Assembly: GCF_009557615.1 (NCBI RefSeq)
Contig: NZ_CP045652.1
Span: 2,852,001 to 2,916,000, forward strand
Length of the DNA stretch: 64,000 bases
Direction: 5' to 3'
DNA from: Sphingobacteruim zhuxiongii
GTDB lineage: Bacteria; Bacteroidota; Bacteroidia; Sphingobacteriales; Sphingobacteriaceae
In this document: piece by piece, positions 1-64,000 of the stretch
Layout: each line of letters opens with the position of its first letter
Position numbering within the stretch: the first letter of the stretch is position 1
Position numbers and translations under genes: made by a program
Notes under the pieces: model-generated
Databases searched by the model: none
What the model saw: only the letters and a program-made list of their open reading frames with translations
What the model was told of the DNA's origin: nothing

Positions 1-354
1 TCCCGCCCAAAAACGACCATATGCATCAAGCTTCCCATCATTAAATCGATTATTTGGCTTATCATATTCCGGATCAACAATGGGAATAAACGTACAACGT
101 TCAAAATCTAACGCAACAAATCCTTGATTACTCGCCGCAATATATTGGCCTAACTTATTTTTTGCCAGTGCAGTGATCTTTAACGAAAATTGATAGCAGG
201 TATGCTCGTCGTTTGAGGCATTCCAAATATGAACCTTTCCTAGTGCTATATCTAACCAAATTAATCTATTGTTTTCTGCTTCCCAAATTGGTCCTTCGCC
301 AAGTTCACAAGAAGAGTCGATTAGTAATTCGGGGGTTAAGATTTTATTTTTCAC
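1..354 (-). CDS. SMP-30/gluconolactonase family protein, 3' part missing (window edge)
   Basis: Reading the minus strand from a GTG at 352-354 gives about 118 residues that continue past the left edge. Near the N-terminus is ELGEGPIWE, followed by RLIWLDI, and close to the edge NNRFNDGKLDAYGRFWAG. These are the metal-ligand Glu and Asn/Asp segments of the SMP-30/gluconolactonase/LRE six-bladed propeller, which hydrolyses sugar lactones. There is no in-frame ATG before the upstream stop at 367-369, so the start is GTG (352-354) or the adjacent TTG (355-357). It lies 39 bp downstream of the symporter gene, in the same direction, and is probably the third gene of that operon. No signal peptide is seen, so a cytoplasmic lactonase is likely. 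Family assignment is firm; the substrate is unknown. Confidence 0.85.
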   Translation of the reverse strand, partial: MKNKILTPELLIDSSCELGEGPIWEAENNRLIWLDIALGKVHIWNASNDEHTCYQFSLKITALAKNKLGQYIAASNQGFVALDFERCTFIPIVDPEYDKPNNRFNDGKLDAYGRFWAG

Positions 355-393
355 CAATAAGTATTTTTAGAACTTCCACTATCTACCCCTTAC

Positions 394-1965
394 TTAAGCA
401 AATTTGATGTAAAAGAACAAGACAATTACAGTAATTATTCCCCACCAAAGCGTTGGATTTCTAAACCCCCTTTGTAAATATCTATCCTCATCTGACAGTC
501 TTAAGCTACTGCGATTCCATATCAATCCGACAAGTTCTTTTTCTTCTTTTTTCTTTGTGACAAGACTCACTAAAACTGAGGACACCATACAAACCCAGAA
601 TACAATTCCAGTTCGATTAAAAAAAGATAATTCTGGATAAGCGAACTCCAGTGCAACTGATAATGGAATTGTTAATAAACCAGCGAACACAGCAGCTGTA
701 TGAGTCGTCCCCTTCCACAATATTCCCAACAAAAACATCGTTGCTATTCCAGGAGTAAAATATCCATAGGCGCTCATCAAATAAATGAATATGGGCTTTT
801 CAGAATACAATGCTATTAGACCGGAGCAAATAATCCCTAATACCACAATAACAACACCAGATATCTTACCAAAATTCACTGATTCCCGCTCGGTTGCATT
901 CTTATTCATAAAAGGAATATAAATATCAATAGTCAGAATTGTAGTACATGAATTTATTGCTCCAGAAAGATGAGACATCACTGCAGCGATTAAACCCGCC
1001 ATCACTAGACCAACGAGTCCTGTTGGTAATAAATTTTCAACTAAGAGCGAAAAGAGAAGATCTGGTTTATCTAAATCCGGAAATAATTTAACCGCAACCA
1101 ATGCTGGAAATACTATCAGCAAAGGAATTATAAATTTAAGATAATCGCCAAAGATAATACCCATTCTTGCGTGCCATTCATTCTTCGCTGCCAACGTTCT
1201 TTGAACGATAAATTGATTAGTAGCATTGTAGAAAATACTTATGCAAAGCAACCCTCCAAGGTACATCGTCCACGGAAAGTCTGGATCATCCGCTGGCATA
1301 ATTAGCTTCCAATCCTTAGTTGTTTCCAACACTGCAGAAAAACCTCCTGCTGCATCGATAGTCGTATATGAAAGTGCAATCATTCCGATAATCAATACTG
1401 CTAATTGAACCATTTCAGTCCATATAACGGCTTTCAACCCTCCCAAAATAGTGTAAATACCGGTCGTTACGGCAAGTATCAATACGCAAGTCCAAATAGG
1501 AATACCTAACATGGCTTGCATTGTCAATGCACCTAAATACAGAACTGCGGCAATTTCAACGAAAATATATGTCAAAAGCACCAGAACCGCATAAATTGTT
1601 TTTGCACCTGTCCCGAATCGCCTCTGCAAAAACTCTGGCATAGTATAAAATCCATTTCGGAGGTAGAAAGGAAGAAAAATCCATAGCAGTGCATTGAATC
1701 CAATCAAGATTGCGCCCCACTCGACAACCATGGCAACGAAGCCACGATCGTATGCAACCCCCATAACACCAACGAGTTGATGGCTACTGATATTTGCGGC
1801 AATAATGCTACCACCAACCATCCACCATGGTAACTTATCGCCAGCTAAGAAATAATCCCGCTTGGATTGGCTTGTTTTTCTTGAGGAATAGATACCCAGG
1901 CCAACAATTAATAAAATGTAGATTAAAAATATAGCAAAATCGATATACGTAAAGTTAGGACTCAT
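394..1965 (-). CDS. Sodium:solute symporter (SSS/SLC5 family)
   Basis: The 523-residue protein is almost entirely hydrophobic helices, about 13 membrane segments, as expected for the SSS family. After the first helix comes GGSIIAANISSHQLVG (about residues 51-66), the conserved first-core-helix region where sodium and substrate bind. The family couples sodium entry to uptake of sugars, sialic acid, amino acids or vitamins. Start ATG at 1965 lies 6 bp after the ceramidase-family gene, and the SMP-30 gene follows 39 bp later. The context suggests it imports the product released or processed by the amidase and lactonase neighbours. Which sugar or acid is carried cannot be told from sequence. The C-terminal helix ends four residues before the stop and there is no sign of truncation. 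Confidence 0.9.
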   Translation of the reverse strand: MSPNFTYIDFAIFLIYILLIVGLGIYSSRKTSQSKRDYFLAGDKLPWWMVGGSIIAANISSHQLVGVMGVAYDRGFVAMVVEWGAILIGFNALLWIFLPFYLRNGFYTMPEFLQRRFGTGAKTIYAVLVLLTYIFVEIAAVLYLGALTMQAMLGIPIWTCVLILAVTTGIYTILGGLKAVIWTEMVQLAVLIIGMIALSYTTIDAAGGFSAVLETTKDWKLIMPADDPDFPWTMYLGGLLCISIFYNATNQFIVQRTLAAKNEWHARMGIIFGDYLKFIIPLLIVFPALVAVKLFPDLDKPDLLFSLLVENLLPTGLVGLVMAGLIAAVMSHLSGAINSCTTILTIDIYIPFMNKNATERESVNFGKISGVVIVVLGIICSGLIALYSEKPIFIYLMSAYGYFTPGIATMFLLGILWKGTTHTAAVFAGLLTIPLSVALEFAYPELSFFNRTGIVFWVCMVSSVLVSLVTKKKEEKELVGLIWNRSSLRLSDEDRYLQRGFRNPTLWWGIITVIVLFFYIKFA

Positions 1966-1971
1966 ATTTTT

Positions 1972-3360
1972 TTATTCGTTATTATTCAAGTTAACTATAG
2001 CCCGAACTACTCCGGATTCCAATTTTTCCAAGGAACCAGCTTCGAATGGTGTCTGCCAAACAGAGTATGCATCACTTTGATATAACTCTTTTGTTGGTAA
2101 GTATCCGATATATCCGTTTACAATATTAATGACCACCACAGGTGTGGGGAAAAATGCGTCTCTTATCTGCTTTTGAAAATGAACATAAGCCTCTGTACAC
2201 TGGCCAACGATAATAGTTTCGCCAACTTTCCAAATCCACACGGGAAGTTCGAAACTATCGTTATCTCCTAAAATTCTCCTTAATCCAATTTTTCGCCAAA
2301 GGCGCTCCTTTTCAACTGAATCGGAGGATTTAGTCCAAAGAGATTGAAGTTCAAGCTCTGAAGGTAAATCTCGAACAGGAAGTTTTACATAAATTATCTG
2401 TGGAATTAAAGTTGTTGAAATAGCAACGTCTGTCAAGCCCCAGATCGCTAAAGATGCGCCAGATTCCACGCTTCCTTGAAACGCTAGCGACTTACTTACA
2501 TCAATGAATTGGTAAATTGTAGACAAGACTGAATACCCCAATTGCCTACCATAATTATCAGCGACATCTACATCACCGACATACTGTATAGCCGGGGCTT
2601 GATCTCCTGAAGCTCCCTGTAGAAACATAAGATCCACTCCCACACTATCCTTGATAACTTCCCGCATAGCCCCAATATAATCTGGTGAAATTAGGTGGTT
2701 GTCCCAAGCTAGCGTTGTTGGATGACATGCATAATTAACGATCAAGAATTTGACGCGACTTTCCATATCAGTGACGCGTCCAACAAGCAGCGTATTATCT
2801 CCTGTAATTTCTGGGTTAAATCCTGTCAAATATCGATTTTCCTCTCCGCAATAGAAATCACGGTTTGTAGCTAAGTCGCAGCTTCCATATCGCCAATCTA
2901 ATCGTCCACTAAAAGATGTATCTAGAGCAGTTTGTATAGCGGCAATACTTGCTTCCAATAGAAAATCTAAATACGGTTTTATTAATTCCCCACCTTTTTT
3001 TTGCGAGTCAGCTAATGATAGACTTGGACCAGAATGGGTATGCGAGAGACAAAACATGAGGTTCGGCAATTCGATATTGAAATGCTTCCTTACACCTGTT
3101 CTGATGTAAGCCTCTTCGTCTGGTGTTTTCCACCAACCGAGGTCAGCTGAAATAATAATCGTTGGAGCTGAATGCTCGTTTTCTTGCAACGTTAAACAAT
3201 TAAGTTCTAAAGGTCGGTGAACGCCCTCACTATACTGAGAATCACCTGCACCCCAATTGCGAGTGTAAATACCGACTTTCGGTGTGATAATCTTTGTAGA
3301 GACTCCGATTATGCCTTCAAAAGCATTAGATATAGTTCCTTGTGCTGCTTTGCTTTTCAT
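1972..3360 (-). CDS. Neutral/alkaline ceramidase N-terminal-domain family protein (cytoplasmic-type)
   Basis: The 462-residue protein carries the hallmarks of the neutral/alkaline non-lysosomal ceramidase N-terminal domain (PF04734-like). These are IYTRNWGAGD near residues 31-40, LSHTHSGP at about 105-112 (zinc-ligand histidines), NYACHPTTL near 210 and FLQGASGDQAP near 250. Classical members cleave the amide of ceramide; many bacterial relatives beside sugar transporters have no tested substrate. No signal peptide is visible and it lacks the C-terminal domain of true ceramidases (about 650-750 residues), so a cytoplasmic amidase or esterase role is more likely than sphingolipid degradation. 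It is the first gene of an operon with an SSS symporter and an SMP-30 lactonase, and a GntR regulator lies upstream. Function within the family is uncertain. Confidence 0.8.
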   Translation of the reverse strand: MKSKAAQGTISNAFEGIIGVSTKIITPKVGIYTRNWGAGDSQYSEGVHRPLELNCLTLQENEHSAPTIIISADLGWWKTPDEEAYIRTGVRKHFNIELPNLMFCLSHTHSGPSLSLADSQKKGGELIKPYLDFLLEASIAAIQTALDTSFSGRLDWRYGSCDLATNRDFYCGEENRYLTGFNPEITGDNTLLVGRVTDMESRVKFLIVNYACHPTTLAWDNHLISPDYIGAMREVIKDSVGVDLMFLQGASGDQAPAIQYVGDVDVADNYGRQLGYSVLSTIYQFIDVSKSLAFQGSVESGASLAIWGLTDVAISTTLIPQIIYVKLPVRDLPSELELQSLWTKSSDSVEKERLWRKIGLRRILGDNDSFELPVWIWKVGETIIVGQCTEAYVHFQKQIRDAFFPTPVVVINIVNGYIGYLPTKELYQSDAYSVWQTPFEAGSLEKLESGVVRAIVNLNNNE

Positions 3361-3427
3361 ATTGTAGAGATGAAGCTTGCGTTAAATATTCACGCAATTT
3401 CTATCATAATTTAAAATCAGTTCGCTC

Positions 3428-3435
3428 CAAATATA
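3428..3435 (-). promoter_or_regulatory. Possible -7 promoter element (TATATTTG) proximal to amidase operon
   Basis: The minus strand reads TATATTTG, a full match to the Bacteroidota TAnnTTTG element, about 68 bp upstream of the ceramidase-family start. No TTG is found at 19-21 bp spacing, so support is weak. Confidence 0.3.
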
Positions 3436-3583
3436 TTGAGGCCCTTAAACATGAATAAGATTTGGTCTACAACTAGGAAACTCGCGAAATTATCCTCGTT
3501 GTTATTAAAAATTGGTTCAAAACAGTCAAAAAATTCAACGATATTTTTAACACATCATAATTAACCAGTCTATTCGGTAAAAA

Positions 3584-3591
3584 CAAATATA
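3584..3591 (-). promoter_or_regulatory. Possible -7 promoter element (TATATTTG) next to the GntR operator
   Basis: The minus strand reads TATATTTG, matching TAnnTTTG. It lies 4 bp downstream, in the direction of transcription, of the palindrome at 3596-3607. That is where a repressor would block RNA polymerase, which favours this as the regulated promoter. No convincing -33 element was found. Confidence 0.35.
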
Positions 3592-3595
3592 TATA

Positions 3596-3607
3596 AAATG
3601 TATACAA
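3596..3607. promoter_or_regulatory. Putative GntR/FCD operator (TGTATACA core)
   Basis: AAATGTATACAA occurs here and again, identically, at 4362-4373 just upstream of the GntR gene. The core TGTATACA is a perfect palindrome of the kind bound by FadR/FCD-type GntR proteins. A shared 12-mer in the two promoters of a regulator and its adjacent operon suggests one regulon with autoregulation. This is an inference from sequence only. Confidence 0.6.
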
Positions 3608-3652
3608 AAACATGTCATTTTTGTAAATAAAAAAGAAAAGAATTTTGAGAAC

Positions 3653-3684
3653 AAAAAAAGCCTAGCAATCGATTCGCTAAGCTT
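3653..3684 (-). terminator. Rho-independent terminator of the upstream GntR gene
   Basis: Arms at 3658-3666 and 3676-3684 form a 9-bp stem on the minus strand, with one G-U pair and a 9-nt loop. A run of seven T follows in the minus-strand direction (3653-3659). It begins 20 bp after the GntR stop, separating that gene from the amidase operon. Confidence 0.8.
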
Positions 3685-3704
3685 CAAAACAAGTAAAAGT
3701 CCCC

Positions 3705-4340
3705 CTATCCCAAATCCAAGGACTCCAATTCCCCGCGATGCAAATGCGATCTTAAAATCCCCATTGCCTTTTCGAAATCTTTATCTTTTATCGCGCTTAG
3801 AATTTCGCGATGTTCTCTATCTGTTTTTTCGTAGTCGTCCATTTGAGAGGCTCTACCTAACTTAAAATGAAAAAGTGGAATATTACTCGACTTATAAATA
3901 AGTGTTAGCTTATCATTATCAGCAATATCAAACAAACATTCATGAAACTTTACGTCGGCTTCACAAGCGCCACCATAATATCCGCTAGAAACCATTAAGC
4001 TAAAATCTTCACAAATCTTTTCCAACTCCAGGATTTGCTGTTCATTAATCTTCTGACAAGCAAGCTGCAGGGCCCCCAACTCTAAAACCTCACGTAGTTC
4101 TCTGATTTGCTTGAGGTCTTCCATGCTCATCGACTTCACGAAATATCCAGATTTCTCACCTTTCACTAATAAACCCTCACCCAGTAAGCGAATCAATGCT
4201 TCGCGTATAGCTACACGGCTTACTTCCATCTTCTTTGCCCAAGCATCTTCTTTCAAGCGACTTCCGGGAACCAATTGGTTTGATAATATTTTGCCTCGAA
4301 TTTCTAGGTAAACTTTTTCTGCTAGTGAATCTTCTTTCAT
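3705..4340 (-). CDS. GntR family transcriptional regulator with FCD domain
   Basis: The 211-residue protein has an N-terminal winged helix-turn-helix (about residues 5-70). It contains LVPGSRLKEDAWAKKMEVS and the GntR signature RVAIREALIRLLGEGLLV. An all-helical FCD effector domain follows, ending with HREILSAIKDKDFEKAMGILRSHL, where Asp/His residues usually hold a metal that contacts a carboxylate ligand. FCD regulators typically sense sugar acids or other organic acids. It lies upstream of and codirectional with the amidase-symporter-lactonase operon but has its own terminator. Its promoter carries the palindrome at 4362-4373, and the same sequence lies before the operon, so local repression with autoregulation is the simplest reading. 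The ligand is unknown. Confidence 0.92.
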   Translation of the reverse strand: MKEDSLAEKVYLEIRGKILSNQLVPGSRLKEDAWAKKMEVSRVAIREALIRLLGEGLLVKGEKSGYFVKSMSMEDLKQIRELREVLELGALQLACQKINEQQILELEKICEDFSLMVSSGYYGGACEADVKFHECLFDIADNDKLTLIYKSSNIPLFHFKLGRASQMDDYEKTDREHREILSAIKDKDFEKAMGILRSHLHRGELESLDLG

Positions 4341-4360
4341 AACGAACTAAATCCTATATA

Positions 4361-4373
4361 CAAATGTATACAA
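4361..4373. promoter_or_regulatory. GntR promoter -7 element overlapping its putative operator
   Basis: On the minus strand TACATTTG (4361-4368) fits the TAnnTTTG -7 consensus about 20 bp before the GntR start. It overlaps AAATGTATACAA (4362-4373), the same 12-mer found at 3596-3607. Overlap of promoter and palindrome suggests autorepression. Confidence 0.55.
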
Positions 4374-4464
4374 TTTCTTAAAATACTCGCATACTTCTGC
4401 ATCATATCAATTAGGAGTCGTAGATAATTGCTTACTTCCCCTAAAACTGAAGGCAAAGTGCTCA

Positions 4465-4501
4465 AAAATAAAGGCGGACTTTATTTCTAAAGACCGCCTT
4501 T
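4465..4501 (-). terminator. Terminator of the small charged-protein gene
   Basis: A 14-bp inverted repeat (4470-4483 and 4488-4501, one mismatch, TTTC loop) is rich in GC in the middle. On the minus strand it is followed by ATTTTT. It lies 12 bp after the stop of the 61-residue gene, supporting that gene as a real, separately transcribed unit. Confidence 0.75.
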
Positions 4502-4513
4502 ACACGATTAAAA

Positions 4514-4699
4514 CTACTCGTCATCCTTTTGTTTATTCTCGCTTTTCTTCTCTTTTTTATTATGCGTGATATCTTCGCCTTTGAATTCATTTTCTTCATG
4601 CTCTCGGCTATCTAGCTTATCCTTATTCTGAAACTGCTTTGCCTGAGTCGCATGATTTACTGGATTGTTTGATCTCCCTTGGTTATTTTGTGTTCCCAT
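4514..4699 (-). CDS. Small, highly charged hypothetical protein (61 aa)
   Basis: I do not recognise a family. The protein is entirely hydrophilic, rich in Asn, Gln, Lys, Glu and Asp, with no hydrophobic segment and almost no aromatic residues. It is probably disordered in solution. The first half is Asn/Gln-rich (MGTQNNQGRSNNPVNH) and the second half alternates Lys and Glu/Asp (KKEKKSENKQKDDE). A purine-rich stretch (AAAAAGAAGATG on the minus strand) precedes the ATG and a strong terminator follows, which argues for a true gene. Such short charged proteins in this phylum are sometimes stress-related, but nothing in the sequence shows that here. It stands alone between the GntR gene and the SWIM/WGR pair. 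Confidence 0.55.
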   Translation of the reverse strand: MGTQNNQGRSNNPVNHATQAKQFQNKDKLDSREHEENEFKGEDITHNKKEKKSENKQKDDE

Positions 4700-4764
4700 C
4701 TTCTTTTTCTTTTTCGTTCAACCATTGATGTCAATTCTTAAACAAGCCAAATGAGAAAAATGTT

Positions 4765-6099
4765 TTAATTTGATAACATCTTGACAGCAAGGATGTGTTT
4801 ACACAGACCACGCTTACCCTGATGATTCGTAAACCAATCACATGTACAACGACTTTGTTCGCCTTGCAGAATAACCGTATGTTTAACATCGGAACCTGCT
4901 ACCCTAGCTTCAATATAACCCTCCGTATCCTTTAGAATCTCCACGCCCTGCGTAGCAACAAGTTTCTTAGCATTCTTTAGTCGAGGATTTAAAGCCAAAA
5001 TACGCTCCATTTTAAACGGTAGTCGACGATAATAGTGCTGCGAATTATGTAGGTCGTAACCTAACAGTCCAACTGAAGAAAGTGAGGCCGTTAAACTGTC
5101 CATTGTGCTAAAATCTACGTCATGCTCGATAGAAAGTAAAGTAGGATCGAACATCTCATTTGAATTCAATAGCGAATTAACGCCCAGTACCCACTCATCC
5201 GGTACATCTTGAACCATATTCTCCAACACATTACCTTCACCTGAAAAGCCACGAAAACTATCTGGCGATAGAGATAATGTCATGCGCATGGTTTTGAAAT
5301 CAGCAACGAAGGAGCTACTCTCGCCATCCAACTCTTGGTATACCGTTAAATTATCAATGTATGGAAGAATTCCTTCTAACAGCCGAAGCCTTTGAATCCC
5401 GCCAATACGCACCGCCCCTTGACTTGCAACAGGCGTTAAGACAAATCGATTAGCACGCTGGCTCAGGTAAAATGTACCTTTCGTCGCTCCCTTTGGAATA
5501 CTTTGAAAGAGTTGAACTACCTGTACTTTATTGAGATTAAAGCGTTGCTCCATACCAGCAAGATATAATTGAACAGAGGTCAAACCTTTTATCCAACGTT
5601 CCGGTAAGCGCACTTTCTTCTCTACAATTTTTCCTTTACTTGTGCTTATCGAAACCTCCTTACTTCCCACGCCTAAAATCATTTTCTCAGTCTTCTTCAC
5701 TGCATTTAAGGCGTTTAACATCGGCTCATTGAAATCTACATTCGTTGTTCCACTGGCAAGAAACTCTCCGTCAATTGCATCCTCTAATAAATCTAATCGC
5801 GCGTAAACGCCATTGCAGGATGAAAATCCCTCAAAACGAATTTGATCAGTCCCTGCCGAAACAATCGGATCGCGTAAGCTTGGAGGGATAGGTCCAAAAC
5901 TTGAACGAACGACCTTTGATAGTGTCATCAAACATTTGGCACTCGTTAGCGGATCTGTCAAATTACCCCAAAAAAAACAGGGCACATTATTTATCTCCGT
6001 TAGTTCGGCTTGATGTGAAAGAACAAGCTGCTGAATTCCTGATTTTTGGGTCAAAACGGAATTACCAGAATAGGAAATTGCAATATCTGTAGTCGCCAT
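4765..6099 (-). CDS. SWIM zinc-finger domain protein
   Basis: The 444-residue protein ends in a SWIM motif: CTCDWFTNHQGKRGLCKH, i.e. C-x-C, a spacer, then C-x-H, in the last 30 residues. SWIM fingers bind zinc and are found in proteins that contact nucleic acids or protein partners. The rest matches no domain I can name and has no signal peptide or membrane segment. The gene starts 4 bp after the WGR-domain gene, so the two form an operon. SWIM proteins and WGR/MolR-type proteins occur together in bacteria, usually with a MoxR ATPase and a VWA protein (the E. coli yehL-yehM-yehP-yehQ and molR neighbourhood). Neither partner is seen here. Molecular function is unknown. Confidence 0.85.
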   Translation of the reverse strand: MATTDIAISYSGNSVLTQKSGIQQLVLSHQAELTEINNVPCFFWGNLTDPLTSAKCLMTLSKVVRSSFGPIPPSLRDPIVSAGTDQIRFEGFSSCNGVYARLDLLEDAIDGEFLASGTTNVDFNEPMLNALNAVKKTEKMILGVGSKEVSISTSKGKIVEKKVRLPERWIKGLTSVQLYLAGMEQRFNLNKVQVVQLFQSIPKGATKGTFYLSQRANRFVLTPVASQGAVRIGGIQRLRLLEGILPYIDNLTVYQELDGESSSFVADFKTMRMTLSLSPDSFRGFSGEGNVLENMVQDVPDEWVLGVNSLLNSNEMFDPTLLSIEHDVDFSTMDSLTASLSSVGLLGYDLHNSQHYYRRLPFKMERILALNPRLKNAKKLVATQGVEILKDTEGYIEARVAGSDVKHTVILQGEQSRCTCDWFTNHQGKRGLCKHILAVKMLSN

Positions 6100-6103
6100 A
6101 GGT

Positions 6104-9100
6104 TTATTTTAATATTTTCTTAAGCAAAGGTTGAAGTGATTTATAGGCTTCAAATTGCTGTATTGATTGTCTTAAATTTTCATTTAATCTTTGTCCACTT
6201 TTCTGCTGTAAATCGTAGAATAGCTCAATTACTTTCTTAAAGTTCGTTGGCATTTTATCCTTCAGCACAAGTCCCTGAAGCAGCAGACTTAACAATTGTA
6301 AAATAGCATCATTATGCTTCGCTGAGACATCTTTGCTTTGTTCCAAAACCTCAACAAATCGACCGATAGGTCCAAAATCTCCATTCATTAATAATATCAG
6401 ATGTTTTGATAGAAGATCCAGGGGCAATCTATTCTGTTCAACGGTTTGAAGAAAAACTTCCACGCAAGTTGCGCGAATGATTTTATCTCCATTAAATAGC
6501 GCGGTAGCCAAATATAAGGCGGAAGGATCGCGGAAAATATAAAATGGATAGAACATCTGTTCCAGAAGCCCTTTTGTTTGCTTTGTATTCCAAACGGCCA
6601 TTCTATTAAACGATAAGGCATATAAATAGGCTAAACCATCAGGATTTTGCGGCACTAAACTATAGGCATAGCGAACATCATTCGTGCTCAGTGAATATCC
6701 TAAATTATTGTTCCTACCACGATTGAAAATATCCAATGCAAAAAGGAAGGTTTTCGGGTAGTCTTGGAAAGCTGGCAATTCCACATCTAATTCGTTCCCA
6801 ATCAATACTTCTTCTTGTTTCTTCGTCTGGTAATTATATTGGCTACTATAGACTTCTTTTAATTTCAATTTCGGATCCAAGGGTTTCACAGCGTACACAG
6901 CAGAACCAAACACCGTATCTTCGAATGCTGGAAATTCATCCAAGGGATGATTGCTTCTCGCTATAGTTGCATAAACGCCAAGGGCTGCATCTTCCTTATT
7001 GTCTTTTCCTACAATCAGCTTGGATAACCATCCTTTCTTTTTAATCGGTATTTCCTTTATCAATCCGAAGGCATAGCTCAATGCGCTAGCGATAAAATCG
7101 TCTTTTATCAACTCAATTTTCTTCTCCAAGCCATTGACTCCCTCCCTAACGGTCCGACTTAACGCAATGGAAAAATCGATTAAATTGACTTCAACCGCAG
7201 CATCTTGATAAGCTAAAATACGATCGACTAATATATCCGGAGCAATCCAAAAAGGCTTATGGCTAGGTAAACTGAGCGCAACAAGTTGAATCCCATCTTT
7301 CCATCTTCTTTGCCATAGCTCCATTAAAGGATTAAGTAAACTTATTAAATGAGATACATTCGCATATTTATTATCATTGAAATATATTTTCGACGGATTA
7401 TAGTAATGCTCAATAAAGATTGCCGAAAATATTTGACACCAACAGGTATCCGAATAGGTATTTTTTAATTTATTAATATATGGCTCGAGTTGTTTTTTGT
7501 AGTCCGACGGAAAATTCGGAAGCTGAAGCGTCCAAGCATTCATTAGAATCTCCATGTCCAATGGATCCTCGCTATGAATAACCTGCCCAACTTGGAACAA
7601 GATATCATTCCAATCAATGGGTAATACAACCTCCTCATTCAATTTGGTAGATTCTTCAGGAGCATAAGCATAACTGCTCGAATCTCCACCAGCTAAAGTT
7701 GCGAGCAAATCATCCTCGGTATAATAAGTGTCCGTCGTAGACAATGTTATATTCAAATCTTTGCTAATTGCCCCCAGCATCTGTGCACTGTAGAGGTTTA
7801 GCTTATCTGATAACTCGTCCGAGTAATTAGCTTGATGTTTCAGGATAAATTTGGCAGCGCGTTCTTGTAGCTGTAAATCTGAAATCATAAATGTGTCGGC
7901 AATGAGCAAACTTGCCTGATCTTTAAAGTCAGGATACTCTTTCAGCAATTTATCAATTTGAATAATCAAAGCCTTGATGCCTCCTTTCATATCCGAACGC
8001 ATAAATACCGGTGGCAGCCAATTAAAGAACTCCTCCCTATCGAAATCTGGATGTCCAATAATGGGCTTAAACAAGTTGATCGCAAAGTTTACAGGCCCCG
8101 TATCCTCACTATGTAATAATGGAAAAATTTGATGTTGAGCCTTGATAATCGAATCCTCATCTAATTCAATTTGTAAGATCAAATTTCGAAAAAATGACTT
8201 CGTCTGATTATTCCAGTTTTTAGTTTGAATCTCTAAAGAACCATTAACCAGAAACTCCTTATCAATCTTTCCTCGAGATAAGAGCTTAGCAAAAAGGATG
8301 TGCCACAGTAGATCATTCGTTTTCTTTGAATAGTCGTAGGAATGGTAAATGTTGTTAATATTCGAGTCGTAATCAAATAGTAAAGGGACATCCCTTGTTA
8401 TTGCCAATTCGTCTGTAAGGAAGTTTTCAATTAAAGCATCCTTTGCATCTTCTCGCTTTCTGGATGTAAAATTAACAAGCGCGTTCGCATAAATCTCTGG
8501 GTTATGCTGCAGTAAGCCTCTATCTTCCCAGAAACGCAAATTACCATAGTCTAGAAACAGCCATTCATTTTTTTGAAATTGCTGTTGCAAATAGTCGCTC
8601 AACCAATCCGGCTTCGCCCAATCCACAATATCAAAAACTAAGGGATCTTTGGGTGTGTCAATCAGTTCAACAAACTCCGTCCAGGTGCTCGCGTCAGATA
8701 AACTGAAAGTACCTAGCGCTAATAACTTGATCACTCGAATCTGCATCGTGGTACCGCGAAAACCCCAAGAATAGGTGTTGTGCATCTTGTAGGCAGGTTC
8801 ATTTTTCAGGTCTACATAGGTCATGTAGAATCGCTTCGCGGAACGAATCTCCTTTTTTATCAATTCCAAATTCCCCTTTGCATAGGATTGCAGGAAAGGT
8901 AAAACATTGGCTTGCTTACCACTGATGATTAACTCCTTGAGAGCGGCAATTACTTCCTCTTTTTCTTGAGCGGATGCCGATTTTCTCGGCAATGCACCTT
9001 CTTTCGCAGGTTGCTTCGCTACGTTGACAGTTCCATCTTCTGAATAACCTTTCTTGGTTTTTTCATTGATCAATTTCTCTGCATCTTTTAAGCAAGCGTC

Positions 9101-9238
9101 TTCACTGTCAAATGATTTTGTCTTTGATTGCCCGTCGGTACCATTTCGACCATAGGTAACCGTATGACTAGAGCCTGATGTCTGTATTTCCCAAAATTTA
9201 TCGGAGGTCCCGTCTATATACTTAAGATGTTTAAACAT
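6104..9238 (-). CDS. WGR domain-containing protein (MolR-like)
   Basis: The protein starts with a WGR domain (about residues 1-70): FKHLKYIDGTSDKFWEIQ, then YGRNGTDGQSKTKSF, where YGR replaces WGR, then a DAEKLINEKTKKGYSE helix. About 970 mostly helical residues follow, with repeat-like leucine-rich stretches resembling the large MolR-type proteins. WGR domains bind nucleic acid ends in PARPs; in bacteria their role is unclear. I chose the ATG at 9238 because the WGR domain begins at once after it. A longer reading frame to 9376 only adds a hydrophobic, low-quality 46-residue extension. It heads an operon with the SWIM gene (4-bp gap). MoxR/VWA partners seen beside such genes elsewhere are absent. 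Confidence 0.82.
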   Translation of the reverse strand: MFKHLKYIDGTSDKFWEIQTSGSSHTVTYGRNGTDGQSKTKSFDSEDACLKDAEKLINEKTKKGYSEDGTVNVAKQPAKEGALPRKSASAQEKEEVIAALKELIISGKQANVLPFLQSYAKGNLELIKKEIRSAKRFYMTYVDLKNEPAYKMHNTYSWGFRGTTMQIRVIKLLALGTFSLSDASTWTEFVELIDTPKDPLVFDIVDWAKPDWLSDYLQQQFQKNEWLFLDYGNLRFWEDRGLLQHNPEIYANALVNFTSRKREDAKDALIENFLTDELAITRDVPLLFDYDSNINNIYHSYDYSKKTNDLLWHILFAKLLSRGKIDKEFLVNGSLEIQTKNWNNQTKSFFRNLILQIELDEDSIIKAQHQIFPLLHSEDTGPVNFAINLFKPIIGHPDFDREEFFNWLPPVFMRSDMKGGIKALIIQIDKLLKEYPDFKDQASLLIADTFMISDLQLQERAAKFILKHQANYSDELSDKLNLYSAQMLGAISKDLNITLSTTDTYYTEDDLLATLAGGDSSSYAYAPEESTKLNEEVVLPIDWNDILFQVGQVIHSEDPLDMEILMNAWTLQLPNFPSDYKKQLEPYINKLKNTYSDTCWCQIFSAIFIEHYYNPSKIYFNDNKYANVSHLISLLNPLMELWQRRWKDGIQLVALSLPSHKPFWIAPDILVDRILAYQDAAVEVNLIDFSIALSRTVREGVNGLEKKIELIKDDFIASALSYAFGLIKEIPIKKKGWLSKLIVGKDNKEDAALGVYATIARSNHPLDEFPAFEDTVFGSAVYAVKPLDPKLKLKEVYSSQYNYQTKKQEEVLIGNELDVELPAFQDYPKTFLFALDIFNRGRNNNLGYSLSTNDVRYAYSLVPQNPDGLAYLYALSFNRMAVWNTKQTKGLLEQMFYPFYIFRDPSALYLATALFNGDKIIRATCVEVFLQTVEQNRLPLDLLSKHLILLMNGDFGPIGRFVEVLEQSKDVSAKHNDAILQLLSLLLQGLVLKDKMPTNFKKVIELFYDLQQKSGQRLNENLRQSIQQFEAYKSLQPLLKKILK

Positions 9239-9540
9239 AGATGAATTACGCTTATAATAGTTTCTTAAAATAAAGATTAAATCTTTTAAAGACAAGTTTA
9301 AGAGAAGATTTAATAGAAGTTTAACAACAAGATATTTCCAATCGGTAGCAATTAATCGAACAATGATGGGACTCATGTTGTTCAGATCCCTTTCACTTCC
9401 CTTTCAACTCCTATTCAAATCCTAATCTTAACCGATCCACAAGGGAAATAAAAGAGTTTAATAAAGACTTGACAATTCTTTAAACCTGACTTAAGCTTCG
9501 ATCATTAACTTTAATGAAAATAATTTAAATCAACAATAAA

Positions 9541-10200
9541 ATGGCAACCACAAAAAACGGAGTACATGGATTGGTTTCTGGGAAACTCGGGAATGTAATC
9601 TACTACGAGCGCAATGGCATTGGATATGTACGTTCGGTCCCTTCGAAACGTATCGAACGTAAGCAGTCTGAAATCGCTCAACTCACACGCTCAAAATTTA
9701 AACTGGTACAACAACACGTTATTAATATGCTGCAGTTCATCAAATTTGGTTTTCAGTATGGTACAGGTAATGGAACAGCTTACAATCGTGCAATGTCATA
9801 TAATTTGCGGAATGCGGTGAAGAGTAATGATAATGGGATTGCGATGGACTGGAATTCGCTCTCTTTCAGCCGAGATATGCCCGACCCGTTAAAACAGGTT
9901 TCTTTTAGTTTAGACCGAAGAAAGAAGCTTTTGACGATTCGCTGGCAAATCGATGAAGACGCCTTAGTGCGTATCGAAGGATATGATATGCGTACGTATA
10001 TTATGATTATCCCGAGCGATTTAGAAAATTGGAATGTACAAGGGTTAAGCGCTGGAAATTCAATTATGGATGGTTATCAACAGATTAGTATCCTGACTTA
10101 CGATCATAAAATCACTCAGCATCTATATATTGCATTTGCATCCGTCAACTTACCTATTCGTAGTACGAACAGTCGATATGTTGGTGCAGTGGAGATGTAG
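9541..10200 (+). CDS. DUF6266 family protein
   Basis: The 219-residue protein begins GVHGLVSGKLGNVIYYERNGIGYVRSVPSKR, followed by a QSEIAQLTRSKFKLVQQHV helix and GTAYNRAMSYNLRNAV. This layout (glycine-rich SGK-x-GN opening, R-S-x-P, then A-Y-N-x-A) is that of DUF6266, a family common in Sphingobacteriaceae and other Bacteroidota, often in many copies. The second half looks beta-rich, compatible with an extracellular or surface beta domain, but no signal peptide is present. Function is unknown. It is divergent from the WGR gene, with 302 bp between the two starts, and 125 bp upstream of the esterase gene. I see nothing that ties it to either. Confidence 0.8.
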   Translation: MATTKNGVHGLVSGKLGNVIYYERNGIGYVRSVPSKRIERKQSEIAQLTRSKFKLVQQHVINMLQFIKFGFQYGTGNGTAYNRAMSYNLRNAVKSNDNGIAMDWNSLSFSRDMPDPLKQVSFSLDRRKKLLTIRWQIDEDALVRIEGYDMRTYIMIIPSDLENWNVQGLSAGNSIMDGYQQISILTYDHKITQHLYIAFASVNLPIRSTNSRYVGAVEM

Positions 10201-10325
10201 CATGCGTAGGATTCATCAGTGAATCGTCATAAATAGATTAATAGTTTCGCTTGTTCGTTATAATCTCTCTAAATTAAGCATTTACAATACGCAAATAAAC
10301 GACGCGTAAGCTTAACGGAACGACC

Positions 10326-11468
10326 ATGACGAAACACTATTACCCCCTGCATTTACATATTGTTAATCAAAATGAGCAGCATGTTGGCGAGCAGGTATAC
10401 CTAGCCGGGACTTTTAATAACTGGTCGGAGGAGCACCTTTTGCTCGGCACAATTCCCGAGAAAGGAAAAAGGTTAGACTTTATCCTTCCTGAACTGAGAG
10501 CTGCGGAGCATGAGTTTAAATTATCGCGCGGTAATTTCAAAACCTTGTTTGCAACGCCTTCAGGACAGCTAGCGCAGACAGTTTGGCTCAATCATTCCAA
10601 AGAATCAAACTTAGAAATAACGATTGAGGCATGGCGTGATGATTTTCCTGCGAGCACGGCGGGTAAACAGGTTACGATATTGGATGAACACTTTTACTTT
10701 CCGAGTCTAAATGTGCATCGAAAAATCATGATTTACCTGCCAAAGGGATATAGGCAATCAGAACAACGATATCCGGTTCTTTATATGCACGACGGTCAAC
10801 ATTTATTCGATGAAGCAACTTCAGTTGGGCGTTCCGGGCCTGTGGAATGGCAAGTTGATAAGACGATTGATAAATCAGCCCATGAAGCAATCGTTGTCGC
10901 GATTTACCATGCTGCAAATTACGAGCTCCGTGCACAAGAATATATGCTGTCGGCGACTGAAGAGATTAAAAACCCTAAAGGCTTACTCTATTTAGAGGAT
11001 ATCGTTCAGGAACTTAAACCATTTATTGATGATCAATACCGAACTTATCCAGACGCAGCAAATACGGCAATTGCGGGGAGTTCCATTGGCGGATTAATTA
11101 GCATTTATGCAGGTTTACTATATCCCGATGTATTTGGTACTATAGGCTCATTCTCTCCCTCTATCTGGATGGACGAAGAGGCGCTTTACTTAAAGACTCT
11201 AAACAAGTTGTTGAAATATGCAACGGAATATAGTAATCAGACCTTATACTTTTACGTTGGTGGGAAAGAAAAGCGATTTGACAATAAAACAAGTGAAAAT
11301 GATATGAAGAAAGAACTGGAGAAATACATTGACTTCCTTGCCAAGAATTATAAAGGATCAATTGAGCTGGATATCAATGAGCATGGAAAACATGGCGCTG
11401 CATATTGGCAACTAGCCTTTCCTAGATTCTTTGAACATTGGAACCTTAATATGGGGAAAAATATTTAA
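10326..11468 (+). CDS. Esterase (EsD/Fes-like alpha/beta hydrolase) with N-terminal AMPK/CBM48-like domain
   Basis: Residues about 15-95 look like a glycogen-binding (CBM48/AMPK-type) beta-sandwich: VYLAGTFNNWSEE, then a turn and HEFKLSRGNFKTL. Residues about 130-375 form the putative-esterase alpha/beta hydrolase related to enterochelin and S-formylglutathione esterases. They include KIMIYLPKGY, VLYMHDGQHLFD and the nucleophile elbow AGSSIGGLIS with Ser near residue 253. A candidate catalytic His lies in NEHGKHGAAYW near the C-terminus. No signal peptide is seen, so it is probably cytoplasmic. It lies just before an iron-type promoter and the heme locus, so a siderophore-esterase role is possible, but the substrate could equally be an acetylated carbohydrate. 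Fold assignment is firm. Confidence 0.8.
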   Translation: MTKHYYPLHLHIVNQNEQHVGEQVYLAGTFNNWSEEHLLLGTIPEKGKRLDFILPELRAAEHEFKLSRGNFKTLFATPSGQLAQTVWLNHSKESNLEITIEAWRDDFPASTAGKQVTILDEHFYFPSLNVHRKIMIYLPKGYRQSEQRYPVLYMHDGQHLFDEATSVGRSGPVEWQVDKTIDKSAHEAIVVAIYHAANYELRAQEYMLSATEEIKNPKGLLYLEDIVQELKPFIDDQYRTYPDAANTAIAGSSIGGLISIYAGLLYPDVFGTIGSFSPSIWMDEEALYLKTLNKLLKYATEYSNQTLYFYVGGKEKRFDNKTSENDMKKELEKYIDFLAKNYKGSIELDINEHGKHGAAYWQLAFPRFFEHWNLNMGKNI

Positions 11469-11483
11469 CTGCATTACTACTAT

Positions 11484-11506
11484 TTATTTAGATTAATTAT
11501 AAATAA
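11484..11506. promoter_or_regulatory. Putative Fur box upstream of the AraC gene
   Basis: A 23-bp near-palindrome with half-sites TTATTT and AAATAA flanks an ATT-A-ATT core. The same arrangement is found at 15215-15237 before hmuT. It lies 4 bp upstream of the -7 element. Fur is the natural candidate given the heme genes, but binding is inferred. Confidence 0.6.
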
Positions 11507-11510
11507 CTGT

Positions 11511-11518
11511 TATCTTTG
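11511..11518 (+). promoter_or_regulatory. -7 element (TATCTTTG) of the AraC promoter
   Basis: TATCTTTG is a full match to the Bacteroidota TAnnTTTG element, 8 bp before the start codon, so the transcript would have a very short leader. It lies directly downstream of the Fur-type palindrome, so occupancy of that site should block it. Confidence 0.7.
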
Positions 11519-11526
11519 CAGAGAAA

Positions 11527-12501
11527 ATGATTATAAGGGCGAAGATAAAGGAGCATAATGAATGGTTGTTTTGGGAGGAACTCTCAGAAGAAAGTAGTTC
11601 TAATCGAGATTTATCTGAGAAAAACATTACGATCAGTAAGTTCCCTATTCAAATTAGCTCCTACCAAATATTAAGTAAAGGTATTTTTATCATTCAAGCG
11701 GAAATGACTTTTAGTGAAGCTGGGAGCATTCAAGCAGAGATTGATAGTGAAGCAATTGTCAGTCAATTTATCATCGGCGTAAACCAACACAACAAGCCAA
11801 CTTTCAGCAAGCATAATATTCGGTACTTGCCCAACATGAATGAAGAGCATGTTGTCCCTGAAAACCAGCGATGCTTGTATATTCTATTGGTCATGACCCC
11901 GAACTTCTATCATAACTTAGTTACCATCTACAATCCGCTGCAAGATCAATTTAAGCAGCGTATGACCCAACGGAATGCAGTTTCTATTTTTAATGAGGAT
12001 TTACCGGCGACGATTGAAATGCTACATACCATCGAAGAACTCGGGAAAATAAAAGACAAAAAAGAGCTAAAACAGATCTTTACGAATGCGAAGGTATTAG
12101 AACTTATCATGTATCAATTTGAACAGTTTGGATTAGCTGTTGAGAAAGATATTGAAGAAATCAGGACCGAAGATATTCTAAAGTTAGAAGATGCAAAGAA
12201 GATCCTGACTCAACAATTTGTAGATCCACCGACGCAGCGTCAATTGTCGAAAATCGTACTCTTAAATGAGTTTAAGTTACGCAATGGTTTCAAACGATAT
12301 TTTGGGACTACCATTTATAACTTCATCACCCGCCTGCGCATGGAGGAAGCTAAGCGACTAATCTTAGATGAAGAAAAAAACATGTATGAAATTGCTACCC
12401 AAGTAGGTTTCAAACATCAGGCAAGCTTTACGCATGCGTTCAAAAAATATTACGGTATCCTGCCTAGCGACATCTATCGATCAGGACAGGCTAGCCATTA
12501 A
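11527..12501 (+). CDS. AraC family transcriptional regulator
   Basis: The 324-residue protein has a C-terminal AraC-type double helix-turn-helix (about residues 215-320). It includes TQRQLSKIVLLNEFKLRNGFKRYFG, YNFITRLRMEEAKRLILDE and NMYEIATQVGFKHQASFTHAFKKYYGILPSDIYR. The N-terminal 200 residues are a divergent sensing domain of the type found in siderophore- and heme-linked AraC regulators (PchR-like). Its promoter has a Fur-type palindrome next to the -7 element, so it is probably made under iron limitation. It likely activates the neighbouring heme uptake genes. Its last 21 bp overlap, tail to tail, the 3' end of hmuV. The effector could be heme or a ferric siderophore; this is inference. 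Confidence 0.88.
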   Translation: MIIRAKIKEHNEWLFWEELSEESSSNRDLSEKNITISKFPIQISSYQILSKGIFIIQAEMTFSEAGSIQAEIDSEAIVSQFIIGVNQHNKPTFSKHNIRYLPNMNEEHVVPENQRCLYILLVMTPNFYHNLVTIYNPLQDQFKQRMTQRNAVSIFNEDLPATIEMLHTIEELGKIKDKKELKQIFTNAKVLELIMYQFEQFGLAVEKDIEEIRTEDILKLEDAKKILTQQFVDPPTQRQLSKIVLLNEFKLRNGFKRYFGTTIYNFITRLRMEEAKRLILDEEKNMYEIATQVGFKHQASFTHAFKKYYGILPSDIYRSGQASH

Positions 12502-13296
12502 TACAGTATTAAAATGCTGCAAATCGTATTCCATCGGAATCGCTTGAATTTCAGTTCTCAAATTTTTCGGATTAATATGAACTAAACTATCGATACCAAA
12601 AATAGTATAGATATGCTGTTGCTTAAAGACTTCGTTTGGACTACCATACCACCATACCCTGCCCGCTTTCATCATCACAACTCGATCACTATATTGCGCG
12701 ACCATGTTTAAATCGTGTAATACGGCAATCACTGTAAATCCAGCGCTACAGAATGCTTTTGCTATCGCCAGTGTTTGATGTTGATATTGAATATCCATAC
12801 TCGAAATCGGCTCATCTAAGAGCAATATTCCTTCTTCTACGTCCCATAATTGAGCAAGAACACGCGCTAAATGTACACGTTGTTGTTCTCCTCCTGATAA
12901 CTCGCGGATAGAGCGTGCTCGAATATGATTCAGGTTACAGATGTTGATGCATTCCTCAAGAATCTTTTTATCGAGGGCAAGCGTCTGTTTCATGTATCTT
13001 CCCATAGAAATAACCTCTTCCACAGTAAATGGGATATCCATTAAATTATTCTGATGAAGATACGCTCGGAACGTCGACATTTCCTTCATACTTAGCGCAG
13101 TAATATCCTTGCTTTGGATCAGAATCTTCCCACTATTTCCCTTTAGTTCTCCCGCCATTAACTTGAGTAGCGTACTTTTGCCAGCACCGTTTGCTCCGAT
13201 AATACTGATAAACTCCCCTTTGTCAATAAAAAGATGGAGATCCTTGATAATGGTTCTGTTCTTTACTGCATAATTTAGCCCTTGGATTCGAATCAT
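12481..13296 (-). CDS. hmuV: Heme ABC transporter ATP-binding protein HmuV
   Basis: The 271-residue ATPase has Walker A GANGAGKST at residues 34-42, the ABC signature LSGGEQQRVHLARV from residue 133 and Walker B ILLLDEP with SSMD as D-loop near 158-168. HDLNMVAQYSDRVVMMKAGR carries the switch histidine. It belongs to the FecE/BtuD/HmuV group energising uptake of heme, siderophores or cobalamin. It is the last gene of hmuT-hmuU-hmuV (3-bp gap after hmuU). Divergent heme-receptor, HmuY and heme oxygenase genes make heme the likely substrate. The stop lies inside the convergent AraC gene, a 21-bp overlap. Family assignment is certain; substrate is by context. Confidence 0.9.
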   Translation of the reverse strand: MIRIQGLNYAVKNRTIIKDLHLFIDKGEFISIIGANGAGKSTLLKLMAGELKGNSGKILIQSKDITALSMKEMSTFRAYLHQNNLMDIPFTVEEVISMGRYMKQTLALDKKILEECINICNLNHIRARSIRELSGGEQQRVHLARVLAQLWDVEEGILLLDEPISSMDIQYQHQTLAIAKAFCSAGFTVIAVLHDLNMVAQYSDRVVMMKAGRVWWYGSPNEVFKQQHIYTIFGIDSLVHINPKNLRTEIQAIPMEYDLQHFNTVLMASLS

Positions 13297-13299
13297 GAT

Positions 13300-14334
13300 T
13301 TATAACTTTCTTTTTTCTTTTAATAATATTCCTAGAAAAACCGGTGCGCCAATTAATGCAGTGATGACACCGATTGGTAATTCTAGTGGTTGAATGACCG
13401 TCCGTGCAATTAAGTCTGCTAGGTTTAATACAATTGCCCCGCCGAGGAGAGACGCAGGAAGTAAAAAGCGATTGTCAACTGTTCCGATCAATCGAAGCGT
13501 ATGTGGAACTAGCAAGCCTACAAAAGCGATGATACCAGCAAAAGCAACAGAAGCGCCGACGGCTAATGTGGAGCAAACAATAATCAATACTTTTAATCGC
13601 TTTGTATTTAGTCCCATCATCTCCGCTTGGGACTCCCCTAGTGCAAATAAATTCAACGATTTACCAAAAAACAAAAGAGGTGTGACAGCGATGATGCTGA
13701 AAATCGCGAGGATATTTACTGATTCCCAAGTCGCCCCTGCCATACTTCCTAAAGACCAAAAAGTAATATTCCGTAACTGCTGTTCCGTTGCCATGTAACT
13801 CATCAAACCGGTGGCTGCACCTGCGAGCGCATTGATCGCAATACCAGCGAGGATCATTGTCGCGATATTCGATTTCCCGTCGACCATCGAAATACGATAG
13901 ACTATTAAAACCGCTATCGAAGCGCCTATAAATGCCGCAATGGAAATTAAATACAGATTAAAGGCGTTGCCTAGGAACGCGATTAAACTAGCTTCAAATA
14001 CAATCGTTAGTGCAGCGAAGAAAGAAGCGCCAGCTGATATGCCAACAAGACCAGGTTCAGCAAGTGGATTTCTAAATATCCCTTGTATCGCTGTTCCTGT
14101 AATTCCTAATATCGCACCAATGAGGGTGCAGAAAATGATTCGTGGAATACGAATCTCTAATAAGATATTCTTCAGCAGCTCGTCTTCTTCTTTCAAGTTG
14201 GAGAATCCCAATGATTTGTATAATAGCATAAAGACTTCTTGAAATGGGATTTTCATGGTGCCAGCTCCTAATGAAAAGACGATCAAACAAAGCAGAGATA
14301 TCCCCAATACGACATAAATAATACTATACCTCAT
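13300..14334 (-). CDS. hmuU: Heme ABC transporter permease HmuU (FecCD family)
   Basis: This 344-residue integral membrane protein shows the usual FecCD pattern of about 10 helices. Conserved segments include IRIPRIIFCTLIGAILGITGTAIQGIFRNPLAEPGLVGISAGA and AFAGIIAFVGLLVPHTLRLI, quoted here in parts as RIPRII, QGIFRNPLAEP, GISAGA, GIIAFVGLLVPH. The last region holds the coupling helix that contacts the ATPase. Two copies should form the inner-membrane channel for heme delivered by HmuT. It lies 1 bp after hmuT and 3 bp before hmuV, so translation is probably coupled. Expression should follow the Fur-type promoter upstream of hmuT. Family assignment is certain; heme specificity rests on the neighbours. 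Confidence 0.9.
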   Translation of the reverse strand: MRYSIIYVVLGISLLCLIVFSLGAGTMKIPFQEVFMLLYKSLGFSNLKEEDELLKNILLEIRIPRIIFCTLIGAILGITGTAIQGIFRNPLAEPGLVGISAGASFFAALTIVFEASLIAFLGNAFNLYLISIAAFIGASIAVLIVYRISMVDGKSNIATMILAGIAINALAGAATGLMSYMATEQQLRNITFWSLGSMAGATWESVNILAIFSIIAVTPLLFFGKSLNLFALGESQAEMMGLNTKRLKVLIIVCSTLAVGASVAFAGIIAFVGLLVPHTLRLIGTVDNRFLLPASLLGGAIVLNLADLIARTVIQPLELPIGVITALIGAPVFLGILLKEKRKL

Positions 14335-14335
14335 C

Positions 14336-15178
14336 CTAAAGTACTAGTTGTTGTAGTTTGGAAATAGCTTCCGGAAGACGAAGGCTATAGTTGTTTAATA
14401 AACTCGCATCCATAGATACGATTCTTTTGTTTTTGCCTGCCTTGGTAAGCTTCACTCCTGGCATATTTGCGATACTTTCTGAGCCGCCTAAACTAGAAAG
14501 TCCGAAATTAAACATCAAAATGACATCGGGATTTGCTGCGACTAACGCTTCCGTATTATACGTTTTATAACCCGTAAATCCTTTCATTGCATTCTTAAAA
14601 CCGGCATTTTTAATAACCGCATCAACGGCAGTCTGTTGCCCTGCAACACTCATATGACCGGCACCGCGCGCATAAATAAACAATACTTTCTGCGTAGAAT
14701 TCTTCGACTTATTCATTAAAGCAGTTAGCTCTTTGCCAAGACTTTGTGCAAGTTGCTGTCCTTTTTCCACTTGATTTACAGATTTAGCAATGTTGAGGAT
14801 AAAGTTTTGAAGTCCTGTTTTCGAGAAATCTTGTGTGATCAGCGCAAATGGTATTTTAAGTTTCTGAAGTTGAACTTGTACATCCGCCGCTAACTCCCCT
14901 TCAAGGGCAAGAACTAAATCCGGTCGAAACGAACTAAGGGATTCAATCGTGACACTTCGATTCTTACTAACTTTCGGCAATTCAGCAATGTACGCGGGAT
15001 AATCGCTCGTTAAATCAACTGCTACAATTTGCTTCCCCATACCTAATCCATCGAGTACTTCGGTAATCGATCCACTTAGCGAAATAATACGTTTTGGATT
15101 GCTTGCTTTAACGGAGATGCTGACAGAAATCAAAGTCAAAATGATCAGAATTGATCGTGATAATGGATAAATTTTCAT
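14336..15178 (-). CDS. hmuT: Periplasmic heme-binding protein HmuT
   Basis: The protein is a periplasmic binding protein of the FecB/HmuT type, about 280 residues. It has PKRIISLSGSITEVLDGLGMG at the start of the mature part, VDLTSDYPAYIAELPKVSKNRSVTIESLSSFRPDLVLA, and the heme-ABC-protein stretch GAGHMSVAGQQTAVDAVI. I place the start at the ATG at 15178 because a good signal peptide follows (MKIYPLSRSILIILTLISVS, cleavage after VKA). A longer frame to 15214 would run 12 residues upstream of it and end at the edge of the Fur-type palindrome. It is first in hmuTUV and divergent from the TonB receptor. It should pass heme from the outer-membrane receptor to HmuUV. Confidence 0.9.
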   Translation of the reverse strand: MKIYPLSRSILIILTLISVSISVKASNPKRIISLSGSITEVLDGLGMGKQIVAVDLTSDYPAYIAELPKVSKNRSVTIESLSSFRPDLVLALEGELAADVQVQLQKLKIPFALITQDFSKTGLQNFILNIAKSVNQVEKGQQLAQSLGKELTALMNKSKNSTQKVLFIYARGAGHMSVAGQQTAVDAVIKNAGFKNAMKGFTGYKTYNTEALVAANPDVILMFNFGLSSLGGSESIANMPGVKLTKAGKNKRIVSMDASLLNNYSLRLPEAISKLQQLVL

Positions 15179-15202
15179 TGCGTGTTGTGCTAATATTGAA
15201 CA

Positions 15203-15210
15203 CAAATAGA
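15203..15210 (-). promoter_or_regulatory. Likely -7 element (TCTATTTG) of the hmuTUV promoter
   Basis: On the minus strand TCTATTTG differs from TAnnTTTG at one position. It lies 24 bp before the hmuT ATG and exactly 4 bp downstream of the Fur-type palindrome, the same geometry as in the AraC promoter. Confidence 0.5.
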
Positions 15211-15214
15211 ACAC

Positions 15215-15237
15215 TTATTTAAAATAATTCCAAATAA
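15215..15237. promoter_or_regulatory. Putative Fur box in the hmuT/TonB-receptor divergent region
   Basis: A 23-bp palindrome with half-sites TTATTT and AAATAA surrounds AAT-A-ATT. It matches the site at 11484-11506. It lies next to the hmuT promoter and could also affect the divergent receptor operon. Confidence 0.65.
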
Positions 15238-15415
15238 GCGAACACAACAAAAGATTCGAAAATCACAATACAACAAGGATACAACATTTTTAATAAAACA
15301 CTAAATATCAATAACATAAGACACTTGTTTTATAACAAGCTTTCAGCTGAAAAATCTGTATACCACAAAAAAACATACATATGCAACAAAACAAGCTACG
15401 TTTTGAATAAACTAT

Positions 15416-17845
15416 TTGTCGCGAATATTGAGGAATATTGCACTATTATTTAGAATTAATACAAATAGATTGCAACTCAAACATATATACCGTATCATGT
15501 TTTTAGCCGTCCTTATCCATAGCAGCTTCACCCCGATCTTTGCTCAACAAAAAGCGAGATTCAAGGGCTATGTTATTGATAGTTTAGGGCAACCAATAAG
15601 TAACGGCTCTTTACGCTTTCAACCGGATCAAATCCAAGCATCGACAAACGAAAAAGGCTATTTCGAAACCGACCTTCATTATACGGGTCAATACCGATAT
15701 ACAATTACAGCTTTAGGCTATCAGCAAGATACTGGCTCCATAAATTTAACAACGCGTAGACAGCCTATCCGTTTCATGCTCTCGAACGCTGAGCAGCAAA
15801 TTGCAGAAATTACCGTCGTTGGACAGGTATTGAAAAGACCCACTCTGATTGACCCTCGAAATTCTGCCATGCCTGTCACGATCATCGATCGTCGAACTCT
15901 GGACCTCCTTGGAAGTCGTCGATTAGATGAAGTGCTACGTGAACAAACAGGAATGGCCATTGTCAATAATACAGCCGGCGGGAGTCGTTCTGTGGGTGTA
16001 CAGATGCAAGGGCTTTCTAGTCAGTATATCATGATCTTAATCGATGGGCAACCATTACTCGGGAGACAATCTGGAAATTTAGACCTATCGCGAATTCAAG
16101 TTTCTAACATTGAACGGATTGAAATTATAAAAGGAGCATCATCTTGCTTGTACGGAAATGACGCCCTAGGTGGAGCAATCAATATCATTACTCGCTTTGG
16201 AAGTACCTCTCCACAACTGCATTTACAAGCAAACTATGCAAGCTTCCATACGATAGACATGACTGCTGAAGCGGAGCGTAATTTCAACAAGAACAAGGGC
16301 TATTTACTTTTTTCAAGCAATTATTATAGAACCAATGGATTTAATAACAATAAGCGATATATGGAAGCAGGAACTACGGTTCCTCCATACACTAATTTCG
16401 CTGTGCAAGGGAAAATACGACATCAATTAAAAGATGAATCTGAGCTATTAAGCCTTAGCCTACGCGCAAATAATAGACACTCTGAAATGACCAGAAAATA
16501 TGCTTCAGATTACGAAATTATAGATCAGCAAGATGAGACAGATTTAAATGCTTCATTATCTTTTGATAAACGTTGGTCTAGTCAGTGGAAAAGTCTTACG
16601 AACTATTATTTTTCTCATTATCAATCAGATATTGCAGTAGACAATCAAGAGGCTTCAACATCACTTTCAAGTGATCGATTTCGGCAAGCCATTCATAAGA
16701 TCGAGCAACAAGCGGCATATCACAGATCGGGTTTCAATCTGACTTTGGGTGCAATGGTTCAACTAGAAAAAATGAACGTGGAAGCTAACTTGAATCAGCG
16801 GCAGCAATTGACCAGCAGTGTGTATGGGCAAGGAAACTATAATTGGGGAGCACATGTACTTCTTACAGCAGGAATACGATTTGATCATACGGTAAATTTT
16901 GGATCGCAGTTAAGTCCTAGTCTAGGAACGACCATTAAACTTTTAGATAATCTCAAATGGAAAACGGGCATTGCAACTGGCTTTAAAGCTCCTGACTTCC
17001 GGACTCGATATCAGGTATTCTACAATCCTTCAGCAAATTATTATGTGCTTGGCAATGAGGTTTTACGTGAAACCGTTGAACGAATGGATGCCGCTGGCGA
17101 ACTATCTGAGATTCGTACGGCAGTGCTCAAACAATTAGATCAGTCTCTAAATGCTGAAAAGAACACCTCTTTAAATACAGGTTTTCATTATACCCCCTTC
17201 AAGAACAGCCAGATTGAACTGAATGTATTCTATCACCGATTGCGCAATCAAATCAACAGTATTCAGGTTGCGACAGGTCAGCGTAATATGGCAGTCTACT
17301 CGTTTCAGAATCTCCCAAGTGCAGTAAATAAGGGAATTGAAGCCAATTGGCAAGCGGAAATATTTACCGGACTACAGTTATCCGGAGGTTACCAATATTT
17401 AATCGCGAAAGATCTATCGGTACAAGACAGCATTCGGGCAAATGTATGGCCATACAGTCAGAATATACATGATCCCAAAACAGGAAACGCTTATAAGCCA
17501 TCCGCTAAAGATTATTGGGGATTGGAAAACCGATCGAGACATCAATTTAATCTGGGAGTAATCTACCGCTATGAACCTTGGAATCTAAGTTTCAATCTGC
17601 GTGCTATTTTTCGAGGAAAATACCCATTCATGGATTTAAATGGAAATCGCTTCATCGACAAATATGACAGCTATGTGGATAGCCATATCATTTACTACGC
17701 CGGAATCGAAAAGAAATTCAATAGTAGGCCATTAAGCATTCGTGTGAATATGGATAATATGACAAATTATATCAATTACATGATTCCTGGACAAATGGGA
17801 CGAATGACAAGTATCGGTCTATCCTACCGTATTATTAAAAACTAA
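15416..17845 (+). CDS. TonB-dependent heme/hemoprotein receptor
   Basis: The roughly 800-residue outer-membrane protein has a signal region ending PIFAQQ and a CarboxypepD-reg-like domain (about residues 47-132). A TonB box region EITVVGQ follows, then a plug domain with QMQGLSSQYIMILIDGQPLLG and IERIEIIKGASSCLYGNDALGGAINIITR, and a 22-strand-type barrel to the C-terminus. It is followed after 5 bp by HmuY and then heme oxygenase, so heme or hemoproteins are the likely substrate (HmuR-like). The first possible start is TTG at 15416; an ATG at 15497 is the alternative but gives a signal peptide without positive residues, so the TTG is plausible. Regulation by the nearby Fur-type site is likely. 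Confidence 0.9.
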   Translation: MSRILRNIALLFRINTNRLQLKHIYRIMFLAVLIHSSFTPIFAQQKARFKGYVIDSLGQPISNGSLRFQPDQIQASTNEKGYFETDLHYTGQYRYTITALGYQQDTGSINLTTRRQPIRFMLSNAEQQIAEITVVGQVLKRPTLIDPRNSAMPVTIIDRRTLDLLGSRRLDEVLREQTGMAIVNNTAGGSRSVGVQMQGLSSQYIMILIDGQPLLGRQSGNLDLSRIQVSNIERIEIIKGASSCLYGNDALGGAINIITRFGSTSPQLHLQANYASFHTIDMTAEAERNFNKNKGYLLFSSNYYRTNGFNNNKRYMEAGTTVPPYTNFAVQGKIRHQLKDESELLSLSLRANNRHSEMTRKYASDYEIIDQQDETDLNASLSFDKRWSSQWKSLTNYYFSHYQSDIAVDNQEASTSLSSDRFRQAIHKIEQQAAYHRSGFNLTLGAMVQLEKMNVEANLNQRQQLTSSVYGQGNYNWGAHVLLTAGIRFDHTVNFGSQLSPSLGTTIKLLDNLKWKTGIATGFKAPDFRTRYQVFYNPSANYYVLGNEVLRETVERMDAAGELSEIRTAVLKQLDQSLNAEKNTSLNTGFHYTPFKNSQIELNVFYHRLRNQINSIQVATGQRNMAVYSFQNLPSAVNKGIEANWQAEIFTGLQLSGGYQYLIAKDLSVQDSIRANVWPYSQNIHDPKTGNAYKPSAKDYWGLENRSRHQFNLGVIYRYEPWNLSFNLRAIFRGKYPFMDLNGNRFIDKYDSYVDSHIIYYAGIEKKFNSRPLSIRVNMDNMTNYINYMIPGQMGRMTSIGLSYRIIKN

Positions 17846-17850
17846 AGAAC

Positions 17851-18555
17851 ATGAAAAATATCAACTATCTAAAAATAATAGTCCCAGTCCTGTTGCTGAC
17901 GTTTACAGCCTGCAGCAAGTCGAATGAGGGACCAACTGTCGACTTGGAAGATGGGGTAAGCGTGCTCATCAGCAATCTGGCCGGAGATGTCGATGCTTCT
18001 GTAGGAAGCACAGGACCAGGCAAAGAGAAACGTGACTTTCACACCTTTTTATTCCGCTTCGCCGATAAGAAACAAACCTGGCTTAAGAATGCTCAGGATT
18101 CAGCTAGTCATTTATCCAAAACAGAGTGGGATTTAGCATTTAGTAACTACTATAATAGTAGCATTTATATCAACAATGGGAGTCAGCAGAATGTTCCATT
18201 TTCAGGAAATGCTTCTAAGCATAAAATGCTCTTAATAGAGAAAGATTACGATTCCGTTGATACCGCTCCCTCGGATTCAGAATTCGACAAAAGCACGCTA
18301 TACAATATCGGAATGGTAACTAGCGAGGATTCTAAGGGTTGGTATAACTATAACATGACCTCTCATCTGGTTCAAGTGATTCCTAACAGAACCTACGTGC
18401 TAAAACTCAATAACGGCAAATATGGGAAACTGCAATTCATTAGCGTTTACAAAAACAATCCGCCAGTAGTAACCGACTTAAACTGGCCTGCCCCCTACTT
18501 CACCTTCCGATATTTCATTCAGGAAGACGGCAGTAAAAATCTTAGAACAAAATAA
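17851..18555 (+). CDS. hmuY: HmuY family heme-binding lipoprotein
   Basis: The 234-residue protein has a lipoprotein signal (VPVLLLTFTAC, lipid cysteine at residue 21). Its C-terminal half fits the HmuY family: SKTEWDLAFSNYYNSSIYINNG, GWYNYNMTSHLVQVIPNRTYVLKLNNGKYGKLQFIS and the terminal YFTFRYFIQEDGSKNL, given here in shortened form. HmuY is an outer-membrane hemophore-like lipoprotein that takes heme from host or environmental hemoproteins and hands it to the TonB receptor. It lies 5 bp after the receptor gene and 19 bp before heme oxygenase. The axial heme ligands (two His in P. gingivalis HmuY) cannot be assigned with confidence, since the family varies at these positions. Confidence 0.88.
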   Translation: MKNINYLKIIVPVLLLTFTACSKSNEGPTVDLEDGVSVLISNLAGDVDASVGSTGPGKEKRDFHTFLFRFADKKQTWLKNAQDSASHLSKTEWDLAFSNYYNSSIYINNGSQQNVPFSGNASKHKMLLIEKDYDSVDTAPSDSEFDKSTLYNIGMVTSEDSKGWYNYNMTSHLVQVIPNRTYVLKLNNGKYGKLQFISVYKNNPPVVTDLNWPAPYFTFRYFIQEDGSKNLRTK

Positions 18556-18574
18556 ATACTTAAATAGAATAATT

Positions 18575-19135
18575 ATGTTGAGCGAAAGAATCAAAACAGC
18601 AACTAAAGACGGTCACCAAGAATTGGAAAAACAAGTGGTATACCGTATAAAAGCAATAGAAAACAACAAAGACTATGTTGAGTTATTAAAATATTTCTTT
18701 GCTTATTTCGAGACCCTAGAGCAACAAATTGCCTCCTTTATACCAGATGCCCTGCAAGATTACTTCAGCGTTCGCCGAAGTGCTAAAGATATTGCTAAGG
18801 ATATTGAGGTCTTGGGTTCATCAGTCGCAGATTTACCACAAGCTTTTCTGCCTGCAATTGAAAACAAAAATCAAGCTATTGGAGCATTGTATGTTTTAGA
18901 AGGGTCTATTATGGGAGGTCCATTTATTGTAAAAATGTTCGAGAAAGTGGGTATTGAATCAGGTTTCAATTTCTTCCAAGGCTATGGGGATCAGTCGGCA
19001 GAGAAATGGCTCGAGTTTACCAAAATCATAAACCAAGAGGTTAATCAGGAAGCTGACATTGAAGAAGCCATCGCGAGTGCGAAAAACACGTTTGAACAAT
19101 TTGCAAATACTTTCACAAATACTATTAACGCATAA
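18575..19135 (+). CDS. Biliverdin-producing heme oxygenase
   Basis: The 186-residue protein is all-helical and matches heme oxygenase. The proximal heme ligand is His14 in ATKDGHQELE, and the distal-helix region is GALYVLEGSIMGGPFI (about residues 108-123), resembling the LYVLEGSxLGG segment of bacterial HemO/BphO proteins. It opens heme with oxygen and reducing power to give iron, CO and biliverdin in the cytoplasm. It lies 19 bp after hmuY and 5 bp before the second lipoprotein, so it belongs to the uptake operon and would release iron from heme imported by HmuTUV. The length is slightly short for the family (about 190-220) but all core helices appear to be present. Confidence 0.85.
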   Translation: MLSERIKTATKDGHQELEKQVVYRIKAIENNKDYVELLKYFFAYFETLEQQIASFIPDALQDYFSVRRSAKDIAKDIEVLGSSVADLPQAFLPAIENKNQAIGALYVLEGSIMGGPFIVKMFEKVGIESGFNFFQGYGDQSAEKWLEFTKIINQEVNQEADIEEAIASAKNTFEQFANTFTNTINA

Positions 19136-19140
19136 CTAAC

Positions 19141-19737
19141 ATGATGAAATCCTTTAAATCTACATTCCTTTTATTCGCAGTTACTGGACTGGCTTGGACT
19201 ACAATTAGCTCCTGCTCAGACGACAAAGAAGTTGCTACTCCAAAACTCTCAGACAGCAATGCTAAGACTGAACTTGCGAAGATTACAATTCCTCCGAGCA
19301 AGAAGGTCTTCTTTGATTTTAAAACCAATAGCCTTCAAGACAGCGCAAAAAGCATGGTAAACTTATCGGGGATGTACGGTTCAAATCTCAAGAATTCGCG
19401 TTCAGATGTGTACGCTATGGGCTATTTTGATAAAGAAAATACATCTATTGAAAAACTTACCTTACAGGATGTTTTATCTCAAAAACTAACGTCTACTGAC
19501 GCTTTTACTATCGACGCTTCAAGTGCTGGTGCCCCGGCAACAGGACCTACATGGATTATTTATGACTTCAAAAATAATCATGCAGTCTATCCTACTGCAA
19601 ATCGATACATCGTCATGTATAAAGGCACTGCGCTAAATGATGAAGCCGATGAGCTTTATGTTATCAATGCAGCTTCGGTTACCGCCGCACAAGGCACCGC
19701 TAACTACGAAATCAATGTAAAAAAATTCGTAAAATAG
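19141..19737 (+). CDS. Heme-locus lipoprotein, possibly a divergent HmuY-like protein
   Basis: The 198-residue protein has a lipoprotein signal with a lipid cysteine at about residue 25 (WTTISSCSDD). I do not recognise it with certainty. Two stretches parallel the preceding HmuY protein: KKVFFDFKTNSLQDSA near the start of the mature part, and TWIIYDFKNNHAVYPTANRYIVMYKG, which aligns by eye with WYNYNMTSHLVQVIPNRTYVLKLNNG. A shared W-x-x-Y, an H, a P and N-R followed by a hydrophobic strand suggest the same fold. It is 5 bp after heme oxygenase and is followed by a strong terminator, so it is the last gene of the heme operon. A role in extracellular heme capture is inferred. Confidence 0.7.
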   Translation: MMKSFKSTFLLFAVTGLAWTTISSCSDDKEVATPKLSDSNAKTELAKITIPPSKKVFFDFKTNSLQDSAKSMVNLSGMYGSNLKNSRSDVYAMGYFDKENTSIEKLTLQDVLSQKLTSTDAFTIDASSAGAPATGPTWIIYDFKNNHAVYPTANRYIVMYKGTALNDEADELYVINAASVTAAQGTANYEINVKKFVK

Positions 19738-19758
19738 TATAGCTGGCTCGTTTAGCTG

Positions 19759-19791
19759 AAAAGGACTGTTAAATAAAACAGTCCTTTTTTT
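19759..19791 (+). terminator. Terminator of the heme receptor operon
   Basis: A 12-bp perfect stem (19759-19770 with 19777-19788, loop AAATAA) is followed by further T residues. It lies 21 bp after the last lipoprotein gene and closes the receptor-hmuY-heme oxygenase-lipoprotein operon. Confidence 0.9.
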
Positions 19792-20058
19792 ATGTATCCG
19801 ATCAAAAAAAATCTATAATCAGGTTTACCTGAAAATTGAAAGGTTCAATCTAAGCTATTTTCTAACTATTCTAGGCGAGATCGTATATGTGTCTTGCGCA
19901 AAATTTAGCTTGTTACCATGGTCGAATATTTAACCGTTCACGAGCATGAATATGGATACTTACTAAATAATCGATATCAATTTAATGCTCAATAACTCCA
20001 ATTTTACGCCTAAATTTCGTACATTCATTTCTTCTAACCAGAGCCAAAAAACACAACG
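19792..20058. other. Intergenic region before the hydroxyacid dehydrogenase gene
   Basis: After the terminator there are 267 bp of AT-rich DNA. I find no reading frame with coding character, no clear TAnnTTTG element at a sensible distance and no strong hairpin. The promoter for the dehydrogenase-glycerate kinase pair must lie here but I cannot place it. Confidence 0.4.
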
Positions 20059-21039
20059 ATGAAAGTCTTTATCAACAAAATTATCCCAGAAATAGGCATG
20101 CAATTACTAGCACGTCCTGACATCGACTTAATCATGCCTGAGAATCCTGAGATCAGCTATGATGAATGGATAAGTTATTGCCAACAATGCGATGCTATCT
20201 TGAATATTGGGGCATATAAGATTGATGCTAAATTCTTTGATTTATGTCCATCGGTAAAAGCTGTATCGCTGTTCTCTGTCGGATACGATCAAGTAGATTT
20301 AGCAGAGGCTACTCGAAGAGGAATCCCTGTTTCCAATACTCCCGATGTATTAAGCAGAGCAACGTCTGACATTGCTTTTCTACTAATGCTGATGGTTTCT
20401 AGATTAGCATCCTTTCATACGAATCAAGTACGTTTGGGCGTCCGGTTTAAGTACTTTAATCCGGTTGCGAACCTAGGACAGGAACTATATGGTAAAACAC
20501 TAGGTATATTCGGCTTGGGAAGAATAGGCATTGAAATGGCATTGAAATGCCAAGCAGCATACCAGATGAAAATCATCTACCATAATAGAAATAGACATCC
20601 AGAGTTAGAAGAAAGCATAAATGCGACTTATGTTTCATTTGAGGAACTTTTAGCTCAATCTGACGTACTTTCCATTCATGCGAATTACGCGCCAGAATAT
20701 CGTGGAAAATTTGATGCATCAGTCTTTCAGCAGATGAAATCGAATGCTATCCTAGTAAATACAGCTCGAGGAGGATTTATTAATGAGGATGATCTCTACA
20801 AAGCGCTAAAAACCGAACAAATATGGGGAGCAGGTTTGGATGTATCTGATCCTGAACCTATGTTACCGGACAATCCTTTACTCGATCTAGAAAGGGTCTG
20901 TGTATTACCACATATTGGTTCCGCTACATTTGAAGCAAGGTCTGGAATGGCAAAAACAGCCGCCGAGAACATCATTGCTTTTGTGGAAGGAAAACCTTTG
21001 CTTACTTGTTTAAACCCTGAAGTCTACACAAATTCCTAA
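20059..21039 (+). CDS. D-isomer-specific 2-hydroxyacid dehydrogenase (glyoxylate/hydroxypyruvate reductase type)
   Basis: The 326-residue protein has the two-domain 2-hydroxyacid dehydrogenase layout. The NAD(P)-binding motif is GIFGLGRIGIE (GLGRIG at 152-157). The catalytic Arg is in NTARGGFINEDDL, the Glu in GLDVSDPEP and the His in LPHIGSAT near residue 285. SVGYDQVDLAEATRRGIPVSNTP is typical for the glyoxylate/hydroxypyruvate reductase group. It would reduce hydroxypyruvate (or glyoxylate) to D-glycerate (or glycolate). The stop overlaps the next start (TAATG), so it is translationally coupled to glycerate kinase, which supports hydroxypyruvate as substrate. Both genes converge with the large operon at 22-36 kb, whose pathway could feed them. 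Coenzyme preference cannot be stated. Confidence 0.88.
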   Translation: MKVFINKIIPEIGMQLLARPDIDLIMPENPEISYDEWISYCQQCDAILNIGAYKIDAKFFDLCPSVKAVSLFSVGYDQVDLAEATRRGIPVSNTPDVLSRATSDIAFLLMLMVSRLASFHTNQVRLGVRFKYFNPVANLGQELYGKTLGIFGLGRIGIEMALKCQAAYQMKIIYHNRNRHPELEESINATYVSFEELLAQSDVLSIHANYAPEYRGKFDASVFQQMKSNAILVNTARGGFINEDDLYKALKTEQIWGAGLDVSDPEPMLPDNPLLDLERVCVLPHIGSATFEARSGMAKTAAENIIAFVEGKPLLTCLNPEVYTNS

Positions 21040-22175
21040 TGATGAATATCTTAATAGCCCCTAATAGTTTTAAGGGGAGCCTTACTGCTGAAGAAGTTGC
21101 TGACGCGATTGCTGAAGGTCTCAATCAGAGTAAAATCAAGGCTAATTTGGTAAAGTTCCCTATTGCTGATGGCGGCGATCACACCTCGTTCTTAATGACC
21201 AAACATCTAAACGGCAGCATGCATACGCTGCTAGTTAAAGGTGCCTATCTTCAAAATACAGAAGCACATTACGGTCTACTAGTTGATAGAAAAACTGCCA
21301 TAATAGAGGTTGCAGAAACATCTGGATTTAAATCTATTATTGGTGAATTGCGAAGTCCTATGCATTCAAGCACCTATGGTTTGGGCGAACTTATTCTCCA
21401 TAATATTGAAAAGGGTGTGCGTTCATTTATCATCTGCCTAGGAGGATCAGCAACAGTCGACGGGGGATTAGGTATGTTGCAAGCACTCGGATTAGAATGT
21501 CTCGATAAATCAGGTAAGGTTTTGCAAGCAGGGCCTTCAAATTTCGTAGACGTCGCGAGCCTTGACTTAAGTAATCTAAATAAGACAATAGCTGGTATAG
21601 ACTTCACGATCCTTTGCGACGTAGAAAATAGACTATTGGGTCCAGAAGGTGCTGCCGCAGTATTTGGCCCGCAGAAGGGAGCTTCAGAAACGGATGTGAT
21701 TGCATTAGAGGAATTCCTATCTCAATTTGAGTACTTAACGAAAAAACATACTGGAAAATCATTGAATAAAGTAATTGGAGGCGGTGCAGCGGGAGGTCTA
21801 GGTGCTGCTTTCAAGGTCTTTATGCATGCTGACATGCAGAAAGGGGCAGCTTATTTCTGTAAACTTACCCAGATTGAATCCCAAATTCAACAAGCTGATT
21901 GGGTTATCACTGGAGAAGGAAGTATTGACTCGCAATCTTTGGAAGGTAAAGCACCGGTAGTCTTAGCAGAATTAGCAAGAAAAGCAAACAAACCAATTAT
22001 TGGACTTGCAGGTAATATTCCTAGAACTATAGATTCACAATTACAAGATTATTTCACAGCATTATTCGCCATTGGAAACAGACCTGAAGAATTACCGAAA
22101 GCAATAAAACATACGACAGTAAATCTTCAACGAACAGCCAAGCAAATCGGGATGTTGTTAAATGTTTTAAAATAA
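21039..22175 (+). CDS. glxK: Glycerate kinase (GlxK/GarK type)
   Basis: The 378-residue protein starts MNILIAPNSFKGSLTAEEVA and contains PIADGGDHTS, AEVAETSGF-like (IIEVAETSGF), CLGGSATVDGGLGMLQALG, GGGAAGGLGAAF and ITGEGSIDSQSLEGKAP. These are the signatures of the class II glycerate kinase family (PF02595). It phosphorylates D-glycerate, in E. coli to 2-phosphoglycerate, which enters lower glycolysis. It shares TAATG with the upstream reductase gene (a second ATG follows at 21042), so the two enzymes likely act in sequence: hydroxypyruvate or tartronate semialdehyde to glycerate to phosphoglycerate. Full length for the family, with no missing motif. Confidence 0.93.
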   Translation: MMNILIAPNSFKGSLTAEEVADAIAEGLNQSKIKANLVKFPIADGGDHTSFLMTKHLNGSMHTLLVKGAYLQNTEAHYGLLVDRKTAIIEVAETSGFKSIIGELRSPMHSSTYGLGELILHNIEKGVRSFIICLGGSATVDGGLGMLQALGLECLDKSGKVLQAGPSNFVDVASLDLSNLNKTIAGIDFTILCDVENRLLGPEGAAAVFGPQKGASETDVIALEEFLSQFEYLTKKHTGKSLNKVIGGGAAGGLGAAFKVFMHADMQKGAAYFCKLTQIESQIQQADWVITGEGSIDSQSLEGKAPVVLAELARKANKPIIGLAGNIPRTIDSQLQDYFTALFAIGNRPEELPKAIKHTTVNLQRTAKQIGMLLNVLK

Positions 22176-22208
22176 AAAATCGGCTGCTAAGTGTAAAATT
22201 GCAGCCGA
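22174..22208 (-). terminator. Terminator closing the 12-gene operon on the minus strand
   Basis: An 8-bp GC-rich stem (TCGGCTGC at 22180-22187 with GCAGCCGA at 22201-22208, 13-nt loop) is followed on the minus strand by ATTTTTTA. It lies 41 bp after the stop of the secreted TIM-barrel gene, the last of the operon, and abuts the glxK stop. On the plus strand there is no T-run, so it serves the minus strand. Confidence 0.8.
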
Positions 22209-22248
22209 CTAAACATCACATGATTGAAACAAAAACGATCTTTAATGA

Positions 22249-23922
22249 TTAGAAATAACCATATTGCTTTACGTCGCCATAGTTTAGCGCGACTTCCAAA
22301 CGCTTGACAACAAATATCCCGCCTTTAGATAAAATACTGACTTCATTATCCCCTTTTATTAGGGCATTCTTTGGAATTTCAAATACATATACTTCTTCTC
22401 CATCCTGCAGACCTTTGATACGGTCGTATTTAACCGCAACGCTGCTCTCTAAAGGATTAACTGATTTCCCGTTAATCTTCACCTCCATTCTAGCTTTCTT
22501 ATCCGCACGGAGAAATAGAAGCTGTGATTGAATACTTTGAGAATTCACTTGATCAGCGACAAAGATTCCAACTTTGCTCAACTTTCCATTACCGCATGCC
22601 ATCGGAAGATCCGCAACCTGAAGGACACCATAAGCATTGGTTACCCCGTCTGATGCGCAATAGATCTTATTACGCTTACTCAACAAAGCAGGGTCTCCTA
22701 GGTCTGTTAACAGTCTTTGTGAACGTGTTCTGCAAACCAATCCACTCTCATTTACTGCCTTGGCGTAATCTACCTTTGCATCATTTTCAAAATAGAAATT
22801 GAACAAGTACAATCCGTCAGCACCTTGCCCTAGAATATGGGAAGCCATACCGCGATACATACCTTCGGAGAAAAACTCCCGAGGTTGATAGCCGCCATCA
22901 TCAATTGAACCATAGACTGGAATGGTTTTACTAAATCCTTTAAATAAATCTCTTTTAAATTTAGCAATTGGTGTCGCTGTCTCACCTCGCCAATGTGCAC
23001 CAATAGATATAAAATCTATTAATCCTTGCTTATGCCATTCGCGTACATCTAATCCTTTTTCTAAGCTACCATCAACAGTGATTGGAACGCGTACGGAAAG
23101 TAAAATTTTCTTTTTTCTTACAGTCGCTACTGAATCAACCATATGCTTGACCGATTTAACAAATGATGTTACCAACGGCGCCTTCGCTGATCCTTCACCG
23201 GTCTTAAACAGCACAATAAACCGCATAAAATCCAGATCATAACCATCTATTTGCGGATATTTTTCTAGTTGCTCACGGATTAAATTCAACTTATGATTTC
23301 GTACTTCTTCATAGGTGAAATCAAGCGCTTGCGCACTGTTCATACCTTGTGAAGGGTCTCCCGTATAATATTGGGGATTGTTATACCAAAAATCAGGATA
23401 GGAAACTCGGCATTTAGACGCTGTATCTGCAAAATGCAGATCGTTTACACGGAAAGTAATGAATGCTTCCATTCCTCTTTCCTTTGCACGCGTAAGCGAA
23501 GCATCAATGATGTCAGTACCTTCTTTTTCTAAGCTTAGAAAGTTAGCGTAATAATGTTTAAAAGCATCACGCTCCGATGTACTTTTATCGCATGATAAAG
23601 TACCATTTCTATCATCTCCGAAAGTGCGCTCATATTTTGAACGGTAGTATACGAAGTCACTACCTGTACACATCATATACGTGGTTACGACCTTACTATC
23701 CGCTACAATATCTACATAGCGATTAATATCTTTTCGGGACAAATTACCTTTGCGATTGAACCACATATTGGCAAGCGCATCAGTTCCATCATTGTTGTGA
23801 ATTATACGAAAACCCTTGGCTTTTTGCTGATCTTTGGGCTCTGAAGAAGAACTTAATCCTAATAAGAGAAGAACAGCAAAAAAGCATTTAATAAGGGTCT
23901 TGTGGTTTAGGTTGATAGTCAT
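22249..23922 (-). CDS. Secreted TIM-barrel protein, glycoside-hydrolase-like
   Basis: The 557-residue protein has a signal peptide (LIKCFFAVLLLLGLSSSSE). The main domain looks like a beta/alpha barrel of the glycoside-hydrolase-like superfamily (GHL10/DUF-type). Supporting segments are AFITFRVNDLHF, DGYDLDFMRFIVLF (strand end with two Asp, where catalytic acids usually sit), ILLSVRVPITV, FISIGAHWRG and DGLYLFNFYF. The last 150 residues seem beta-rich with a jelly-roll-like pattern (KARMEVKINGKSVNPL). I cannot name a substrate or GH family. It is the last gene of the operon from 36091, 96 bp after the MFS gene, and is followed by the terminator at 22174-22208. The same D-x-D barrel signature recurs in the proteins at 50534 and 51857. 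Confidence 0.7.
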   Translation of the reverse strand: MTINLNHKTLIKCFFAVLLLLGLSSSSEPKDQQKAKGFRIIHNNDGTDALANMWFNRKGNLSRKDINRYVDIVADSKVVTTYMMCTGSDFVYYRSKYERTFGDDRNGTLSCDKSTSERDAFKHYYANFLSLEKEGTDIIDASLTRAKERGMEAFITFRVNDLHFADTASKCRVSYPDFWYNNPQYYTGDPSQGMNSAQALDFTYEEVRNHKLNLIREQLEKYPQIDGYDLDFMRFIVLFKTGEGSAKAPLVTSFVKSVKHMVDSVATVRKKKILLSVRVPITVDGSLEKGLDVREWHKQGLIDFISIGAHWRGETATPIAKFKRDLFKGFSKTIPVYGSIDDGGYQPREFFSEGMYRGMASHILGQGADGLYLFNFYFENDAKVDYAKAVNESGLVCRTRSQRLLTDLGDPALLSKRNKIYCASDGVTNAYGVLQVADLPMACGNGKLSKVGIFVADQVNSQSIQSQLLFLRADKKARMEVKINGKSVNPLESSVAVKYDRIKGLQDGEEVYVFEIPKNALIKGDNEVSILSKGGIFVVKRLEVALNYGDVKQYGYF

Positions 23923-24018
23923 TATTAAATTTCGTTGAGAAGGTTGATCTCAAAAGCTCTAAAGCTTATGATACAATATTAATTATTTACTATCAGGTAA
24001 CCGTCCTGTGCTTACCGC

Positions 24019-25272
24019 TTATTTTTGTGCATTAACGAGCTTCTGATTCGGCTTTATGAACAGTAAGGATACAGCCGATAGAATAATCATACCAGATGCA
24101 AATTGAAAAATTGTATGTAGGTCAATGTTAGAGTCACGTAGTGCGCCACCAAAATAGAGGCCTAATCCACCGACCAAAGTTCCACAAAAGTTCAGTATGC
24201 CATAACCGGTCGCTCTATACTTCTCTTCGACAACCATACTTAAAATCGGCATAGTGTTCGTGTCAACAAACGACTTACAGAAGGAATACAGAATAAAGCA
24301 CAGAATCGAAATTGAAAGTATATAGGAATAGTTTGCCATAAATATGGCTGGGGCGGCAATGCACAAGCCGATGAAAGGCATATAAATCCGCGCCTTAGAA
24401 TTTTTCTTACTCCAGATATCCGTTACCATACCACCGAATAGCACCCCAAATATGGCTGCTGTGAATACATAGCCCGTTGAATAAACACCAGCCTGCGTTT
24501 GAGTCAAACTAAATTTTTCTTGAAAATAAGTTGGGAGCCAGCCTACAATTAACCAGCCTACAATAGAGATAAATCCAAAGAAGGCCACGATAAATAAAAA
24601 CGATCGATTGCTTATAAGGACTTTCAAGGAATCAACAAATCTGACTTTAGGTACTGTATTTGAATCCGCTGTAATTGCTGCTTTCGGCACATCTTTGATT
24701 AAGAAAATCATCGCAAGAGCATAACACATTCCGAATATTCCAAAAATTGTAAAAGCATAGTTCCAAGTGTGATTTTCTGCTAGCCAGCCGCCAACAAACC
24801 CCAAGCTTTGCCCTAACATAATACCGGCCATATGAACACCCGTTGCTAAGGATCTTGTAGGCCCTTTATGGTAGTCCATAATCAAAGCCAATGCCGCTGG
24901 AATATAGCAGGCTTCACTGATGCCCATCAATGCTCGGGTAATCAGCAATTCGTTAAATGTTGATGCATAGGAAGTCATCCAGGTCACCAAAGACCAGACA
25001 AACAAGCTAAATAGAATAACACGGCTTCTGCTATAGCGATCGGCTAAATAACCGGCAAAGGGACTAAAGAAACCATAAACCCAAAGGAAAACAGCAGTCA
25101 ATAATCCAAACTCTGCATCGCTCATTGGAATAGAGTCGACAATGGAAGTACGCATGGTGGTAATCATCGTACGATCTATATAATTCAACATGGCAATGAT
25201 GAATAAAAGGCCGACGATTAGCCAGGAACGGAATTTACTAGGTGGACCTTTGGTCACAAAAGAGAAGCTCAT
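24019..25272 (-). CDS. MFS transporter, anion:cation symporter (ACS)-like
   Basis: The 417-residue protein has 12 predicted membrane helices. The opening NYIDRTMITTMRTSIVDSIPMSDAEFGLLTAVFLWVYG (quoted as NYIDRT and FGLLTAVFLW) and GYLADRYSRSRVILFS form the MFS signature loop. A long central loop precedes a repeat of the fold. NYIDR and the following motifs resemble ACS carriers, which move hexuronates, glucarate, sialic acid and other organic acids with protons. It lies 37 bp after the aminotransferase gene in the 12-gene operon and should be the inner-membrane importer for the product made outside by the sialidase-like and mutarotase-like proteins. The substrate is inferred to be an acidic sugar or its derivative. 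Confidence 0.85.
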   Translation of the reverse strand: MSFSFVTKGPPSKFRSWLIVGLLFIIAMLNYIDRTMITTMRTSIVDSIPMSDAEFGLLTAVFLWVYGFFSPFAGYLADRYSRSRVILFSLFVWSLVTWMTSYASTFNELLITRALMGISEACYIPAALALIMDYHKGPTRSLATGVHMAGIMLGQSLGFVGGWLAENHTWNYAFTIFGIFGMCYALAMIFLIKDVPKAAITADSNTVPKVRFVDSLKVLISNRSFLFIVAFFGFISIVGWLIVGWLPTYFQEKFSLTQTQAGVYSTGYVFTAAIFGVLFGGMVTDIWSKKNSKARIYMPFIGLCIAAPAIFMANYSYILSISILCFILYSFCKSFVDTNTMPILSMVVEEKYRATGYGILNFCGTLVGGLGLYFGGALRDSNIDLHTIFQFASGMIILSAVSLLFIKPNQKLVNAQK

Positions 25273-25309
25273 AATTTAAGTTTAAGTTGGTTGTGTGTTG
25301 GAATAATCT

Positions 25310-26608
25310 TTACATTTCAGATAGTACTTCGTTAACGGCTATTATAGCTTGATCGATATCGGCTTCGGTGTGAACAGCACTGATGTACCACAGACCGCGA
25401 CCAATTACGCGAATCCCGTGATCTTGAAGTGTAGAGATAAACTTCCCTAGTTTTGCTTTGTCGCTCTGCAAGGTATCTCTGTAGTCAACTAGTTCATCTA
25501 AATCGGTAAAAAGCGTAACGAACATCGGACCTAAGCCAAATACCTTTAGATTTTGATTATATGTTGCCGCTGCTTCTTCAATACCTTTCATCAGTTTCTT
25601 ACCCAAATAAAACATACGCTCGTAAGGCTGTTCTTCTTCCAGAACAGTGATTGTCGCTAAGGAAGCTGCAATAGTCGGATTGCTTGAATTCATCGTGCCA
25701 GCGTGAATTACTTGCGAATTAGAAATACAGTCCATCCATGATGTTTTCCCTACGATGGCGCTGATTGGATAACCGCTACCCATTGCTTTTGCAAAAATTG
25801 ACAAATCAGGAGTTACCTGATAGTGAGTTTGTGCTCCACCTAGTCCAAGTCTGAAACCAGTAATAACTTCGTCCAAAATAAATGCGATACTATACTCATC
25901 ACATAAAGACCGAATTCCTTCTAAGAAGCCAGCTTTAGGAGCAATACAGCCATTATTACACATCACCGGTTCAGTGATAATAGCGGCTATTTCATGATGA
26001 TGCTTTTTCACAGTTTCTTTCAAAAGTTCCAGATCGTTCCATGGCAGAATGATAAACTCATCACGACTCTCTGGCGAAACGCCTTGCGACCATACATGTG
26101 CTGTCGGCTCAGCTCGATCGCCAAGTGCTTCCACACTCGGTGTTGAAATTCCCCAAGCGACATTATCTAACCATCCATGATAATGACCTTCAAAACGCAA
26201 GAATTTGTTCTTTCCTGTTTTAGCTCTTGCTACGCGGAAAGCAGTTTGAACGGCCTCAGAGCCATCAAGACAAAATCGGATGAGCTCCGCTGAAGGGATT
26301 AGCTCACATATTTTTTCTGCCAACAGGACCTCTTGAATATGTTGCCCAGCATAAAGCTGCCCTTTATCCGAATAAGCATTCACTGCTTCCAGTACACGTG
26401 GATGCGAATGCCCGAGAATCAGGGGGCCTTGACTCAATGTAAAATCTAAGTACTCATTACCATCGACATCGATCAATCTACTCCCCTTGCCTTCTTTATA
26501 GAATATAGCATGAGGATGATTATATTTTCTGAACTCTGACGACACGCCGCCCGCTAACACTTTGGAAGCGCGGTCAAGTAGCTTTTTAGATTCAGTGAAA
26601 TTATTCAT
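25310..26608 (-). CDS. Class III aminotransferase, glutamate-1-semialdehyde aminomutase-like
   Basis: The 432-residue PLP enzyme has VLAGGVSSEFRKYNHP and GHSHPRVLEAV near the N-terminus. It also has LDGSEAVQTAFRVARAKTGKNKFLRFEGHYHGW, FILDEVITGFRLGLGG with the PLP-ring Asp, and IFAKAMGSGYPISAIVG with the Schiff-base Lys. This is the hemL-like branch of class III aminotransferases. It is probably not the tetrapyrrole enzyme, because it sits in a catabolic operon and lacks an adjacent heme-synthesis gene. Members outside heme synthesis move amino groups on amino sugars or omega-amino compounds. It is 1 bp from the mutarotase-like gene, so coupling is likely. Acceptor and donor are unknown. Confidence 0.88.
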   Translation of the reverse strand: MNNFTESKKLLDRASKVLAGGVSSEFRKYNHPHAIFYKEGKGSRLIDVDGNEYLDFTLSQGPLILGHSHPRVLEAVNAYSDKGQLYAGQHIQEVLLAEKICELIPSAELIRFCLDGSEAVQTAFRVARAKTGKNKFLRFEGHYHGWLDNVAWGISTPSVEALGDRAEPTAHVWSQGVSPESRDEFIILPWNDLELLKETVKKHHHEIAAIITEPVMCNNGCIAPKAGFLEGIRSLCDEYSIAFILDEVITGFRLGLGGAQTHYQVTPDLSIFAKAMGSGYPISAIVGKTSWMDCISNSQVIHAGTMNSSNPTIAASLATITVLEEEQPYERMFYLGKKLMKGIEEAAATYNQNLKVFGLGPMFVTLFTDLDELVDYRDTLQSDKAKLGKFISTLQDHGIRVIGRGLWYISAVHTEADIDQAIIAVNEVLSEM

Positions 26609-26609
26609 G

Positions 26610-27725
26610 TTATTTAATTGATTTAAGTTTATTTAATTGGATTGATAGTATGCTGTTGGTGCGCACGCCGGGGCCAACTTCCCCAGAAATAAGGTAATAT
26701 TGATCAGCATGTTGTACCGCCGGTAATGTCAACCGGATTTGTTTCTTATCTAAGTTCCCTAATACTGACCAACTGTTGGTTTTAATGTCATAAGCAAGCA
26801 CATCAGGAAGAAAGCCTGGATGGGTAACCGGATCTGCATGTTGAGCAGTTTGATGATCTAAGCCGCCAAAAAGAACTATTTGATTTCTTTTCTTAATCAC
26901 TGCAGCACTTAATGGTCCAGCAGCCATTCCTTGTGGCAGATCAGCAAGTCGCTCCCATGTTCCGGAGGTAATTCCGTCATTTGTTTTACTTAGTGTTAAA
27001 CGATAAGCATCTTGCAAAATATTCCTTTTGATCTTACCATCAGCTTCTGGAACCAGTTCGATACCGGTAAAAAGATAGAACTGACCATTGATCTTGGCAC
27101 TCACAGCATTAATACGTTTAGCAGCTGGCAGTGTAGGTAAAGCCGACCAGACTTGATTTTTCAAATCGAATAATAACACCTGATCCGTAGGCATACTATT
27201 CAGTTTATCAGATCCAGCAGCGAAAACCACCTGCTCTCCTATCCGCTCTGCACACATATTTACGAGCGCAATAGGCATATCTTCCCAATGTTCAATATGC
27301 CATGTTTTATCCTTTTTATGAAGATAATAGACCGCTTTAGACGGTACATTATCTTGCTCTGAGCCCCCGAAAACAACAAGGCCATCTTGGTAAGATATAG
27401 CCACTCCATAAGCTAAAGCTTTAGGTAGTTTTAACGATAATTTCTCCCAACTTTTATGGGGCAACGAGTACACAAATATATCATCGTGCCAAGCCTTGTT
27501 TCCGCCTTCCCAAGGCATCTTATCTAAGAAGTTCGCTCCTCCAGCCGCTATAAGCTCGTCCCCTACCATCCCGGCATACATGCCAGCAAAGCCTAAAGGA
27601 TCGGGTATCGGACTTATTTCTTCCGTAGAAGAAGGCAATAAAGTTTGTGACTGACTTTCCTCAGTATGTAAAAGCATCGTAAATACTATCATTAGTGTTA
27701 TAATTTTTTTCATAGGCTTGTTCAT
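26610..27725 (-). CDS. Cyclically permuted mutarotase / NanM-like kelch protein (secreted)
   Basis: I place the start at the ATG at 27725, 1 bp after the SDR stop, giving about 371 residues with a signal peptide (MKKIITLMIVFTMLLHTEES). A longer frame to 27788 overlaps the SDR gene and has no signal character. The mature part is a kelch six-bladed propeller: DELIAAGGANFLDKMPWEGG, DGLVVFGGSEQD, QVVFAAGSDK, QIVLFGGLDH, with W residues about 50 apart. This matches the cyclically permuted mutarotase family that includes NanM, the periplasmic sialic acid epimerase. In this operon it may speed anomer exchange of the released sugar before uptake. Sialic acid itself is not proven. Confidence 0.8.
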   Translation of the reverse strand: MNKPMKKIITLMIVFTMLLHTEESQSQTLLPSSTEEISPIPDPLGFAGMYAGMVGDELIAAGGANFLDKMPWEGGNKAWHDDIFVYSLPHKSWEKLSLKLPKALAYGVAISYQDGLVVFGGSEQDNVPSKAVYYLHKKDKTWHIEHWEDMPIALVNMCAERIGEQVVFAAGSDKLNSMPTDQVLLFDLKNQVWSALPTLPAAKRINAVSAKINGQFYLFTGIELVPEADGKIKRNILQDAYRLTLSKTNDGITSGTWERLADLPQGMAAGPLSAAVIKKRNQIVLFGGLDHQTAQHADPVTHPGFLPDVLAYDIKTNSWSVLGNLDKKQIRLTLPAVQHADQYYLISGEVGPGVRTNSILSIQLNKLKSIK

Positions 27726-27726
27726 T

Positions 27727-28515
27727 TTACCAACTTGTCCAGCCACCGTCGACCAGTAAGTTGTGACCGGTAATGAAAGAAGATGCATCAGAAGCTAAGA
27801 AGACAATTGGTCCGGCAATATCATCATCGTCAGCAAAACGCCCCAGTGGTGTTAAACGCTTGTAGTTATCAACAAATTCGTTCTCTCCAAATGAAGACGT
27901 AACCCCAGGGCCATAACCGCCAGGACTTAAGCAATTACAACGTATTCCAAACCGTCCGTAATAATTAGCGATCCATTTAGTAAATCCAACCATCGCCCAC
28001 TTATCATACGTATAGTTGATAGGACTGGTCATTCCGGTATCTCCATAGACTGGAAAGTTTGGACCGACGGTACCTTGGATCGAGCCAATATTGATGATAT
28101 TTCCAGTTTTCCGTTCTTGCATGCCTGCTACGACAGCTTGCGTCAATAACATAAGCCCTGTACTATTTATAGTTTGCGATTGCTCCCATTCTTCCTTGGT
28201 CATATCGGCAAGATTCTTAAATCCCTCCCTAGTAACCGCATTGTTGACCAAAACATCAATTCTTCCAAATGATAATTGAACTTCATTGACTAACTGGGTA
28301 ATCGATTCTTGATTTGAAAGGTCAAGTTGGAAGGCAGCCGCTTTATATCCTGCTGCATTCAACTCATCAGCATAATCTTGACATGCTTTTAGATTTCTTG
28401 AAGCAATAAGAACTGTCGCGCCAGCATGCGCTAGTGCCAGTGACATCGGTTTACCAAACAAACCTGTACCTCCTGTGATTAGGACAACTTTTCCGTTTAG
28501 GAAGAATCTTTTCAT
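27727..28515 (-). CDS. SDR family oxidoreductase (classical)
   Basis: A classical short-chain dehydrogenase of about 262 residues: NAD(P)-binding VVLITGGTGLFGKP near the start, NNAVTREGF as the NNAG-like motif, catalytic Ser in IINIGSIQG and YTYDK as the YxxxK pair. The N-terminal DGGWTSW tail and FLASDASSFITGHNLLVDGG are typical. I prefer the ATG at 28515, 2 bp after the upstream stop; an ATG at 28530 inside the preceding gene is also possible. Its substrate is probably a hydroxyl group on the sugar, sugar acid or amino acid handled by the operon. It differs clearly from the second SDR at 33212, so two different oxidation or reduction steps are likely. Confidence 0.88.
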   Translation of the reverse strand: MKRFFLNGKVVLITGGTGLFGKPMSLALAHAGATVLIASRNLKACQDYADELNAAGYKAAAFQLDLSNQESITQLVNEVQLSFGRIDVLVNNAVTREGFKNLADMTKEEWEQSQTINSTGLMLLTQAVVAGMQERKTGNIINIGSIQGTVGPNFPVYGDTGMTSPINYTYDKWAMVGFTKWIANYYGRFGIRCNCLSPGGYGPGVTSSFGENEFVDNYKRLTPLGRFADDDDIAGPIVFLASDASSFITGHNLLVDGGWTSW

Positions 28516-28517
28516 CG

Positions 28518-30260
28518 TTATATTTTCCATAGTCGTGGGGTTAATAGGTCTTCAGGTATTTGTAAAAACAAAGGCATTATCTTATCAAATATTGCTTTAG
28601 GTATTTTGGGGCCGTCCAACAAGGCAATGTTTTCAAGTAGTTGTTCTTCTTTATCAGGTCCAATCAGCACACTACTCACGCCTTCCAGGTCCCTGATGTA
28701 GGAGAAGCACATCTGGCTTACAGACATATGAGCTTTATCCGCCAAATCTTTAAGTTGCCTCAAATATGGAGTTGCCAACTGTAAACTCCCCGTTAATTTT
28801 TCAGGGTCTTGCATCAACAGTCCTTTCAGATAGATACTTCGCACGAAGATGATTTTCTTACGCTTGATAAGATCTTGCCAAAATGATGTCGATGTTAAAC
28901 GATGATCTAAAATGTTAATTGGAATTTGAAAAGCCTGATATATATCATTGTCCAAGAAGTGTTTAATCTCAAGTGGATGATCAACAGACACACCAGCAGT
29001 TTCAATTAAACCCTTACCTTTCAAATGCTCAAAAACACGTGGCAAAACTTCTTTCACAGCGGAGATATCAAATGATGAGACCATGTGAAAAAGACAGATG
29101 GGTAGTTTCTTAAGCTTTAACTCGTTTAGCGATTCTTCAACACTTTGAATTGATTCTGCCAAGGCCTTTTCAAAATCAAAACAAGCTTCATTAGTCCATT
29201 TAAACTTTGATATAATAGTCGCATCTTCTAGCTGACCAGTCTCGATTACATGACCTAGTAAGGATTCAGCAGTACCATACTCTCGAGCAGTATCAAAAGA
29301 GGAAATCCCCATTCGACGAGCTTGCACGATTAGTCCTTCTGCAGAGCTTTCAGAATTTGCGTTTTCCTGATCAAAGACGACATAGGGTAATCCTAACGCA
29401 ACTGTTCCTAGGCTCAGTTTGGATATGTTCAAATCGCTAACAGCTGATCCTCGCTCACGTTGAATAATTCGAACCTTTCCTGGTCCTGGCTCACCTTCGC
29501 CGCCTGTCAATACGATAGTTTCAGGACTAACGCAGATATTACTACACAAGGTAATCTGGCTATCAAAGCTCTCTAATTGTCCTGTATTAAGGTGGTAACG
29601 GTGATATTGTCCCATTCCATAATGTGCAATCCAAAGCCAAGTATTGTTCTCTAAAAATAGACCATCCGGTAAATTCTTCGTCTCATCCAATGAAGGATGC
29701 GTTGGAAGCTCCAATAAGGTACTAACCGGATGGTCAGGTTGGTTAAGGTTGACTTTAATTATTCTATTTTTAAAACTCTCTGCTACATAAAGGCAGTTTA
29801 CTTTTTCATCGTAAACAATGCCGTTTGGATAATCCAAATTACGCGCAATAAGTTGTGCTTGACCATGCTTGGGAATGAATACAATGGCCCCGGTTTTTCT
29901 AACCGAATCTGTAAAATATACACCCTGCTCACCTACCCAAAGATCGTTAGGACATTCAACCTGATATCCCTCAACGAGGCCTTGAAAATAAGTTTCTAAA
30001 TGATTGCCCTCGGCATCAAAACGTTCAACACTACCGGCTAAACTATTACATACGTAGTGTGTACGATCAGCCGCTATAAACTGTCCATTCGGGCTTGTAC
30101 AAGTTCCCCATTCTGTAAAGCGACCGTCTCCTTGATACTTAAGAATTTTCTTCCCCAACAAGTTCGTCACGAAGAGTTCTCCACTTGCATTGAATAATGG
30201 ACCTTCGGTATAGAAATCGCTAGAGATCAACACATCTTTCCTATCCATCATATTTAACAT
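28518..30260 (-). CDS. Fusion of SMP-30/gluconolactonase-like domain and aldo-keto reductase
   Basis: About 580 residues in two parts. Residues 1-270 form an SMP-30-like propeller: FYTEGPLFNASGELFVTNLLG, ECPNDLWVGEQGVYFTD, LDYPNGIVYDEKVNCLYVAES and LPDGLFLENNTWLWIAHYG carry the metal-ligand E, N and D positions. From about 278 an aldo-keto reductase follows: ISKLSLGTVALG, SSFDTAREYGTAESLLG (Asp, Tyr), IISKFKW (Lys) and CLFHMVSS (His), so the catalytic tetrad seems present. No stop or frameshift separates them. The start could be ATG at 30260, 30251 or 30248, the last two overlapping the MlrC stop; a frame to 30326 adds only overlapping sequence. Linked lactone hydrolysis and carbonyl reduction are inferred. 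Confidence 0.85.
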   Translation of the reverse strand: MLNMMDRKDVLISSDFYTEGPLFNASGELFVTNLLGKKILKYQGDGRFTEWGTCTSPNGQFIAADRTHYVCNSLAGSVERFDAEGNHLETYFQGLVEGYQVECPNDLWVGEQGVYFTDSVRKTGAIVFIPKHGQAQLIARNLDYPNGIVYDEKVNCLYVAESFKNRIIKVNLNQPDHPVSTLLELPTHPSLDETKNLPDGLFLENNTWLWIAHYGMGQYHRYHLNTGQLESFDSQITLCSNICVSPETIVLTGGEGEPGPGKVRIIQRERGSAVSDLNISKLSLGTVALGLPYVVFDQENANSESSAEGLIVQARRMGISSFDTAREYGTAESLLGHVIETGQLEDATIISKFKWTNEACFDFEKALAESIQSVEESLNELKLKKLPICLFHMVSSFDISAVKEVLPRVFEHLKGKGLIETAGVSVDHPLEIKHFLDNDIYQAFQIPINILDHRLTSTSFWQDLIKRKKIIFVRSIYLKGLLMQDPEKLTGSLQLATPYLRQLKDLADKAHMSVSQMCFSYIRDLEGVSSVLIGPDKEEQLLENIALLDGPKIPKAIFDKIMPLFLQIPEDLLTPRLWKI

Positions 30261-31722
30261 TAAGTGCTTCGAAAGGCAACATCGGACGTCGTCTATACTT
30301 GTATTGATATTGCGTCGCATCCGCATTGCTTTCGCCTGGTGTCTGAATCTTTAAATAAACTGGGCAGATTGGACGATAGGCAGCAATCGGCGCATTTACG
30401 CCCTTTGCAACAATCCAATTCAATTTGCTAAGATCAAGGTTCAAAATCTCAATTTGCTGACTACTAAAAGGTGGAACGCGGAGACTGGTAAACAGAATAT
30501 AATTGCATAATTCCGTTTTAACCAAGACAATCCTGCCCATATCGTAAGAAGTCTGTCCTCCATGCCTTGGCGTCAATTCAGAAAACGATCCATCCCGAAC
30601 TTCTAAGATCTGAACCTTATAGTTTTGAATGCTATCTCCAGCAGTTTGATCGTCCAATATGATTTCTGTCCAACTTTCGATATCGAGATCTTTTAGTTCT
30701 TGTACTTTTTGGGGATCATAGATAACGATAATTCCATGAGTACTTCGATTGGCCTCTAGTGCTTTTAACAAATAGGAACTATTTCCCAAAGCACCAGCAC
30801 CAACATTGTCTCCCATATCTAAAAGCAAGACCGGTTTTGCGTACGAATCCTCATTGTCGATTACCTCTTGAATGTGGAGGCGTTTGCCCGTAAATTGAGG
30901 GTAATAACTTTCAAAAACAGCCAATGCTTGTTGCTTCAAAGCAGTTGTATCAAACTGATTCTCCGACACGAGGATGAGCGAAGTTCCCATTTCCTCGACA
31001 TCAGCATATGGAAAACCTAAGATAATGCTATGGGAAAGTATGGGAAGATTCCTGGTTAAATCAGCAATCTTTTTATACATCGAAAGACAGGGTTCTACAC
31101 TGGTTTCCTGTTGCTCTAAGCTGAGAGAAGCAGGAAGCATTAGCAGTTCTTGTTTGATCGATAAGTCGTCTAAAACGACCCCTTTCATCAATCTGGCAAT
31201 CTTTTGTCCGATCTCTCGTTGATCGAGATGGGGGTTTGTTGTATAGGATATCATTGCATCTGTTGCAGCAATCATCTTATTGCTTACATTGGCGTGTGGA
31301 TCTAAACTCGCCATCATTGGAACATTAGCGCCAACAATCGCACGAAGCGCTGTCATCCAGTAACCATCAACATCGCGAATCTCCTCAGCGGCTGCTGCTC
31401 CATGAGCAACACAATAGATTCCATCGAGCGGCAAAGCAGATTGGACCGCATCACATAACTCATTCGCTAAACCTAATGCCACCTCTTTCTTTATCGTGCC
31501 AGAGGGAATTGCATCTGCCACAAATAGCGGTACAACTTCTATTTCCTCGGCTTGTATTTCTTGAAGAAAACCTGCAATCTCATGATGAGCATGTTCAAAT
31601 CGTTCAATAATTTCTTGTCCACGAAAAATATGTCCATTGGTGAAATTTTCCCATTCGGTGGGAATTGAACTGAACGTATTCGATTCATGATAAATACCAG
31701 CAATTGCAATGCGCTTCTTCAT
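30241..31722 (-). CDS. M81 family metallopeptidase (MlrC-like)
   Basis: The 493-residue protein matches the MlrC/DUF1485 family. It starts RIAIAGIYHESNTFSSIPTEWENF and contains GIYCVAHGAAAAEEIRDVDGYW, MMASLDPHANVSNKM, ISYTTNPHLDQREIG and LLDMGDNVGAGALGNSSYLL, quoted in part. MlrC was named from microcystin breakdown, where it cleaves linear peptide products. Most relatives sit in amino acid or amide catabolic clusters and lack tested substrates. Conserved Asp/His in the DPHAN and PHxD segments are likely metal ligands. No signal peptide: cytoplasmic. It lies 5 bp after RidA and overlaps or abuts the fusion gene. In this operon it may open an amide or a related bond of the imported compound. 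Confidence 0.85.
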   Translation of the reverse strand: MKKRIAIAGIYHESNTFSSIPTEWENFTNGHIFRGQEIIERFEHAHHEIAGFLQEIQAEEIEVVPLFVADAIPSGTIKKEVALGLANELCDAVQSALPLDGIYCVAHGAAAAEEIRDVDGYWMTALRAIVGANVPMMASLDPHANVSNKMIAATDAMISYTTNPHLDQREIGQKIARLMKGVVLDDLSIKQELLMLPASLSLEQQETSVEPCLSMYKKIADLTRNLPILSHSIILGFPYADVEEMGTSLILVSENQFDTTALKQQALAVFESYYPQFTGKRLHIQEVIDNEDSYAKPVLLLDMGDNVGAGALGNSSYLLKALEANRSTHGIIVIYDPQKVQELKDLDIESWTEIILDDQTAGDSIQNYKVQILEVRDGSFSELTPRHGGQTSYDMGRIVLVKTELCNYILFTSLRVPPFSSQQIEILNLDLSKLNWIVAKGVNAPIAAYRPICPVYLKIQTPGESNADATQYQYKYRRRPMLPFEALNVKYDG

Positions 31723-31727
31723 TGGTT

Positions 31728-32105
31728 TTATTTAATAAAAGCCGTTGCGTCAACTTCAAACTTTAAAATAGTACCAAGACAACCAATTAATGTCGTTCTT
31801 GCTGGAAAAGGAGCAGAAAAATACTCTCTATAAATCTCATTGAACTTAACCAAATCCTTCTCCTCAGCTACATAATTACGTACTTGTACAATATCGGCCA
31901 TTGTTAATCCCGCAGCTTCAACGATACGCTTTAGATTGTCAAAAGAACGTCTACACTCATTCTCAAACGTGTCGTTAACAATCTTTCCATCCATATCCAC
32001 AGACGCCTGACCAGAGATAAACAAAAACTGACCACATTTTACGCCCGGTGAAAACGGTAAGTGACTTTGAGGTACATCTTTTCCAAATACAAATTCTTTT
32101 TCCAT
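31728..32105 (-). CDS. RidA family protein
   Basis: The 125-residue protein fits RidA/YjgF: FSPGVKCGQFLFISGQ, FENECRRSFDNLKRIVEAAGLTMADIVQVRNYV and FPARTTLIGC, the last holding the conserved Arg that binds the substrate carboxylate. RidA proteins form trimers and hydrolyse reactive enamines or imines released by PLP-dependent dehydratases, giving keto acids and ammonia. The upstream gene (6-bp gap) is a threonine-synthase/dehydratase-like PLP enzyme, so RidA probably handles its product. The usual acidic C-terminal segment FEVDATAFI replaces VEIEATA but keeps its pattern. The gene seems complete, of normal length and cytoplasmic. Confidence 0.9.
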   Translation of the reverse strand: MEKEFVFGKDVPQSHLPFSPGVKCGQFLFISGQASVDMDGKIVNDTFENECRRSFDNLKRIVEAAGLTMADIVQVRNYVAEEKDLVKFNEIYREYFSAPFPARTTLIGCLGTILKFEVDATAFIK

Positions 32106-32111
32106 GATTCT

Positions 32112-33215
32112 TTACTTTTCTATCTTTCTAATTATTTCTTCTTTTGTGTTAAGCGTTTGATCAACATATAAGCAATCTGCTTCTGTATATATTCGTGAAA
32201 GGGCCTGTTGATCTTTGAAACCATTCCCAGTAACGATGCAAACGATATGATCTGTTGCTTTTATTTTACCCACCGCTAATGCTTCTTTAACACCTGCTAA
32301 TGCCACAGCACCGGCAGGTTCGCAATAGATCCCTTCTAATTGCGCAAGCATTTTCTGACATTCAAAAACGTCTTTATCCTCAACCAAAGCGGCGTCGCAA
32401 GCGGTAGATTTACTTTCTTCAAGAATGGCATCGACATCCAAAAGAGAAGAGACTTGTAATCCCGAAATCTTTGTCGTGCTATTTGCTATTGCTTTAGGTA
32501 CTAACTGATCGCCAAGTAATACGGATGCAATGGTATCATTTCCTTTCGGTTGCACACAAAACAGCGTTGGAGAAACAGCCTTATTTACTTTATTCTTCCA
32601 TTTCGCAAATCCGCGAACGATCGATAAATAAAGACCTCCGCCACCAGCAGGAACAAAGACTTGATTGACCTGTTCTAGCTCGTCAGCAATTTCGAAAGCA
32701 ATTGTTTGAACGCCTTCCATTCCGTTTGGAGAGAATTTATAAGCGCTAATCTCCAATGAACAGTCATGTTTATCAGCAAGTTCATTTAGCGTATTCATCA
32801 CCTCAACAGTGCAATGATCATTGATTCCAAAATCCTTAATCATTAATAATTCTGCGCCGTATACCCCCATCTGTTGGACTTTCCCAAATGGTGCTCCATC
32901 AACCAAACAAATGATGCATTTCATGTTAGCCGCAGCCGAATACGCAGCCAAAGCAGCACCCGTATTTCCACTGGAAGTCGCCAGAATGGCGTTCTTCCCT
33001 TGCTCCTGCGCATAGGCTACAGCCATCGCGGCAAAACGATCTTTATAGGATCCACTAGGGTTGAGATTCTCCAACTTAAAATAGAGATTTTCCAAGCCTA
33101 GAATTTTACCAATCTGCCTTGACTTGACTAATGGGGTATTTCCCTCTCCCAATGCTATCTGATAATCTTCACTTACCGATTGAAGTAATTCTTTGTATTT
33201 CCAAATACCTTTCAA
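32112..33215 (-). CDS. Threonine synthase-like PLP-dependent enzyme (fold type II)
   Basis: The 367-residue protein has GEGNTPLVKSRQIG, LKLENLNPSGSYKDRF-like (FKLENLNPSGSYKDRF, Schiff-base Lys in SYKDR), ATSSGNTGAALAAYSAA for PLP phosphate and carboxylate binding, and FVPAGGGGLYLSI. This is the threonine synthase / threonine dehydratase group. It is shorter than threonine synthases of biosynthesis and lies with RidA, so elimination of water or ammonia from an amino acid is more likely than threonine synthesis. The start overlaps the SDR stop by 4 bp (ATGA), indicating coupled translation. Alternatives are serine/threonine dehydratase or diaminopropionate/ectoine-type lyases; the substrate cannot be settled by eye. 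Confidence 0.85.
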   Translation of the reverse strand: MKGIWKYKELLQSVSEDYQIALGEGNTPLVKSRQIGKILGLENLYFKLENLNPSGSYKDRFAAMAVAYAQEQGKNAILATSSGNTGAALAAYSAAANMKCIICLVDGAPFGKVQQMGVYGAELLMIKDFGINDHCTVEVMNTLNELADKHDCSLEISAYKFSPNGMEGVQTIAFEIADELEQVNQVFVPAGGGGLYLSIVRGFAKWKNKVNKAVSPTLFCVQPKGNDTIASVLLGDQLVPKAIANSTTKISGLQVSSLLDVDAILEESKSTACDAALVEDKDVFECQKMLAQLEGIYCEPAGAVALAGVKEALAVGKIKATDHIVCIVTGNGFKDQQALSRIYTEADCLYVDQTLNTKEEIIRKIEK

Positions 33216-34021
33216 AACTGGTTAGGTTTAAGTAATTTCTTGATATCGTAAGGATTGAAATTATGTTCCAATCCACCATCTATGGTGATGCAAGTTCCAG
33301 TAATAAAGCTTGCTTTTTCAGAGGCCAGCCAAACAAGTGCTTCAGCAATTTCTATCGCTTTTGCAGATCGATTTAAGGCTGTCCGATTTTCTACTTCGCG
33401 CTGAATATGACTACTCACATTATCGCCACTTGGATCCTCGTAATCTGTAGATAAGGAGGTATCAACACTTCCAGGGCGAATAGCAACGGCTCGAAACCCT
33501 TTTGGTCCGTATAACGTAGCCAATTCATAGGTTAAGCTCTCTATCGCACCTTTACATACCGTATAAGCAGATGCATAACCCGAGACGAAAGTTGACATCA
33601 CGCTCGAAAGATTAAGTATACAACAAGACTGCCCGAGTGGAATGATGGCTTCTACGACATATTTCGAAAGAAATGCAGGTGCGGTGATACCAATTGCAAT
33701 CGTCTTGTTCCAATCTTCCAATGTGCTTTCCGCAAGGCTTTCTGCCTTTCGCCAAATTGCGTTGTTGATCAACACATCAATTCTACTCCATTTGTCAAGT
33801 ACCTGTTCTACTATCGATTTTAAAAATAAATCATCGGTTAAATCGCCCGTGATAAGTAAGGTCTGATCAGCATAATCTCTTAGATATGGATTCGCATGAT
33901 GCATATCCTCTTCCGATTGATCGATTAGTGCTAAAGCATAGCCCTCCTCTAAAAATCGTTGAACTAAGGAGCGACCTATTCCACCAGCTGCCCCCGTAAT
34001 GATGGCTACTCTTCTTTTCAT
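33212..34021 (-). CDS. SDR family oxidoreductase
   Basis: The 269-residue short-chain dehydrogenase has VAIITGAAGGIGRSLVQRF at the N-terminus, INNAIWRKAE as the NNAG-like motif, catalytic Ser in ILNLSSVMS, and YTVCKGA (YxxxK). PGSVDTSL and ITGTCITIDGG follow as expected. It shares only general features with the SDR at 27727, so it is not a recent duplicate. It lies 2 bp after the deacylase gene and overlaps the PLP enzyme gene by 4 bp. It may oxidise the hydroxyl exposed after deacylation. Coenzyme: an Asp (ALIDQSEED) follows the second strand, which usually favours NAD(H). Confidence 0.88.
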   Translation of the reverse strand: MKRRVAIITGAAGGIGRSLVQRFLEEGYALALIDQSEEDMHHANPYLRDYADQTLLITGDLTDDLFLKSIVEQVLDKWSRIDVLINNAIWRKAESLAESTLEDWNKTIAIGITAPAFLSKYVVEAIIPLGQSCCILNLSSVMSTFVSGYASAYTVCKGAIESLTYELATLYGPKGFRAVAIRPGSVDTSLSTDYEDPSGDNVSSHIQREVENRTALNRSAKAIEIAEALVWLASEKASFITGTCITIDGGLEHNFNPYDIKKLLKPNQF

Positions 34022-34023
34022 AG

Positions 34024-34935
34024 CTATGACTTTATTTTTAAAATTCCACCGAGGGATTCCCCTTTCTTGACGATGGGAATCGAACGTATAAAGAGGACAA
34101 TCCCATCCATATCTGCTAAAATATCTTTGGGGTTTAACATGTCGACATCGTAGATAATTCCCCAGCGATCACCAGCTTTTATCTGTTCGCCCACATGAAC
34201 GGTCGGTTTAAACACAGCGTCGTATGGAGCGGCCATTTTTCCCTGCAGATAACCACCTCCAGGGGTAGGATCTTCGACAACATATTTCGGGCGTTTTCTA
34301 CTTTTCGGAATAAAATCGAGCATATCTAGATCCCTGAGTATATTCAAACAACCTTGGATATAAGCATCGATAACTTTAGGTCTAACAGGTCCCGGGCCAC
34401 CGAATTCTACATAAATTGCAGGAATTTGATGATCGCGGGCAACAGACAATGTTCGTCCTTCCGGCAAAGGATCTGTACCCCAGATTAATGGTAGTCCAAA
34501 TGCCCTGGCCATTTTACGCTGCTTTGCTAGAACCGCTTTATCCTCATGTAGCATATAACCTGCTAGAGGATACAAATCAAAAAGCTGACCTCCCGTATGT
34601 AAATCAATTAAATAGTCGGATTTCTCAATCTCTCCAGCCGCCTTTGCTGCATATTGCATGGTGATTGAACCATTAGCGTCACCTGGACAGCTACGCGCCA
34701 AATCCAGACCATCTTCGCCACAACGAGCGCCTATTTCGAAGGCGCTCCTATTGACGATAGGCATGATTCTTACGATTCCTTTCTTTAGCTTGTTGCCTAT
34801 AAATGCTTTCAATTGTGCAGCTGCAATCATGGGCTCATATTCATCGCCATGTACACCTGCCAATATGAGCACCGTAGGACCAATTTCGTCTGACCGAATC
34901 TCAATTAATCGCTCTATATTTTTCATCGCTTTCAC
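34024..34935 (-). CDS. Succinylglutamate desuccinylase/aspartoacylase family deacylase
   Basis: The 303-residue protein belongs to the M14-type AstE/AspA deacylases. The zinc ligands are visible in LAGVHGDEYEPM (His29, Glu32) and DYLIDLHTGG (His near 115). A catalytic Glu is likely in IYVEFGGPGP. It ends in a beta-rich domain containing VHVGEQIKAGDRWG and PIVKKGESLGGI, typical of the longer members. The family removes N-acetyl or N-succinyl groups from amino acids (N-acetyl-diaminobutyrate deacetylase DoeB of ectoine breakdown is one member). No signal peptide: cytoplasmic. It is the second gene of the operon, 28 bp after the sialidase-like gene, which suggests the imported compound carries an N-acyl group. 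Confidence 0.85.
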   Translation of the reverse strand: MKAMKNIERLIEIRSDEIGPTVLILAGVHGDEYEPMIAAAQLKAFIGNKLKKGIVRIMPIVNRSAFEIGARCGEDGLDLARSCPGDANGSITMQYAAKAAGEIEKSDYLIDLHTGGQLFDLYPLAGYMLHEDKAVLAKQRKMARAFGLPLIWGTDPLPEGRTLSVARDHQIPAIYVEFGGPGPVRPKVIDAYIQGCLNILRDLDMLDFIPKSRKRPKYVVEDPTPGGGYLQGKMAAPYDAVFKPTVHVGEQIKAGDRWGIIYDVDMLNPKDILADMDGIVLFIRSIPIVKKGESLGGILKIKS

Positions 34936-34963
34936 GTATATCCCTGTCCCTTATTTTTCAGTC

Positions 34964-36091
34964 TTATTTGTATATATCTTTTAAACTCAATAAAGCTATA
35001 TCCGTTACGTTTAGGTGAGATCGCTCTGATTGGCTACCTGCACAATACGATAACAGCACATTCTTTTTATCAAAATGAATACCCATATAGCAATACCAAC
35101 CGTCAGGATCGATCTCAATATTTTTAACTTTTTGCCAAGTCTTTCCGTCATCTTTAGAGATTGCAATCGTCAATGGCGTACGCTCCCCTTTTGTCTCTTT
35201 ATTTGATCCGTCATTGTTATTCCAAATCGCAAATAAATCACCGGTACTTGGTATACGTTCTATACTTGCTGGCGACAGCGGAGAATCTAAGTTGTATGCT
35301 ACTGCAGCTGTCCAGCTCTGACCCTTATCTTTCGAATAAGAAACTAATTGCTTACCGCCTGTAGCACGTATAAACATCATAATATCGCCATTCTTCAATT
35401 CCACCACACCTGGCTCTTGCGTAATGATACCTTTAGGTGCCAATGCTTCAGAACCAGCTTTCCATGTTCTTCCATTATCATCCGAGTAGTAACTGAATAG
35501 ATTACCATTTCCCGACATCTCTGAGTTCAGATTTTTGTGCCATGCAACCGCCATTAATAGACGCCCATTTTTCAATTGAATAACACGATCGTTATTTAAA
35601 ACGAAATACCCTTGCTTATCTTGAATACATGCGATTGGATCCGACCATGTCTTTGCTTCATCTTTCGAGAAGCGAACATATGGGATACAATCATCTGTTG
35701 TGTTCTTACGTAGGTAGAACATCGCGATTTCTCCATTTTTCAAACGTAATAATGAAACAGACATCACATTCATGCCACCTTCATTGTTGAGCACACGCTC
35801 ATCCGATGCAGTCCACGTTTTCCCACCGTCTTTTGAAATCCGACTCGCCAAATATGCTGGATCATGGTCCCCGCCATTGCCAGAAGTGTAGTGAGAATAG
35901 ACAAATAAAATACTACCGTCCTTTAAGGTAACGAATGAACCTTCGCTATTACGAGGATTGGTTTGACTAGGTGCGAGTTTAAGTACAACATTATTCTTTA
36001 AATGGGGCACTTGTTGAGCTTGAGCGTCCGCAGTTCCTGCAAAACTCAATGAGCATACGGCCAAGCAAATGGCAAAGAAGTGTTTTTTCAT
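34964..36091 (-). CDS. Sialidase-like secreted protein with BNR/Asp-box repeats
   Basis: The 375-residue protein has a cleavable signal peptide (HFFAICLAVCSLSFAGTADA). Its mature part has five Asp-box turns: SKDGGKTWTAS, SKDEAKTWSDP, SDDNGRTWKAG, SKDKGQSWTAA and SKDDGKTWQKV, so it is a six-bladed sialidase-fold propeller (BNR_2 type). Candidate active-site residues are Arg in NDRVIQL, Arg in MFIRATGG, Glu in TQEPGVVEL and Tyr in DGWYCYMGI. I see no clear FRIP/YRIP motif, the usual first-Arg site of GH33, so true sialidase activity is not certain. It is the first gene of the 12-gene operon, behind the palindrome at 36115-36129, and divergent from the GntR gene. Confidence 0.8.
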   Translation of the reverse strand: MKKHFFAICLAVCSLSFAGTADAQAQQVPHLKNNVVLKLAPSQTNPRNSEGSFVTLKDGSILFVYSHYTSGNGGDHDPAYLASRISKDGGKTWTASDERVLNNEGGMNVMSVSLLRLKNGEIAMFYLRKNTTDDCIPYVRFSKDEAKTWSDPIACIQDKQGYFVLNNDRVIQLKNGRLLMAVAWHKNLNSEMSGNGNLFSYYSDDNGRTWKAGSEALAPKGIITQEPGVVELKNGDIMMFIRATGGKQLVSYSKDKGQSWTAAVAYNLDSPLSPASIERIPSTGDLFAIWNNNDGSNKETKGERTPLTIAISKDDGKTWQKVKNIEIDPDGWYCYMGIHFDKKNVLLSYCAGSQSERSHLNVTDIALLSLKDIYK

Positions 36092-36114
36092 AATGATCTA
36101 TTTGGTTATTGTAG

Positions 36115-36129
36115 ATATGTACTACATAT
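36115..36129. promoter_or_regulatory. Putative GntR operator (ATATGTA-n-TACATAT) before the 12-gene operon
   Basis: This perfect 15-bp palindrome is centred 31 bp upstream of the sialidase-like start, between that gene and the divergent GntR gene. The same palindrome, differing only in the central base, lies at 42977-42991 before the lyase-susC-susD operon. The TGTA...TACA half-sites fit FCD-type GntR operators. Binding is inferred. Confidence 0.75.
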
Positions 36130-36244
36130 TAAAATCTAAACTAGGGAATATTTTGTTAGATCGCAAGCCTTTTCGCAAAAAAAATAGATTCAAAACGTAG
36201 GTTTCTGTCCATAAAAAAACAGAAGATATAAAATAAGTATTACT

Positions 36245-36252
36245 TATATTTG
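36245..36252 (+). promoter_or_regulatory. -7 element (TATATTTG) of the GntR gene promoter
   Basis: TATATTTG matches TAnnTTTG and lies 27 bp before the ATG at 36280. It overlaps the TTG at 36250 that would otherwise extend the gene, which supports the ATG as the true start. Confidence 0.6.
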
Positions 36253-36279
36253 TTGGCTAGACAACAACAAATTCTTAAA

Positions 36280-36969
36280 ATGAAACTACAGGGGATAAAA
36301 CCGATTGAAAACATGACGCAAGTCGACCGAATCGAGATGAACTTGCACGATTATTTTCGAAATGAGAACTTCTTACCTGGAGATTCTATTCCAAAAGAAA
36401 TCGAACTAGCCGAAGCCATGGGCGTTAGTCGTACAGCAATGCGCGAAGCATTAACACGCTTTAAAACCTTAGGACTTATCGAATCTAAAAAGAACAGAGG
36501 CATGGTAATGACCGAGCCTGACGTCTTACAAAACATGAATGTGGTGATGAATCCTCGATTGTTAAATCAGGACACCATGCAGGACTTTTTCGAACTACGT
36601 TTAGTCATTGAAATGGGGATTGTCGATTTATTGTACGTCCGTAAGAACGATGAGAGCATCAAGAAATTAGAGGAAATCATTGAGAAAGAAGCGAATGCAA
36701 AAACCATCAATGAATCCCTAAAACTAGATATCGAATTCCACAGTACCCTATATAAAATTTCCGGTAACCATACAATTGAACGCTTTCAACGAATCTTGAT
36801 GCCTGTATTCGATTACATGAAAAACACGTTACATATTCGCAGTCAAGAACAAACAGAAGATTATGTTTCGCATAAAGTCTTAATTAAGATTTTGAAAGAT
36901 GGTACCGTTGAGGATTTCAGACAAGCGATGTACAAACACTTGATTCAATATTTCGAACAGATCAAATAA
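36280..36969 (+). CDS. GntR family regulator with FCD domain, likely controlling the two flanking operons
   Basis: About 229 residues from the ATG at 36280. The winged helix-turn-helix covers about residues 12-75, with PGDSIPKEIELAEAMGVSRTAMREALTRFKTLGLIESKKNRG typical of the family (quoted as two parts GDSIPKEIELAEAMGVS and RTAMREALTRFKTLGLIE). An FCD domain follows, with D and H residues for a metal (DIEFHSTLYKIS and HKVLIKILKDG). FCD regulators usually sense sugar acids or related carboxylates. The gene lies between two minus-strand operons whose promoters share the 15-bp palindrome ATATGTA-n-TACATAT. It is therefore the likely repressor or activator of both. Its own promoter also lies near one palindrome. 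The effector is unknown. Confidence 0.9.
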   Translation: MKLQGIKPIENMTQVDRIEMNLHDYFRNENFLPGDSIPKEIELAEAMGVSRTAMREALTRFKTLGLIESKKNRGMVMTEPDVLQNMNVVMNPRLLNQDTMQDFFELRLVIEMGIVDLLYVRKNDESIKKLEEIIEKEANAKTINESLKLDIEFHSTLYKISGNHTIERFQRILMPVFDYMKNTLHIRSQEQTEDYVSHKVLIKILKDGTVEDFRQAMYKHLIQYFEQIK

Positions 36970-36995
36970 TTAAGCATAATAATTAGAACAAAGCT

Positions 36996-37026
36996 AAAGG
37001 GGATGTATTAAGTACATCCCCTTTTC
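36996..37026 (+). terminator. Terminator of the GntR gene
   Basis: GGGGATGTA (36999-37007) pairs with TACATCCCC (37013-37021), extended by three A-T pairs, with a 5-nt loop and a following T-run. It lies 27 bp after the GntR stop. Confidence 0.85.
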
Positions 37027-37222
37027 TATTTGGTTTTTAGGCTATCTTCCACTTTGACATATTTCATATTTTCCTTAGACCTGAAGCCTACTTTCAACGT
37101 AGCTTAGTCGTAGCTCAACCCATCATTTACGATCGAGAAGGTTGAAGGTCCGTATATGATAGGACTAAAGCATTAGGATGATTAATACAAGTTCAATCTA
37201 AGATAGCCTGAGAAACGCTGAC

Positions 37223-37254
37223 AAAAAAAGCCGCTTGTGAAAGCGGCTCTTTTT
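37223..37254 (-). terminator. Terminator of the lyase-susC-susD operon (bidirectional form)
   Basis: AGCCGCTT (37229-37236) pairs with AAGCGGCT (37241-37248) around GTGA. On the minus strand it is followed by TTTTTTT, and on the plus strand by CTTTTTG, so it may work in both directions. It lies 22 bp after the susD-like stop. Confidence 0.85.
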
Positions 37255-37275
37255 GAAAAATAAATGGAAAATATA

Positions 37276-38787
37276 CTATAAATAACCTTCGTTTTGTTGA
37301 ATTTTAGGCTCCAAACTTAAAGTCGTCTCAGCAATCGGGAACAACTTTAAATAGTCTTTACCTTTTTTCGCCTGTAGTGATGGCACAAGATCAAAGGCTT
37401 TGTCGAAACGAATCAAATCCCACCAACGTTTTCCTTCTACTGCCAGTTCCAATAATCTCTCTTTTAAGATTGCATCATTGGCCAGCGTAGCCGAGCTATG
37501 TACATAGATGTGATTTGAATAATTCGCTCCATAGGCTCTTTTACGAACTTTATTGATAGCTTCCGTTGGGTCTTGATTTAAAGCGTTTTGCGCTTCTGCC
37601 TTCATTAATAAAACATCTGCATAACGGTAAAGAATGATATCATCAATAAAACGACGATTACCACCAATTACTGTTCCGCTAAATTTCGATACAGCTGAAG
37701 CAAAGACCTCTGTTCCGCCACCTGCTTTTGGAATATTGACTTCAATAAAGGTCGCATCCCGACGTTGATCATCGAGTGTAAACTGATTGCGTGCAAGCTG
37801 ACTCATCGCCATAATTGGGAGTCCACCGAGTACGCCCAACTTATCTTTTGAGGCTTGATCTGCTGCGGAAGTCATATAAGCGCCAGACATATAGATGTTA
37901 GCAAAAATATTATCTCCAGCTTCCAAGTCTTGGAATCGAACCGCCATCAGCACTTCCTTATTTCCTTTGTTTTCGTAATCAAAAATCGAAGCGTAATTGT
38001 CCAATAAAGCGACATCGCTTTTTTCAATTTCTGCAATCGACGTCAAAGCTGCTTGGAAGTCATTTGCTCCCCCTCCCATTGTTTTTCCTGTCCACAAGTT
38101 TACTTCGGCTTTCAACGCATAGGTAGCAGGTTTCGACCACATATTTCTACCTGTTTTGAAATTCGAGTTTGGATAGAGACTTAATGCCGCTTCCATATCC
38201 GATTTGATGAGCTTCATGACTTCTTCTTTCGAGGAGCGCTCTTTCATAATCACTTCGGGCTTATAACCTTCGGTTGGGTCCGTAACGATTGGCAATGCTC
38301 CCCAAGTTTTAGTCAATACGAAATAAGCGTATGCACGCATGGTATAGGCTTCCGCTAGGACTTGATTTTTAACTGCATCAGAAGAATATGTAATTCCTGG
38401 TGCGAATTTCAATAGCAAATTGGCATCGTGAATGACCGTGTACATTCCTTGCCAAGTTGAATTAACCATTCCGTTACCGGCTGCAGTTCCTACATTTGCA
38501 CGATCTAACTCATTAAAATAAAACACCTGCAAACCTGCTGCACCGGCAAGACTACGGTCCATTGTTTCTGCTCGTAATTCACCCCAGGCGAACAGGTTGC
38601 CTATCGCTTGTCCACGTAATCGAACATACATGCCATTCAATGCGCCTGTAACGTCGGCTTCGGATTTCCAAAAGGACTGGTTAGAAATTTGACTAACAGG
38701 ATCCAATTCTAATGTTTTTGTGCAAGAAGCCATTGACATCAATAGCACTGCACTATATGTTAATAGATTTTTTACTTTCATCTTCAT
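37276..38787 (-). CDS. SusD/RagB family nutrient-binding outer-membrane lipoprotein
   Basis: The 503-residue protein has a lipoprotein signal (SAVLLMSMASC) and the SusD/RagB pattern. LELDPVSQISNQSFWKSEADVTGALNGMY lies at the mature N-terminus, tetratricopeptide-like helices contain YTMRAYAYFVLTKTWGALPIV and DVLLMKAEAQNAL, and the C-terminal ERLLELAVEGKRWWDLIRFD is the usual RWWDL signature. SusD proteins sit on the cell surface as a lid over the SusC barrel and bind the glycan. It lies 10 bp after the susC-like gene, the last of the operon lyase-susC-susD, and ends before the terminator at 37223-37254. The ligand cannot be inferred from SusD alone. Confidence 0.95.
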   Translation of the reverse strand: MKMKVKNLLTYSAVLLMSMASCTKTLELDPVSQISNQSFWKSEADVTGALNGMYVRLRGQAIGNLFAWGELRAETMDRSLAGAAGLQVFYFNELDRANVGTAAGNGMVNSTWQGMYTVIHDANLLLKFAPGITYSSDAVKNQVLAEAYTMRAYAYFVLTKTWGALPIVTDPTEGYKPEVIMKERSSKEEVMKLIKSDMEAALSLYPNSNFKTGRNMWSKPATYALKAEVNLWTGKTMGGGANDFQAALTSIAEIEKSDVALLDNYASIFDYENKGNKEVLMAVRFQDLEAGDNIFANIYMSGAYMTSAADQASKDKLGVLGGLPIMAMSQLARNQFTLDDQRRDATFIEVNIPKAGGGTEVFASAVSKFSGTVIGGNRRFIDDIILYRYADVLLMKAEAQNALNQDPTEAINKVRKRAYGANYSNHIYVHSSATLANDAILKERLLELAVEGKRWWDLIRFDKAFDLVPSLQAKKGKDYLKLFPIAETTLSLEPKIQQNEGYL

Positions 38788-38797
38788 GGTCTTAAAC

Positions 38798-41700
38798 TTA
38801 AAATGTCAAATTAGCACCAATAACTATTGTTCTTGGAATCGGATAACGACCGTTATCAGTTCCTCCTTCTTCTGGATTTAACCCTCTATACTTAGTGAAA
38901 TAATGAAGATTAGATCCTGTCACATTGAATCTCAATTGACTGATTTTCAATGGAGCAATTAGTGACTCGGGCAACGTATAACTTAGGGTTACCTCACGTA
39001 AAGCTAGATAATCACCTTTCTCATAATAGTAAGAGTTTCCACGGAAAATATTACTGCGCGCCTGTTGATCTGCCCAATACACACGTGGTACATCAGTTAC
39101 ATCACCCTGCTTCTGCCAAGAATTTAATAATAAGGTTGATAAGCCATTTTCTCCTTGAAATTGACCTACACTTGTTGCTAAAGTATAGTTGTAAATAGTG
39201 TGTCCGGTTGTATAGTCCATACGCACGGATAAACCTACATTCTTATAAGCAAATGAATTGGTAAAACCACCCGTCCATGTCGGATATATATTTCCGACAA
39301 AAGCACGGTCGCGAGAATCAATCTCCCCATTTCCATCTAAATCTTCCCAATTCACATCACCGCCAAATTTAGTTTTATCCGTTAATGGCACCATCAGGTC
39401 TTTTGGTCCTTTTGCCGCATCTTCATCAGTCGCATAGATTCCTAGCTGATGGTAAGCATATAAATCGCCCGGTTTTCCACCTTCCTGTAAACCACCTACC
39501 CATGCATAATCCCCTTTTGAAGGCACATAAACATAATCCCCGCCAATACGATTAAACTCAACACCGTTGGCTGGTAAACTCTTAATTTTGTTTTTAACAT
39601 GTGCAGAATTTAACGAAACGTTCCAACGCAAAGGAGAGCTATCACGTAAAATGCCAGCGGTTAATTCCAGCTCGACACCTCTATTTTCTAAACTTCCTAA
39701 GTTGGTTAATATACTAGCAAATCCAGTAGAATGCGGTAATGCCATGCTGGTTAATAAGTTGTCCGTCACACGACGATAAACGTCGACCATCAGGTTTAAT
39801 CTTCCATTAAAGAAACCCATGTCTGTACCAAAGTTTAGAGTTTTCGACTCTTCCCAAGTCAGTTCAGGATTAGCTAGTGTATTGTTCATAATGGCTGCTG
39901 AGCCGGCATAACGTTGACCTACAGAATACTGTCCCTGAGCATCATATGGGCCTAATGCGCCAATATTTCCATTCACACCATAACTTGCTCTAAGTTTAAA
40001 TTGCGACACGGTGTTCTTGATATCAGACCAAAACGGTTCGTTATGTACGTTCCATCCAGCAGAAATACCTGGAAAGAATCCCCATTTCGTGTCCCCTAAA
40101 TTGGAAGCCCCATCATAGCGGAGATTGAAAGAAAGTAAATATTTCTGCAAATAATTATAGTTTATTCTGGTAAAGTAACCAATGATTCGCATTTGCGTTT
40201 CTGTTCCGTTGACAGATACAGCCTCTGCGGATCCATTTAATGTTGGAATTAAATCTGTCGCAGCTTTACGGCCTGCGGCAGCAATGCTAGAGTTTACATT
40301 TTGGAAGTACGAAAAACCTACTTTTGCTTCGATATCGTGCTTTTCATGGATATTCGTTTTATAAGTAAATACTCCATCAGCTTGGTGTTGTTGAAGCTTC
40401 GTAAAACCAGCACTCGCGTCGCGAGCATCTACATATGTACTTACCCCATTGTAGTAGGCTTGTTGGAAGAATCTATTATCTGTTGTTACTTGGTATAGCG
40501 AAAACTGCGGAGAAAAGTCCAATCCTGGAAGAATATCCCATTTACCGCCAACAGAAATCGTTAAGTTATCATTGCTATTCTTGGAATCAATCTTACCTAA
40601 GTAGTATTCTGGATTACCAATCGTACTACCAATCCCTGGTGCTAAAGATCCGTCTTCAAAAGTATATTTAGCAACTGGAGGCAAGGCTAGTGAACGTCCG
40701 AACATATTGTTTTCTGTACCGAATACAGACTTATTGCGCATATTAGAATAAAGCAAACGTCCAAATACAGTCAAGTTTTCGGCAGCTTGTACTTCACCAT
40801 TTAAGTTTACAGAAAGTCTTTTGTAATCGGTATCTAGCGCAATCCCCTCATTGTCTAAATACCCCATTCCTAGATTAAACTTCGCTTTTTCACTTCCGCC
40901 AGCGAACGATAGGTTGTGGTTGTTTGTATTACCTGTATTAAAAAGTACATCTTGATAATCGGTACTTTTAAAAATAATCGTTCTCGATGGATCGATTGGA
41001 TCTGGCATGCTTTCCCAACCCTCATTTAACTTATGCTTATTTGCATCTGTTAAATATTGCGTTGTAAAGGCTGTTTTATTGGTTAAATCATTCCCTGCAC
41101 CACCGCTAGTTGCTAAGCCGAGCTTTGTCAATTGCGTAGGATCTTGGTTTGCTCTAGCTGCAATACCCAAGCGCTGGAAGTAAATATAATCACGACCTCC
41201 AAGCAGGTCAAACTTTTTCTGCACGTTAGAGAATCCTCGATCATAACCATAATCAACTTGTACTTTTCCTTCTTTACCAGATTTTGTTGTCACTAAGACA
41301 ACCCCATTAGCACCACGCGCACCATAAATCGCAGTGGAGGCCGCATCTTTTAAAACCTGAAGTGACTCAATATCATTTGCGTTAATATTATTGATATCTG
41401 AGCGCAAGATTCCATCGACAATGTATAAAGGTGATGCACCATTGGGATTATTAATTGAAGTTCCGCCGCGTACTATGACACGTGGAGCGGCACCTGGTTG
41501 TCCGGAAGTGCTTTGAACGCGAACACCCGGTAAGGTTCCTTGTAAAGCACTTGCCACGTTTGCCAAGGGTACATTCTCCAACACTTTTTTATCGAGTTTC
41601 GAAATAGAGGTTGTTAATGTTTCTCTAGACTGCGTACCGTAGCCAACTACAACAACTTCACCTACACTTGTATTATCGTCGGCGAGCGTTACATTGATTG

Positions 41701-41977
41701 TCGATTGACTTCCTACAGGCACTTCCTTAGGTTGCTTGCCGATATAATTGAACACCAAAATTGCCGAATTCGATTTGACAGTTAAATTAAAGGCTCCACT
41801 TTCATCTGTTGAAATCGCGTTGTTGGTTCCTTTTTCAGTAACGGTAACCCCTGAGAGCACCGTCCCGCTTTCATCGGTCACTTTCCCCTTGATAGCGGTT
41901 TGGGCAAATGCCAGATTGACCAATACCACAAGAAGAAAAGTTAGCGTCATTTTGTAAAACTTCTCATTGATTTTCAT
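38798..41977 (-). CDS. SusC/RagA family TonB-linked outer-membrane transporter
   Basis: The 1059-residue protein has a signal peptide (LTFLLVVLVNLAFAQ) and a CarboxypepD-reg-like domain (AIKGKVTDESGTVLSGVTV, residues about 28-110). A TonB box region GEVVVVGYGTQSRETLTTSIS follows, then the SusC plug signature SAIYGARGANGVVLVTTKSG and a 22-strand barrel ending IPRTIVIGANLTF. The quoted stretches are in part abbreviated. It imports oligosaccharides or glycoconjugates across the outer membrane using TonB. It lies 59 bp after the lyase gene and 10 bp before susD. The upstream palindrome at 42977-42991 places the pair under the GntR regulator at 36280. Confidence 0.96.
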   Translation of the reverse strand: MKINEKFYKMTLTFLLVVLVNLAFAQTAIKGKVTDESGTVLSGVTVTEKGTNNAISTDESGAFNLTVKSNSAILVFNYIGKQPKEVPVGSQSTINVTLADDNTSVGEVVVVGYGTQSRETLTTSISKLDKKVLENVPLANVASALQGTLPGVRVQSTSGQPGAAPRVIVRGGTSINNPNGASPLYIVDGILRSDINNINANDIESLQVLKDAASTAIYGARGANGVVLVTTKSGKEGKVQVDYGYDRGFSNVQKKFDLLGGRDYIYFQRLGIAARANQDPTQLTKLGLATSGGAGNDLTNKTAFTTQYLTDANKHKLNEGWESMPDPIDPSRTIIFKSTDYQDVLFNTGNTNNHNLSFAGGSEKAKFNLGMGYLDNEGIALDTDYKRLSVNLNGEVQAAENLTVFGRLLYSNMRNKSVFGTENNMFGRSLALPPVAKYTFEDGSLAPGIGSTIGNPEYYLGKIDSKNSNDNLTISVGGKWDILPGLDFSPQFSLYQVTTDNRFFQQAYYNGVSTYVDARDASAGFTKLQQHQADGVFTYKTNIHEKHDIEAKVGFSYFQNVNSSIAAAGRKAATDLIPTLNGSAEAVSVNGTETQMRIIGYFTRINYNYLQKYLLSFNLRYDGASNLGDTKWGFFPGISAGWNVHNEPFWSDIKNTVSQFKLRASYGVNGNIGALGPYDAQGQYSVGQRYAGSAAIMNNTLANPELTWEESKTLNFGTDMGFFNGRLNLMVDVYRRVTDNLLTSMALPHSTGFASILTNLGSLENRGVELELTAGILRDSSPLRWNVSLNSAHVKNKIKSLPANGVEFNRIGGDYVYVPSKGDYAWVGGLQEGGKPGDLYAYHQLGIYATDEDAAKGPKDLMVPLTDKTKFGGDVNWEDLDGNGEIDSRDRAFVGNIYPTWTGGFTNSFAYKNVGLSVRMDYTTGHTIYNYTLATSVGQFQGENGLSTLLLNSWQKQGDVTDVPRVYWADQQARSNIFRGNSYYYEKGDYLALREVTLSYTLPESLIAPLKISQLRFNVTGSNLHYFTKYRGLNPEEGGTDNGRYPIPRTIVIGANLTF

Positions 41978-42036
41978 AATTCATTTATTTGAGTTTATTT
42001 AATCTTGGTTATTTCATTAGGTCTTTGCGTTGATGA

Positions 42037-42936
42037 TTATTTTAATGTAGACTCTAATTGGTTCAATATTTTTCTTACTTCCTCAGCATCCCAAGTACCC
42101 TGTCCTTTGGCCAAAGGTGCAACGGTATCACCGATATCGATTTGATATTTTTGCTGCATGGCAACTCTTAAGAAGGTCCAAATATTCGGCAATACATATT
42201 CGATTATGCGCTGAAACTCTAACATAAAACGACGTGCAAGTTCGAAATCGCCCGCTTTGAATTTATTAAGCACATATTTACATTCTGCTCCCCATAGATT
42301 GTAAAATGTACCTATCGCACCAACTGTACCGGATAACGCAGCTTGACAAATCAGCTCATCCGCTCCGCTAAACAACTTCAATTTATCTCCTGCGATATTA
42401 TGGATACGACTAATTTCTAGCATATTACCGGTGGTTAATTTCATCCCCTCAATAAATGGGATTTCTAATACTGCAGCAATAAAATCCTCGAAATTTCCGG
42501 GTATCGAATTGTTACCTAGCTGATAGGGAAAGAAGGGCAATTGTCCCGCTTTAGCTATTTCAGAATAATGGTGTAAAGCCATTTTTGGTCCGCCTCCAAA
42601 ATAAATAGGTCCAACAGAAGATACTGCAGCTGCACCTACTTCTGAGGCATGTTCAGCAAGTTTACAAGCATCTCTCGTCGCTAATGTGCCCACTTGTACC
42701 ATCACGGGAATACGCCCTTTGACAACCGTCAAAACCGTCTCTAATACTTGCTTTCTATCTTCATCATTAAACAAGATTCCTTGTCCGGTAGATCCTAGCA
42801 CGTAAAGGCCATCAACCTCTTGTGTTACTAATGTATCACATAACTTCTCTAGCTGTGCAAAATTAGGTCGTTCGTTTTCGGAGACAGGTGTAAATAGCGC
42901 TGGCCATAGCCCTTTGAATTGCGTTTGATTATTCAT
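42037..42936 (-). CDS. DHDPS/N-acetylneuraminate lyase family enzyme
   Basis: The 299-residue class I aldolase has GLYVLGSTGQG (GSTG at 48-51), the Tyr in FFPYQLG (about 138) and the Schiff-base Lys in GMKLTTGN (about 166). These positions match Tyr137/Lys165 of NanA and Tyr133/Lys161 of DHDPS. SGADELICQAALSGTVGAIGTFYNLWG resembles the GADGAIGSTYN stretch of NanA more than DHDPS. Family members cleave sialic acid or 2-keto-3-deoxy sugar acids to pyruvate plus an aldehyde. It is the first gene of the lyase-susC-susD operon under the palindrome at 42977-42991. Sialic acid is possible, but 2-keto-3-deoxy acids fit the lactonase, ACS carrier and reductase neighbours too. Confidence 0.85.
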   Translation of the reverse strand: MNNQTQFKGLWPALFTPVSENERPNFAQLEKLCDTLVTQEVDGLYVLGSTGQGILFNDEDRKQVLETVLTVVKGRIPVMVQVGTLATRDACKLAEHASEVGAAAVSSVGPIYFGGGPKMALHHYSEIAKAGQLPFFPYQLGNNSIPGNFEDFIAAVLEIPFIEGMKLTTGNMLEISRIHNIAGDKLKLFSGADELICQAALSGTVGAIGTFYNLWGAECKYVLNKFKAGDFELARRFMLEFQRIIEYVLPNIWTFLRVAMQQKYQIDIGDTVAPLAKGQGTWDAEEVRKILNQLESTLK

Positions 42937-43232
42937 TTATAAGTATTTTGTTTTTATTGGTTATTCGAATACATTAATATGTATTACATATGTAAATATA
43001 AACAAGGTTTTCAAATAAAAAAATGAATCGAATAATATTTTTTAATTGGAATGCTGGGAAGGTGTTACGATGATTGGCGTAGCTCGCCAATGGTAAATTG
43101 ACCTACATTACGTCATAACAAGGGCTTTTTAAATCAAACAGGGCATGAAAAACCTGTCGTTTAAAAGCGTTTGATTGGCCTTTAAATAAGACCATTTAAG
43201 ATGAGAAAAGGTACTGCGAAAAGAAAGTATGG
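42937..43232. other. Intergenic region upstream of the lyase operon
   Basis: This 296-bp gap holds the palindrome at 42977-42991 and a small 7-bp inverted repeat, ATTGGCG-tagct-CGCCAAT, at about 43073-43091 without a T-run. I find no clear terminator for the bestrophin gene and no coding frame. A minus-strand promoter must lie here but no TAnnTTTG element was found at useful spacing. Confidence 0.45.
42977..42991. promoter_or_regulatory. Putative GntR operator (ATATGTA-n-TACATAT) before the lyase-susCD operon
   Basis: A perfect 15-bp palindrome centred 48 bp upstream of the lyase start. It equals the site at 36115-36129 except for the central base. Two copies in front of the two operons flanking a GntR/FCD gene strongly suggest a regulon. 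Confidence 0.75.
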
Positions 43233-44156
43233 TTAATCTATAATCTTCAAATTGGGATGATCTTCATGATTGATATGTGCCTTATGCCCTGCCATTTCCA
43301 AGGAGGTTTCTTCAATCATCTTACTCATAGCATTTAATGCTAAATCATTGGCTTCGCTTCCGAAAGGTTCTTCAATTTCGTCTGCAATGGCTTCAAACGC
43401 GACAAACGTGTAGGCAATAAAAGAGACGATAAATGGTGTGAACCAACTTAAGCTATCTACTAATCCAAAAGGTAATAAGAAACAATAGATGTAGACGGTT
43501 CGATGAAGTAAAACAGAATAGCTGTAAGGAATTGGAGTGGATGCAATTCGTTCACAACCACCAAGAATATCGGATAACTTATCCAGATTTTCGTCAATTC
43601 GAGCCTGCTGTATACTATCAATATACTGCTTGGCTCTAATGTCCTGTAACCACTCGCCCATCAGTTGCATAATGACTGCTGGTTTATACTTTGCTTCCTT
43701 TGCGCGTTTAACGTGCAGTTCAGACAAATGAATTTCCAAATCAGCACCTGCATCACTACCACGTAATTGATGCTTCAAGGCATATATAAAAGCAATATTT
43801 AGATTCAGGAAAACGAGAATTTCTTCTTTACTAAGGTATCCATTAGTTAAGGTAATTACCTGACGTGTTAGGGCTCGAGAAACGTTGAGCAATGCGCCCC
43901 AGAGTTTACGTCCCTCCCAAAATCGATCATAGCTAGCGTTATTTCTAAAACCTAGAAATAATGCTAAGACGAAGCCAAATAGTGTAAAGGGTGCTGGATT
44001 GAGTGGAACCTTATAATCAAGCAACGTTCCATGGAAATAAACCACAAGTACAGAAAGTATAAAAATGAGGATTAAACGAGGCAACACTCTAGGTAGTACG
44101 GAGCCTTCCCAGATAAATAACATCCTAAACCAATTTTCTTTTTTACGTACAATCAT
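43233..44156 (-). CDS. Bestrophin family protein (RFP-TM, predicted anion channel)
   Basis: From the ATG at 44156 the protein has 307 residues and begins MIVRKKENWFRMLFIWEGS, the usual bestrophin/YneE opening. The annotated longer frame to 44204 adds 16 residues without support. FALFLGFRNNASYDRFWEGRKLWGALLNVSRALTRQ (quoted as GFRNNASYDRFWEGRKLWG) is the family hallmark, and EIEEPFGSEANDLALNAM near the C-terminus is also conserved. Bacterial bestrophins form pentameric channels in the inner membrane, with cation or chloride selectivity depending on the member. It lies between the two large gene clusters and appears unrelated to either. No terminator is evident after it. Confidence 0.88.
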   Translation of the reverse strand: MIVRKKENWFRMLFIWEGSVLPRVLPRLILIFILSVLVVYFHGTLLDYKVPLNPAPFTLFGFVLALFLGFRNNASYDRFWEGRKLWGALLNVSRALTRQVITLTNGYLSKEEILVFLNLNIAFIYALKHQLRGSDAGADLEIHLSELHVKRAKEAKYKPAVIMQLMGEWLQDIRAKQYIDSIQQARIDENLDKLSDILGGCERIASTPIPYSYSVLLHRTVYIYCFLLPFGLVDSLSWFTPFIVSFIAYTFVAFEAIADEIEEPFGSEANDLALNAMSKMIEETSLEMAGHKAHINHEDHPNLKIID

Positions 44157-44276
44157 GAGGCGAATTCTCGAGGCATATTGATTTGATCGAAACAAATATA
44201 ACACCTTTTTTATCGAAAGAGATAGTCTCGTATTGTTGAGCCTAGTGTTTGTTAAATTTGACTTATATAAAACTAG

Positions 44277-44303
44277 AAACCCTCGACTTGAGATCGAGGG
44301 TTT
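44277..44303 (-). terminator. Hairpin terminator closing the second 12-gene operon
   Basis: AAACCCTCGA (44277-44286) pairs with TCGAGGGTTT (44294-44303), a 10-bp perfect stem with a 7-nt loop. On the minus strand it is followed by CTAGTTTTATAT, a weak T-rich tail. It lies 33 bp after the AGE epimerase stop. Confidence 0.65.
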
Positions 44304-44335
44304 ACATGAAAACTAATTTAACTAATATGGAATTT

Positions 44336-45511
44336 TTATCGAACGAATAATGCGTTCTCTGTTTGTTCTAATGTACTATAGACTTTATATAAGGCTCTAG
44401 GAACGTGAAAACATCCTTTCCATTTACCACCTTTTAGCGTTAGTAATGGATTTCCTTGACGATTCAGGTATCCGTACCACTCGCCGAATTCTGGATCGCT
44501 AAATCTGTTGAATGCATAGTTATCCAACTTCTCAAACCATTCTTTACAATCTTGACGTCCTGTATACGCATAACCTTTTGCCATACATACAAGCGCCTCA
44601 AGATGTACCCACCATAATTTCTGATCCCACTCTAATTGTAGAAGTGGCTTATCTAATATATCCTTGAAATAAAGAATACCTTCAAACTCGTTATCCCATC
44701 CATAGTTTAGCGCACGGATCGCAATGTCAATACAGCGGTTCATCAATTCACCATCTTCTCTACGTATAGCTAGGTCCATCATAAACCACATAGCCTCGAT
44801 AATATGACCTGGATTCACCAAACGCCCTTCGAATGTGTCGGAAAACGATCCATCAAGATTAACACTCTCCATGATAAGCCCGGTATCCTTTTGATAAAAC
44901 ACTTCCATCACTTCATGCATTACCTCATCGATCAAACGATCGACAGTTTGCTTATCGATTATGTGTTCTAATTCCAGTGCTAGATTACTAAGAATCATAG
45001 GTAAAGAAAACCCTTTAAGGGAGCGGGTATTCGGGAATTGTTTGTTGTATTTTCCTTTCGGGTTGTCACGACGCTCTAGAATTCGATTAAACGTATCTAC
45101 CGCGACTTGCGCATACTCGTCTTTATTTTCGATTTTGTATAAGGCACTTAAGCCCATGGTTGCGAAACAATCTGAAAAGATATTATAGGGCTGCACTAGA
45201 GGTTTTCCTGTGCGGTCTAAAGCAAAATACCAATCTCCTTGTGCATCTCTTCCATTCTTCAAGATAAACTCTGCCCCTTGGATCGCCATTGCCTTCCACT
45301 CTGCATTTTGCTCCACTTCGTTATACATTGTCGCCATAGTCCAAATTTGACGTCCTTGCAACCACATAAACTTATCGGTTTCAAAAACGCGACCTTCGCG
45401 ATCTAAACAGGTGAAGTATCCTCCAAATTCATTATCGTTCGAATTCTTCGTCCAAAATGGAAGGACATTCTGCAGCAGTTCCTGTTTATACTTATTCACA
45501 AAATCCATCAT
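44336..45511 (-). CDS. AGE family epimerase/isomerase (N-acylglucosamine 2-epimerase-like)
   Basis: The 391-residue protein is an (alpha/alpha)6 barrel of the AGE family. Visible motifs are FMWLQGRQIWTMATMY, NIFSDCFATMGLSALY, NPGHIIEAMWF with one active-site His, LWWVHLEALVCM with another, and KGCFHVPRAL with the third. In Bacteroides the sialic acid pathway uses an AGE-type enzyme (NanE) to turn ManNAc into GlcNAc. Other members act on free sugars such as cellobiose or mannose. It is the last gene of the 12-gene operon starting at 61797, 9 bp after the DUF4434 gene. The lyase at 42037 lies in another operon nearby, so a shared ManNAc step is possible but unproven. Confidence 0.9.
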   Translation of the reverse strand: MMDFVNKYKQELLQNVLPFWTKNSNDNEFGGYFTCLDREGRVFETDKFMWLQGRQIWTMATMYNEVEQNAEWKAMAIQGAEFILKNGRDAQGDWYFALDRTGKPLVQPYNIFSDCFATMGLSALYKIENKDEYAQVAVDTFNRILERRDNPKGKYNKQFPNTRSLKGFSLPMILSNLALELEHIIDKQTVDRLIDEVMHEVMEVFYQKDTGLIMESVNLDGSFSDTFEGRLVNPGHIIEAMWFMMDLAIRREDGELMNRCIDIAIRALNYGWDNEFEGILYFKDILDKPLLQLEWDQKLWWVHLEALVCMAKGYAYTGRQDCKEWFEKLDNYAFNRFSDPEFGEWYGYLNRQGNPLLTLKGGKWKGCFHVPRALYKVYSTLEQTENALFVR

Positions 45512-45520
45512 ATCTTTTGC

Positions 45521-46456
45521 TTATTTCAATTTTTCTAAATACTCTTTGTATCGGTTAAATAAATGTCCAGCCTGTAAATAAGCAGACTGTGGGCTCATAA
45601 AATGTGAAAACTCAAACGTTATTGCTTTATCATAACCAGCATTACGTGCGGCTTCCAACTTAAGTCTTAATTTTTCAAATTTAATTGGCAAGAACTTAAT
45701 CGGCATATCGCGGTCGAAAGACTCAGCATTGGTCCAGCATTCCATACCATATCGATCTGCAAGTTTTTTATTTACAGAAAAGAAGTCTTCAAGTTCATGG
45801 TAATCGATGTGACCATCTTGAAAGGCAACTGCATCTACGGCGTGGTGTATTTCATGGAAGATCTCATCCCATTCGCGCTCATGTTCTTGGATAGAAACGA
45901 CATCAGCCTTCGATAATGAAGAAGAGGAAGCCATAACAGCTTTCTTACCATCAATCCAAGGAGATATCAAGGTCGGAAGATTATTACTAACACCTTTACA
46001 TTGCTCCCCTAAAACACGGAAAGCTGTAGCAGCACCTTTGGTTTTGCGACTAATTTCCATGCTGAGGTACCAACCGCCAAAGCTTGAATAATGACCATAT
46101 TTAGACCAAACCTCATCGATCACATAGCGATTCGCATCGATCTCATGTTGCATATTTCCAGTATCCCAATAGCGTCCGCTATCGTAAAGTCCGAAATAAA
46201 ACTTTAAGCCATGCTTTTCAGCAAGCTGAAGAAACATTTCGACCAAGTCTTCACTTGGCGCATAGCATCCATATTCTTTTTGCAACCAAGGTGAAGGATA
46301 CGTTATAAAACGACGGTAACCGCTACGAATCATGATGACTGTATCGATCCCGACGGACTTCATATGTGCAAAATCCTGATCCCACTCTGCTCTTCCCCAG
46401 TTTTGATGAGGAATATCATGACTGATTTCGTCAATAAAAGTTCCTGTAATTCTCAT
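45521..46456 (-). CDS. DUF4434-like TIM-barrel protein (cytoplasmic)
   Basis: The 311-residue protein starts RITGTFIDEISHDIPHQNWGRAEWDQDFAHMKSVGIDTVIMIRSGY (first part MRITGTFIDEISHDIPHQNWG), matching the DUF4434/DUF5109 group of glycoside-hydrolase-like barrels. LKFYFGLYDSGRYWDTGN, GWYLSMEIS, AVAFQDGHIDYHE and AITFEFSHFMSP mark successive strands, with acidic residues at their ends. No signal peptide is seen, so unlike most PUL glycosidases it may act on an imported oligosaccharide in the cytoplasm. It overlaps the GDSL gene by 1 bp and lies 9 bp before the AGE epimerase gene. Activity is unknown. Confidence 0.75.
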   Translation of the reverse strand: MRITGTFIDEISHDIPHQNWGRAEWDQDFAHMKSVGIDTVIMIRSGYRRFITYPSPWLQKEYGCYAPSEDLVEMFLQLAEKHGLKFYFGLYDSGRYWDTGNMQHEIDANRYVIDEVWSKYGHYSSFGGWYLSMEISRKTKGAATAFRVLGEQCKGVSNNLPTLISPWIDGKKAVMASSSSLSKADVVSIQEHEREWDEIFHEIHHAVDAVAFQDGHIDYHELEDFFSVNKKLADRYGMECWTNAESFDRDMPIKFLPIKFEKLRLKLEAARNAGYDKAITFEFSHFMSPQSAYLQAGHLFNRYKEYLEKLK

Positions 46457-47139
46457 TATAAATATTTCTTAGCTTTCAGATATTCTACCCAACGGATATA
46501 ACCTTCCGTATTAATGTGAATACCATCTGATGTATACTTTTCTAATAATTTATCTCCCTCGCCGAGTACATTGCTCAACTCAACATAAGTCAACTTATAT
46601 TTTGTGGCAAGCACTTGAATTCCGGTATTTAAATTTCTAATCGCCTGTGCTTTGCCCTTCAGATAATCATACTTGATCACATCTTCGTTGAGTGGCAAGG
46701 TACTTTGTACATATATCTTGGTCTTCGGACTATTTTTCTTAATAATTTGAATCACTTCCTCATAGTTTTTTAAAGACCATTCTGTTGGAAGCCCTCTTCC
46801 GATATCGTTAATGCCCATCATTAAGAATATCTTTTTCGGTTTAGTTTTCACAACATCAGCAACACGAGCTTTCATCCCAAATGTATTATCTCCACCAATA
46901 CCGCGATTTCCAATTTTAAGCTTTCCGCCAATCAGTTCTTGCCAAGGACCACGCTCCGTGATACTATTTCCAAAAAACACCAAGTCTGTCTTTGTATCTT
47001 TTAATCCTTGATAAAGCTTCTCACGCGAAACGTAATACCAGTTATTGTATGTGCTATCTCTAGACAGTTCTTTCTTCTCCTGTGCGTTTCCTTGTGTAAA
47101 GCAAAGAAGGGTCGCTATAATCAATAAACAAGTTTTCAT
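46456..47139 (-). CDS. SGNH/GDSL hydrolase, secreted (first of tandem pair)
   Basis: The 227-residue protein has a short signal peptide (LLIIATLLCFTQGNA). SGNH blocks are DLVFFGNSITERG (nucleophile Ser in GNSIT), IGNRGIGGDNTFG (Gly), MMGINDIGRG (Asn) and TSDGIHINTEGY (Asp, His). It is probably a carbohydrate O-acetylesterase in the periplasm or on the surface. The following gene (2 bp upstream, 47141-47818) is a paralog with the same layout; the two differ throughout, so this is not a recent duplication. Together with the DUF5009 acyltransferase-like protein they suggest that the substrate of the operon is O- or N-acetylated. Confidence 0.88.
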   Translation of the reverse strand: MKTCLLIIATLLCFTQGNAQEKKELSRDSTYNNWYYVSREKLYQGLKDTKTDLVFFGNSITERGPWQELIGGKLKIGNRGIGGDNTFGMKARVADVVKTKPKKIFLMMGINDIGRGLPTEWSLKNYEEVIQIIKKNSPKTKIYVQSTLPLNEDVIKYDYLKGKAQAIRNLNTGIQVLATKYKLTYVELSNVLGEGDKLLEKYTSDGIHINTEGYIRWVEYLKAKKYL

Positions 47140-47140
47140 C

Positions 47141-47818
47141 TTATAAGTATTTCTTGGCTTTTAAATAATTGATATATGGGATATAGGCTGCTACTTCCAA
47201 ATGAATACCATCTGGTGTCATATCCGCTTTTAACTGACCCTTTTCATCCGCAATTACTGGATATAAATCAACGAAAGTAACATTTTTATAAGTAGTGCTC
47301 AATTGCTTCAACTCCGTATTGATTTTTGATAGGTCTGTATTTTTAACCTGCTTAAATGCTTCGATTAATTTAGCGTCATTGATAGGCAATAGGCTACTCA
47401 AATAGATTTGAGTTTTAGGGGACTCTTGTTGTATACGTTTAATAATCTTATTATAATTTGCGATTATCATAGCTGCAGGTACATTTCTCTTTAAGTCGTT
47501 CACCCCAATCATCAAGAAAACCTTTTTAGGTTGATGACGAATTATCTCCTCCAAGCGAGCAACAACACCGAAAGAAATATCACCGCTAATTCCTCTATTT
47601 AATATTGGCAATTCAGGAGCAATATCTTCCCAGCGACCCGCCTCTGTTAAACTGTCACCCAAGAAAATAACAGCGCCCTTCTTTACTGGCATCTTATTGA
47701 AGAAAGCGACACGATCAGTATAGCCAGAAAAAACATAATTACTATCTACCGCCACTTGCGCGTTAAGACTCTTAGTCAAGAGACCTAACATGATTAAACT
47801 AAAATATTTCAATTTCAT
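47141..47818 (-). CDS. SGNH/GDSL hydrolase, secreted (second of tandem pair)
   Basis: The 225-residue protein has a signal peptide (YFSLIMLGLLTKSLNAQ). SGNH blocks are VIFLGDSLTEAGRW (Ser), LNRGISGDISFG (Gly), MIGVNDLKRN (Asn) and PDGIHLEVAAY (Asp, His). The order and spacing match the neighbour at 46456-47139, including the shared C-terminal YLKAKKYL. The variation between the two around the nucleophile (RGPWQ versus AGRWE) could mean they act on different acetyl positions. It is 1 bp from its paralog and 31 bp after the DUF5009 gene. A periplasmic or surface deacetylase acting on the imported glycan is likely; the specific ester is not known. Confidence 0.88.
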   Translation of the reverse strand: MKLKYFSLIMLGLLTKSLNAQVAVDSNYVFSGYTDRVAFFNKMPVKKGAVIFLGDSLTEAGRWEDIAPELPILNRGISGDISFGVVARLEEIIRHQPKKVFLMIGVNDLKRNVPAAMIIANYNKIIKRIQQESPKTQIYLSSLLPINDAKLIEAFKQVKNTDLSKINTELKQLSTTYKNVTFVDLYPVIADEKGQLKADMTPDGIHLEVAAYIPYINYLKAKKYL

Positions 47819-47849
47819 TTATGTATCGTTAGTATGTTTATAATCGAAT

Positions 47850-49262
47850 TTATGAACGCCAAAACCATTGACGTCTTGTACAATAACCGGTAAAAAAGAT
47901 CATGAGCACAATAAATATGACTGTTCTAATTAGCCCTAAATAGGGACTTGTACTACCAAGTTGATCTAATACAGGCAATACCTGAATTAATCCTAAGATC
48001 GGCGTAATAAAAAACGCGGAGACACTATAGGCAATCATTGGATTTTGACCACAGCGTACTAAGGATTGGATAATCATATTATTCTTCCAGAATGTTACTA
48101 AGTAGTCACATGTTAGATAAAATATAAATGCCAATCCGCTTGTGATAAACCAATAGCTGAAAGTTGATGGATCTTTTTTGATCCCACCATCAAGGGGCTC
48201 GAAGAATAAGCCCATTGTTGAAAATGCAAAACCACATAATACTAACTGTTTGTAAAAAGCGATTTTACCTACCGTTTTATCTTTCAATAGAAAATAAAAC
48301 ACCAATGCGAACAGGGCGTGCCCTATTAAATCAAGCATGATCCATCGTTCATATAAACAAACAACATGGAATGCGACAAACAAGAACCCTAGAGTTGCAA
48401 GAATAGCTGTTGATTTCTTTTCTTCATCAGTAAAAGGAGTTTGAAAGATCTCCTTATGCTTCCATATCAGATCTCCCAATATAGAACCAGGTAAGACTAT
48501 ACATAGGTATTTTAGAAATGCAAAGTTATAGAACCAGTGTATCTCAGGATGAAAATTCCAAATGTAAGCCGTCCAACTTCCCGGGATATCCTTGGTAAAC
48601 CAAATACCCATGAAGCATATAAGAATTACAATTCTTATAAAAATATTATTGGCCGATAGCAGCCAAAATAAGGTTCCGAATACTGCCATATTGGCTAGTA
48701 CTAGAATGATAATATTACTTTTTTCTTTGTGAAACGTATTGCCTAATACCTCGCTATGATAATATGTGAGTAGGATAAGTATCAAGGCCCCTAAGGCTTG
48801 AAGACCATATTTTCTCCATACGGTTCCCTCAAAGCGCATAAAAAGTAAAAAGAACGCGGCAAAGGCTGTTAATGAGCTAAGATAGTTTAATGTCTTACTC
48901 CCAGTTAGATTTTCTGGAGTCAAATATGCTAATGCAATTGCAAATACGACAAGTAAAAGTCCTCTCCTAAGTATGATTTTACTTATCGAGCCGAACTTTC
49001 CTGCATCATAAGATTTCTTGAGGGCAAATGGGAACGCAGCCCCCATAGAAAAAAGAAAAAAAGGAAAAACTAAATCTACCCATGTTATGCCAGGTCGATC
49101 TGGATTAAACTTGAAGTCAGGTGGGGCTACTTGTGCATGATACATCCAACCTGGAAATTCAGATGTCCAAGGAATCACTGCAGCCAAAACCATCCCAACT
49201 ATCGCCAATCCTCTTAACAGATCGATACTGAGATTTCTATATTTTTTTACAGGTGTATTCAA
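47850..49262 (-). CDS. DUF5009 / heparan-alpha-glucosaminide N-acetyltransferase-like membrane protein
   Basis: The 470-residue integral membrane protein has about 11-12 helices. The opening KYRNLSIDLLRGLAIVGMVL and GITWVDLVFPFFLFSMGAAFPFAL are typical of the HGSNAT/YeiB-related family (DUF5009). The His and Arg/Asp in these loops are conserved in acyl transfer. In animals HGSNAT moves acetyl from cytosolic acetyl-CoA to luminal glucosamine; in Bacteroidota PULs DUF5009 proteins are thought to acetylate or deacylate sugars in the periplasm, without proof. It lies between a GH-like set and two GDSL esterases, which strengthens an acyl-group role. A hairpin lies upstream (49291-49321). Activity is unknown. 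Confidence 0.8.
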   Translation of the reverse strand: MNTPVKKYRNLSIDLLRGLAIVGMVLAAVIPWTSEFPGWMYHAQVAPPDFKFNPDRPGITWVDLVFPFFLFSMGAAFPFALKKSYDAGKFGSISKIILRRGLLLVVFAIALAYLTPENLTGSKTLNYLSSLTAFAAFFLLFMRFEGTVWRKYGLQALGALILILLTYYHSEVLGNTFHKEKSNIIILVLANMAVFGTLFWLLSANNIFIRIVILICFMGIWFTKDIPGSWTAYIWNFHPEIHWFYNFAFLKYLCIVLPGSILGDLIWKHKEIFQTPFTDEEKKSTAILATLGFLFVAFHVVCLYERWIMLDLIGHALFALVFYFLLKDKTVGKIAFYKQLVLCGFAFSTMGLFFEPLDGGIKKDPSTFSYWFITSGLAFIFYLTCDYLVTFWKNNMIIQSLVRCGQNPMIAYSVSAFFITPILGLIQVLPVLDQLGSTSPYLGLIRTVIFIVLMIFFTGYCTRRQWFWRS

Positions 49263-49290
49263 GTTATTATTCCTTTAAATTTTGTTGTAA

Positions 49291-49321
49291 AGGTCTGTTT
49301 CTGTCGAGCAGTAACAGACCT
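49291..49321 (-). other. Intercistronic hairpin inside the operon
   Basis: AGGTCTGTT (49291-49299) pairs with AACAGACCT (49313-49321), a 9-bp perfect stem with a 13-nt loop. On the minus strand only TTTA follows, so it is a weak terminator at most. It lies between the gene at 49344 and the DUF5009 gene. Confidence 0.45.
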
Positions 49322-49343
49322 AGGTTGGTTGATTACAATATTT

Positions 49344-50522
49344 TTATTTTAAGTCGATCGGCACCAAAATCATTGGCGTCGGTAGACAGGATGCACCCGG
49401 AGGCGAATACGTGAAATTAATCTCTTGAATTTCTTTCTTCGGGTCTGGTTTGTAAATCTTAATTAAAATCGCTTCAGGAGCAGCTCTAGTGACAAGCTGG
49501 TTGCTAGGATACTGGCTTATTGATTTTTTGCCTTGCGCATCGAAAACCTCCATCGTTAATCCCATGCCGCCACACCACTGATTGTCTGCAGAACGACTAT
49601 TCCATGTGATTAATGCAAGTCCTTTACCGTCTGTACTTTTCCACTTGATATTAGTGTCGTATAATACGCCGTAGTTTCCAGCATTCTTGGCAGGCTGTTT
49701 ATCTGAACCGATTGTACCTGTGATCCAAGGATCATCTTCACCATCAGCAATAATCAACTGTTGAACCCCTTGTTTAGTATCTAACGTATCTGCACTTACA
49801 ATCTTGTAGTTAGATACTGGGAATATGCCACGTCCTGCATTCACATGACTAAATGGAACGATAGTATCTATTTTAGAAAACGCTTCTGCTGTATTACGAT
49901 CTGGTGCCGTTTGAACAACAGAAATCAAAGCAGGTTGATCTACTACAAATTCATAAATACCGTGAACAAGTTCATCGTATTTAGCAATTTGTTTTTCCAT
50001 TTGATCATCGATTGGAATTACTTCTCCTGGTTTGATTACTTTCACTACATTCACTTCTTCCGATCTGAAGTAATCTTCTAAACCTTGCTTTCCAATTTTG
50101 AAATAATTAGTACTTGGTGCTTGAGAAGAAAATTTAAGCATTCTTAAGTGCAAATTTTCTTTTCCAAGATTCTTAATAACGGCATTAATTTTTCTAGAAA
50201 TCTGTGTCGGTTCCTTTACACCATTTACATTGTAAACATATAATCTCACTGCTCCAAGAGCTACTTGCTCTTGCATTACGATAGCCTCAGGAATACGAAT
50301 ATATTCAGGGTCATCGGAAATCAAAAACTGAGGGCCAGGAACAACGGTTTGTTTAAAAGCAATTTTCTTAAAATCAGGTTTTAGAAAGTTCTTTAAAATA
50401 ACCGTCTCTCCTTCTTTCGCATTTCTCAGCGTTTTAGAGATTGTAGATAGATTTTCTTGAGCCAACGATACTTGTTGAAACAAGAACGGAATAGCAAGTA
50501 ATGTGATAAATTTTTTAAGCAT
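49344..50522 (-). CDS. Secreted protein of unknown function in SusCD operon
   Basis: I do not recognise a family. From the ATG at 50522 (chosen because a signal peptide LKKFITLLAIPFLFQQVSLAQ begins there; the frame to 50570 overlaps the neighbour) the protein has 392 residues. The mature part seems beta-rich. The segments ADGEDDPWITGTIGSDKQ and KGLALITWNSRSADNQWCGGMGL look like a conserved sheet with two Cys residues (WCGG, SCLPT), which may form a disulfide. EAILIKIYKPDPKKEIQEINF resembles a carbohydrate-binding beta-sandwich strand set. It is 11 bp after the GHL10-like gene. It may bind or deacetylate glycan on the surface; this is a guess from context. Confidence 0.6.
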   Translation of the reverse strand: MLKKFITLLAIPFLFQQVSLAQENLSTISKTLRNAKEGETVILKNFLKPDFKKIAFKQTVVPGPQFLISDDPEYIRIPEAIVMQEQVALGAVRLYVYNVNGVKEPTQISRKINAVIKNLGKENLHLRMLKFSSQAPSTNYFKIGKQGLEDYFRSEEVNVVKVIKPGEVIPIDDQMEKQIAKYDELVHGIYEFVVDQPALISVVQTAPDRNTAEAFSKIDTIVPFSHVNAGRGIFPVSNYKIVSADTLDTKQGVQQLIIADGEDDPWITGTIGSDKQPAKNAGNYGVLYDTNIKWKSTDGKGLALITWNSRSADNQWCGGMGLTMEVFDAQGKKSISQYPSNQLVTRAAPEAILIKIYKPDPKKEIQEINFTYSPPGASCLPTPMILVPIDLK

Positions 50523-50533
50523 GAAAATGTATA

Positions 50534-51847
50534 TTATTTTGTTAAACCTTCTTTTAAATAATCCCACCATCCATAGTTAATGACATGGACGATATCAAAT
50601 ATCATTGAGCCTTCAGATTTTGCTCGGCACATCTTTAAAGCCTTGACAAACTGCTCAGGGTGCCCTTTATATTGCTCAACATAAAGTCCTGCATATACTG
50701 GTGTTTCGCCCATAGTGACGCGATTTACTAACTCTGCAGATCCCTCAACTGTATACCAATCTTCTTGTGCGACAGTTAAACCAGACTCCAACTTCTTTTG
50801 GTCATCTTTCTTCAAAATCTCAGATTTCTCTACTTCGAAATAATAATTACCCGTGGTAAACAAATCTAAAGCCTCAGCATATGCGTAGTTTTTATACTCC
50901 GCAGACGCCCATTCAAATTCCTTTGAAGGATCATAATTCTTGCTGGCAAAGTTTACTCCTACATCGTAATACAATGGATACCAAGACCCTGTATAATCAC
51001 CGAAAACAATATTAGGATTGATACCTTTAAGTGCCGCTCGTGCTTCAAAAATGAAGTCATGAATAATCTTCGCTCTCCAAGTCAACCATTCTTTAAAGTA
51101 GATTCCATCAACGCGTTTGCCATCTTGATATTCGTAAATATCTGCCGGAAATTTCGCTAATGGTTTTCCCAAATAGTTCTCAAACTGCTTTTTACTTTCC
51201 TCTGAAAAATCAGCATTTAAATTATCAAAGCGAACACGATCGAGAATTATTCCATCCAATTTAGGATACATTGAAACGAGTTCTTTCAAAATTGAAAGCT
51301 CATATTGACGAACTTCCGCTAACACTGGATTAATCATCGCCGAATACTTATTCTTCTGCTCAGTGATTAGCTTAAACCCTTCTGGTAAATAAGACTTTGT
51401 TCGCCAATGAGCCTTTGTCGCGTCATCATAAACAACGCCACGATCGAAATAATTATGTCCAGCAACAAAAACGTTTGTGGACGCATGAATCTTTAAGCCT
51501 AATTGATGTCCTTTTTCAATAAAATAGCTTAACATATCCCAAGAAAGATCCTTTTTTGTTTTTGATTCACCCCAAGAAATCATTACAGGTGCAATCTTAC
51601 TAGGATATAAAACTTCGCCAGTAATGGGTTTCACATCCACTACGATGTCTGTCACACCTACTTCTTTCGACTTTTGAAGGTAAAAAAGAATAGAGTCTTT
51701 ATGACAGAATCTATCAAAATTCGCTGTCGCATCAAACCATAGAATATTCCTATCAATGAAAGGCTTATCCTTAGCTGCTTGTTGCTTGCGAACTCCACAG
51801 GAACTGAATAAAATTGTAATGATAAAAGCTATACTTAATAATCTCAT
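50534..51847 (-). CDS. GHL10-like TIM-barrel lipoprotein (first paralog)
   Basis: The 437-residue protein has a lipoprotein signal (IAFIITILFSSC). A beta/alpha barrel of the glycoside-hydrolase-like GHL10/DUF187 type follows: DIVVDVKPITGEVLYPS, GLKIHASTNVFVAGH, KLDGIILDRVRFDNLNADFS (strand end with Asp), IVFGDYTGSWYP and GNYYFEVE. The C-terminal EGSMIFDIVHVINYGWWDYLKEGL closes the barrel. The gene at 51857 is a close layout paralog (LDGLMLDYARYTDINADFS; FGAYVGAWYTTYYQVGVNWASKDYDP), so the two are a tandem pair. Such proteins are annotated as alpha-amylase-like or family-10-like without known activity. Lipidation suggests a surface position. 9 bp between the two genes. Confidence 0.75.
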   Translation of the reverse strand: MRLLSIAFIITILFSSCGVRKQQAAKDKPFIDRNILWFDATANFDRFCHKDSILFYLQKSKEVGVTDIVVDVKPITGEVLYPSKIAPVMISWGESKTKKDLSWDMLSYFIEKGHQLGLKIHASTNVFVAGHNYFDRGVVYDDATKAHWRTKSYLPEGFKLITEQKNKYSAMINPVLAEVRQYELSILKELVSMYPKLDGIILDRVRFDNLNADFSEESKKQFENYLGKPLAKFPADIYEYQDGKRVDGIYFKEWLTWRAKIIHDFIFEARAALKGINPNIVFGDYTGSWYPLYYDVGVNFASKNYDPSKEFEWASAEYKNYAYAEALDLFTTGNYYFEVEKSEILKKDDQKKLESGLTVAQEDWYTVEGSAELVNRVTMGETPVYAGLYVEQYKGHPEQFVKALKMCRAKSEGSMIFDIVHVINYGWWDYLKEGLTK

Positions 51848-51856
51848 GTCTTTCGT

Positions 51857-53254
51857 TTAGTTTTTCACACCATCTTTAACGGCATCAAATAATTCTTGTT
51901 TTAGCATATTATATTGTGGAGCATACATATGAACAACATCAAAAAGCATCACTCCACCGGATGTTCTTGAAAGGATATATTTAATTGCTTTACTAATCTC
52001 AGCTTTGTTCGCGTAGTTGATATTACCTACGTCAATACTACCGTAGATTGGCGCCTTCCCTTTCGTGATATAATCAATACCATTTAGCGAACCTTCGATA
52101 CTCCACCAGTGATATTTCAAATTTGCAGTAGCCGGATTATCTGCTAGACGAATCTGGGTAAAATAATTACCTGTCATCAGCATATCCATCTCTTCAAAAT
52201 ACCCAGTTGCACTGTAACCGGGATACCCCCAGTCAAAACGCAATTCAAAATCCTGGAAAGGATCGTAATCTTTACTCGCCCAATTCACACCTACTTGGTA
52301 GTAAGTCGTGTACCATGCGCCAACATACGCTCCGAATTTTGCTTCCGGTTTTACTGACTTGACAGCTTGACGCGCCTTCTTAACGAAATCTTGAATAACG
52401 CCAGTTCGGTAGACAAGCCATTGCTTATAGTACTTCCCAGTTACATTTGGTAATAGTTGCCCTGATTGTTCCTTCCATGAACTTACAATATCCGAGGGAA
52501 AATTGATCTTGTCCGCTTGGTTATCATTATATTTTTCTTTTAAGAAGGATATGAACTGTTGTTTACTATAATCAGAGAAATCTGCATTAATATCGGTGTA
52601 ACGAGCGTAGTCTAACATTAGCCCATCCAATTGAAATTTAGCAGTAATTTCTTTAATCATATTTAGCACGCGGTTTTGTACTTCCGGCTGCGCTGGATTA
52701 ACGAAGATATTCTTTCCAGTTTCAGAAATTCGACCTAACTGACCTTGCGTATTCTTCACCACGATCGATTCGTATTTGTCTTTGAAATCCGCATCATCAA
52801 AAGCGTGGCCCATATTTCTACCCCCGTCACCTTCAACAAAAGTAACGATCGACAGATAAGCTTTCATCTCCCGCTTTTTCGCTTCAGAAATTAAGAATTC
52901 CACATAATCTGCTGGTTTATTCTTACCATCTAAACTTGTAAACTCCTTAGCATAGGCACTATTATACATCGTATAACCCGAGCTAGGCTTAACATCAATG
53001 ACTAAACCGGTAACTCCACAATCTTTTAACTTATCGAGAATCTTTACAATTTCTTCCTTGCTATTAAACTTACCATAAGTACCAAAAACATTCGAACGAG
53101 CGTCTACCCAAACAAGCACTTGCTTGCCAGCTTCATTAGTTGGTGGGGTTTCCGGATCAGGTTTATCAATTGGTTTTTCTGTTCCTGAATCTTTAGAACA
53201 AGATCCTAAAGCGACAATCGCTAATGCAGCAAATATTGATTTCCATTTCATCAT
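51857..53254 (-). CDS. GHL10-like TIM-barrel lipoprotein (second paralog)
   Basis: The 465-residue protein has a lipoprotein signal (SIFAALAIVALGSC) and a short Pro/Asp/Glu-rich linker (GTEKPIDKPDPETPPTN), as often in surface lipoproteins. Barrel segments match the neighbour at 50534: LVIDVKPSSGYTMYNS, MKAYLSIVTFVEGDGG, QLDGLMLDYARYTDINADFS, KFGAYVGAWYTTYYQVG, MLMTGNYFTQI and GGVMLFDVVHMYAPQYN. The shared G-Y-F/W and D-V-V-H segments mark an ancient tandem duplication followed by divergence. The extra loop around residues 225-250 (LLPNVTGKYYKQW) differs in the neighbour, so substrate range may differ. No GH family can be assigned. A 12-bp perfect hairpin lies just upstream (53269-53296). Confidence 0.75.
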   Translation of the reverse strand: MMKWKSIFAALAIVALGSCSKDSGTEKPIDKPDPETPPTNEAGKQVLVWVDARSNVFGTYGKFNSKEEIVKILDKLKDCGVTGLVIDVKPSSGYTMYNSAYAKEFTSLDGKNKPADYVEFLISEAKKREMKAYLSIVTFVEGDGGRNMGHAFDDADFKDKYESIVVKNTQGQLGRISETGKNIFVNPAQPEVQNRVLNMIKEITAKFQLDGLMLDYARYTDINADFSDYSKQQFISFLKEKYNDNQADKINFPSDIVSSWKEQSGQLLPNVTGKYYKQWLVYRTGVIQDFVKKARQAVKSVKPEAKFGAYVGAWYTTYYQVGVNWASKDYDPFQDFELRFDWGYPGYSATGYFEEMDMLMTGNYFTQIRLADNPATANLKYHWWSIEGSLNGIDYITKGKAPIYGSIDVGNINYANKAEISKAIKYILSRTSGGVMLFDVVHMYAPQYNMLKQELFDAVKDGVKN

Positions 53255-53268
53255 TCAATTCTTTTAAA

Positions 53269-53296
53269 TAAGCAGCAGTAATGATACTGCTGCTTA
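53269..53296 (-). other. Perfect 12-bp intercistronic hairpin in the SusCD operon
   Basis: Arms 53269-53280 and 53285-53296 (TAAGCAGCAGTA with TACTGCTGCTTA) pair perfectly around ATGA. On the minus strand TTTAAAAG follows. It separates the susC-susD-lipoprotein part from the enzyme genes and could terminate part of the transcripts or protect the 3' end of the upstream section. Confidence 0.6.
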
Positions 53297-53312
53297 TAGC
53301 TACATAAATATC

Positions 53313-54989
53313 TTACAAGTCTACGCAGTCATACTGCACGCCCACTACATAACCATTCGTGAACATGAAATACAAATACATATAGAAGCCATTGTCAGAA
53401 ACAGCCATGATTACATCGCCAGTTCCGTTTGCATTAGCCGGTTGACTGGTTCCAGCACGACCATAAGCGCCTTTTGGTGCCGCCCAAACTAACCCTGGGG
53501 TAGTTGCCAATGAAGGATTTCCACTGAAACCACCTTCTGTATCAATCAAGTAAACCTGATCTGCTGATCCCCAATCAAAACTATTGATATGGTTATAGGC
53601 AACATATTTACCATTGTTGAAGTTGGTAAAATCAACAGAATTCGCGATAAAGTTCGCATCTAGCTTTTCTAGATTTGCTGCTAATGAATTCGTTACTCCA
53701 TTCAGTTTTGCTAACCTATTATCCGAATATCCAATTGCATAATACTCATTCGAAGGATCTGATGGATTCGTGTAAATGATATCAATATTGTTATTTGACC
53801 AAGCATAGTCACTGACCGTAACAATAGTCGGCGTATTAGAAACTAATACCCCATTCGTTACTTGCCAACGAGCAAATGTTTTATCATTTGCTTCATGGAA
53901 TGGAGCAGTAATCAATGCGTTCTTGGTTACATCACCAATAATAGATACGCGTCTTCCTAACTTTTTACCAGCAGCATCCCATTCAATGAATGGAACCAAT
54001 GGTGATGAAACAGAAGTCGCTTTCCATATTTTGAAAACATTGCCATCATTCGGAACCAAGTTGTTCAAGAAAAAGTTACCACCATCATCTGAGGTATTAT
54101 TGAAGTTTCTTAAGCTTCCTTTTTTGTCTCCTAATTCAATAGCACCAAGTTTCTCACCTGTAAATGCATTGATGTATACACTGTTTTCACCTCTAGTATT
54201 CAATACTAAATGCTTACCAACGACTGCTAAGCTGTTTGTCATATTGTCTACAGAAATACCTAAATCAGCTTTCAGTTTTTTCGCAAACATAATCTTAGCA
54301 CTGTTTTGACGAATACCTTTTGGAAGTTTTATCGCATCAACTGCTTTCAAACTGTATGTGCGTGTCGCATTTCCAGCCGATGAAACGGTAAATGGTAGTG
54401 CGGTTGACAAACTAATTGAAGAACCATTCGTAATGGAACCAGAAGAATGCTTATTTAAGACGTAAGTTAACTTTGGATTGACTAATTGCGTCCCGGGAAC
54501 AATCGAGAAGTTCACGACATTTCCAACAACAATTGCATCAACTTCCTGAGGAACGCCCGCTTGATCTTCAAAATTGATCGTCGCGCCGAAGATATCTGTA
54601 TTTCCTTTTTTGCTTGCGACAATCACATATTGTTTAGAAGAGCCGTCACCAGCGATCACCGAAACATTGATAGGCTTCGATAAATCGCTAATCCCCTCTA
54701 AAGAAGGTTCAATGCGCGAATCAACTGGAATAGAAGCTTTTAAAAGCACTTTCGATAAATCCACTTCATTATCCGAGTCAATTGGATAATAATAATCAAT
54801 ATCAACATAGACCGTATCGTTACTGATACGACTTTCGAATAATCTTGATCGGCCAGAGCCATCCAATGTGGCATAGAAATCAGCGATATCCGATTTATCA
54901 TTTGGCGCTACATAATCTGGCTTCTGACAAGAGCCAAATGTTAAGGCTCCAAGAAGCCCCGCCACTGTATATTTTATAATCTTTTTCAT
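53313..54989 (-). CDS. DUF5018-like surface lipoprotein in SusCD operon
   Basis: The 558-residue protein has a lipoprotein signal (AGLLGALTFGSC). The first part has two Ig-like DUF5018-type modules (DLSKVLLKASIPVDSRIEPSL and KPINVSVIAGDGSSKQYVIVASKK, shortened). A propeller-like region with repeated hydrophobic strand pairs follows from about residue 230 to the end (LVLNTRGENSVYINAFTG, DKTFARWQVTNGV, DIIYTNPSDP). It lies 19 bp after susD, the usual place for SusE/SusF-like glycan-binding proteins. The propeller shape is by eye. It likely binds glycan at the cell surface. A strong hairpin follows the stop (53269-53296). Confidence 0.72.
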   Translation of the reverse strand: MKKIIKYTVAGLLGALTFGSCQKPDYVAPNDKSDIADFYATLDGSGRSRLFESRISNDTVYVDIDYYYPIDSDNEVDLSKVLLKASIPVDSRIEPSLEGISDLSKPINVSVIAGDGSSKQYVIVASKKGNTDIFGATINFEDQAGVPQEVDAIVVGNVVNFSIVPGTQLVNPKLTYVLNKHSSGSITNGSSISLSTALPFTVSSAGNATRTYSLKAVDAIKLPKGIRQNSAKIMFAKKLKADLGISVDNMTNSLAVVGKHLVLNTRGENSVYINAFTGEKLGAIELGDKKGSLRNFNNTSDDGGNFFLNNLVPNDGNVFKIWKATSVSSPLVPFIEWDAAGKKLGRRVSIIGDVTKNALITAPFHEANDKTFARWQVTNGVLVSNTPTIVTVSDYAWSNNNIDIIYTNPSDPSNEYYAIGYSDNRLAKLNGVTNSLAANLEKLDANFIANSVDFTNFNNGKYVAYNHINSFDWGSADQVYLIDTEGGFSGNPSLATTPGLVWAAPKGAYGRAGTSQPANANGTGDVIMAVSDNGFYMYLYFMFTNGYVVGVQYDCVDL

Positions 54990-55008
54990 AATTGTTCTAG
55001 CTTAACGA

Positions 55009-56703
55009 TTACCAACCTTGAATTTGTGTCAAACCTAAGTTAACTTGAACCTCAAGTTCCGGAATTGGCAGATAGTAAAGTTTTCCGGTAAAACTACGAT
55101 CCGAGGCATCTGCTGGCATCACTTCGTATTTAAAGCCTGTACCTTCGGGCGTAATCTTATGTCCAGTCATTCGCTTGCCATTAAGCTCGATGTGTGCTTT
55201 TCTCCAACGTCTCAAATCCCAAAAGCGATGTCCTTCAAATGCTAACTCAACTGTACGCTCATGCTCAATTACTTCCATTGCTTTTGCTAGGTTTGGTAAA
55301 GAAGCCGCTGGTAAGGAGCGTTTAGCACGTAATGTCGATAAAGCCGTAGAGGCTGCTGCAAATTCACCTAACTGAGCTTTTGCTTCGGCTAGATTTAAAT
55401 ATACTTCGGCATAACGAAGTTCAATCCAGCTCTGCGAGCTTTTATTCACAACAAAGTTCGTATTGGTAGGATCTAACATCTTTTTAGCGTAGTATCCAGT
55501 AACCGTACGCTTCGGATCACCTTGCGTACCAAACTGAATAAAGCCTTCGTTTACATCAGCAATACTCGTATTAATCGTTCTCCCCTTCCAACTAGCGCCG
55601 TTATAAAGAATACTTGCATAAAAACGAGGCTCGCGATTAGCGTAAGGATCTGCTGCATGATCTGGATTATTCCAAGAAAATGTGCTTCCATCCTTCATCT
55701 CGAATTCATTTACTAATTCTGCAGTTGGCACGCCATATACTAAAGCATTTCCTAAAGCATCTTTGGGAGGTGCATAACCTAAGTCATATTGATGTGTGAC
55801 GGTTGGCGCTACAAAATCTACACGTAGAATCGCTTCTTTTGTCTTTTTATTTGTGAAGATAGATTGAAAATCTGCATCTAATTCATATAAGCCCAAATCA
55901 ATGGTCGCTTGTGCTGCTTCAGCAGATTTTGTGAAGTAAGCATTCGCTTTCGCTTGACTAATTCCTGTCAAAGGATCCGTATTGAATTGCTTTTTATCAT
56001 TTTTCGCAATAGAACCCGCAAACAATGCAACACGTGACTGGAGGGCGTATGCTGCGCCTTTTCCAGCACGCCCATCCTTATTACTCTTTGGTAAGTTAGT
56101 CGCTGCGAAATCAAGATCTTCAATCATAAAATCGTAAACAGCTTCCTCACTAGAACGTGGATTATCCTTAGTCGAATATTGTGCGATATCATTAAAAATA
56201 ATTACCGATCCGTGTAATTTCGCAAGCCAGAAATAGGTATAGGCACGAATAAATCTAGCTTCAGCTTCATATTTAACTTGATCGTCTGCGCTTAATTGAG
56301 ACTTTGTTTTCAATCCTCCAATAAACTCATTGACACGGCGAATTCGTTCGTAAGCACTTGACCAATAATTTAATCCTACGCTCGCTGGCGAAAACTGATT
56401 CGCATTAGAAATCAGAATATTAACAGTACCATTACCTGGCGTGTTCGAGGTAAATTTCATACCGTCTGCTAAAGCGTCCATGGCATTATCGTAACCTAGG
56501 CCTGGGAAAACTCCAAACTGAAATTTCTTCACTTCCGCATACATCCCATTGATGTACAACTCTATTGTTGAAGGATCTGACCAGATACTTTCTTCAACAT
56601 ATCTATCTTGTGGAATAACATCAATACTACAGCTATTCATACTAAAGAATGCTGATGAAATTAATGTCAGTGCGCTATATTTTAAAACTTTTAAATTTCT
56701 CAT
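55009..56703 (-). CDS. SusD/RagB family outer-membrane lipoprotein
   Basis: The 564-residue protein has a lipoprotein signal (LISSAFFSMNSC) followed by DVIPQDRYVEESIWSDPSTIELYINGMY, the SusD N-terminal pattern (first part DVIPQDRYVEESIWSDPS). YEAEARFIRAYTYFWLAKLHGSVII, QSWIELRYAEVYLNLAEAKAQLGEF and ERTVELAFEGHRFWDLRRWRKAHIEL are the tetratricopeptide and RFWDLRRW signatures, shortened here. It pairs with the susC-like gene 8 bp upstream. It shares little with the SusD-like protein at 37276, so the two SusCD pairs probably recognise different ligands. It should form the lid on its SusC and bind the surface glycan. Confidence 0.95.
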   Translation of the reverse strand: MRNLKVLKYSALTLISSAFFSMNSCSIDVIPQDRYVEESIWSDPSTIELYINGMYAEVKKFQFGVFPGLGYDNAMDALADGMKFTSNTPGNGTVNILISNANQFSPASVGLNYWSSAYERIRRVNEFIGGLKTKSQLSADDQVKYEAEARFIRAYTYFWLAKLHGSVIIFNDIAQYSTKDNPRSSEEAVYDFMIEDLDFAATNLPKSNKDGRAGKGAAYALQSRVALFAGSIAKNDKKQFNTDPLTGISQAKANAYFTKSAEAAQATIDLGLYELDADFQSIFTNKKTKEAILRVDFVAPTVTHQYDLGYAPPKDALGNALVYGVPTAELVNEFEMKDGSTFSWNNPDHAADPYANREPRFYASILYNGASWKGRTINTSIADVNEGFIQFGTQGDPKRTVTGYYAKKMLDPTNTNFVVNKSSQSWIELRYAEVYLNLAEAKAQLGEFAAASTALSTLRAKRSLPAASLPNLAKAMEVIEHERTVELAFEGHRFWDLRRWRKAHIELNGKRMTGHKITPEGTGFKYEVMPADASDRSFTGKLYYLPIPELEVQVNLGLTQIQGW

Positions 56704-56711
56704 AACTATGA

Positions 56712-59700
56712 TTAAAAAGTGACGTTAAGACCAAATGAGTAAATCTTTTGTTGTGGATAGAAACCATTGTTCACATTTGGCATCTCTGGATCTAAATACT
56801 TTAGGTAATCCCAAGTAAATAAGTTCGATCCCGTAACAAACAAACGAACGTTTTCAATCTTAGCTTTCTCTGTCATGGTCTTAGGCAAAGTATAACCCAA
56901 TTGAACTGATTTTAAACGTAGGTAGTCGCCTTTACGAATCCAAGCGGAGTTAGCATTTGCATTATGTGCAGACATACCCGTTGCTTTGTACGAACTTAAT
57001 CTTGGAAACTCTGCATTTGGATTATCAGGAGTCCATGAATTCTCTACTAAGAAATAAGGAGAGTTACCGAAACCGTAAAATGTTCTTGTAAATGGCGTGT
57101 TATCATCAACGCCAGAAGTACCAGAAGAACCCTCATAAGTTCCCGCTAAATTCACGTCAACCAATGCCGCACCTTGCAATAGCGCTGAGAAATCAAACCC
57201 TTTGTAGGCTAAATCAATATTTAATCCGAAAGTCAACTCTGGAACATTCGAACGACCGATGAAAGTTCTATCCCCAGCAGCAGTTAAACGGCCGTCACCG
57301 TTAAGATCTTTAAAATTGTAAAATCCTGGAGCAATAACACCCGAACTTGGAGACATGGCATTATTTGCCTCTTCCCAAGTTTGAATCATCCCATCAACAA
57401 CGAAACCAGTCTTCTCGCCCACTGAACGACCAATAACGCTTAAATATGAAGGTGTTCCCGCAGGCTCTTCATACTTCAAATATCTATTTTTCGACCAGTT
57501 AATATTACCTGTTAATCCTAAGCGGAAATCGCCATAGGTATCTCTATACTTAATTTGCGCATCAAAACCACGGTTATCCATTTCGCCAATATTGGCAAGT
57601 GAAGGATAATAACCTCCAATCGATGACGGATATAAGTTTCCTACACCACCTAAAATACCTGTGGTATAGCGATAGAACCATTCAAAGTCGAAACCTAATT
57701 TATTATCTAAGAAGAATGACTCAAACCCAACATTAAACATGGTTGATTCTTCCCACTTTAGTGTAGGATTAGGAATATTCGAGGTATAGATTGCCGTCAC
57801 AGGCTTTCCGTCGATTACAACAACAGGAGCAGTATTTTGTACAAATGTAGCGAGATAAGGGAATGTACCAACTTGTGCGCGATCGTTACCAGATTTACCA
57901 TAGGAAGTTTTCAACTTCAAGTAGTTAATACCTTTCAAACTACTAAAGAAGTCTTCATTTGACACAACCCAGCCTAAACCAACACCTGGAAAGGATTTCC
58001 AACGATTTTCAGGCGAAAAATTCGCCGAGGCATCCCAACGTGCTGCGGCTTCCAATAAATATTTGCTCTTATAAGCATAATTTACACGTGCTACGACACC
58101 TGCACGCGCTTGTTCCGCATCAGAAGTACCTGTCGGTGTTATAAAATCAAGTGGATCCTTCGAACCATAATTAATTTCTTGAATAATATCAATAGGTAGA
58201 TTCGATGCGCCAGTAGAGAATAAATTTCCTTTTTGGCTAGAAAACTCATATAAAGTCAGTAAGGAAAGGCTATGATCTGTAGCGATAATTTTATCGTAAT
58301 TCAGACTTGCTTGAAGTGTCTTTCTATAAGTTGCGGAATATGCTTGACGTAACGTACTCTTTGTAATACCTGGCAAAGTTGATAAAGCAACATAATCACC
58401 TGTAACTTGATCCCTAGCACGGCCCATAGTTTCATAAGGTGTTAACCAAGTTTTGCTCTCTTGGTTAGAGTAATCATACGCTCCTTGAACCTTAGCTTGC
58501 AAGCCTTCAACACCCGGTACACGCAATGTAACATTAGCCTGACCCTGAAATACATTAGCGTTATATTTTTGATAACCCGAATTATCTACTGCCGCCAATG
58601 GATTTACATATCCAGCGTTTGAGGCGTAGGAAGTAGGCAAGCCATTGGGCGCATACATCGGCATATTTGGCAATGTTCGAACCGCTTGGTAGAATGGGTT
58701 CATGTAAGCGGTGTTATCTGGCGAAATACCCGGAGTATTCGTTAACTGATTACGCAAACCAACATTCAATCCTACAGATAAATAATCTGTTAGGCGGCTA
58801 TTTAAATTTGTACGAACGTTATAACGTTTGAAGTTCGTATTCTTAACCACACCATCTTGATCCATATGGTTCACCGCCGCAAAGTATTGCGTATTTGAGT
58901 TACCACCAGAAATCGTTGCAGAGTGATGTTGTGATTGTGAGTTATTATCAACTAACATACCTACCCAATCCGTATTTCCGAATAATGGATTTGTATTCGT
59001 TCCATTGCGTACTGCATCGATTAAGTCTTGAGAATAAACCAATGCTGCGGGATCTTGATTAGTATTTAATAAGAAATCATTATCTACTTCGATACCTTTA
59101 TTATACCAAGTCATATAATCTGGTCCATCTAAAAACTTCGGGAAACGCGTGTTTTGACCAAGACTATACGAGAAGTCATAAGATACCTTTGCGGGAGATT
59201 CTTTTCCTGACTTTGTCTTAACGATAATAATACCATTTGCTGCTTGAACACCGTAAGCTGCAGTAGCTACCGCATCTTTTAAAACGGAAATAGACTCAAT
59301 CTCGTTGGGATCTAAATAAGCTAATGTAGACGAAGGTCTTTCCACATCATCGACAATAACTAAAGGACTACGGTTTGAACCATAAGTACCGATACCACGC
59401 ACATAAAGTGCTGATCCATCAGCTCCTGGACGACCAGATTGCTGTACGGCAGATAAACCAGGTAGACGTCCTGCTAATGTATTCGTGATATTTTGTGTAG
59501 GCGTTCTTTTTAACTCATCTCCTTTAATCTGAGCAACAGAACCAACCATTGTACCTTTCTTTTGTGTTCCATAAGCAACAACCATTACTTCTTCTAGTGC
59601 ATTGTCTTCAGATGCTAAAGTAATCGTGTTGTTCGATGCACTATTGATTACAACTTCTTTCGATTTAAAACCGATAAATTGAACTTGTAATGTTACTGGT

Positions 59701-59921
59701 AATCCGTCGACTTGCACTTCAAATGCTCCCCGTTGGTCGGACATCACTGTCTGACCTTTACCTTTTACTTTCACAGTCGCACCAGCCACCGCCGCATTCT
59801 GATCATCCTTAATCAATCCGCGAACAATAGACTGCGCATAGGAAGCCATTGTTTGCATGAGTAAGAACATCAAACAGAACACCTTAAAAATCAAAGATTT
59901 GCTCTTTTTTAGATGATTCAT
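56712..59921 (-). CDS. SusC/RagA family TonB-linked outer-membrane transporter
   Basis: The 1069-residue protein has a signal peptide (VFCLMFLLMQTMASYAQ) and a CarboxypepD-reg-like domain (IVRGLIKDDQNAAVAGATVK, residues about 32-105). A TonB box EEVMVVAYGTQKKGTMVGSV leads into a plug with LVIVDDVERPSSTL and the signature TAAYGVQAANGIIIVKTKSG, and the barrel ends QQKIYSFGLNVTF. It lies 13 bp after the FAD oxidoreductase gene and 8 bp before susD. It probably imports the glycan handled by the downstream enzymes. Differs strongly from the SusC-like protein at 38798. Confidence 0.96.
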   Translation of the reverse strand: MNHLKKSKSLIFKVFCLMFLLMQTMASYAQSIVRGLIKDDQNAAVAGATVKVKGKGQTVMSDQRGAFEVQVDGLPVTLQVQFIGFKSKEVVINSASNNTITLASEDNALEEVMVVAYGTQKKGTMVGSVAQIKGDELKRTPTQNITNTLAGRLPGLSAVQQSGRPGADGSALYVRGIGTYGSNRSPLVIVDDVERPSSTLAYLDPNEIESISVLKDAVATAAYGVQAANGIIIVKTKSGKESPAKVSYDFSYSLGQNTRFPKFLDGPDYMTWYNKGIEVDNDFLLNTNQDPAALVYSQDLIDAVRNGTNTNPLFGNTDWVGMLVDNNSQSQHHSATISGGNSNTQYFAAVNHMDQDGVVKNTNFKRYNVRTNLNSRLTDYLSVGLNVGLRNQLTNTPGISPDNTAYMNPFYQAVRTLPNMPMYAPNGLPTSYASNAGYVNPLAAVDNSGYQKYNANVFQGQANVTLRVPGVEGLQAKVQGAYDYSNQESKTWLTPYETMGRARDQVTGDYVALSTLPGITKSTLRQAYSATYRKTLQASLNYDKIIATDHSLSLLTLYEFSSQKGNLFSTGASNLPIDIIQEINYGSKDPLDFITPTGTSDAEQARAGVVARVNYAYKSKYLLEAAARWDASANFSPENRWKSFPGVGLGWVVSNEDFFSSLKGINYLKLKTSYGKSGNDRAQVGTFPYLATFVQNTAPVVVIDGKPVTAIYTSNIPNPTLKWEESTMFNVGFESFFLDNKLGFDFEWFYRYTTGILGGVGNLYPSSIGGYYPSLANIGEMDNRGFDAQIKYRDTYGDFRLGLTGNINWSKNRYLKYEEPAGTPSYLSVIGRSVGEKTGFVVDGMIQTWEEANNAMSPSSGVIAPGFYNFKDLNGDGRLTAAGDRTFIGRSNVPELTFGLNIDLAYKGFDFSALLQGAALVDVNLAGTYEGSSGTSGVDDNTPFTRTFYGFGNSPYFLVENSWTPDNPNAEFPRLSSYKATGMSAHNANANSAWIRKGDYLRLKSVQLGYTLPKTMTEKAKIENVRLFVTGSNLFTWDYLKYLDPEMPNVNNGFYPQQKIYSFGLNVTF

Positions 59922-59934
59922 AATTAAATGTTTA

Positions 59935-61797
59935 TTAAAATTGTTTGTTTTTTAAATGACCCGCATAGTCAATTTCTTGACCGAACAGGTTAAGGACCTT
60001 ATCTAAAATAACCGCAACGGTTCTTCTATTCAATTTGCTTTTATGATCTGTAAAAACAAGATTTTCCTTAGCGAGAATTTGTGCTAAAGCCTCTACTGAC
60101 ACATCCTTTTTTACATACTTTAACATGGCACTCATCGATTCAAGATCTAAAGCTTCCCCAGAAGCATCCCAATTCGTTTGAAGTGCAGGATAATATAAGC
60201 GAAGCCCCTGCATCAACTCATATTGACTCACTTCACGCTCTGGATAGAACCAGGTCTGATTAGCCCATTTGTAAGGAATTCCAGTACCCCTTAAAAGTCC
60301 AGTCGCTCCAATTTTCTGCAATTCCTTAAATTGTGGATCTGTAGCAGGCACATCTATATAAGGCATGATATAAGCTTTGTGATCTAGTAGTGCTGCTTGT
60401 ACGTCTCTAATCGAGACTTCAGAAGGTTGCTTGTTTTGCTTAACCGCCACGGCTGCTAATGCACCAGACGCTTGTCCTATTCCTAAGACAACTGGTTGCA
60501 ATCGAGTCGCTCCATTTACGATATTGCTCACCCCAATACTTTTTTCAGACACAATCAATCCTTCGAATTCCGCAGGAATTAAAGAGCCCATGGGAACATT
60601 ATAAGAGGGAACACGAATTTTTACGAAATCAATTTCTGGAGCATTACCATATTTATAGTGATGATGATCGATTGTGTAATCGCCAACCGCAATTCCTGTT
60701 TTATAATAAGCTTCATCAGTTTCAAAAGGTGTCATTATGTGTTGAAGTGCAAAAAGAGATTTTGCCTTCAATCGACGCGATTCACGATGATAAGGAATCA
60801 TCGGAAAACCATCCTTCGTCGGATATTCATCATATGCGATTCCAAGATGCTTGAAACCTAATTCATGTTGTATATAGTAAACAAAACGCAGCGTCATTTG
60901 CTTGGCTTCTTCTAACGCCTTCGTTCGCTCGCTATTTGACTTCTCAATAATGTTTAGATAGATATCATTGCCCTTCTTCGGCCAATTAATCATAAACTTA
61001 TTGTTAGGCAAGCCGCCATACGTTAGCATCTTATAGCAATCATTATTATTCTTTAAGTGGGTAGCCGGATCAGAAACATCACAACAGCCCGCGAATTCAC
61101 TCGGATCATAATTTTTTGGCTTTTTAATGGTTTTATCCGCACCTTGTCCAAAATCCTTTAACGTAATAACATACGTTAGATCCTGAATAATATCGTTGCC
61201 TTCATTTAAAGCAAAGCTCTCTTTCGTCAACGACTTACTGTCCATTCCTAAATAATAAGGAACTTTAAGATTCGCCATCACGTCACCCAACTCGGTAGCG
61301 TCGATAAGTACTTTGGCTTCAATATGAATGATCTTTCCTTTTTTACCTCTTGCTTCAATTTTCCAACCATTTGCCGTTTTTACAGGATTAGCCCAAGTCG
61401 TTTCAAACATGACTTGAATATTCGACTCCTGCCCTACCATCTCTTGAAGTATTTTGTTACCTATCGAGGGTTCAAAAAGTGTATTACTTACCCAGCCTGT
61501 TTCAACAGCTGCAGCCCCGCCGTAGTGGCTATATAATTTTTCTCTAAACTCCCCCCATAAGCCCGATGGCATTTTATGGTTACCATCAATAGCAGAAACA
61601 CCGGCAGACGTTAACATTCCTCCTAACCAAACAGTTTCCTCTAGAACAATAGATTTTACGCCCAAGCGAGACGCTTGAATGGCAGCCATCGTGCCGCTAG
61701 CACCTCCACCGACGATAATAATATCAGTTTTGAGTTGTCCGAATACTTGAGTTAGCGATAAAAAGAGAACAAAGCACAATAAGTAAATTTTCTTCAT
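59935..61797 (-). CDS. Secreted FAD-dependent oxidoreductase (PF12831-like)
   Basis: The 620-residue protein has a signal peptide (IYLLCFVLFLSLTQVFG) followed by the FAD-binding stretch TDIIIVGGGASGTMAAIQASRLG, quoted as IIIVGGGASGTMAAIQ, and VKSIVLEETVWLGGML. AKVLIDATELGDVM and LEGLIVSEKSIGVSNIVNGATRLQP (in part) are also typical of this family. A C-C-D motif (AGCCDVSDPATH) is present. The last 120 residues resemble S-layer-homology-like repeats (IGATGLLRGTGIPYKWANQTWFYPEREVS, shortened). Such enzymes sit at the head of many Bacteroidota polysaccharide loci, but no natural substrate is agreed. It is the first gene of the 12-gene operon and likely acts in the periplasm or on the surface. Confidence 0.85.
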   Translation of the reverse strand: MKKIYLLCFVLFLSLTQVFGQLKTDIIIVGGGASGTMAAIQASRLGVKSIVLEETVWLGGMLTSAGVSAIDGNHKMPSGLWGEFREKLYSHYGGAAAVETGWVSNTLFEPSIGNKILQEMVGQESNIQVMFETTWANPVKTANGWKIEARGKKGKIIHIEAKVLIDATELGDVMANLKVPYYLGMDSKSLTKESFALNEGNDIIQDLTYVITLKDFGQGADKTIKKPKNYDPSEFAGCCDVSDPATHLKNNNDCYKMLTYGGLPNNKFMINWPKKGNDIYLNIIEKSNSERTKALEEAKQMTLRFVYYIQHELGFKHLGIAYDEYPTKDGFPMIPYHRESRRLKAKSLFALQHIMTPFETDEAYYKTGIAVGDYTIDHHHYKYGNAPEIDFVKIRVPSYNVPMGSLIPAEFEGLIVSEKSIGVSNIVNGATRLQPVVLGIGQASGALAAVAVKQNKQPSEVSIRDVQAALLDHKAYIMPYIDVPATDPQFKELQKIGATGLLRGTGIPYKWANQTWFYPEREVSQYELMQGLRLYYPALQTNWDASGEALDLESMSAMLKYVKKDVSVEALAQILAKENLVFTDHKSKLNRRTVAVILDKVLNLFGQEIDYAGHLKNKQF

Positions 61798-61897
61798 ATA
61801 TGGTTTGATTTGTAATTATGTTAAATCGCACGCATCGGATTTCTCACAATTAGGTAGATCGTATAGCAGGTTCTAATACGGGAACTAAATTATAAAT

Positions 61898-61953
61898 AAA
61901 AAAAATAATGACCAATTTATTTTTAAATATTTTTAAAAACAAACTGGTCATTA
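61898..61953 (-). terminator. Terminator of the MFS gene
   Basis: On the minus strand two 21-nt arms (61933-61953 and 61906-61926) form one long stem with two G-U pairs and a 6-nt loop. A run of eight T follows (61898-61905). It lies 37 bp after the MFS stop and upstream of the 12-gene operon, so the MFS gene is its own transcript. Confidence 0.85.
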
Positions 61954-61990
61954 ATATATTTTTTACTAAAAACAGGTTGTAGAAGATTCG

Positions 61991-63277
61991 CTATTCGGTC
62001 TCATTTTCTTCTGTTGGTTTGCGGAGAGGCACCAACCAAGTGACAATAAAAGCAGGAATAGTAGCAATTAAAACCCAGATAAAGAACTCTTTATACCCCA
62101 AATGATCACTTAAATAGCCACTGATCATGGAAGGAATCATAAATCCTAAATTCATCAATCCACTTCCAAAAGCATAATGCGCCATTTTATATTTCCCAGG
62201 AGCAATGTTCTGCATCATAAAAAGGATTAACCCCACAAATCCGAAACCATATCCGAAATATTCAACAATAACAGCACTTGCAATCAAATATAAATTCGTT
62301 GGCATCGCGATCGCTAGAAATGCATATGCGGCAAATGGAATGTTAAAAAACGCACATAGGACCAGCAACGTCTTCCTTGTAAGTCCATATTTAGCAACAT
62401 AGTTTCCGGCTAAAATAGACCCCAATACAAAGGCTATTGCCCCAAAAACGCCATAAAGAAGTCCTATTTCTGAAGTGCTTAGACCTAAGCCTCCCTCCTC
62501 GCGGGTCGCTTTAAAAAATAAAGGAATAATCTTAATGGCCTGTCCTTCTGCAAATCGATAAAATACAATAAAAGCTAAGCTGAACCAGATATATTTCTTT
62601 TGAAAAAAAGAGATAATCACATCTTTTAACGTACTAAAACCTTCAGATAAGGAGCTCGTATTTGCTGCGGCCTGTCCTGAAGGAATCGCTCTCATATTAT
62701 ATAGACCTAATAAAATCATAATAATCCCATAAGCAAACATAACAATCATCCAAGCGTTGACCACGCCTATACTCTTCTCTAATTCGCCCGCCAAGTAAAC
62801 CAACGCGCCCCCAGAAAAAACCTTCGCTATATTATAAAATGCACCCTGCCAGCCAACAAATTTTGCTTGAAGTGTAGCACTCAATTCATTGAGATAAACA
62901 CCATCGGCAGCCGTATCGTGTGTAGCACCGCTGATAGCGATGATGGCTAATATTCCGATGGAGATACTAAAGAAACTATCTAACTGTAAGGAGATTCCGA
63001 CTAAACCAAACAACAATCCGGTAAGTATCTGCGTTACGAATACAAAGAACTTCTTCGTCTTGTATAACTCTAAGAACGGACCCCAAAGAGGCTTTAACGT
63101 CCATGGCATCATAATTAGCGAAGTCCAAAATGCAATCTTTGCATCCGAAACTCCTAGATTCTTATACATTAAAGTAGCGGCAGTTGATAGGGCAACAAAG
63201 GGTAATCCCATTGCAAACCATGTCGTTGGTATCCATTTTAAGGGATGTACTTCTTTGCTGTTTTGTGTTTCTTTCAC
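61991..63277 (-). CDS. MFS transporter, AmpG/PAT-like
   Basis: The 428-residue protein has 12 predicted helices. The opening PLKWIPTTWFAMGLPFVALSTAATLMYKNLGVSDAKIAFWTSLIMMPWTLKPLWGPFLE (quoted as WTSLIMMPWTLKPLWGP) resembles the AmpG/PAT group, which moves muropeptides (GlcNAc-anhydroMurNAc) in Gram-negative bacteria. In Bacteroidota relatives in glycan loci import disaccharides. ATHDTAADGVYLNEL is also typical. It is divergent from the ROK regulator and followed by its own terminator, but lies upstream of the FAD-SusCD operon. It could import the breakdown product made in the periplasm. Substrate is not known. Confidence 0.85.
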   Translation of the reverse strand: MKETQNSKEVHPLKWIPTTWFAMGLPFVALSTAATLMYKNLGVSDAKIAFWTSLIMMPWTLKPLWGPFLELYKTKKFFVFVTQILTGLLFGLVGISLQLDSFFSISIGILAIIAISGATHDTAADGVYLNELSATLQAKFVGWQGAFYNIAKVFSGGALVYLAGELEKSIGVVNAWMIVMFAYGIIMILLGLYNMRAIPSGQAAANTSSLSEGFSTLKDVIISFFQKKYIWFSLAFIVFYRFAEGQAIKIIPLFFKATREEGGLGLSTSEIGLLYGVFGAIAFVLGSILAGNYVAKYGLTRKTLLVLCAFFNIPFAAYAFLAIAMPTNLYLIASAVIVEYFGYGFGFVGLILFMMQNIAPGKYKMAHYAFGSGLMNLGFMIPSMISGYLSDHLGYKEFFIWVLIATIPAFIVTWLVPLRKPTEENETE

Positions 63278-63533
63278 GTTTGTATAATTAAGGTTATTGA
63301 TATTTTTGGTATATTATGCTTTCATTTAATAAACCCGCTATTTTTTCAGCCGCCATTTATAAAATGATTTTCACAGGTAGATGTTTTGTTCTATCTAATG
63401 ATAAAAACGATCAATTATATTAAAAAAATATCAAAATCTAAAACTTGTTTTTAAAATTATTTAATAATATCAAAATTTTTACTATTATCGCAGTATAGTA
63501 GCAATTCCTATAAAAAACAGCTGGTAAATAAAG
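63278..63533. other. Divergent promoter region between MFS and ROK genes
   Basis: This 256-bp AT-rich gap has AATATCAAAA twice (near 63427 and 63466) and the inverted repeat TACTAT (63480-63485) / ATAGTA (63495-63500), spaced by 9 nt, 34 bp before the ROK start. ROK regulators often bind AT-rich palindromes. I see no clear TAnnTTTG element. Confidence 0.4.
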
Positions 63534-64000
63534 ATGACCTTAAATTTTCTAAACGACATACAATTGGGAGCAAATTCTGGCGTAGCTTACAAAAACATAC
63601 GTCTGAAGAAGCAGATACTATCCTATTTCGCTCAAAATGAAACGGCAACAATCGCTGAACTCAGCAAAGAGTTCAACGTCAGCATTCCGAAGATCAATGA
63701 GTGTATATCGGAATTAATTAATGATCAACTAGTGAAGGATTATGGAAAAACTTCCGCTTCAGTTGGTCGAAAACCAAATTCCTATGGATTAGTTGCCAAT
63801 GCGGCCTATTTTATTGGTGTTCAAGTGGGTACGGAAAACCTAAGTATCGCGATGATAAACTTGAAGAAAGATTTAGTTGCACAAAACGAAGATATTCCTT
63901 TCCGTTTAGAAAACTCGGAAGAGTCATTAAAGATGATTTGCGATTGTATTACTGATTTTATCGCGAAACAACCGGTAAATAGGGAAAACATTCAAGGAAT
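63534..64000 (+). CDS. ROK family transcriptional regulator, 5' part (window edge)
   Basis: An open frame from the ATG at 63534 runs to the right edge, giving at least 155 residues. It contains an N-terminal winged helix-turn-helix (TIAELSKEFNVSIPKINECISELINDQLV, about residues 40-68). GRKPNSYGLVANAAYFIGVQVG follows, the start of the ROK actin-like sugar-binding domain as in NagC/XylR/Mlc, and then SIAMINLKKDLV. Such proteins sense a sugar or its phosphate and repress or activate a local locus. It is divergent from the AmpG-like MFS gene and probably controls it, and perhaps the FAD-SusCD operon beyond. Effector unknown; the cut prevents checking the kinase motifs. Confidence 0.88.
   Translation, partial: MTLNFLNDIQLGANSGVAYKNIRLKKQILSYFAQNETATIAELSKEFNVSIPKINECISELINDQLVKDYGKTSASVGRKPNSYGLVANAAYFIGVQVGTENLSIAMINLKKDLVAQNEDIPFRLENSEESLKMICDCITDFIAKQPVNRENIQG

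Follow-up and report, generated by a model that had tools for sequence, protein, structure and literature searches.

Sus-like polysaccharide utilization loci (PULs) of Bacteroidota group a SusC/SusD pair, surface lipoproteins, periplasmic enzymes, an inner-membrane transporter, and a dedicated regulator in one cluster. The nan loci of the same phylum (NanL-NanE-NanT with SusCD) hold an amino-sugar 2-epimerase, an MFS transporter, acetylesterases, and SusCD. Two enzyme families are also relevant here. One is GHL10, of which the sole member assayed, the lytic transglycosylase Cwp19 of Clostridioides difficile, degrades peptidoglycan (PMC6016235). The other is NAGPA (PF09992, N-acetylglucosamine-1-phosphodiester alpha-N-acetylglucosaminidase). 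Here, we describe an operon with the features listed above for both kinds of locus, found in a 64 kb stretch of Sphingobacterium DNA that was analyzed as a whole and is referred to as the window.

The operon consists of 12 genes on the minus strand at 44336–61797, the location given by the first-pass annotation, and is real. Intergenic distances run from -1 to 81 bp, the majority below 60 bp, and terminator-like hairpins lie 3' of the epimerase gene (44303–44277) and 5' of the FAD gene (61953–61906). Adjacent SusC and SusD homologues (8 bp gap), co-located with glycan-processing genes, mark the locus as a PUL. It had been described as a SusCD operon without classical glycoside hydrolases (GHs), and we confirmed its gene content and coordinates. 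A Pfam search of the 12 genes gave no assigned GH or polysaccharide lyase (PL) family and matched only SGNH esterases. The absence of classical GHs thus holds for the window by Pfam but not for its relatives, as GH20, GH92, or GH97 adjoin some related operons. No published PUL matching this locus was found in the open-access literature. See Table 1 for all features.

Table 1. Features of the operon and its upstream flank (window coordinates)
Feature	Coordinates	Strand	Supporting evidence
N-acylglucosamine (GlcNAc/ManNAc) 2-epimerase, cytoplasmic	44336..45511	-	NCBIfam NF052547, 633 bits vs cut-off 600
DUF4434 TIM-barrel protein without signal peptide	45521..46456	-	Pfam E 1.4e-85
SGNH esterase 1 (SGNH/GDSL), secreted	46456..47139	-	Pfam PF13472 E 8.7e-25
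SGNH esterase 2 (SGNH/GDSL), secreted	47141..47818	-	Pfam PF13472 E 1.1e-25
DUF5009 inner-membrane protein	47850..49262	-	Pfam PF16401 E 4.4e-57
UNK392, secreted mostly-beta protein, 392 aa	49344..50522	-	12 homologues, 51-71% identical
GHL10a, GHL10 + DUF4985 lipoprotein	50534..51847	-	Pfam DUF4985 E 6.4e-39, GHL10 E 1.6e-16; lipobox
GHL10b, GHL10 + DUF4985 lipoprotein	51857..53254	-	Pfam GHL10 E 2.6e-20, DUF4985 E 1.2e-19; lipobox
DUF5018 lipoprotein	53313..54989	-	Pfam E 2.2e-50; lipobox-like N-terminus
SusD-type surface glycan-binding protein, 564 aa	55009..56703	-	Pfam SusD_RagB E 1.7e-52
SusC-type TonB-dependent transporter, 1069 aa	56712..59921	-	Pfam Plug + CarbopepD_reg_2
FAD-dependent oxidoreductase, 620 aa	59935..61797	-	PF12831 E 2.6e-91; apparent N-terminal signal peptide
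AT-rich palindrome, candidate regulator operator	61919..61940		upstream of FAD gene
MFS transporter, distant AmpG relative	61991..63277	-	Pfam MFS_1; TIGR00901 (AmpG family) E 2e-33, below cut-off
Second palindrome copy, candidate operator	63448..63470		between MFS and ROK genes; 2 mismatches vs first
ROK-type regulator, N-terminal part, leaves window at edge	63534..63998	+	HTH_24; divergent from MFS

Because the MFS transporter and the divergent regulator gene both travel with the operon in relatives, the functional unit probably includes them as well. The MFS gene, separated from the FAD gene by 193 bp, is probably its own transcription unit yet a component of the system, and in several relatives it lies within the operon itself. 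The regulator is taken to be of the ROK type, its own match being to HTH_24; relatives encode a regulator of ~409 aa at the equivalent position. The two palindromes are the sole matches at up to four mismatches across the window, and comparable AT-rich palindromes occur 5' of the FAD gene in loci L034, L036, L040, L042, and L050. The DUF5018 lipoprotein, whose slot behind SusD is kept in relatives, is a probable surface glycan-binding protein.

The first-pass annotation regarded the barrel proteins as uncharacterized, and this stands: neither GHL10 nor DUF4434 has an assigned GH family in Pfam, and in the open-access literature we found no paper that links GHL10 to polysaccharide utilization or that names DUF4434. 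GHL10a and GHL10b are predicted surface glycanases. The two proteins score 60.8 and 73.2 bits against a GHL10 (PF02638) gathering cut-off of 27.9, and Cwp19 is distantly similar to both (E 3.4e-9 for GHL10a and 8.9e-9 for GHL10b). GHL10b residues D87, D215, and R218 are invariant, and E387 is nearly so. The DUF4434 protein is a predicted cytoplasmic exo-glycosidase in which E134 and E245 are invariant across eight sequences, with their placement at the ends of strands beta-4 and beta-7, where a clan GH-A-like glycosidase would have invariant Glu residues, made by eye and not from the coordinates of 4h41. That solved DUF4434 structure, ~75% identical to the window protein, is presumably BT_0435 of B. 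thetaiotaomicron, from the same region as BT0439. BT0439 has been implicated in host-glycan degradation (PMC5238430). The annotation of 4h41 as a “putative alpha-L-fucosidase” looks like a structural-genomics label, and no activity report for it was found in the open-access literature.

Acylation of the glycan, as previously suggested, is supported by the two SGNH esterases and by relatives in which a SASA esterase domain is joined to GHL10 or to NAGPA. The best PDB match of SGNH esterase 2 is 6njc, named a sialate O-acetylesterase / lysophospholipase L1 (E 5.9e-36). The suggestion that oxidation takes part is unsupported: the AlphaFold2 model of the FAD protein (pLDDT 86) retrieved only generic flavoproteins in a Foldseek search, at a whole-query TM score of ~0.3 or less. 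UNK392 had no match in Pfam, NCBIfam, or PDB sequences, and a fold search with its model (pLDDT 83) gave no overall fold match (TM ≤0.2). Its start is most likely at 50522 rather than 50570, since the resulting 392 residues agree with the lengths of its homologues. The FAD protein, DUF5009, and UNK392 have no place in the route proposed below. Three signals are absent from the first-pass annotation: an amino-sugar/ManNAc signature, a phosphodiester signature of sister operons, and the occurrence of this type of operon in Bacteroides from the gut.

The amino-sugar signature comprises NagB-type genes in relatives and the epimerase, which belongs to the GlcNAc/ManNAc 2-epimerase family by sequence and aligns full-length to the solved epimerases 6f04 (E 1.2e-148, residues 6–382) and 2gz6. 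Its direction could be toward ManNAc instead of GlcNAc. A literature search for N-acylglucosamine epimerase in PULs returned nothing relevant among open-access papers.

Comparing operons is more informative on the substrate than the window alone. We located relatives by DUF4434 alignment against genome contigs; a single-protein scan of the contigs with GHL10b gave no match. Related operons are found in Sphingobacterium, Pedobacter, Chitinophaga, Rufibacter, and gut Bacteroides, and the type is widespread across soil and gut species. Within 20 kb of DUF4434, NAGPA is present in 11 of 22 genomes (0.5 expected) and the calcineurin-like phosphoesterase MetallophosC in 13 of 22 (0.46 expected), a distance picked after the distances were seen; at 15 kb the counts are 7 and 10. 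As the genomes are related, the enrichment probabilities overstate independence. Additional named loci of this operon type also hold both families. Most operon NAGPA copies match the profile only from position ~55–60 on and form a divergent subgroup. Fusion proteins in relatives join GHL10-DUF4985 to MetallophosN/C, SASA to GHL10-DUF4985, and SASA to NAGPA, and Bacteroides joins esterase, NAGPA, phosphoesterase, and GHL10 domains in varying pairs. NAGPA and the metallophosphoesterase are absent from the window's operon and from those of genomes G039, G063, G064, and G200, so the case for phosphodiesters is taken over from relatives. Most loci pair DUF4434 with one of three transporter types, and 9 of 73 loci have a NagB-like GlcN-6-P deaminase gene after the operon.

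The simplest reading would be an O-acylated, phosphodiester-linked ManNAc/GlcNAc polymer. We tentatively propose, short of an even chance, that the operon is a PUL for an O-acylated ManNAc/GlcNAc bacterial glycan, most likely a Gram-positive cell-wall glycopolymer. The most likely candidates are polymers of the secondary cell-wall polysaccharide type and the conserved wall teichoic acid linker, ManNAc-beta-1,4-GlcNAc-alpha-1-phosphate. This linker is documented both for wall teichoic acids and for pyruvylated polymers of the cell wall, and a ManNAc-GlcNAc-GlcNAc repeat is documented for B. anthracis (PMC7831098).

Gene content, families, co-occurrence, fusions, and the epimerase clade are read directly from sequence, and we infer the substrates, the order of steps, and the DUF4434 reaction. 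GHL10a/b and the DUF5018 lipoprotein, with SusD, would capture and cleave the polymer on the outside of the cell, and fragments would enter the periplasm through SusC. There, SGNH esterases 1 and 2 may take off acyl groups, and in many relatives, though not from the window's operon, NAGPA and a metallophosphoesterase may open phosphodiester bonds. The MFS transporter would carry a small oligosaccharide into the cytoplasm, where DUF4434 might free ManNAc. If the substrate reading holds, DUF4434 is proposed to be an N-acetylmannosaminidase, a search term for which no open-access paper was found. The epimerase would then convert ManNAc to GlcNAc for ordinary GlcNAc catabolism, with the ROK protein a putative sugar sensor acting on the two candidate operators.

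Against a wall glycopolymer stands the scarcity of the glycerophosphodiesterase (GDPD) expected for glycerol-phosphate teichoic acids. The enzyme is absent from the window, whose operon has no teichoicase either, and occurs in 1 of 22 sister operons, a Bacteroides operon where it is fused to a 3-keto-disaccharide-hydrolase domain; GDPD, considered as an indicator of glycerol teichoic acid, was therefore not used as support. The operon core also contains no gene for breaking down ribitol or glycerol. The FAD protein that lacks a step in the route, an epimerase that could work toward ManNAc, and the implication of BT0439 in host-glycan degradation speak against a wall polymer as well. Literature searches on phosphodiester glycosidases in Bacteroidota and on teichoic acid with PULs gave nothing relevant among open-access papers. 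Outside the operon, a GDPD gene adjoins NAGPA in 11 of 22 genomes and MetallophosC in 6 of 22, which is suggestive only.

The co-occurrence and fusion data also suit an O-acetylated capsule or exopolysaccharide whose backbone is made of ManNAc-1-phosphate or GlcNAc-1-phosphate, like the meningococcal serogroup A polymer type; the phosphodiesters would then belong to the backbone rather than to a linker at the wall. Such a target is compatible with the chemistry of NAGPA, with acetylesterases, and with a ManNAc epimerase, and the NmA capsule, which is linked by anomeric phosphodiesters, is documented to be O-acetylated at C3/C4 (PMC7501274). We consider it unlikely, as the core glycosidases GHL10 and DUF4434 would not be needed, NAGPA is missing from half of the operons, and an operon so widespread in soil and gut species is expected to have a common substrate.

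GH92 and GH20, each in 6 of 73 loci, are also compatible with an N-glycan, a point against a wall polymer. The target would then be a eukaryotic N-glycan or phosphoglycan with GlcNAc-1-phosphate on mannose: NAGPA would uncover the phosphate, a phosphoesterase would remove it, and GH92 and GH20 would trim the remainder. This is distinctly unlikely, because the two GH families are found in few operons and not in the window's, the ManNAc epimerase would lack an evident role, and neither GHL10 nor DUF4434 is known to be connected with N-glycans.

Similarity to Cwp19, with its demonstrated activity, also suggests peptidoglycan, with the GHL10 proteins acting as lytic transglycosylases and the AmpG-like MFS carrier taking up muropeptides. 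We judge this very improbable. The operon lacks a peptidase, amidase, MurNAc kinase, and etherase, and a ManNAc-type epimerase would be useless for MurNAc. Furthermore, the carrier scores under the AmpG cut-off and gives way in relatives to SSF or sugar MFS carriers that are unrelated to it.

Finally, the ManNAc is probably not derived from sialic acid. None of the 12 genes encodes an N-acetylneuraminate lyase, and a search at E ≤1e-10 found no lyase in four operon-bearing genomes (G128, G196, G048, and G518). The window's genome holds a complete nan locus elsewhere (C1:155-175 kb) with a lyase, epimerase, NanT-like MFS, NanM, GH20, and SASA, and operon epimerases form a separate clade, 54–100% identical to each other versus 32–37% to the nan-type enzyme. 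A sialoglycan utilization locus with new sialidases, its epimerase serving sialic acid breakdown, is thus the least credible reading and is rejected as the main role on the epimerase clade and lyase search, despite recurrent SASA and sialate-esterase-like proteins and a neighboring cluster (34964–42936) with a BNR-repeat protein and a lyase-family gene, the latter sharing only 31% identity with the lyase of Bacteroides and scoring under the NCBIfam cut-offs.

More broadly, the operon may represent a widespread, undescribed PUL type with which environmental and gut Bacteroidota harvest Gram-positive wall ManNAc-GlcNAc-phosphate glycopolymers. DUF4434 would then be the first family of N-acetylmannosaminidases, and GHL10-DUF4985 would form a new family of glycanases that works with NAGPA and a metallophosphoesterase. 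We regard this full account as doubtful. If true, Bacteroidota would use a dedicated Sus-like system to eat wall polymers of Gram-positive neighbors, and carbon would pass between soil and gut bacteria by an unexplored route. DUF4434 and GHL10-DUF4985 would also gain functions, and enzymes cutting the teichoic-acid linker region would become available. Even with another glycan, this is a well-delimited, recurrent gene set whose substrate is directly testable, including in laboratory strains of Bacteroides.

Compared with typical PULs, the present operon matches no GH or PL family assigned in Pfam, and its barrels belong to uncharacterized families. The usual PUL regulators are hybrid two-component or sigma/anti-sigma systems, and here the regulator is ROK-type. 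Unlike nan loci, the operon has neither N-acetylneuraminate lyase nor sialidase, and its epimerase is of a distinct clade. NAGPA, absent from the window's operon, accompanies half of the sister operons, either inside or next to them, and also occurs as a fusion with an esterase domain. GHL10a and GHL10b share the GHL10 domain with Cwp19 and resemble it distantly across the barrel's first half; in contrast to Cwp19, they carry DUF4985 in place of wall-binding repeats and are lipoproteins in a PUL.

The first-pass annotation had called an operon of 12 genes here, and ORF and Pfam searches verified its presence and extent. All 12 genes lie on the minus strand with intergenic gaps of -1 to 81 bp, and terminator-like hairpins flank the operon downstream of the epimerase gene and upstream of the FAD gene. 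The MFS gene and the divergent ROK-type regulator gene next to it accompany the operon in relatives as well. Both intergenic regions flanking the MFS gene share an AT-rich palindrome, which is likely the operator of the ROK-type regulator; a search allowing up to 4 mismatches found no further copy in the 64 kb window. The genome carrying the window is 4.32 Mb, and among named records the nearest relatives of the window's proteins are from Sphingobacterium species, which suggests that the genome belongs to this genus. Beside the operon is a second cluster, common to genome G039 but missing from most operon relatives. It includes a protein of 557 aa that weakly matches GHL10; in genome G063 (locus L035), an 84% identical relative of this protein comes immediately after the operon and a bestrophin gene.

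Coordinates of the operon, its neighbors, and related loci (G000, the window's own genome; C1, contig; L numbers, extracted loci)
Feature	Sequence	Position	Content
Operon	Window, minus strand	44336-61797	FAD protein, SusC, SusD, DUF5018, GHL10b, GHL10a, UNK392, DUF5009, SGNH2, SGNH1, DUF4434, epimerase
MFS gene	Window	61991-63277	
ROK-type regulator gene	Window	from 63534	
Second cluster	Window	22249-42936	SusCD, N-acetylneuraminate-lyase-family gene, BNR-repeat protein, GntR regulator, NanM-like, PLP enzymes, M81 peptidase, AstE-like genes
557-aa protein	Window	22249-23922	
NAGPA and glycerophosphodiesterase genes	G000:C1	3723750 and 3724404	
Sialic acid locus (L190)	G000:C1	155001-175000	Two SusCD pairs, BNR protein, GH20, nan-type epimerase, SASA, NanT-like MFS, NanM-like, lyase
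Second epimerase locus (L189)	G000:C1	2231501-2251500	Epimerase, DUF4855 protein, SusCD, MFS gene
~290-aa secreted family	L045	1875-2807	
~290-aa secreted family	L049	17243	
~290-aa secreted family	L056	7521	
~290-aa secreted family	L066, L071		

A search of 201 genomes from the order found GHL10a relatives in 19 (E ≤ 1e-20). With E ≤ 1e-100 as the threshold, DUF4434 was present in 10 of the 296 genomes sampled across the phylum, and a Bacteroides-like genus, its name inferred from 90-100% DUF4434 identity to the solved relative 4h41, had it in 24 of 60 genomes. In a scan of named records, 80 loci were identified, in Sphingobacterium, Pedobacter, Chitinophaga, Rufibacter, Flavobacterium, Parabacteroides, Alistipes, Tannerella, and others. 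The recurring set comprises the FAD protein, SusCD, DUF5018, one or two GHL10 proteins, DUF5009, esterases, DUF4434, a transporter, the epimerase, and ROK. Variable among related operons are a phosphodiester glycosidase (NAGPA, PF09992), a metallophosphoesterase, the secreted 392-aa protein UNK392, and a secreted family of ~290 aa with no Pfam match, which 9 of 73 loci carry within or next to such an operon. In genomes G128 and G170 (L046-L048 and L193), the operon is split into two modules with one epimerase in each, the first with FAD/UNK392/DUF5009/SGNH/DUF4434 and the second with SusCD/DUF5018/GHL10/NAGPA, to which G170 adds a phosphoesterase.

Within 20 kb of DUF4434, a width picked after inspecting the data, NAGPA occurs in 11 of 22 genomes (0.5 expected) and a calcineurin-like phosphoesterase (MetallophosC) in 13 of 22 (0.46 expected); narrowing the width to 15 kb leaves 7 and 10 of 22, respectively. 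The nominal probabilities are below 1e-13, but kinship among the 22 genomes makes them overstate the independence of the cases. Proteins from Bacteroides fuse GHL10-DUF4985 to MetallophosN/C, the SASA esterase domain to GHL10-DUF4985, and SASA to NAGPA. Deacylation, phosphodiester cleavage, and GHL10 are therefore linked to a single substrate. The window's own operon has neither NAGPA nor a phosphoesterase. Elsewhere in its genome, NAGPA and glycerophosphodiesterase genes are adjacent, an arrangement seen in 11 of the 22 genomes examined.

The operon epimerase exceeds the NCBIfam cut-off for N-acylglucosamine 2-epimerase and aligns over its full length with solved GlcNAc 2-epimerases. It forms its own clade, with 32-37% identity to the nan-type epimerase, which adjoins N-acetylneuraminate lyase in a separate locus (C1:155-175 kb in the window's genome, a complete sialic acid locus). 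A lyase search found no match in four operon-bearing genomes (G128, G196, G048, and G518; E ≤ 1e-10). For these reasons, the ManNAc handled by the operon probably comes from the glycan itself. A NagB-like gene lies downstream of the operon in nine loci, which points to GlcN-6-P as the exit. The window's genome also has a second epimerase of the operon clade (59% identical) with a DUF4855 protein; DUF4855 adjoins the epimerase operon in G518 too, and proteins in L114 and L134 match both DUF4855 and the glycerophosphodiesterase domain GDPD.

Judging signal sequences by eye, GHL10a, GHL10b, and DUF5018 have apparent lipobox signals and are therefore predicted lipoproteins. The SusD N-terminus is likewise lipoprotein-like. 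The N-termini of the FAD protein, UNK392, and the two SGNH proteins resemble Sec signals. No signal was seen by eye in the window's DUF4434 or epimerase. Unlike this signal-free DUF4434, those of Bacteroidales have RRxFLK-like Tat signals at the N-terminus, which suggests that DUF4434 may act late, shortly before or after the final transport step.

The first-pass annotation read the enzymes as uncharacterized barrels, possibly combined with oxidation and deacetylation. The barrels stand, and SASA fusions in relatives agree with an acylated glycan. A role for oxidation was not supported, as the FAD protein model matches only generic flavoproteins in a structure search. This protein, a core member of the recurring set, has no role in the scheme proposed here. 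The UNK392 model is confident and predicted to be mostly beta, and a fold search with it matched no known fold. DUF5009 is a membrane family.

That annotation overlooked clues to the substrate. We consider it probable that the operon is a PUL whose target glycan is acylated and contains amino sugars. This target would be composed of ManNAc and GlcNAc, with acyl groups and phosphodiester links, matching Gram-positive cell-wall glycopolymers. Assigning the substrate specifically to such a glycopolymer is tentative, because the chain of inference is long and both phosphodiester enzymes are missing from the window's operon. A literature search found a single GHL10 enzyme with tested activity, which acts on a bacterial wall, although its substrate there is peptidoglycan (PMC6016235). 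Among known cell-wall polymers, the ManNAc-beta-1,4-GlcNAc-alpha-1-P linker is common to wall teichoic acids and pyruvylated polymers, the latter with ManNAc/GlcNAc repeats (PMC7831098).
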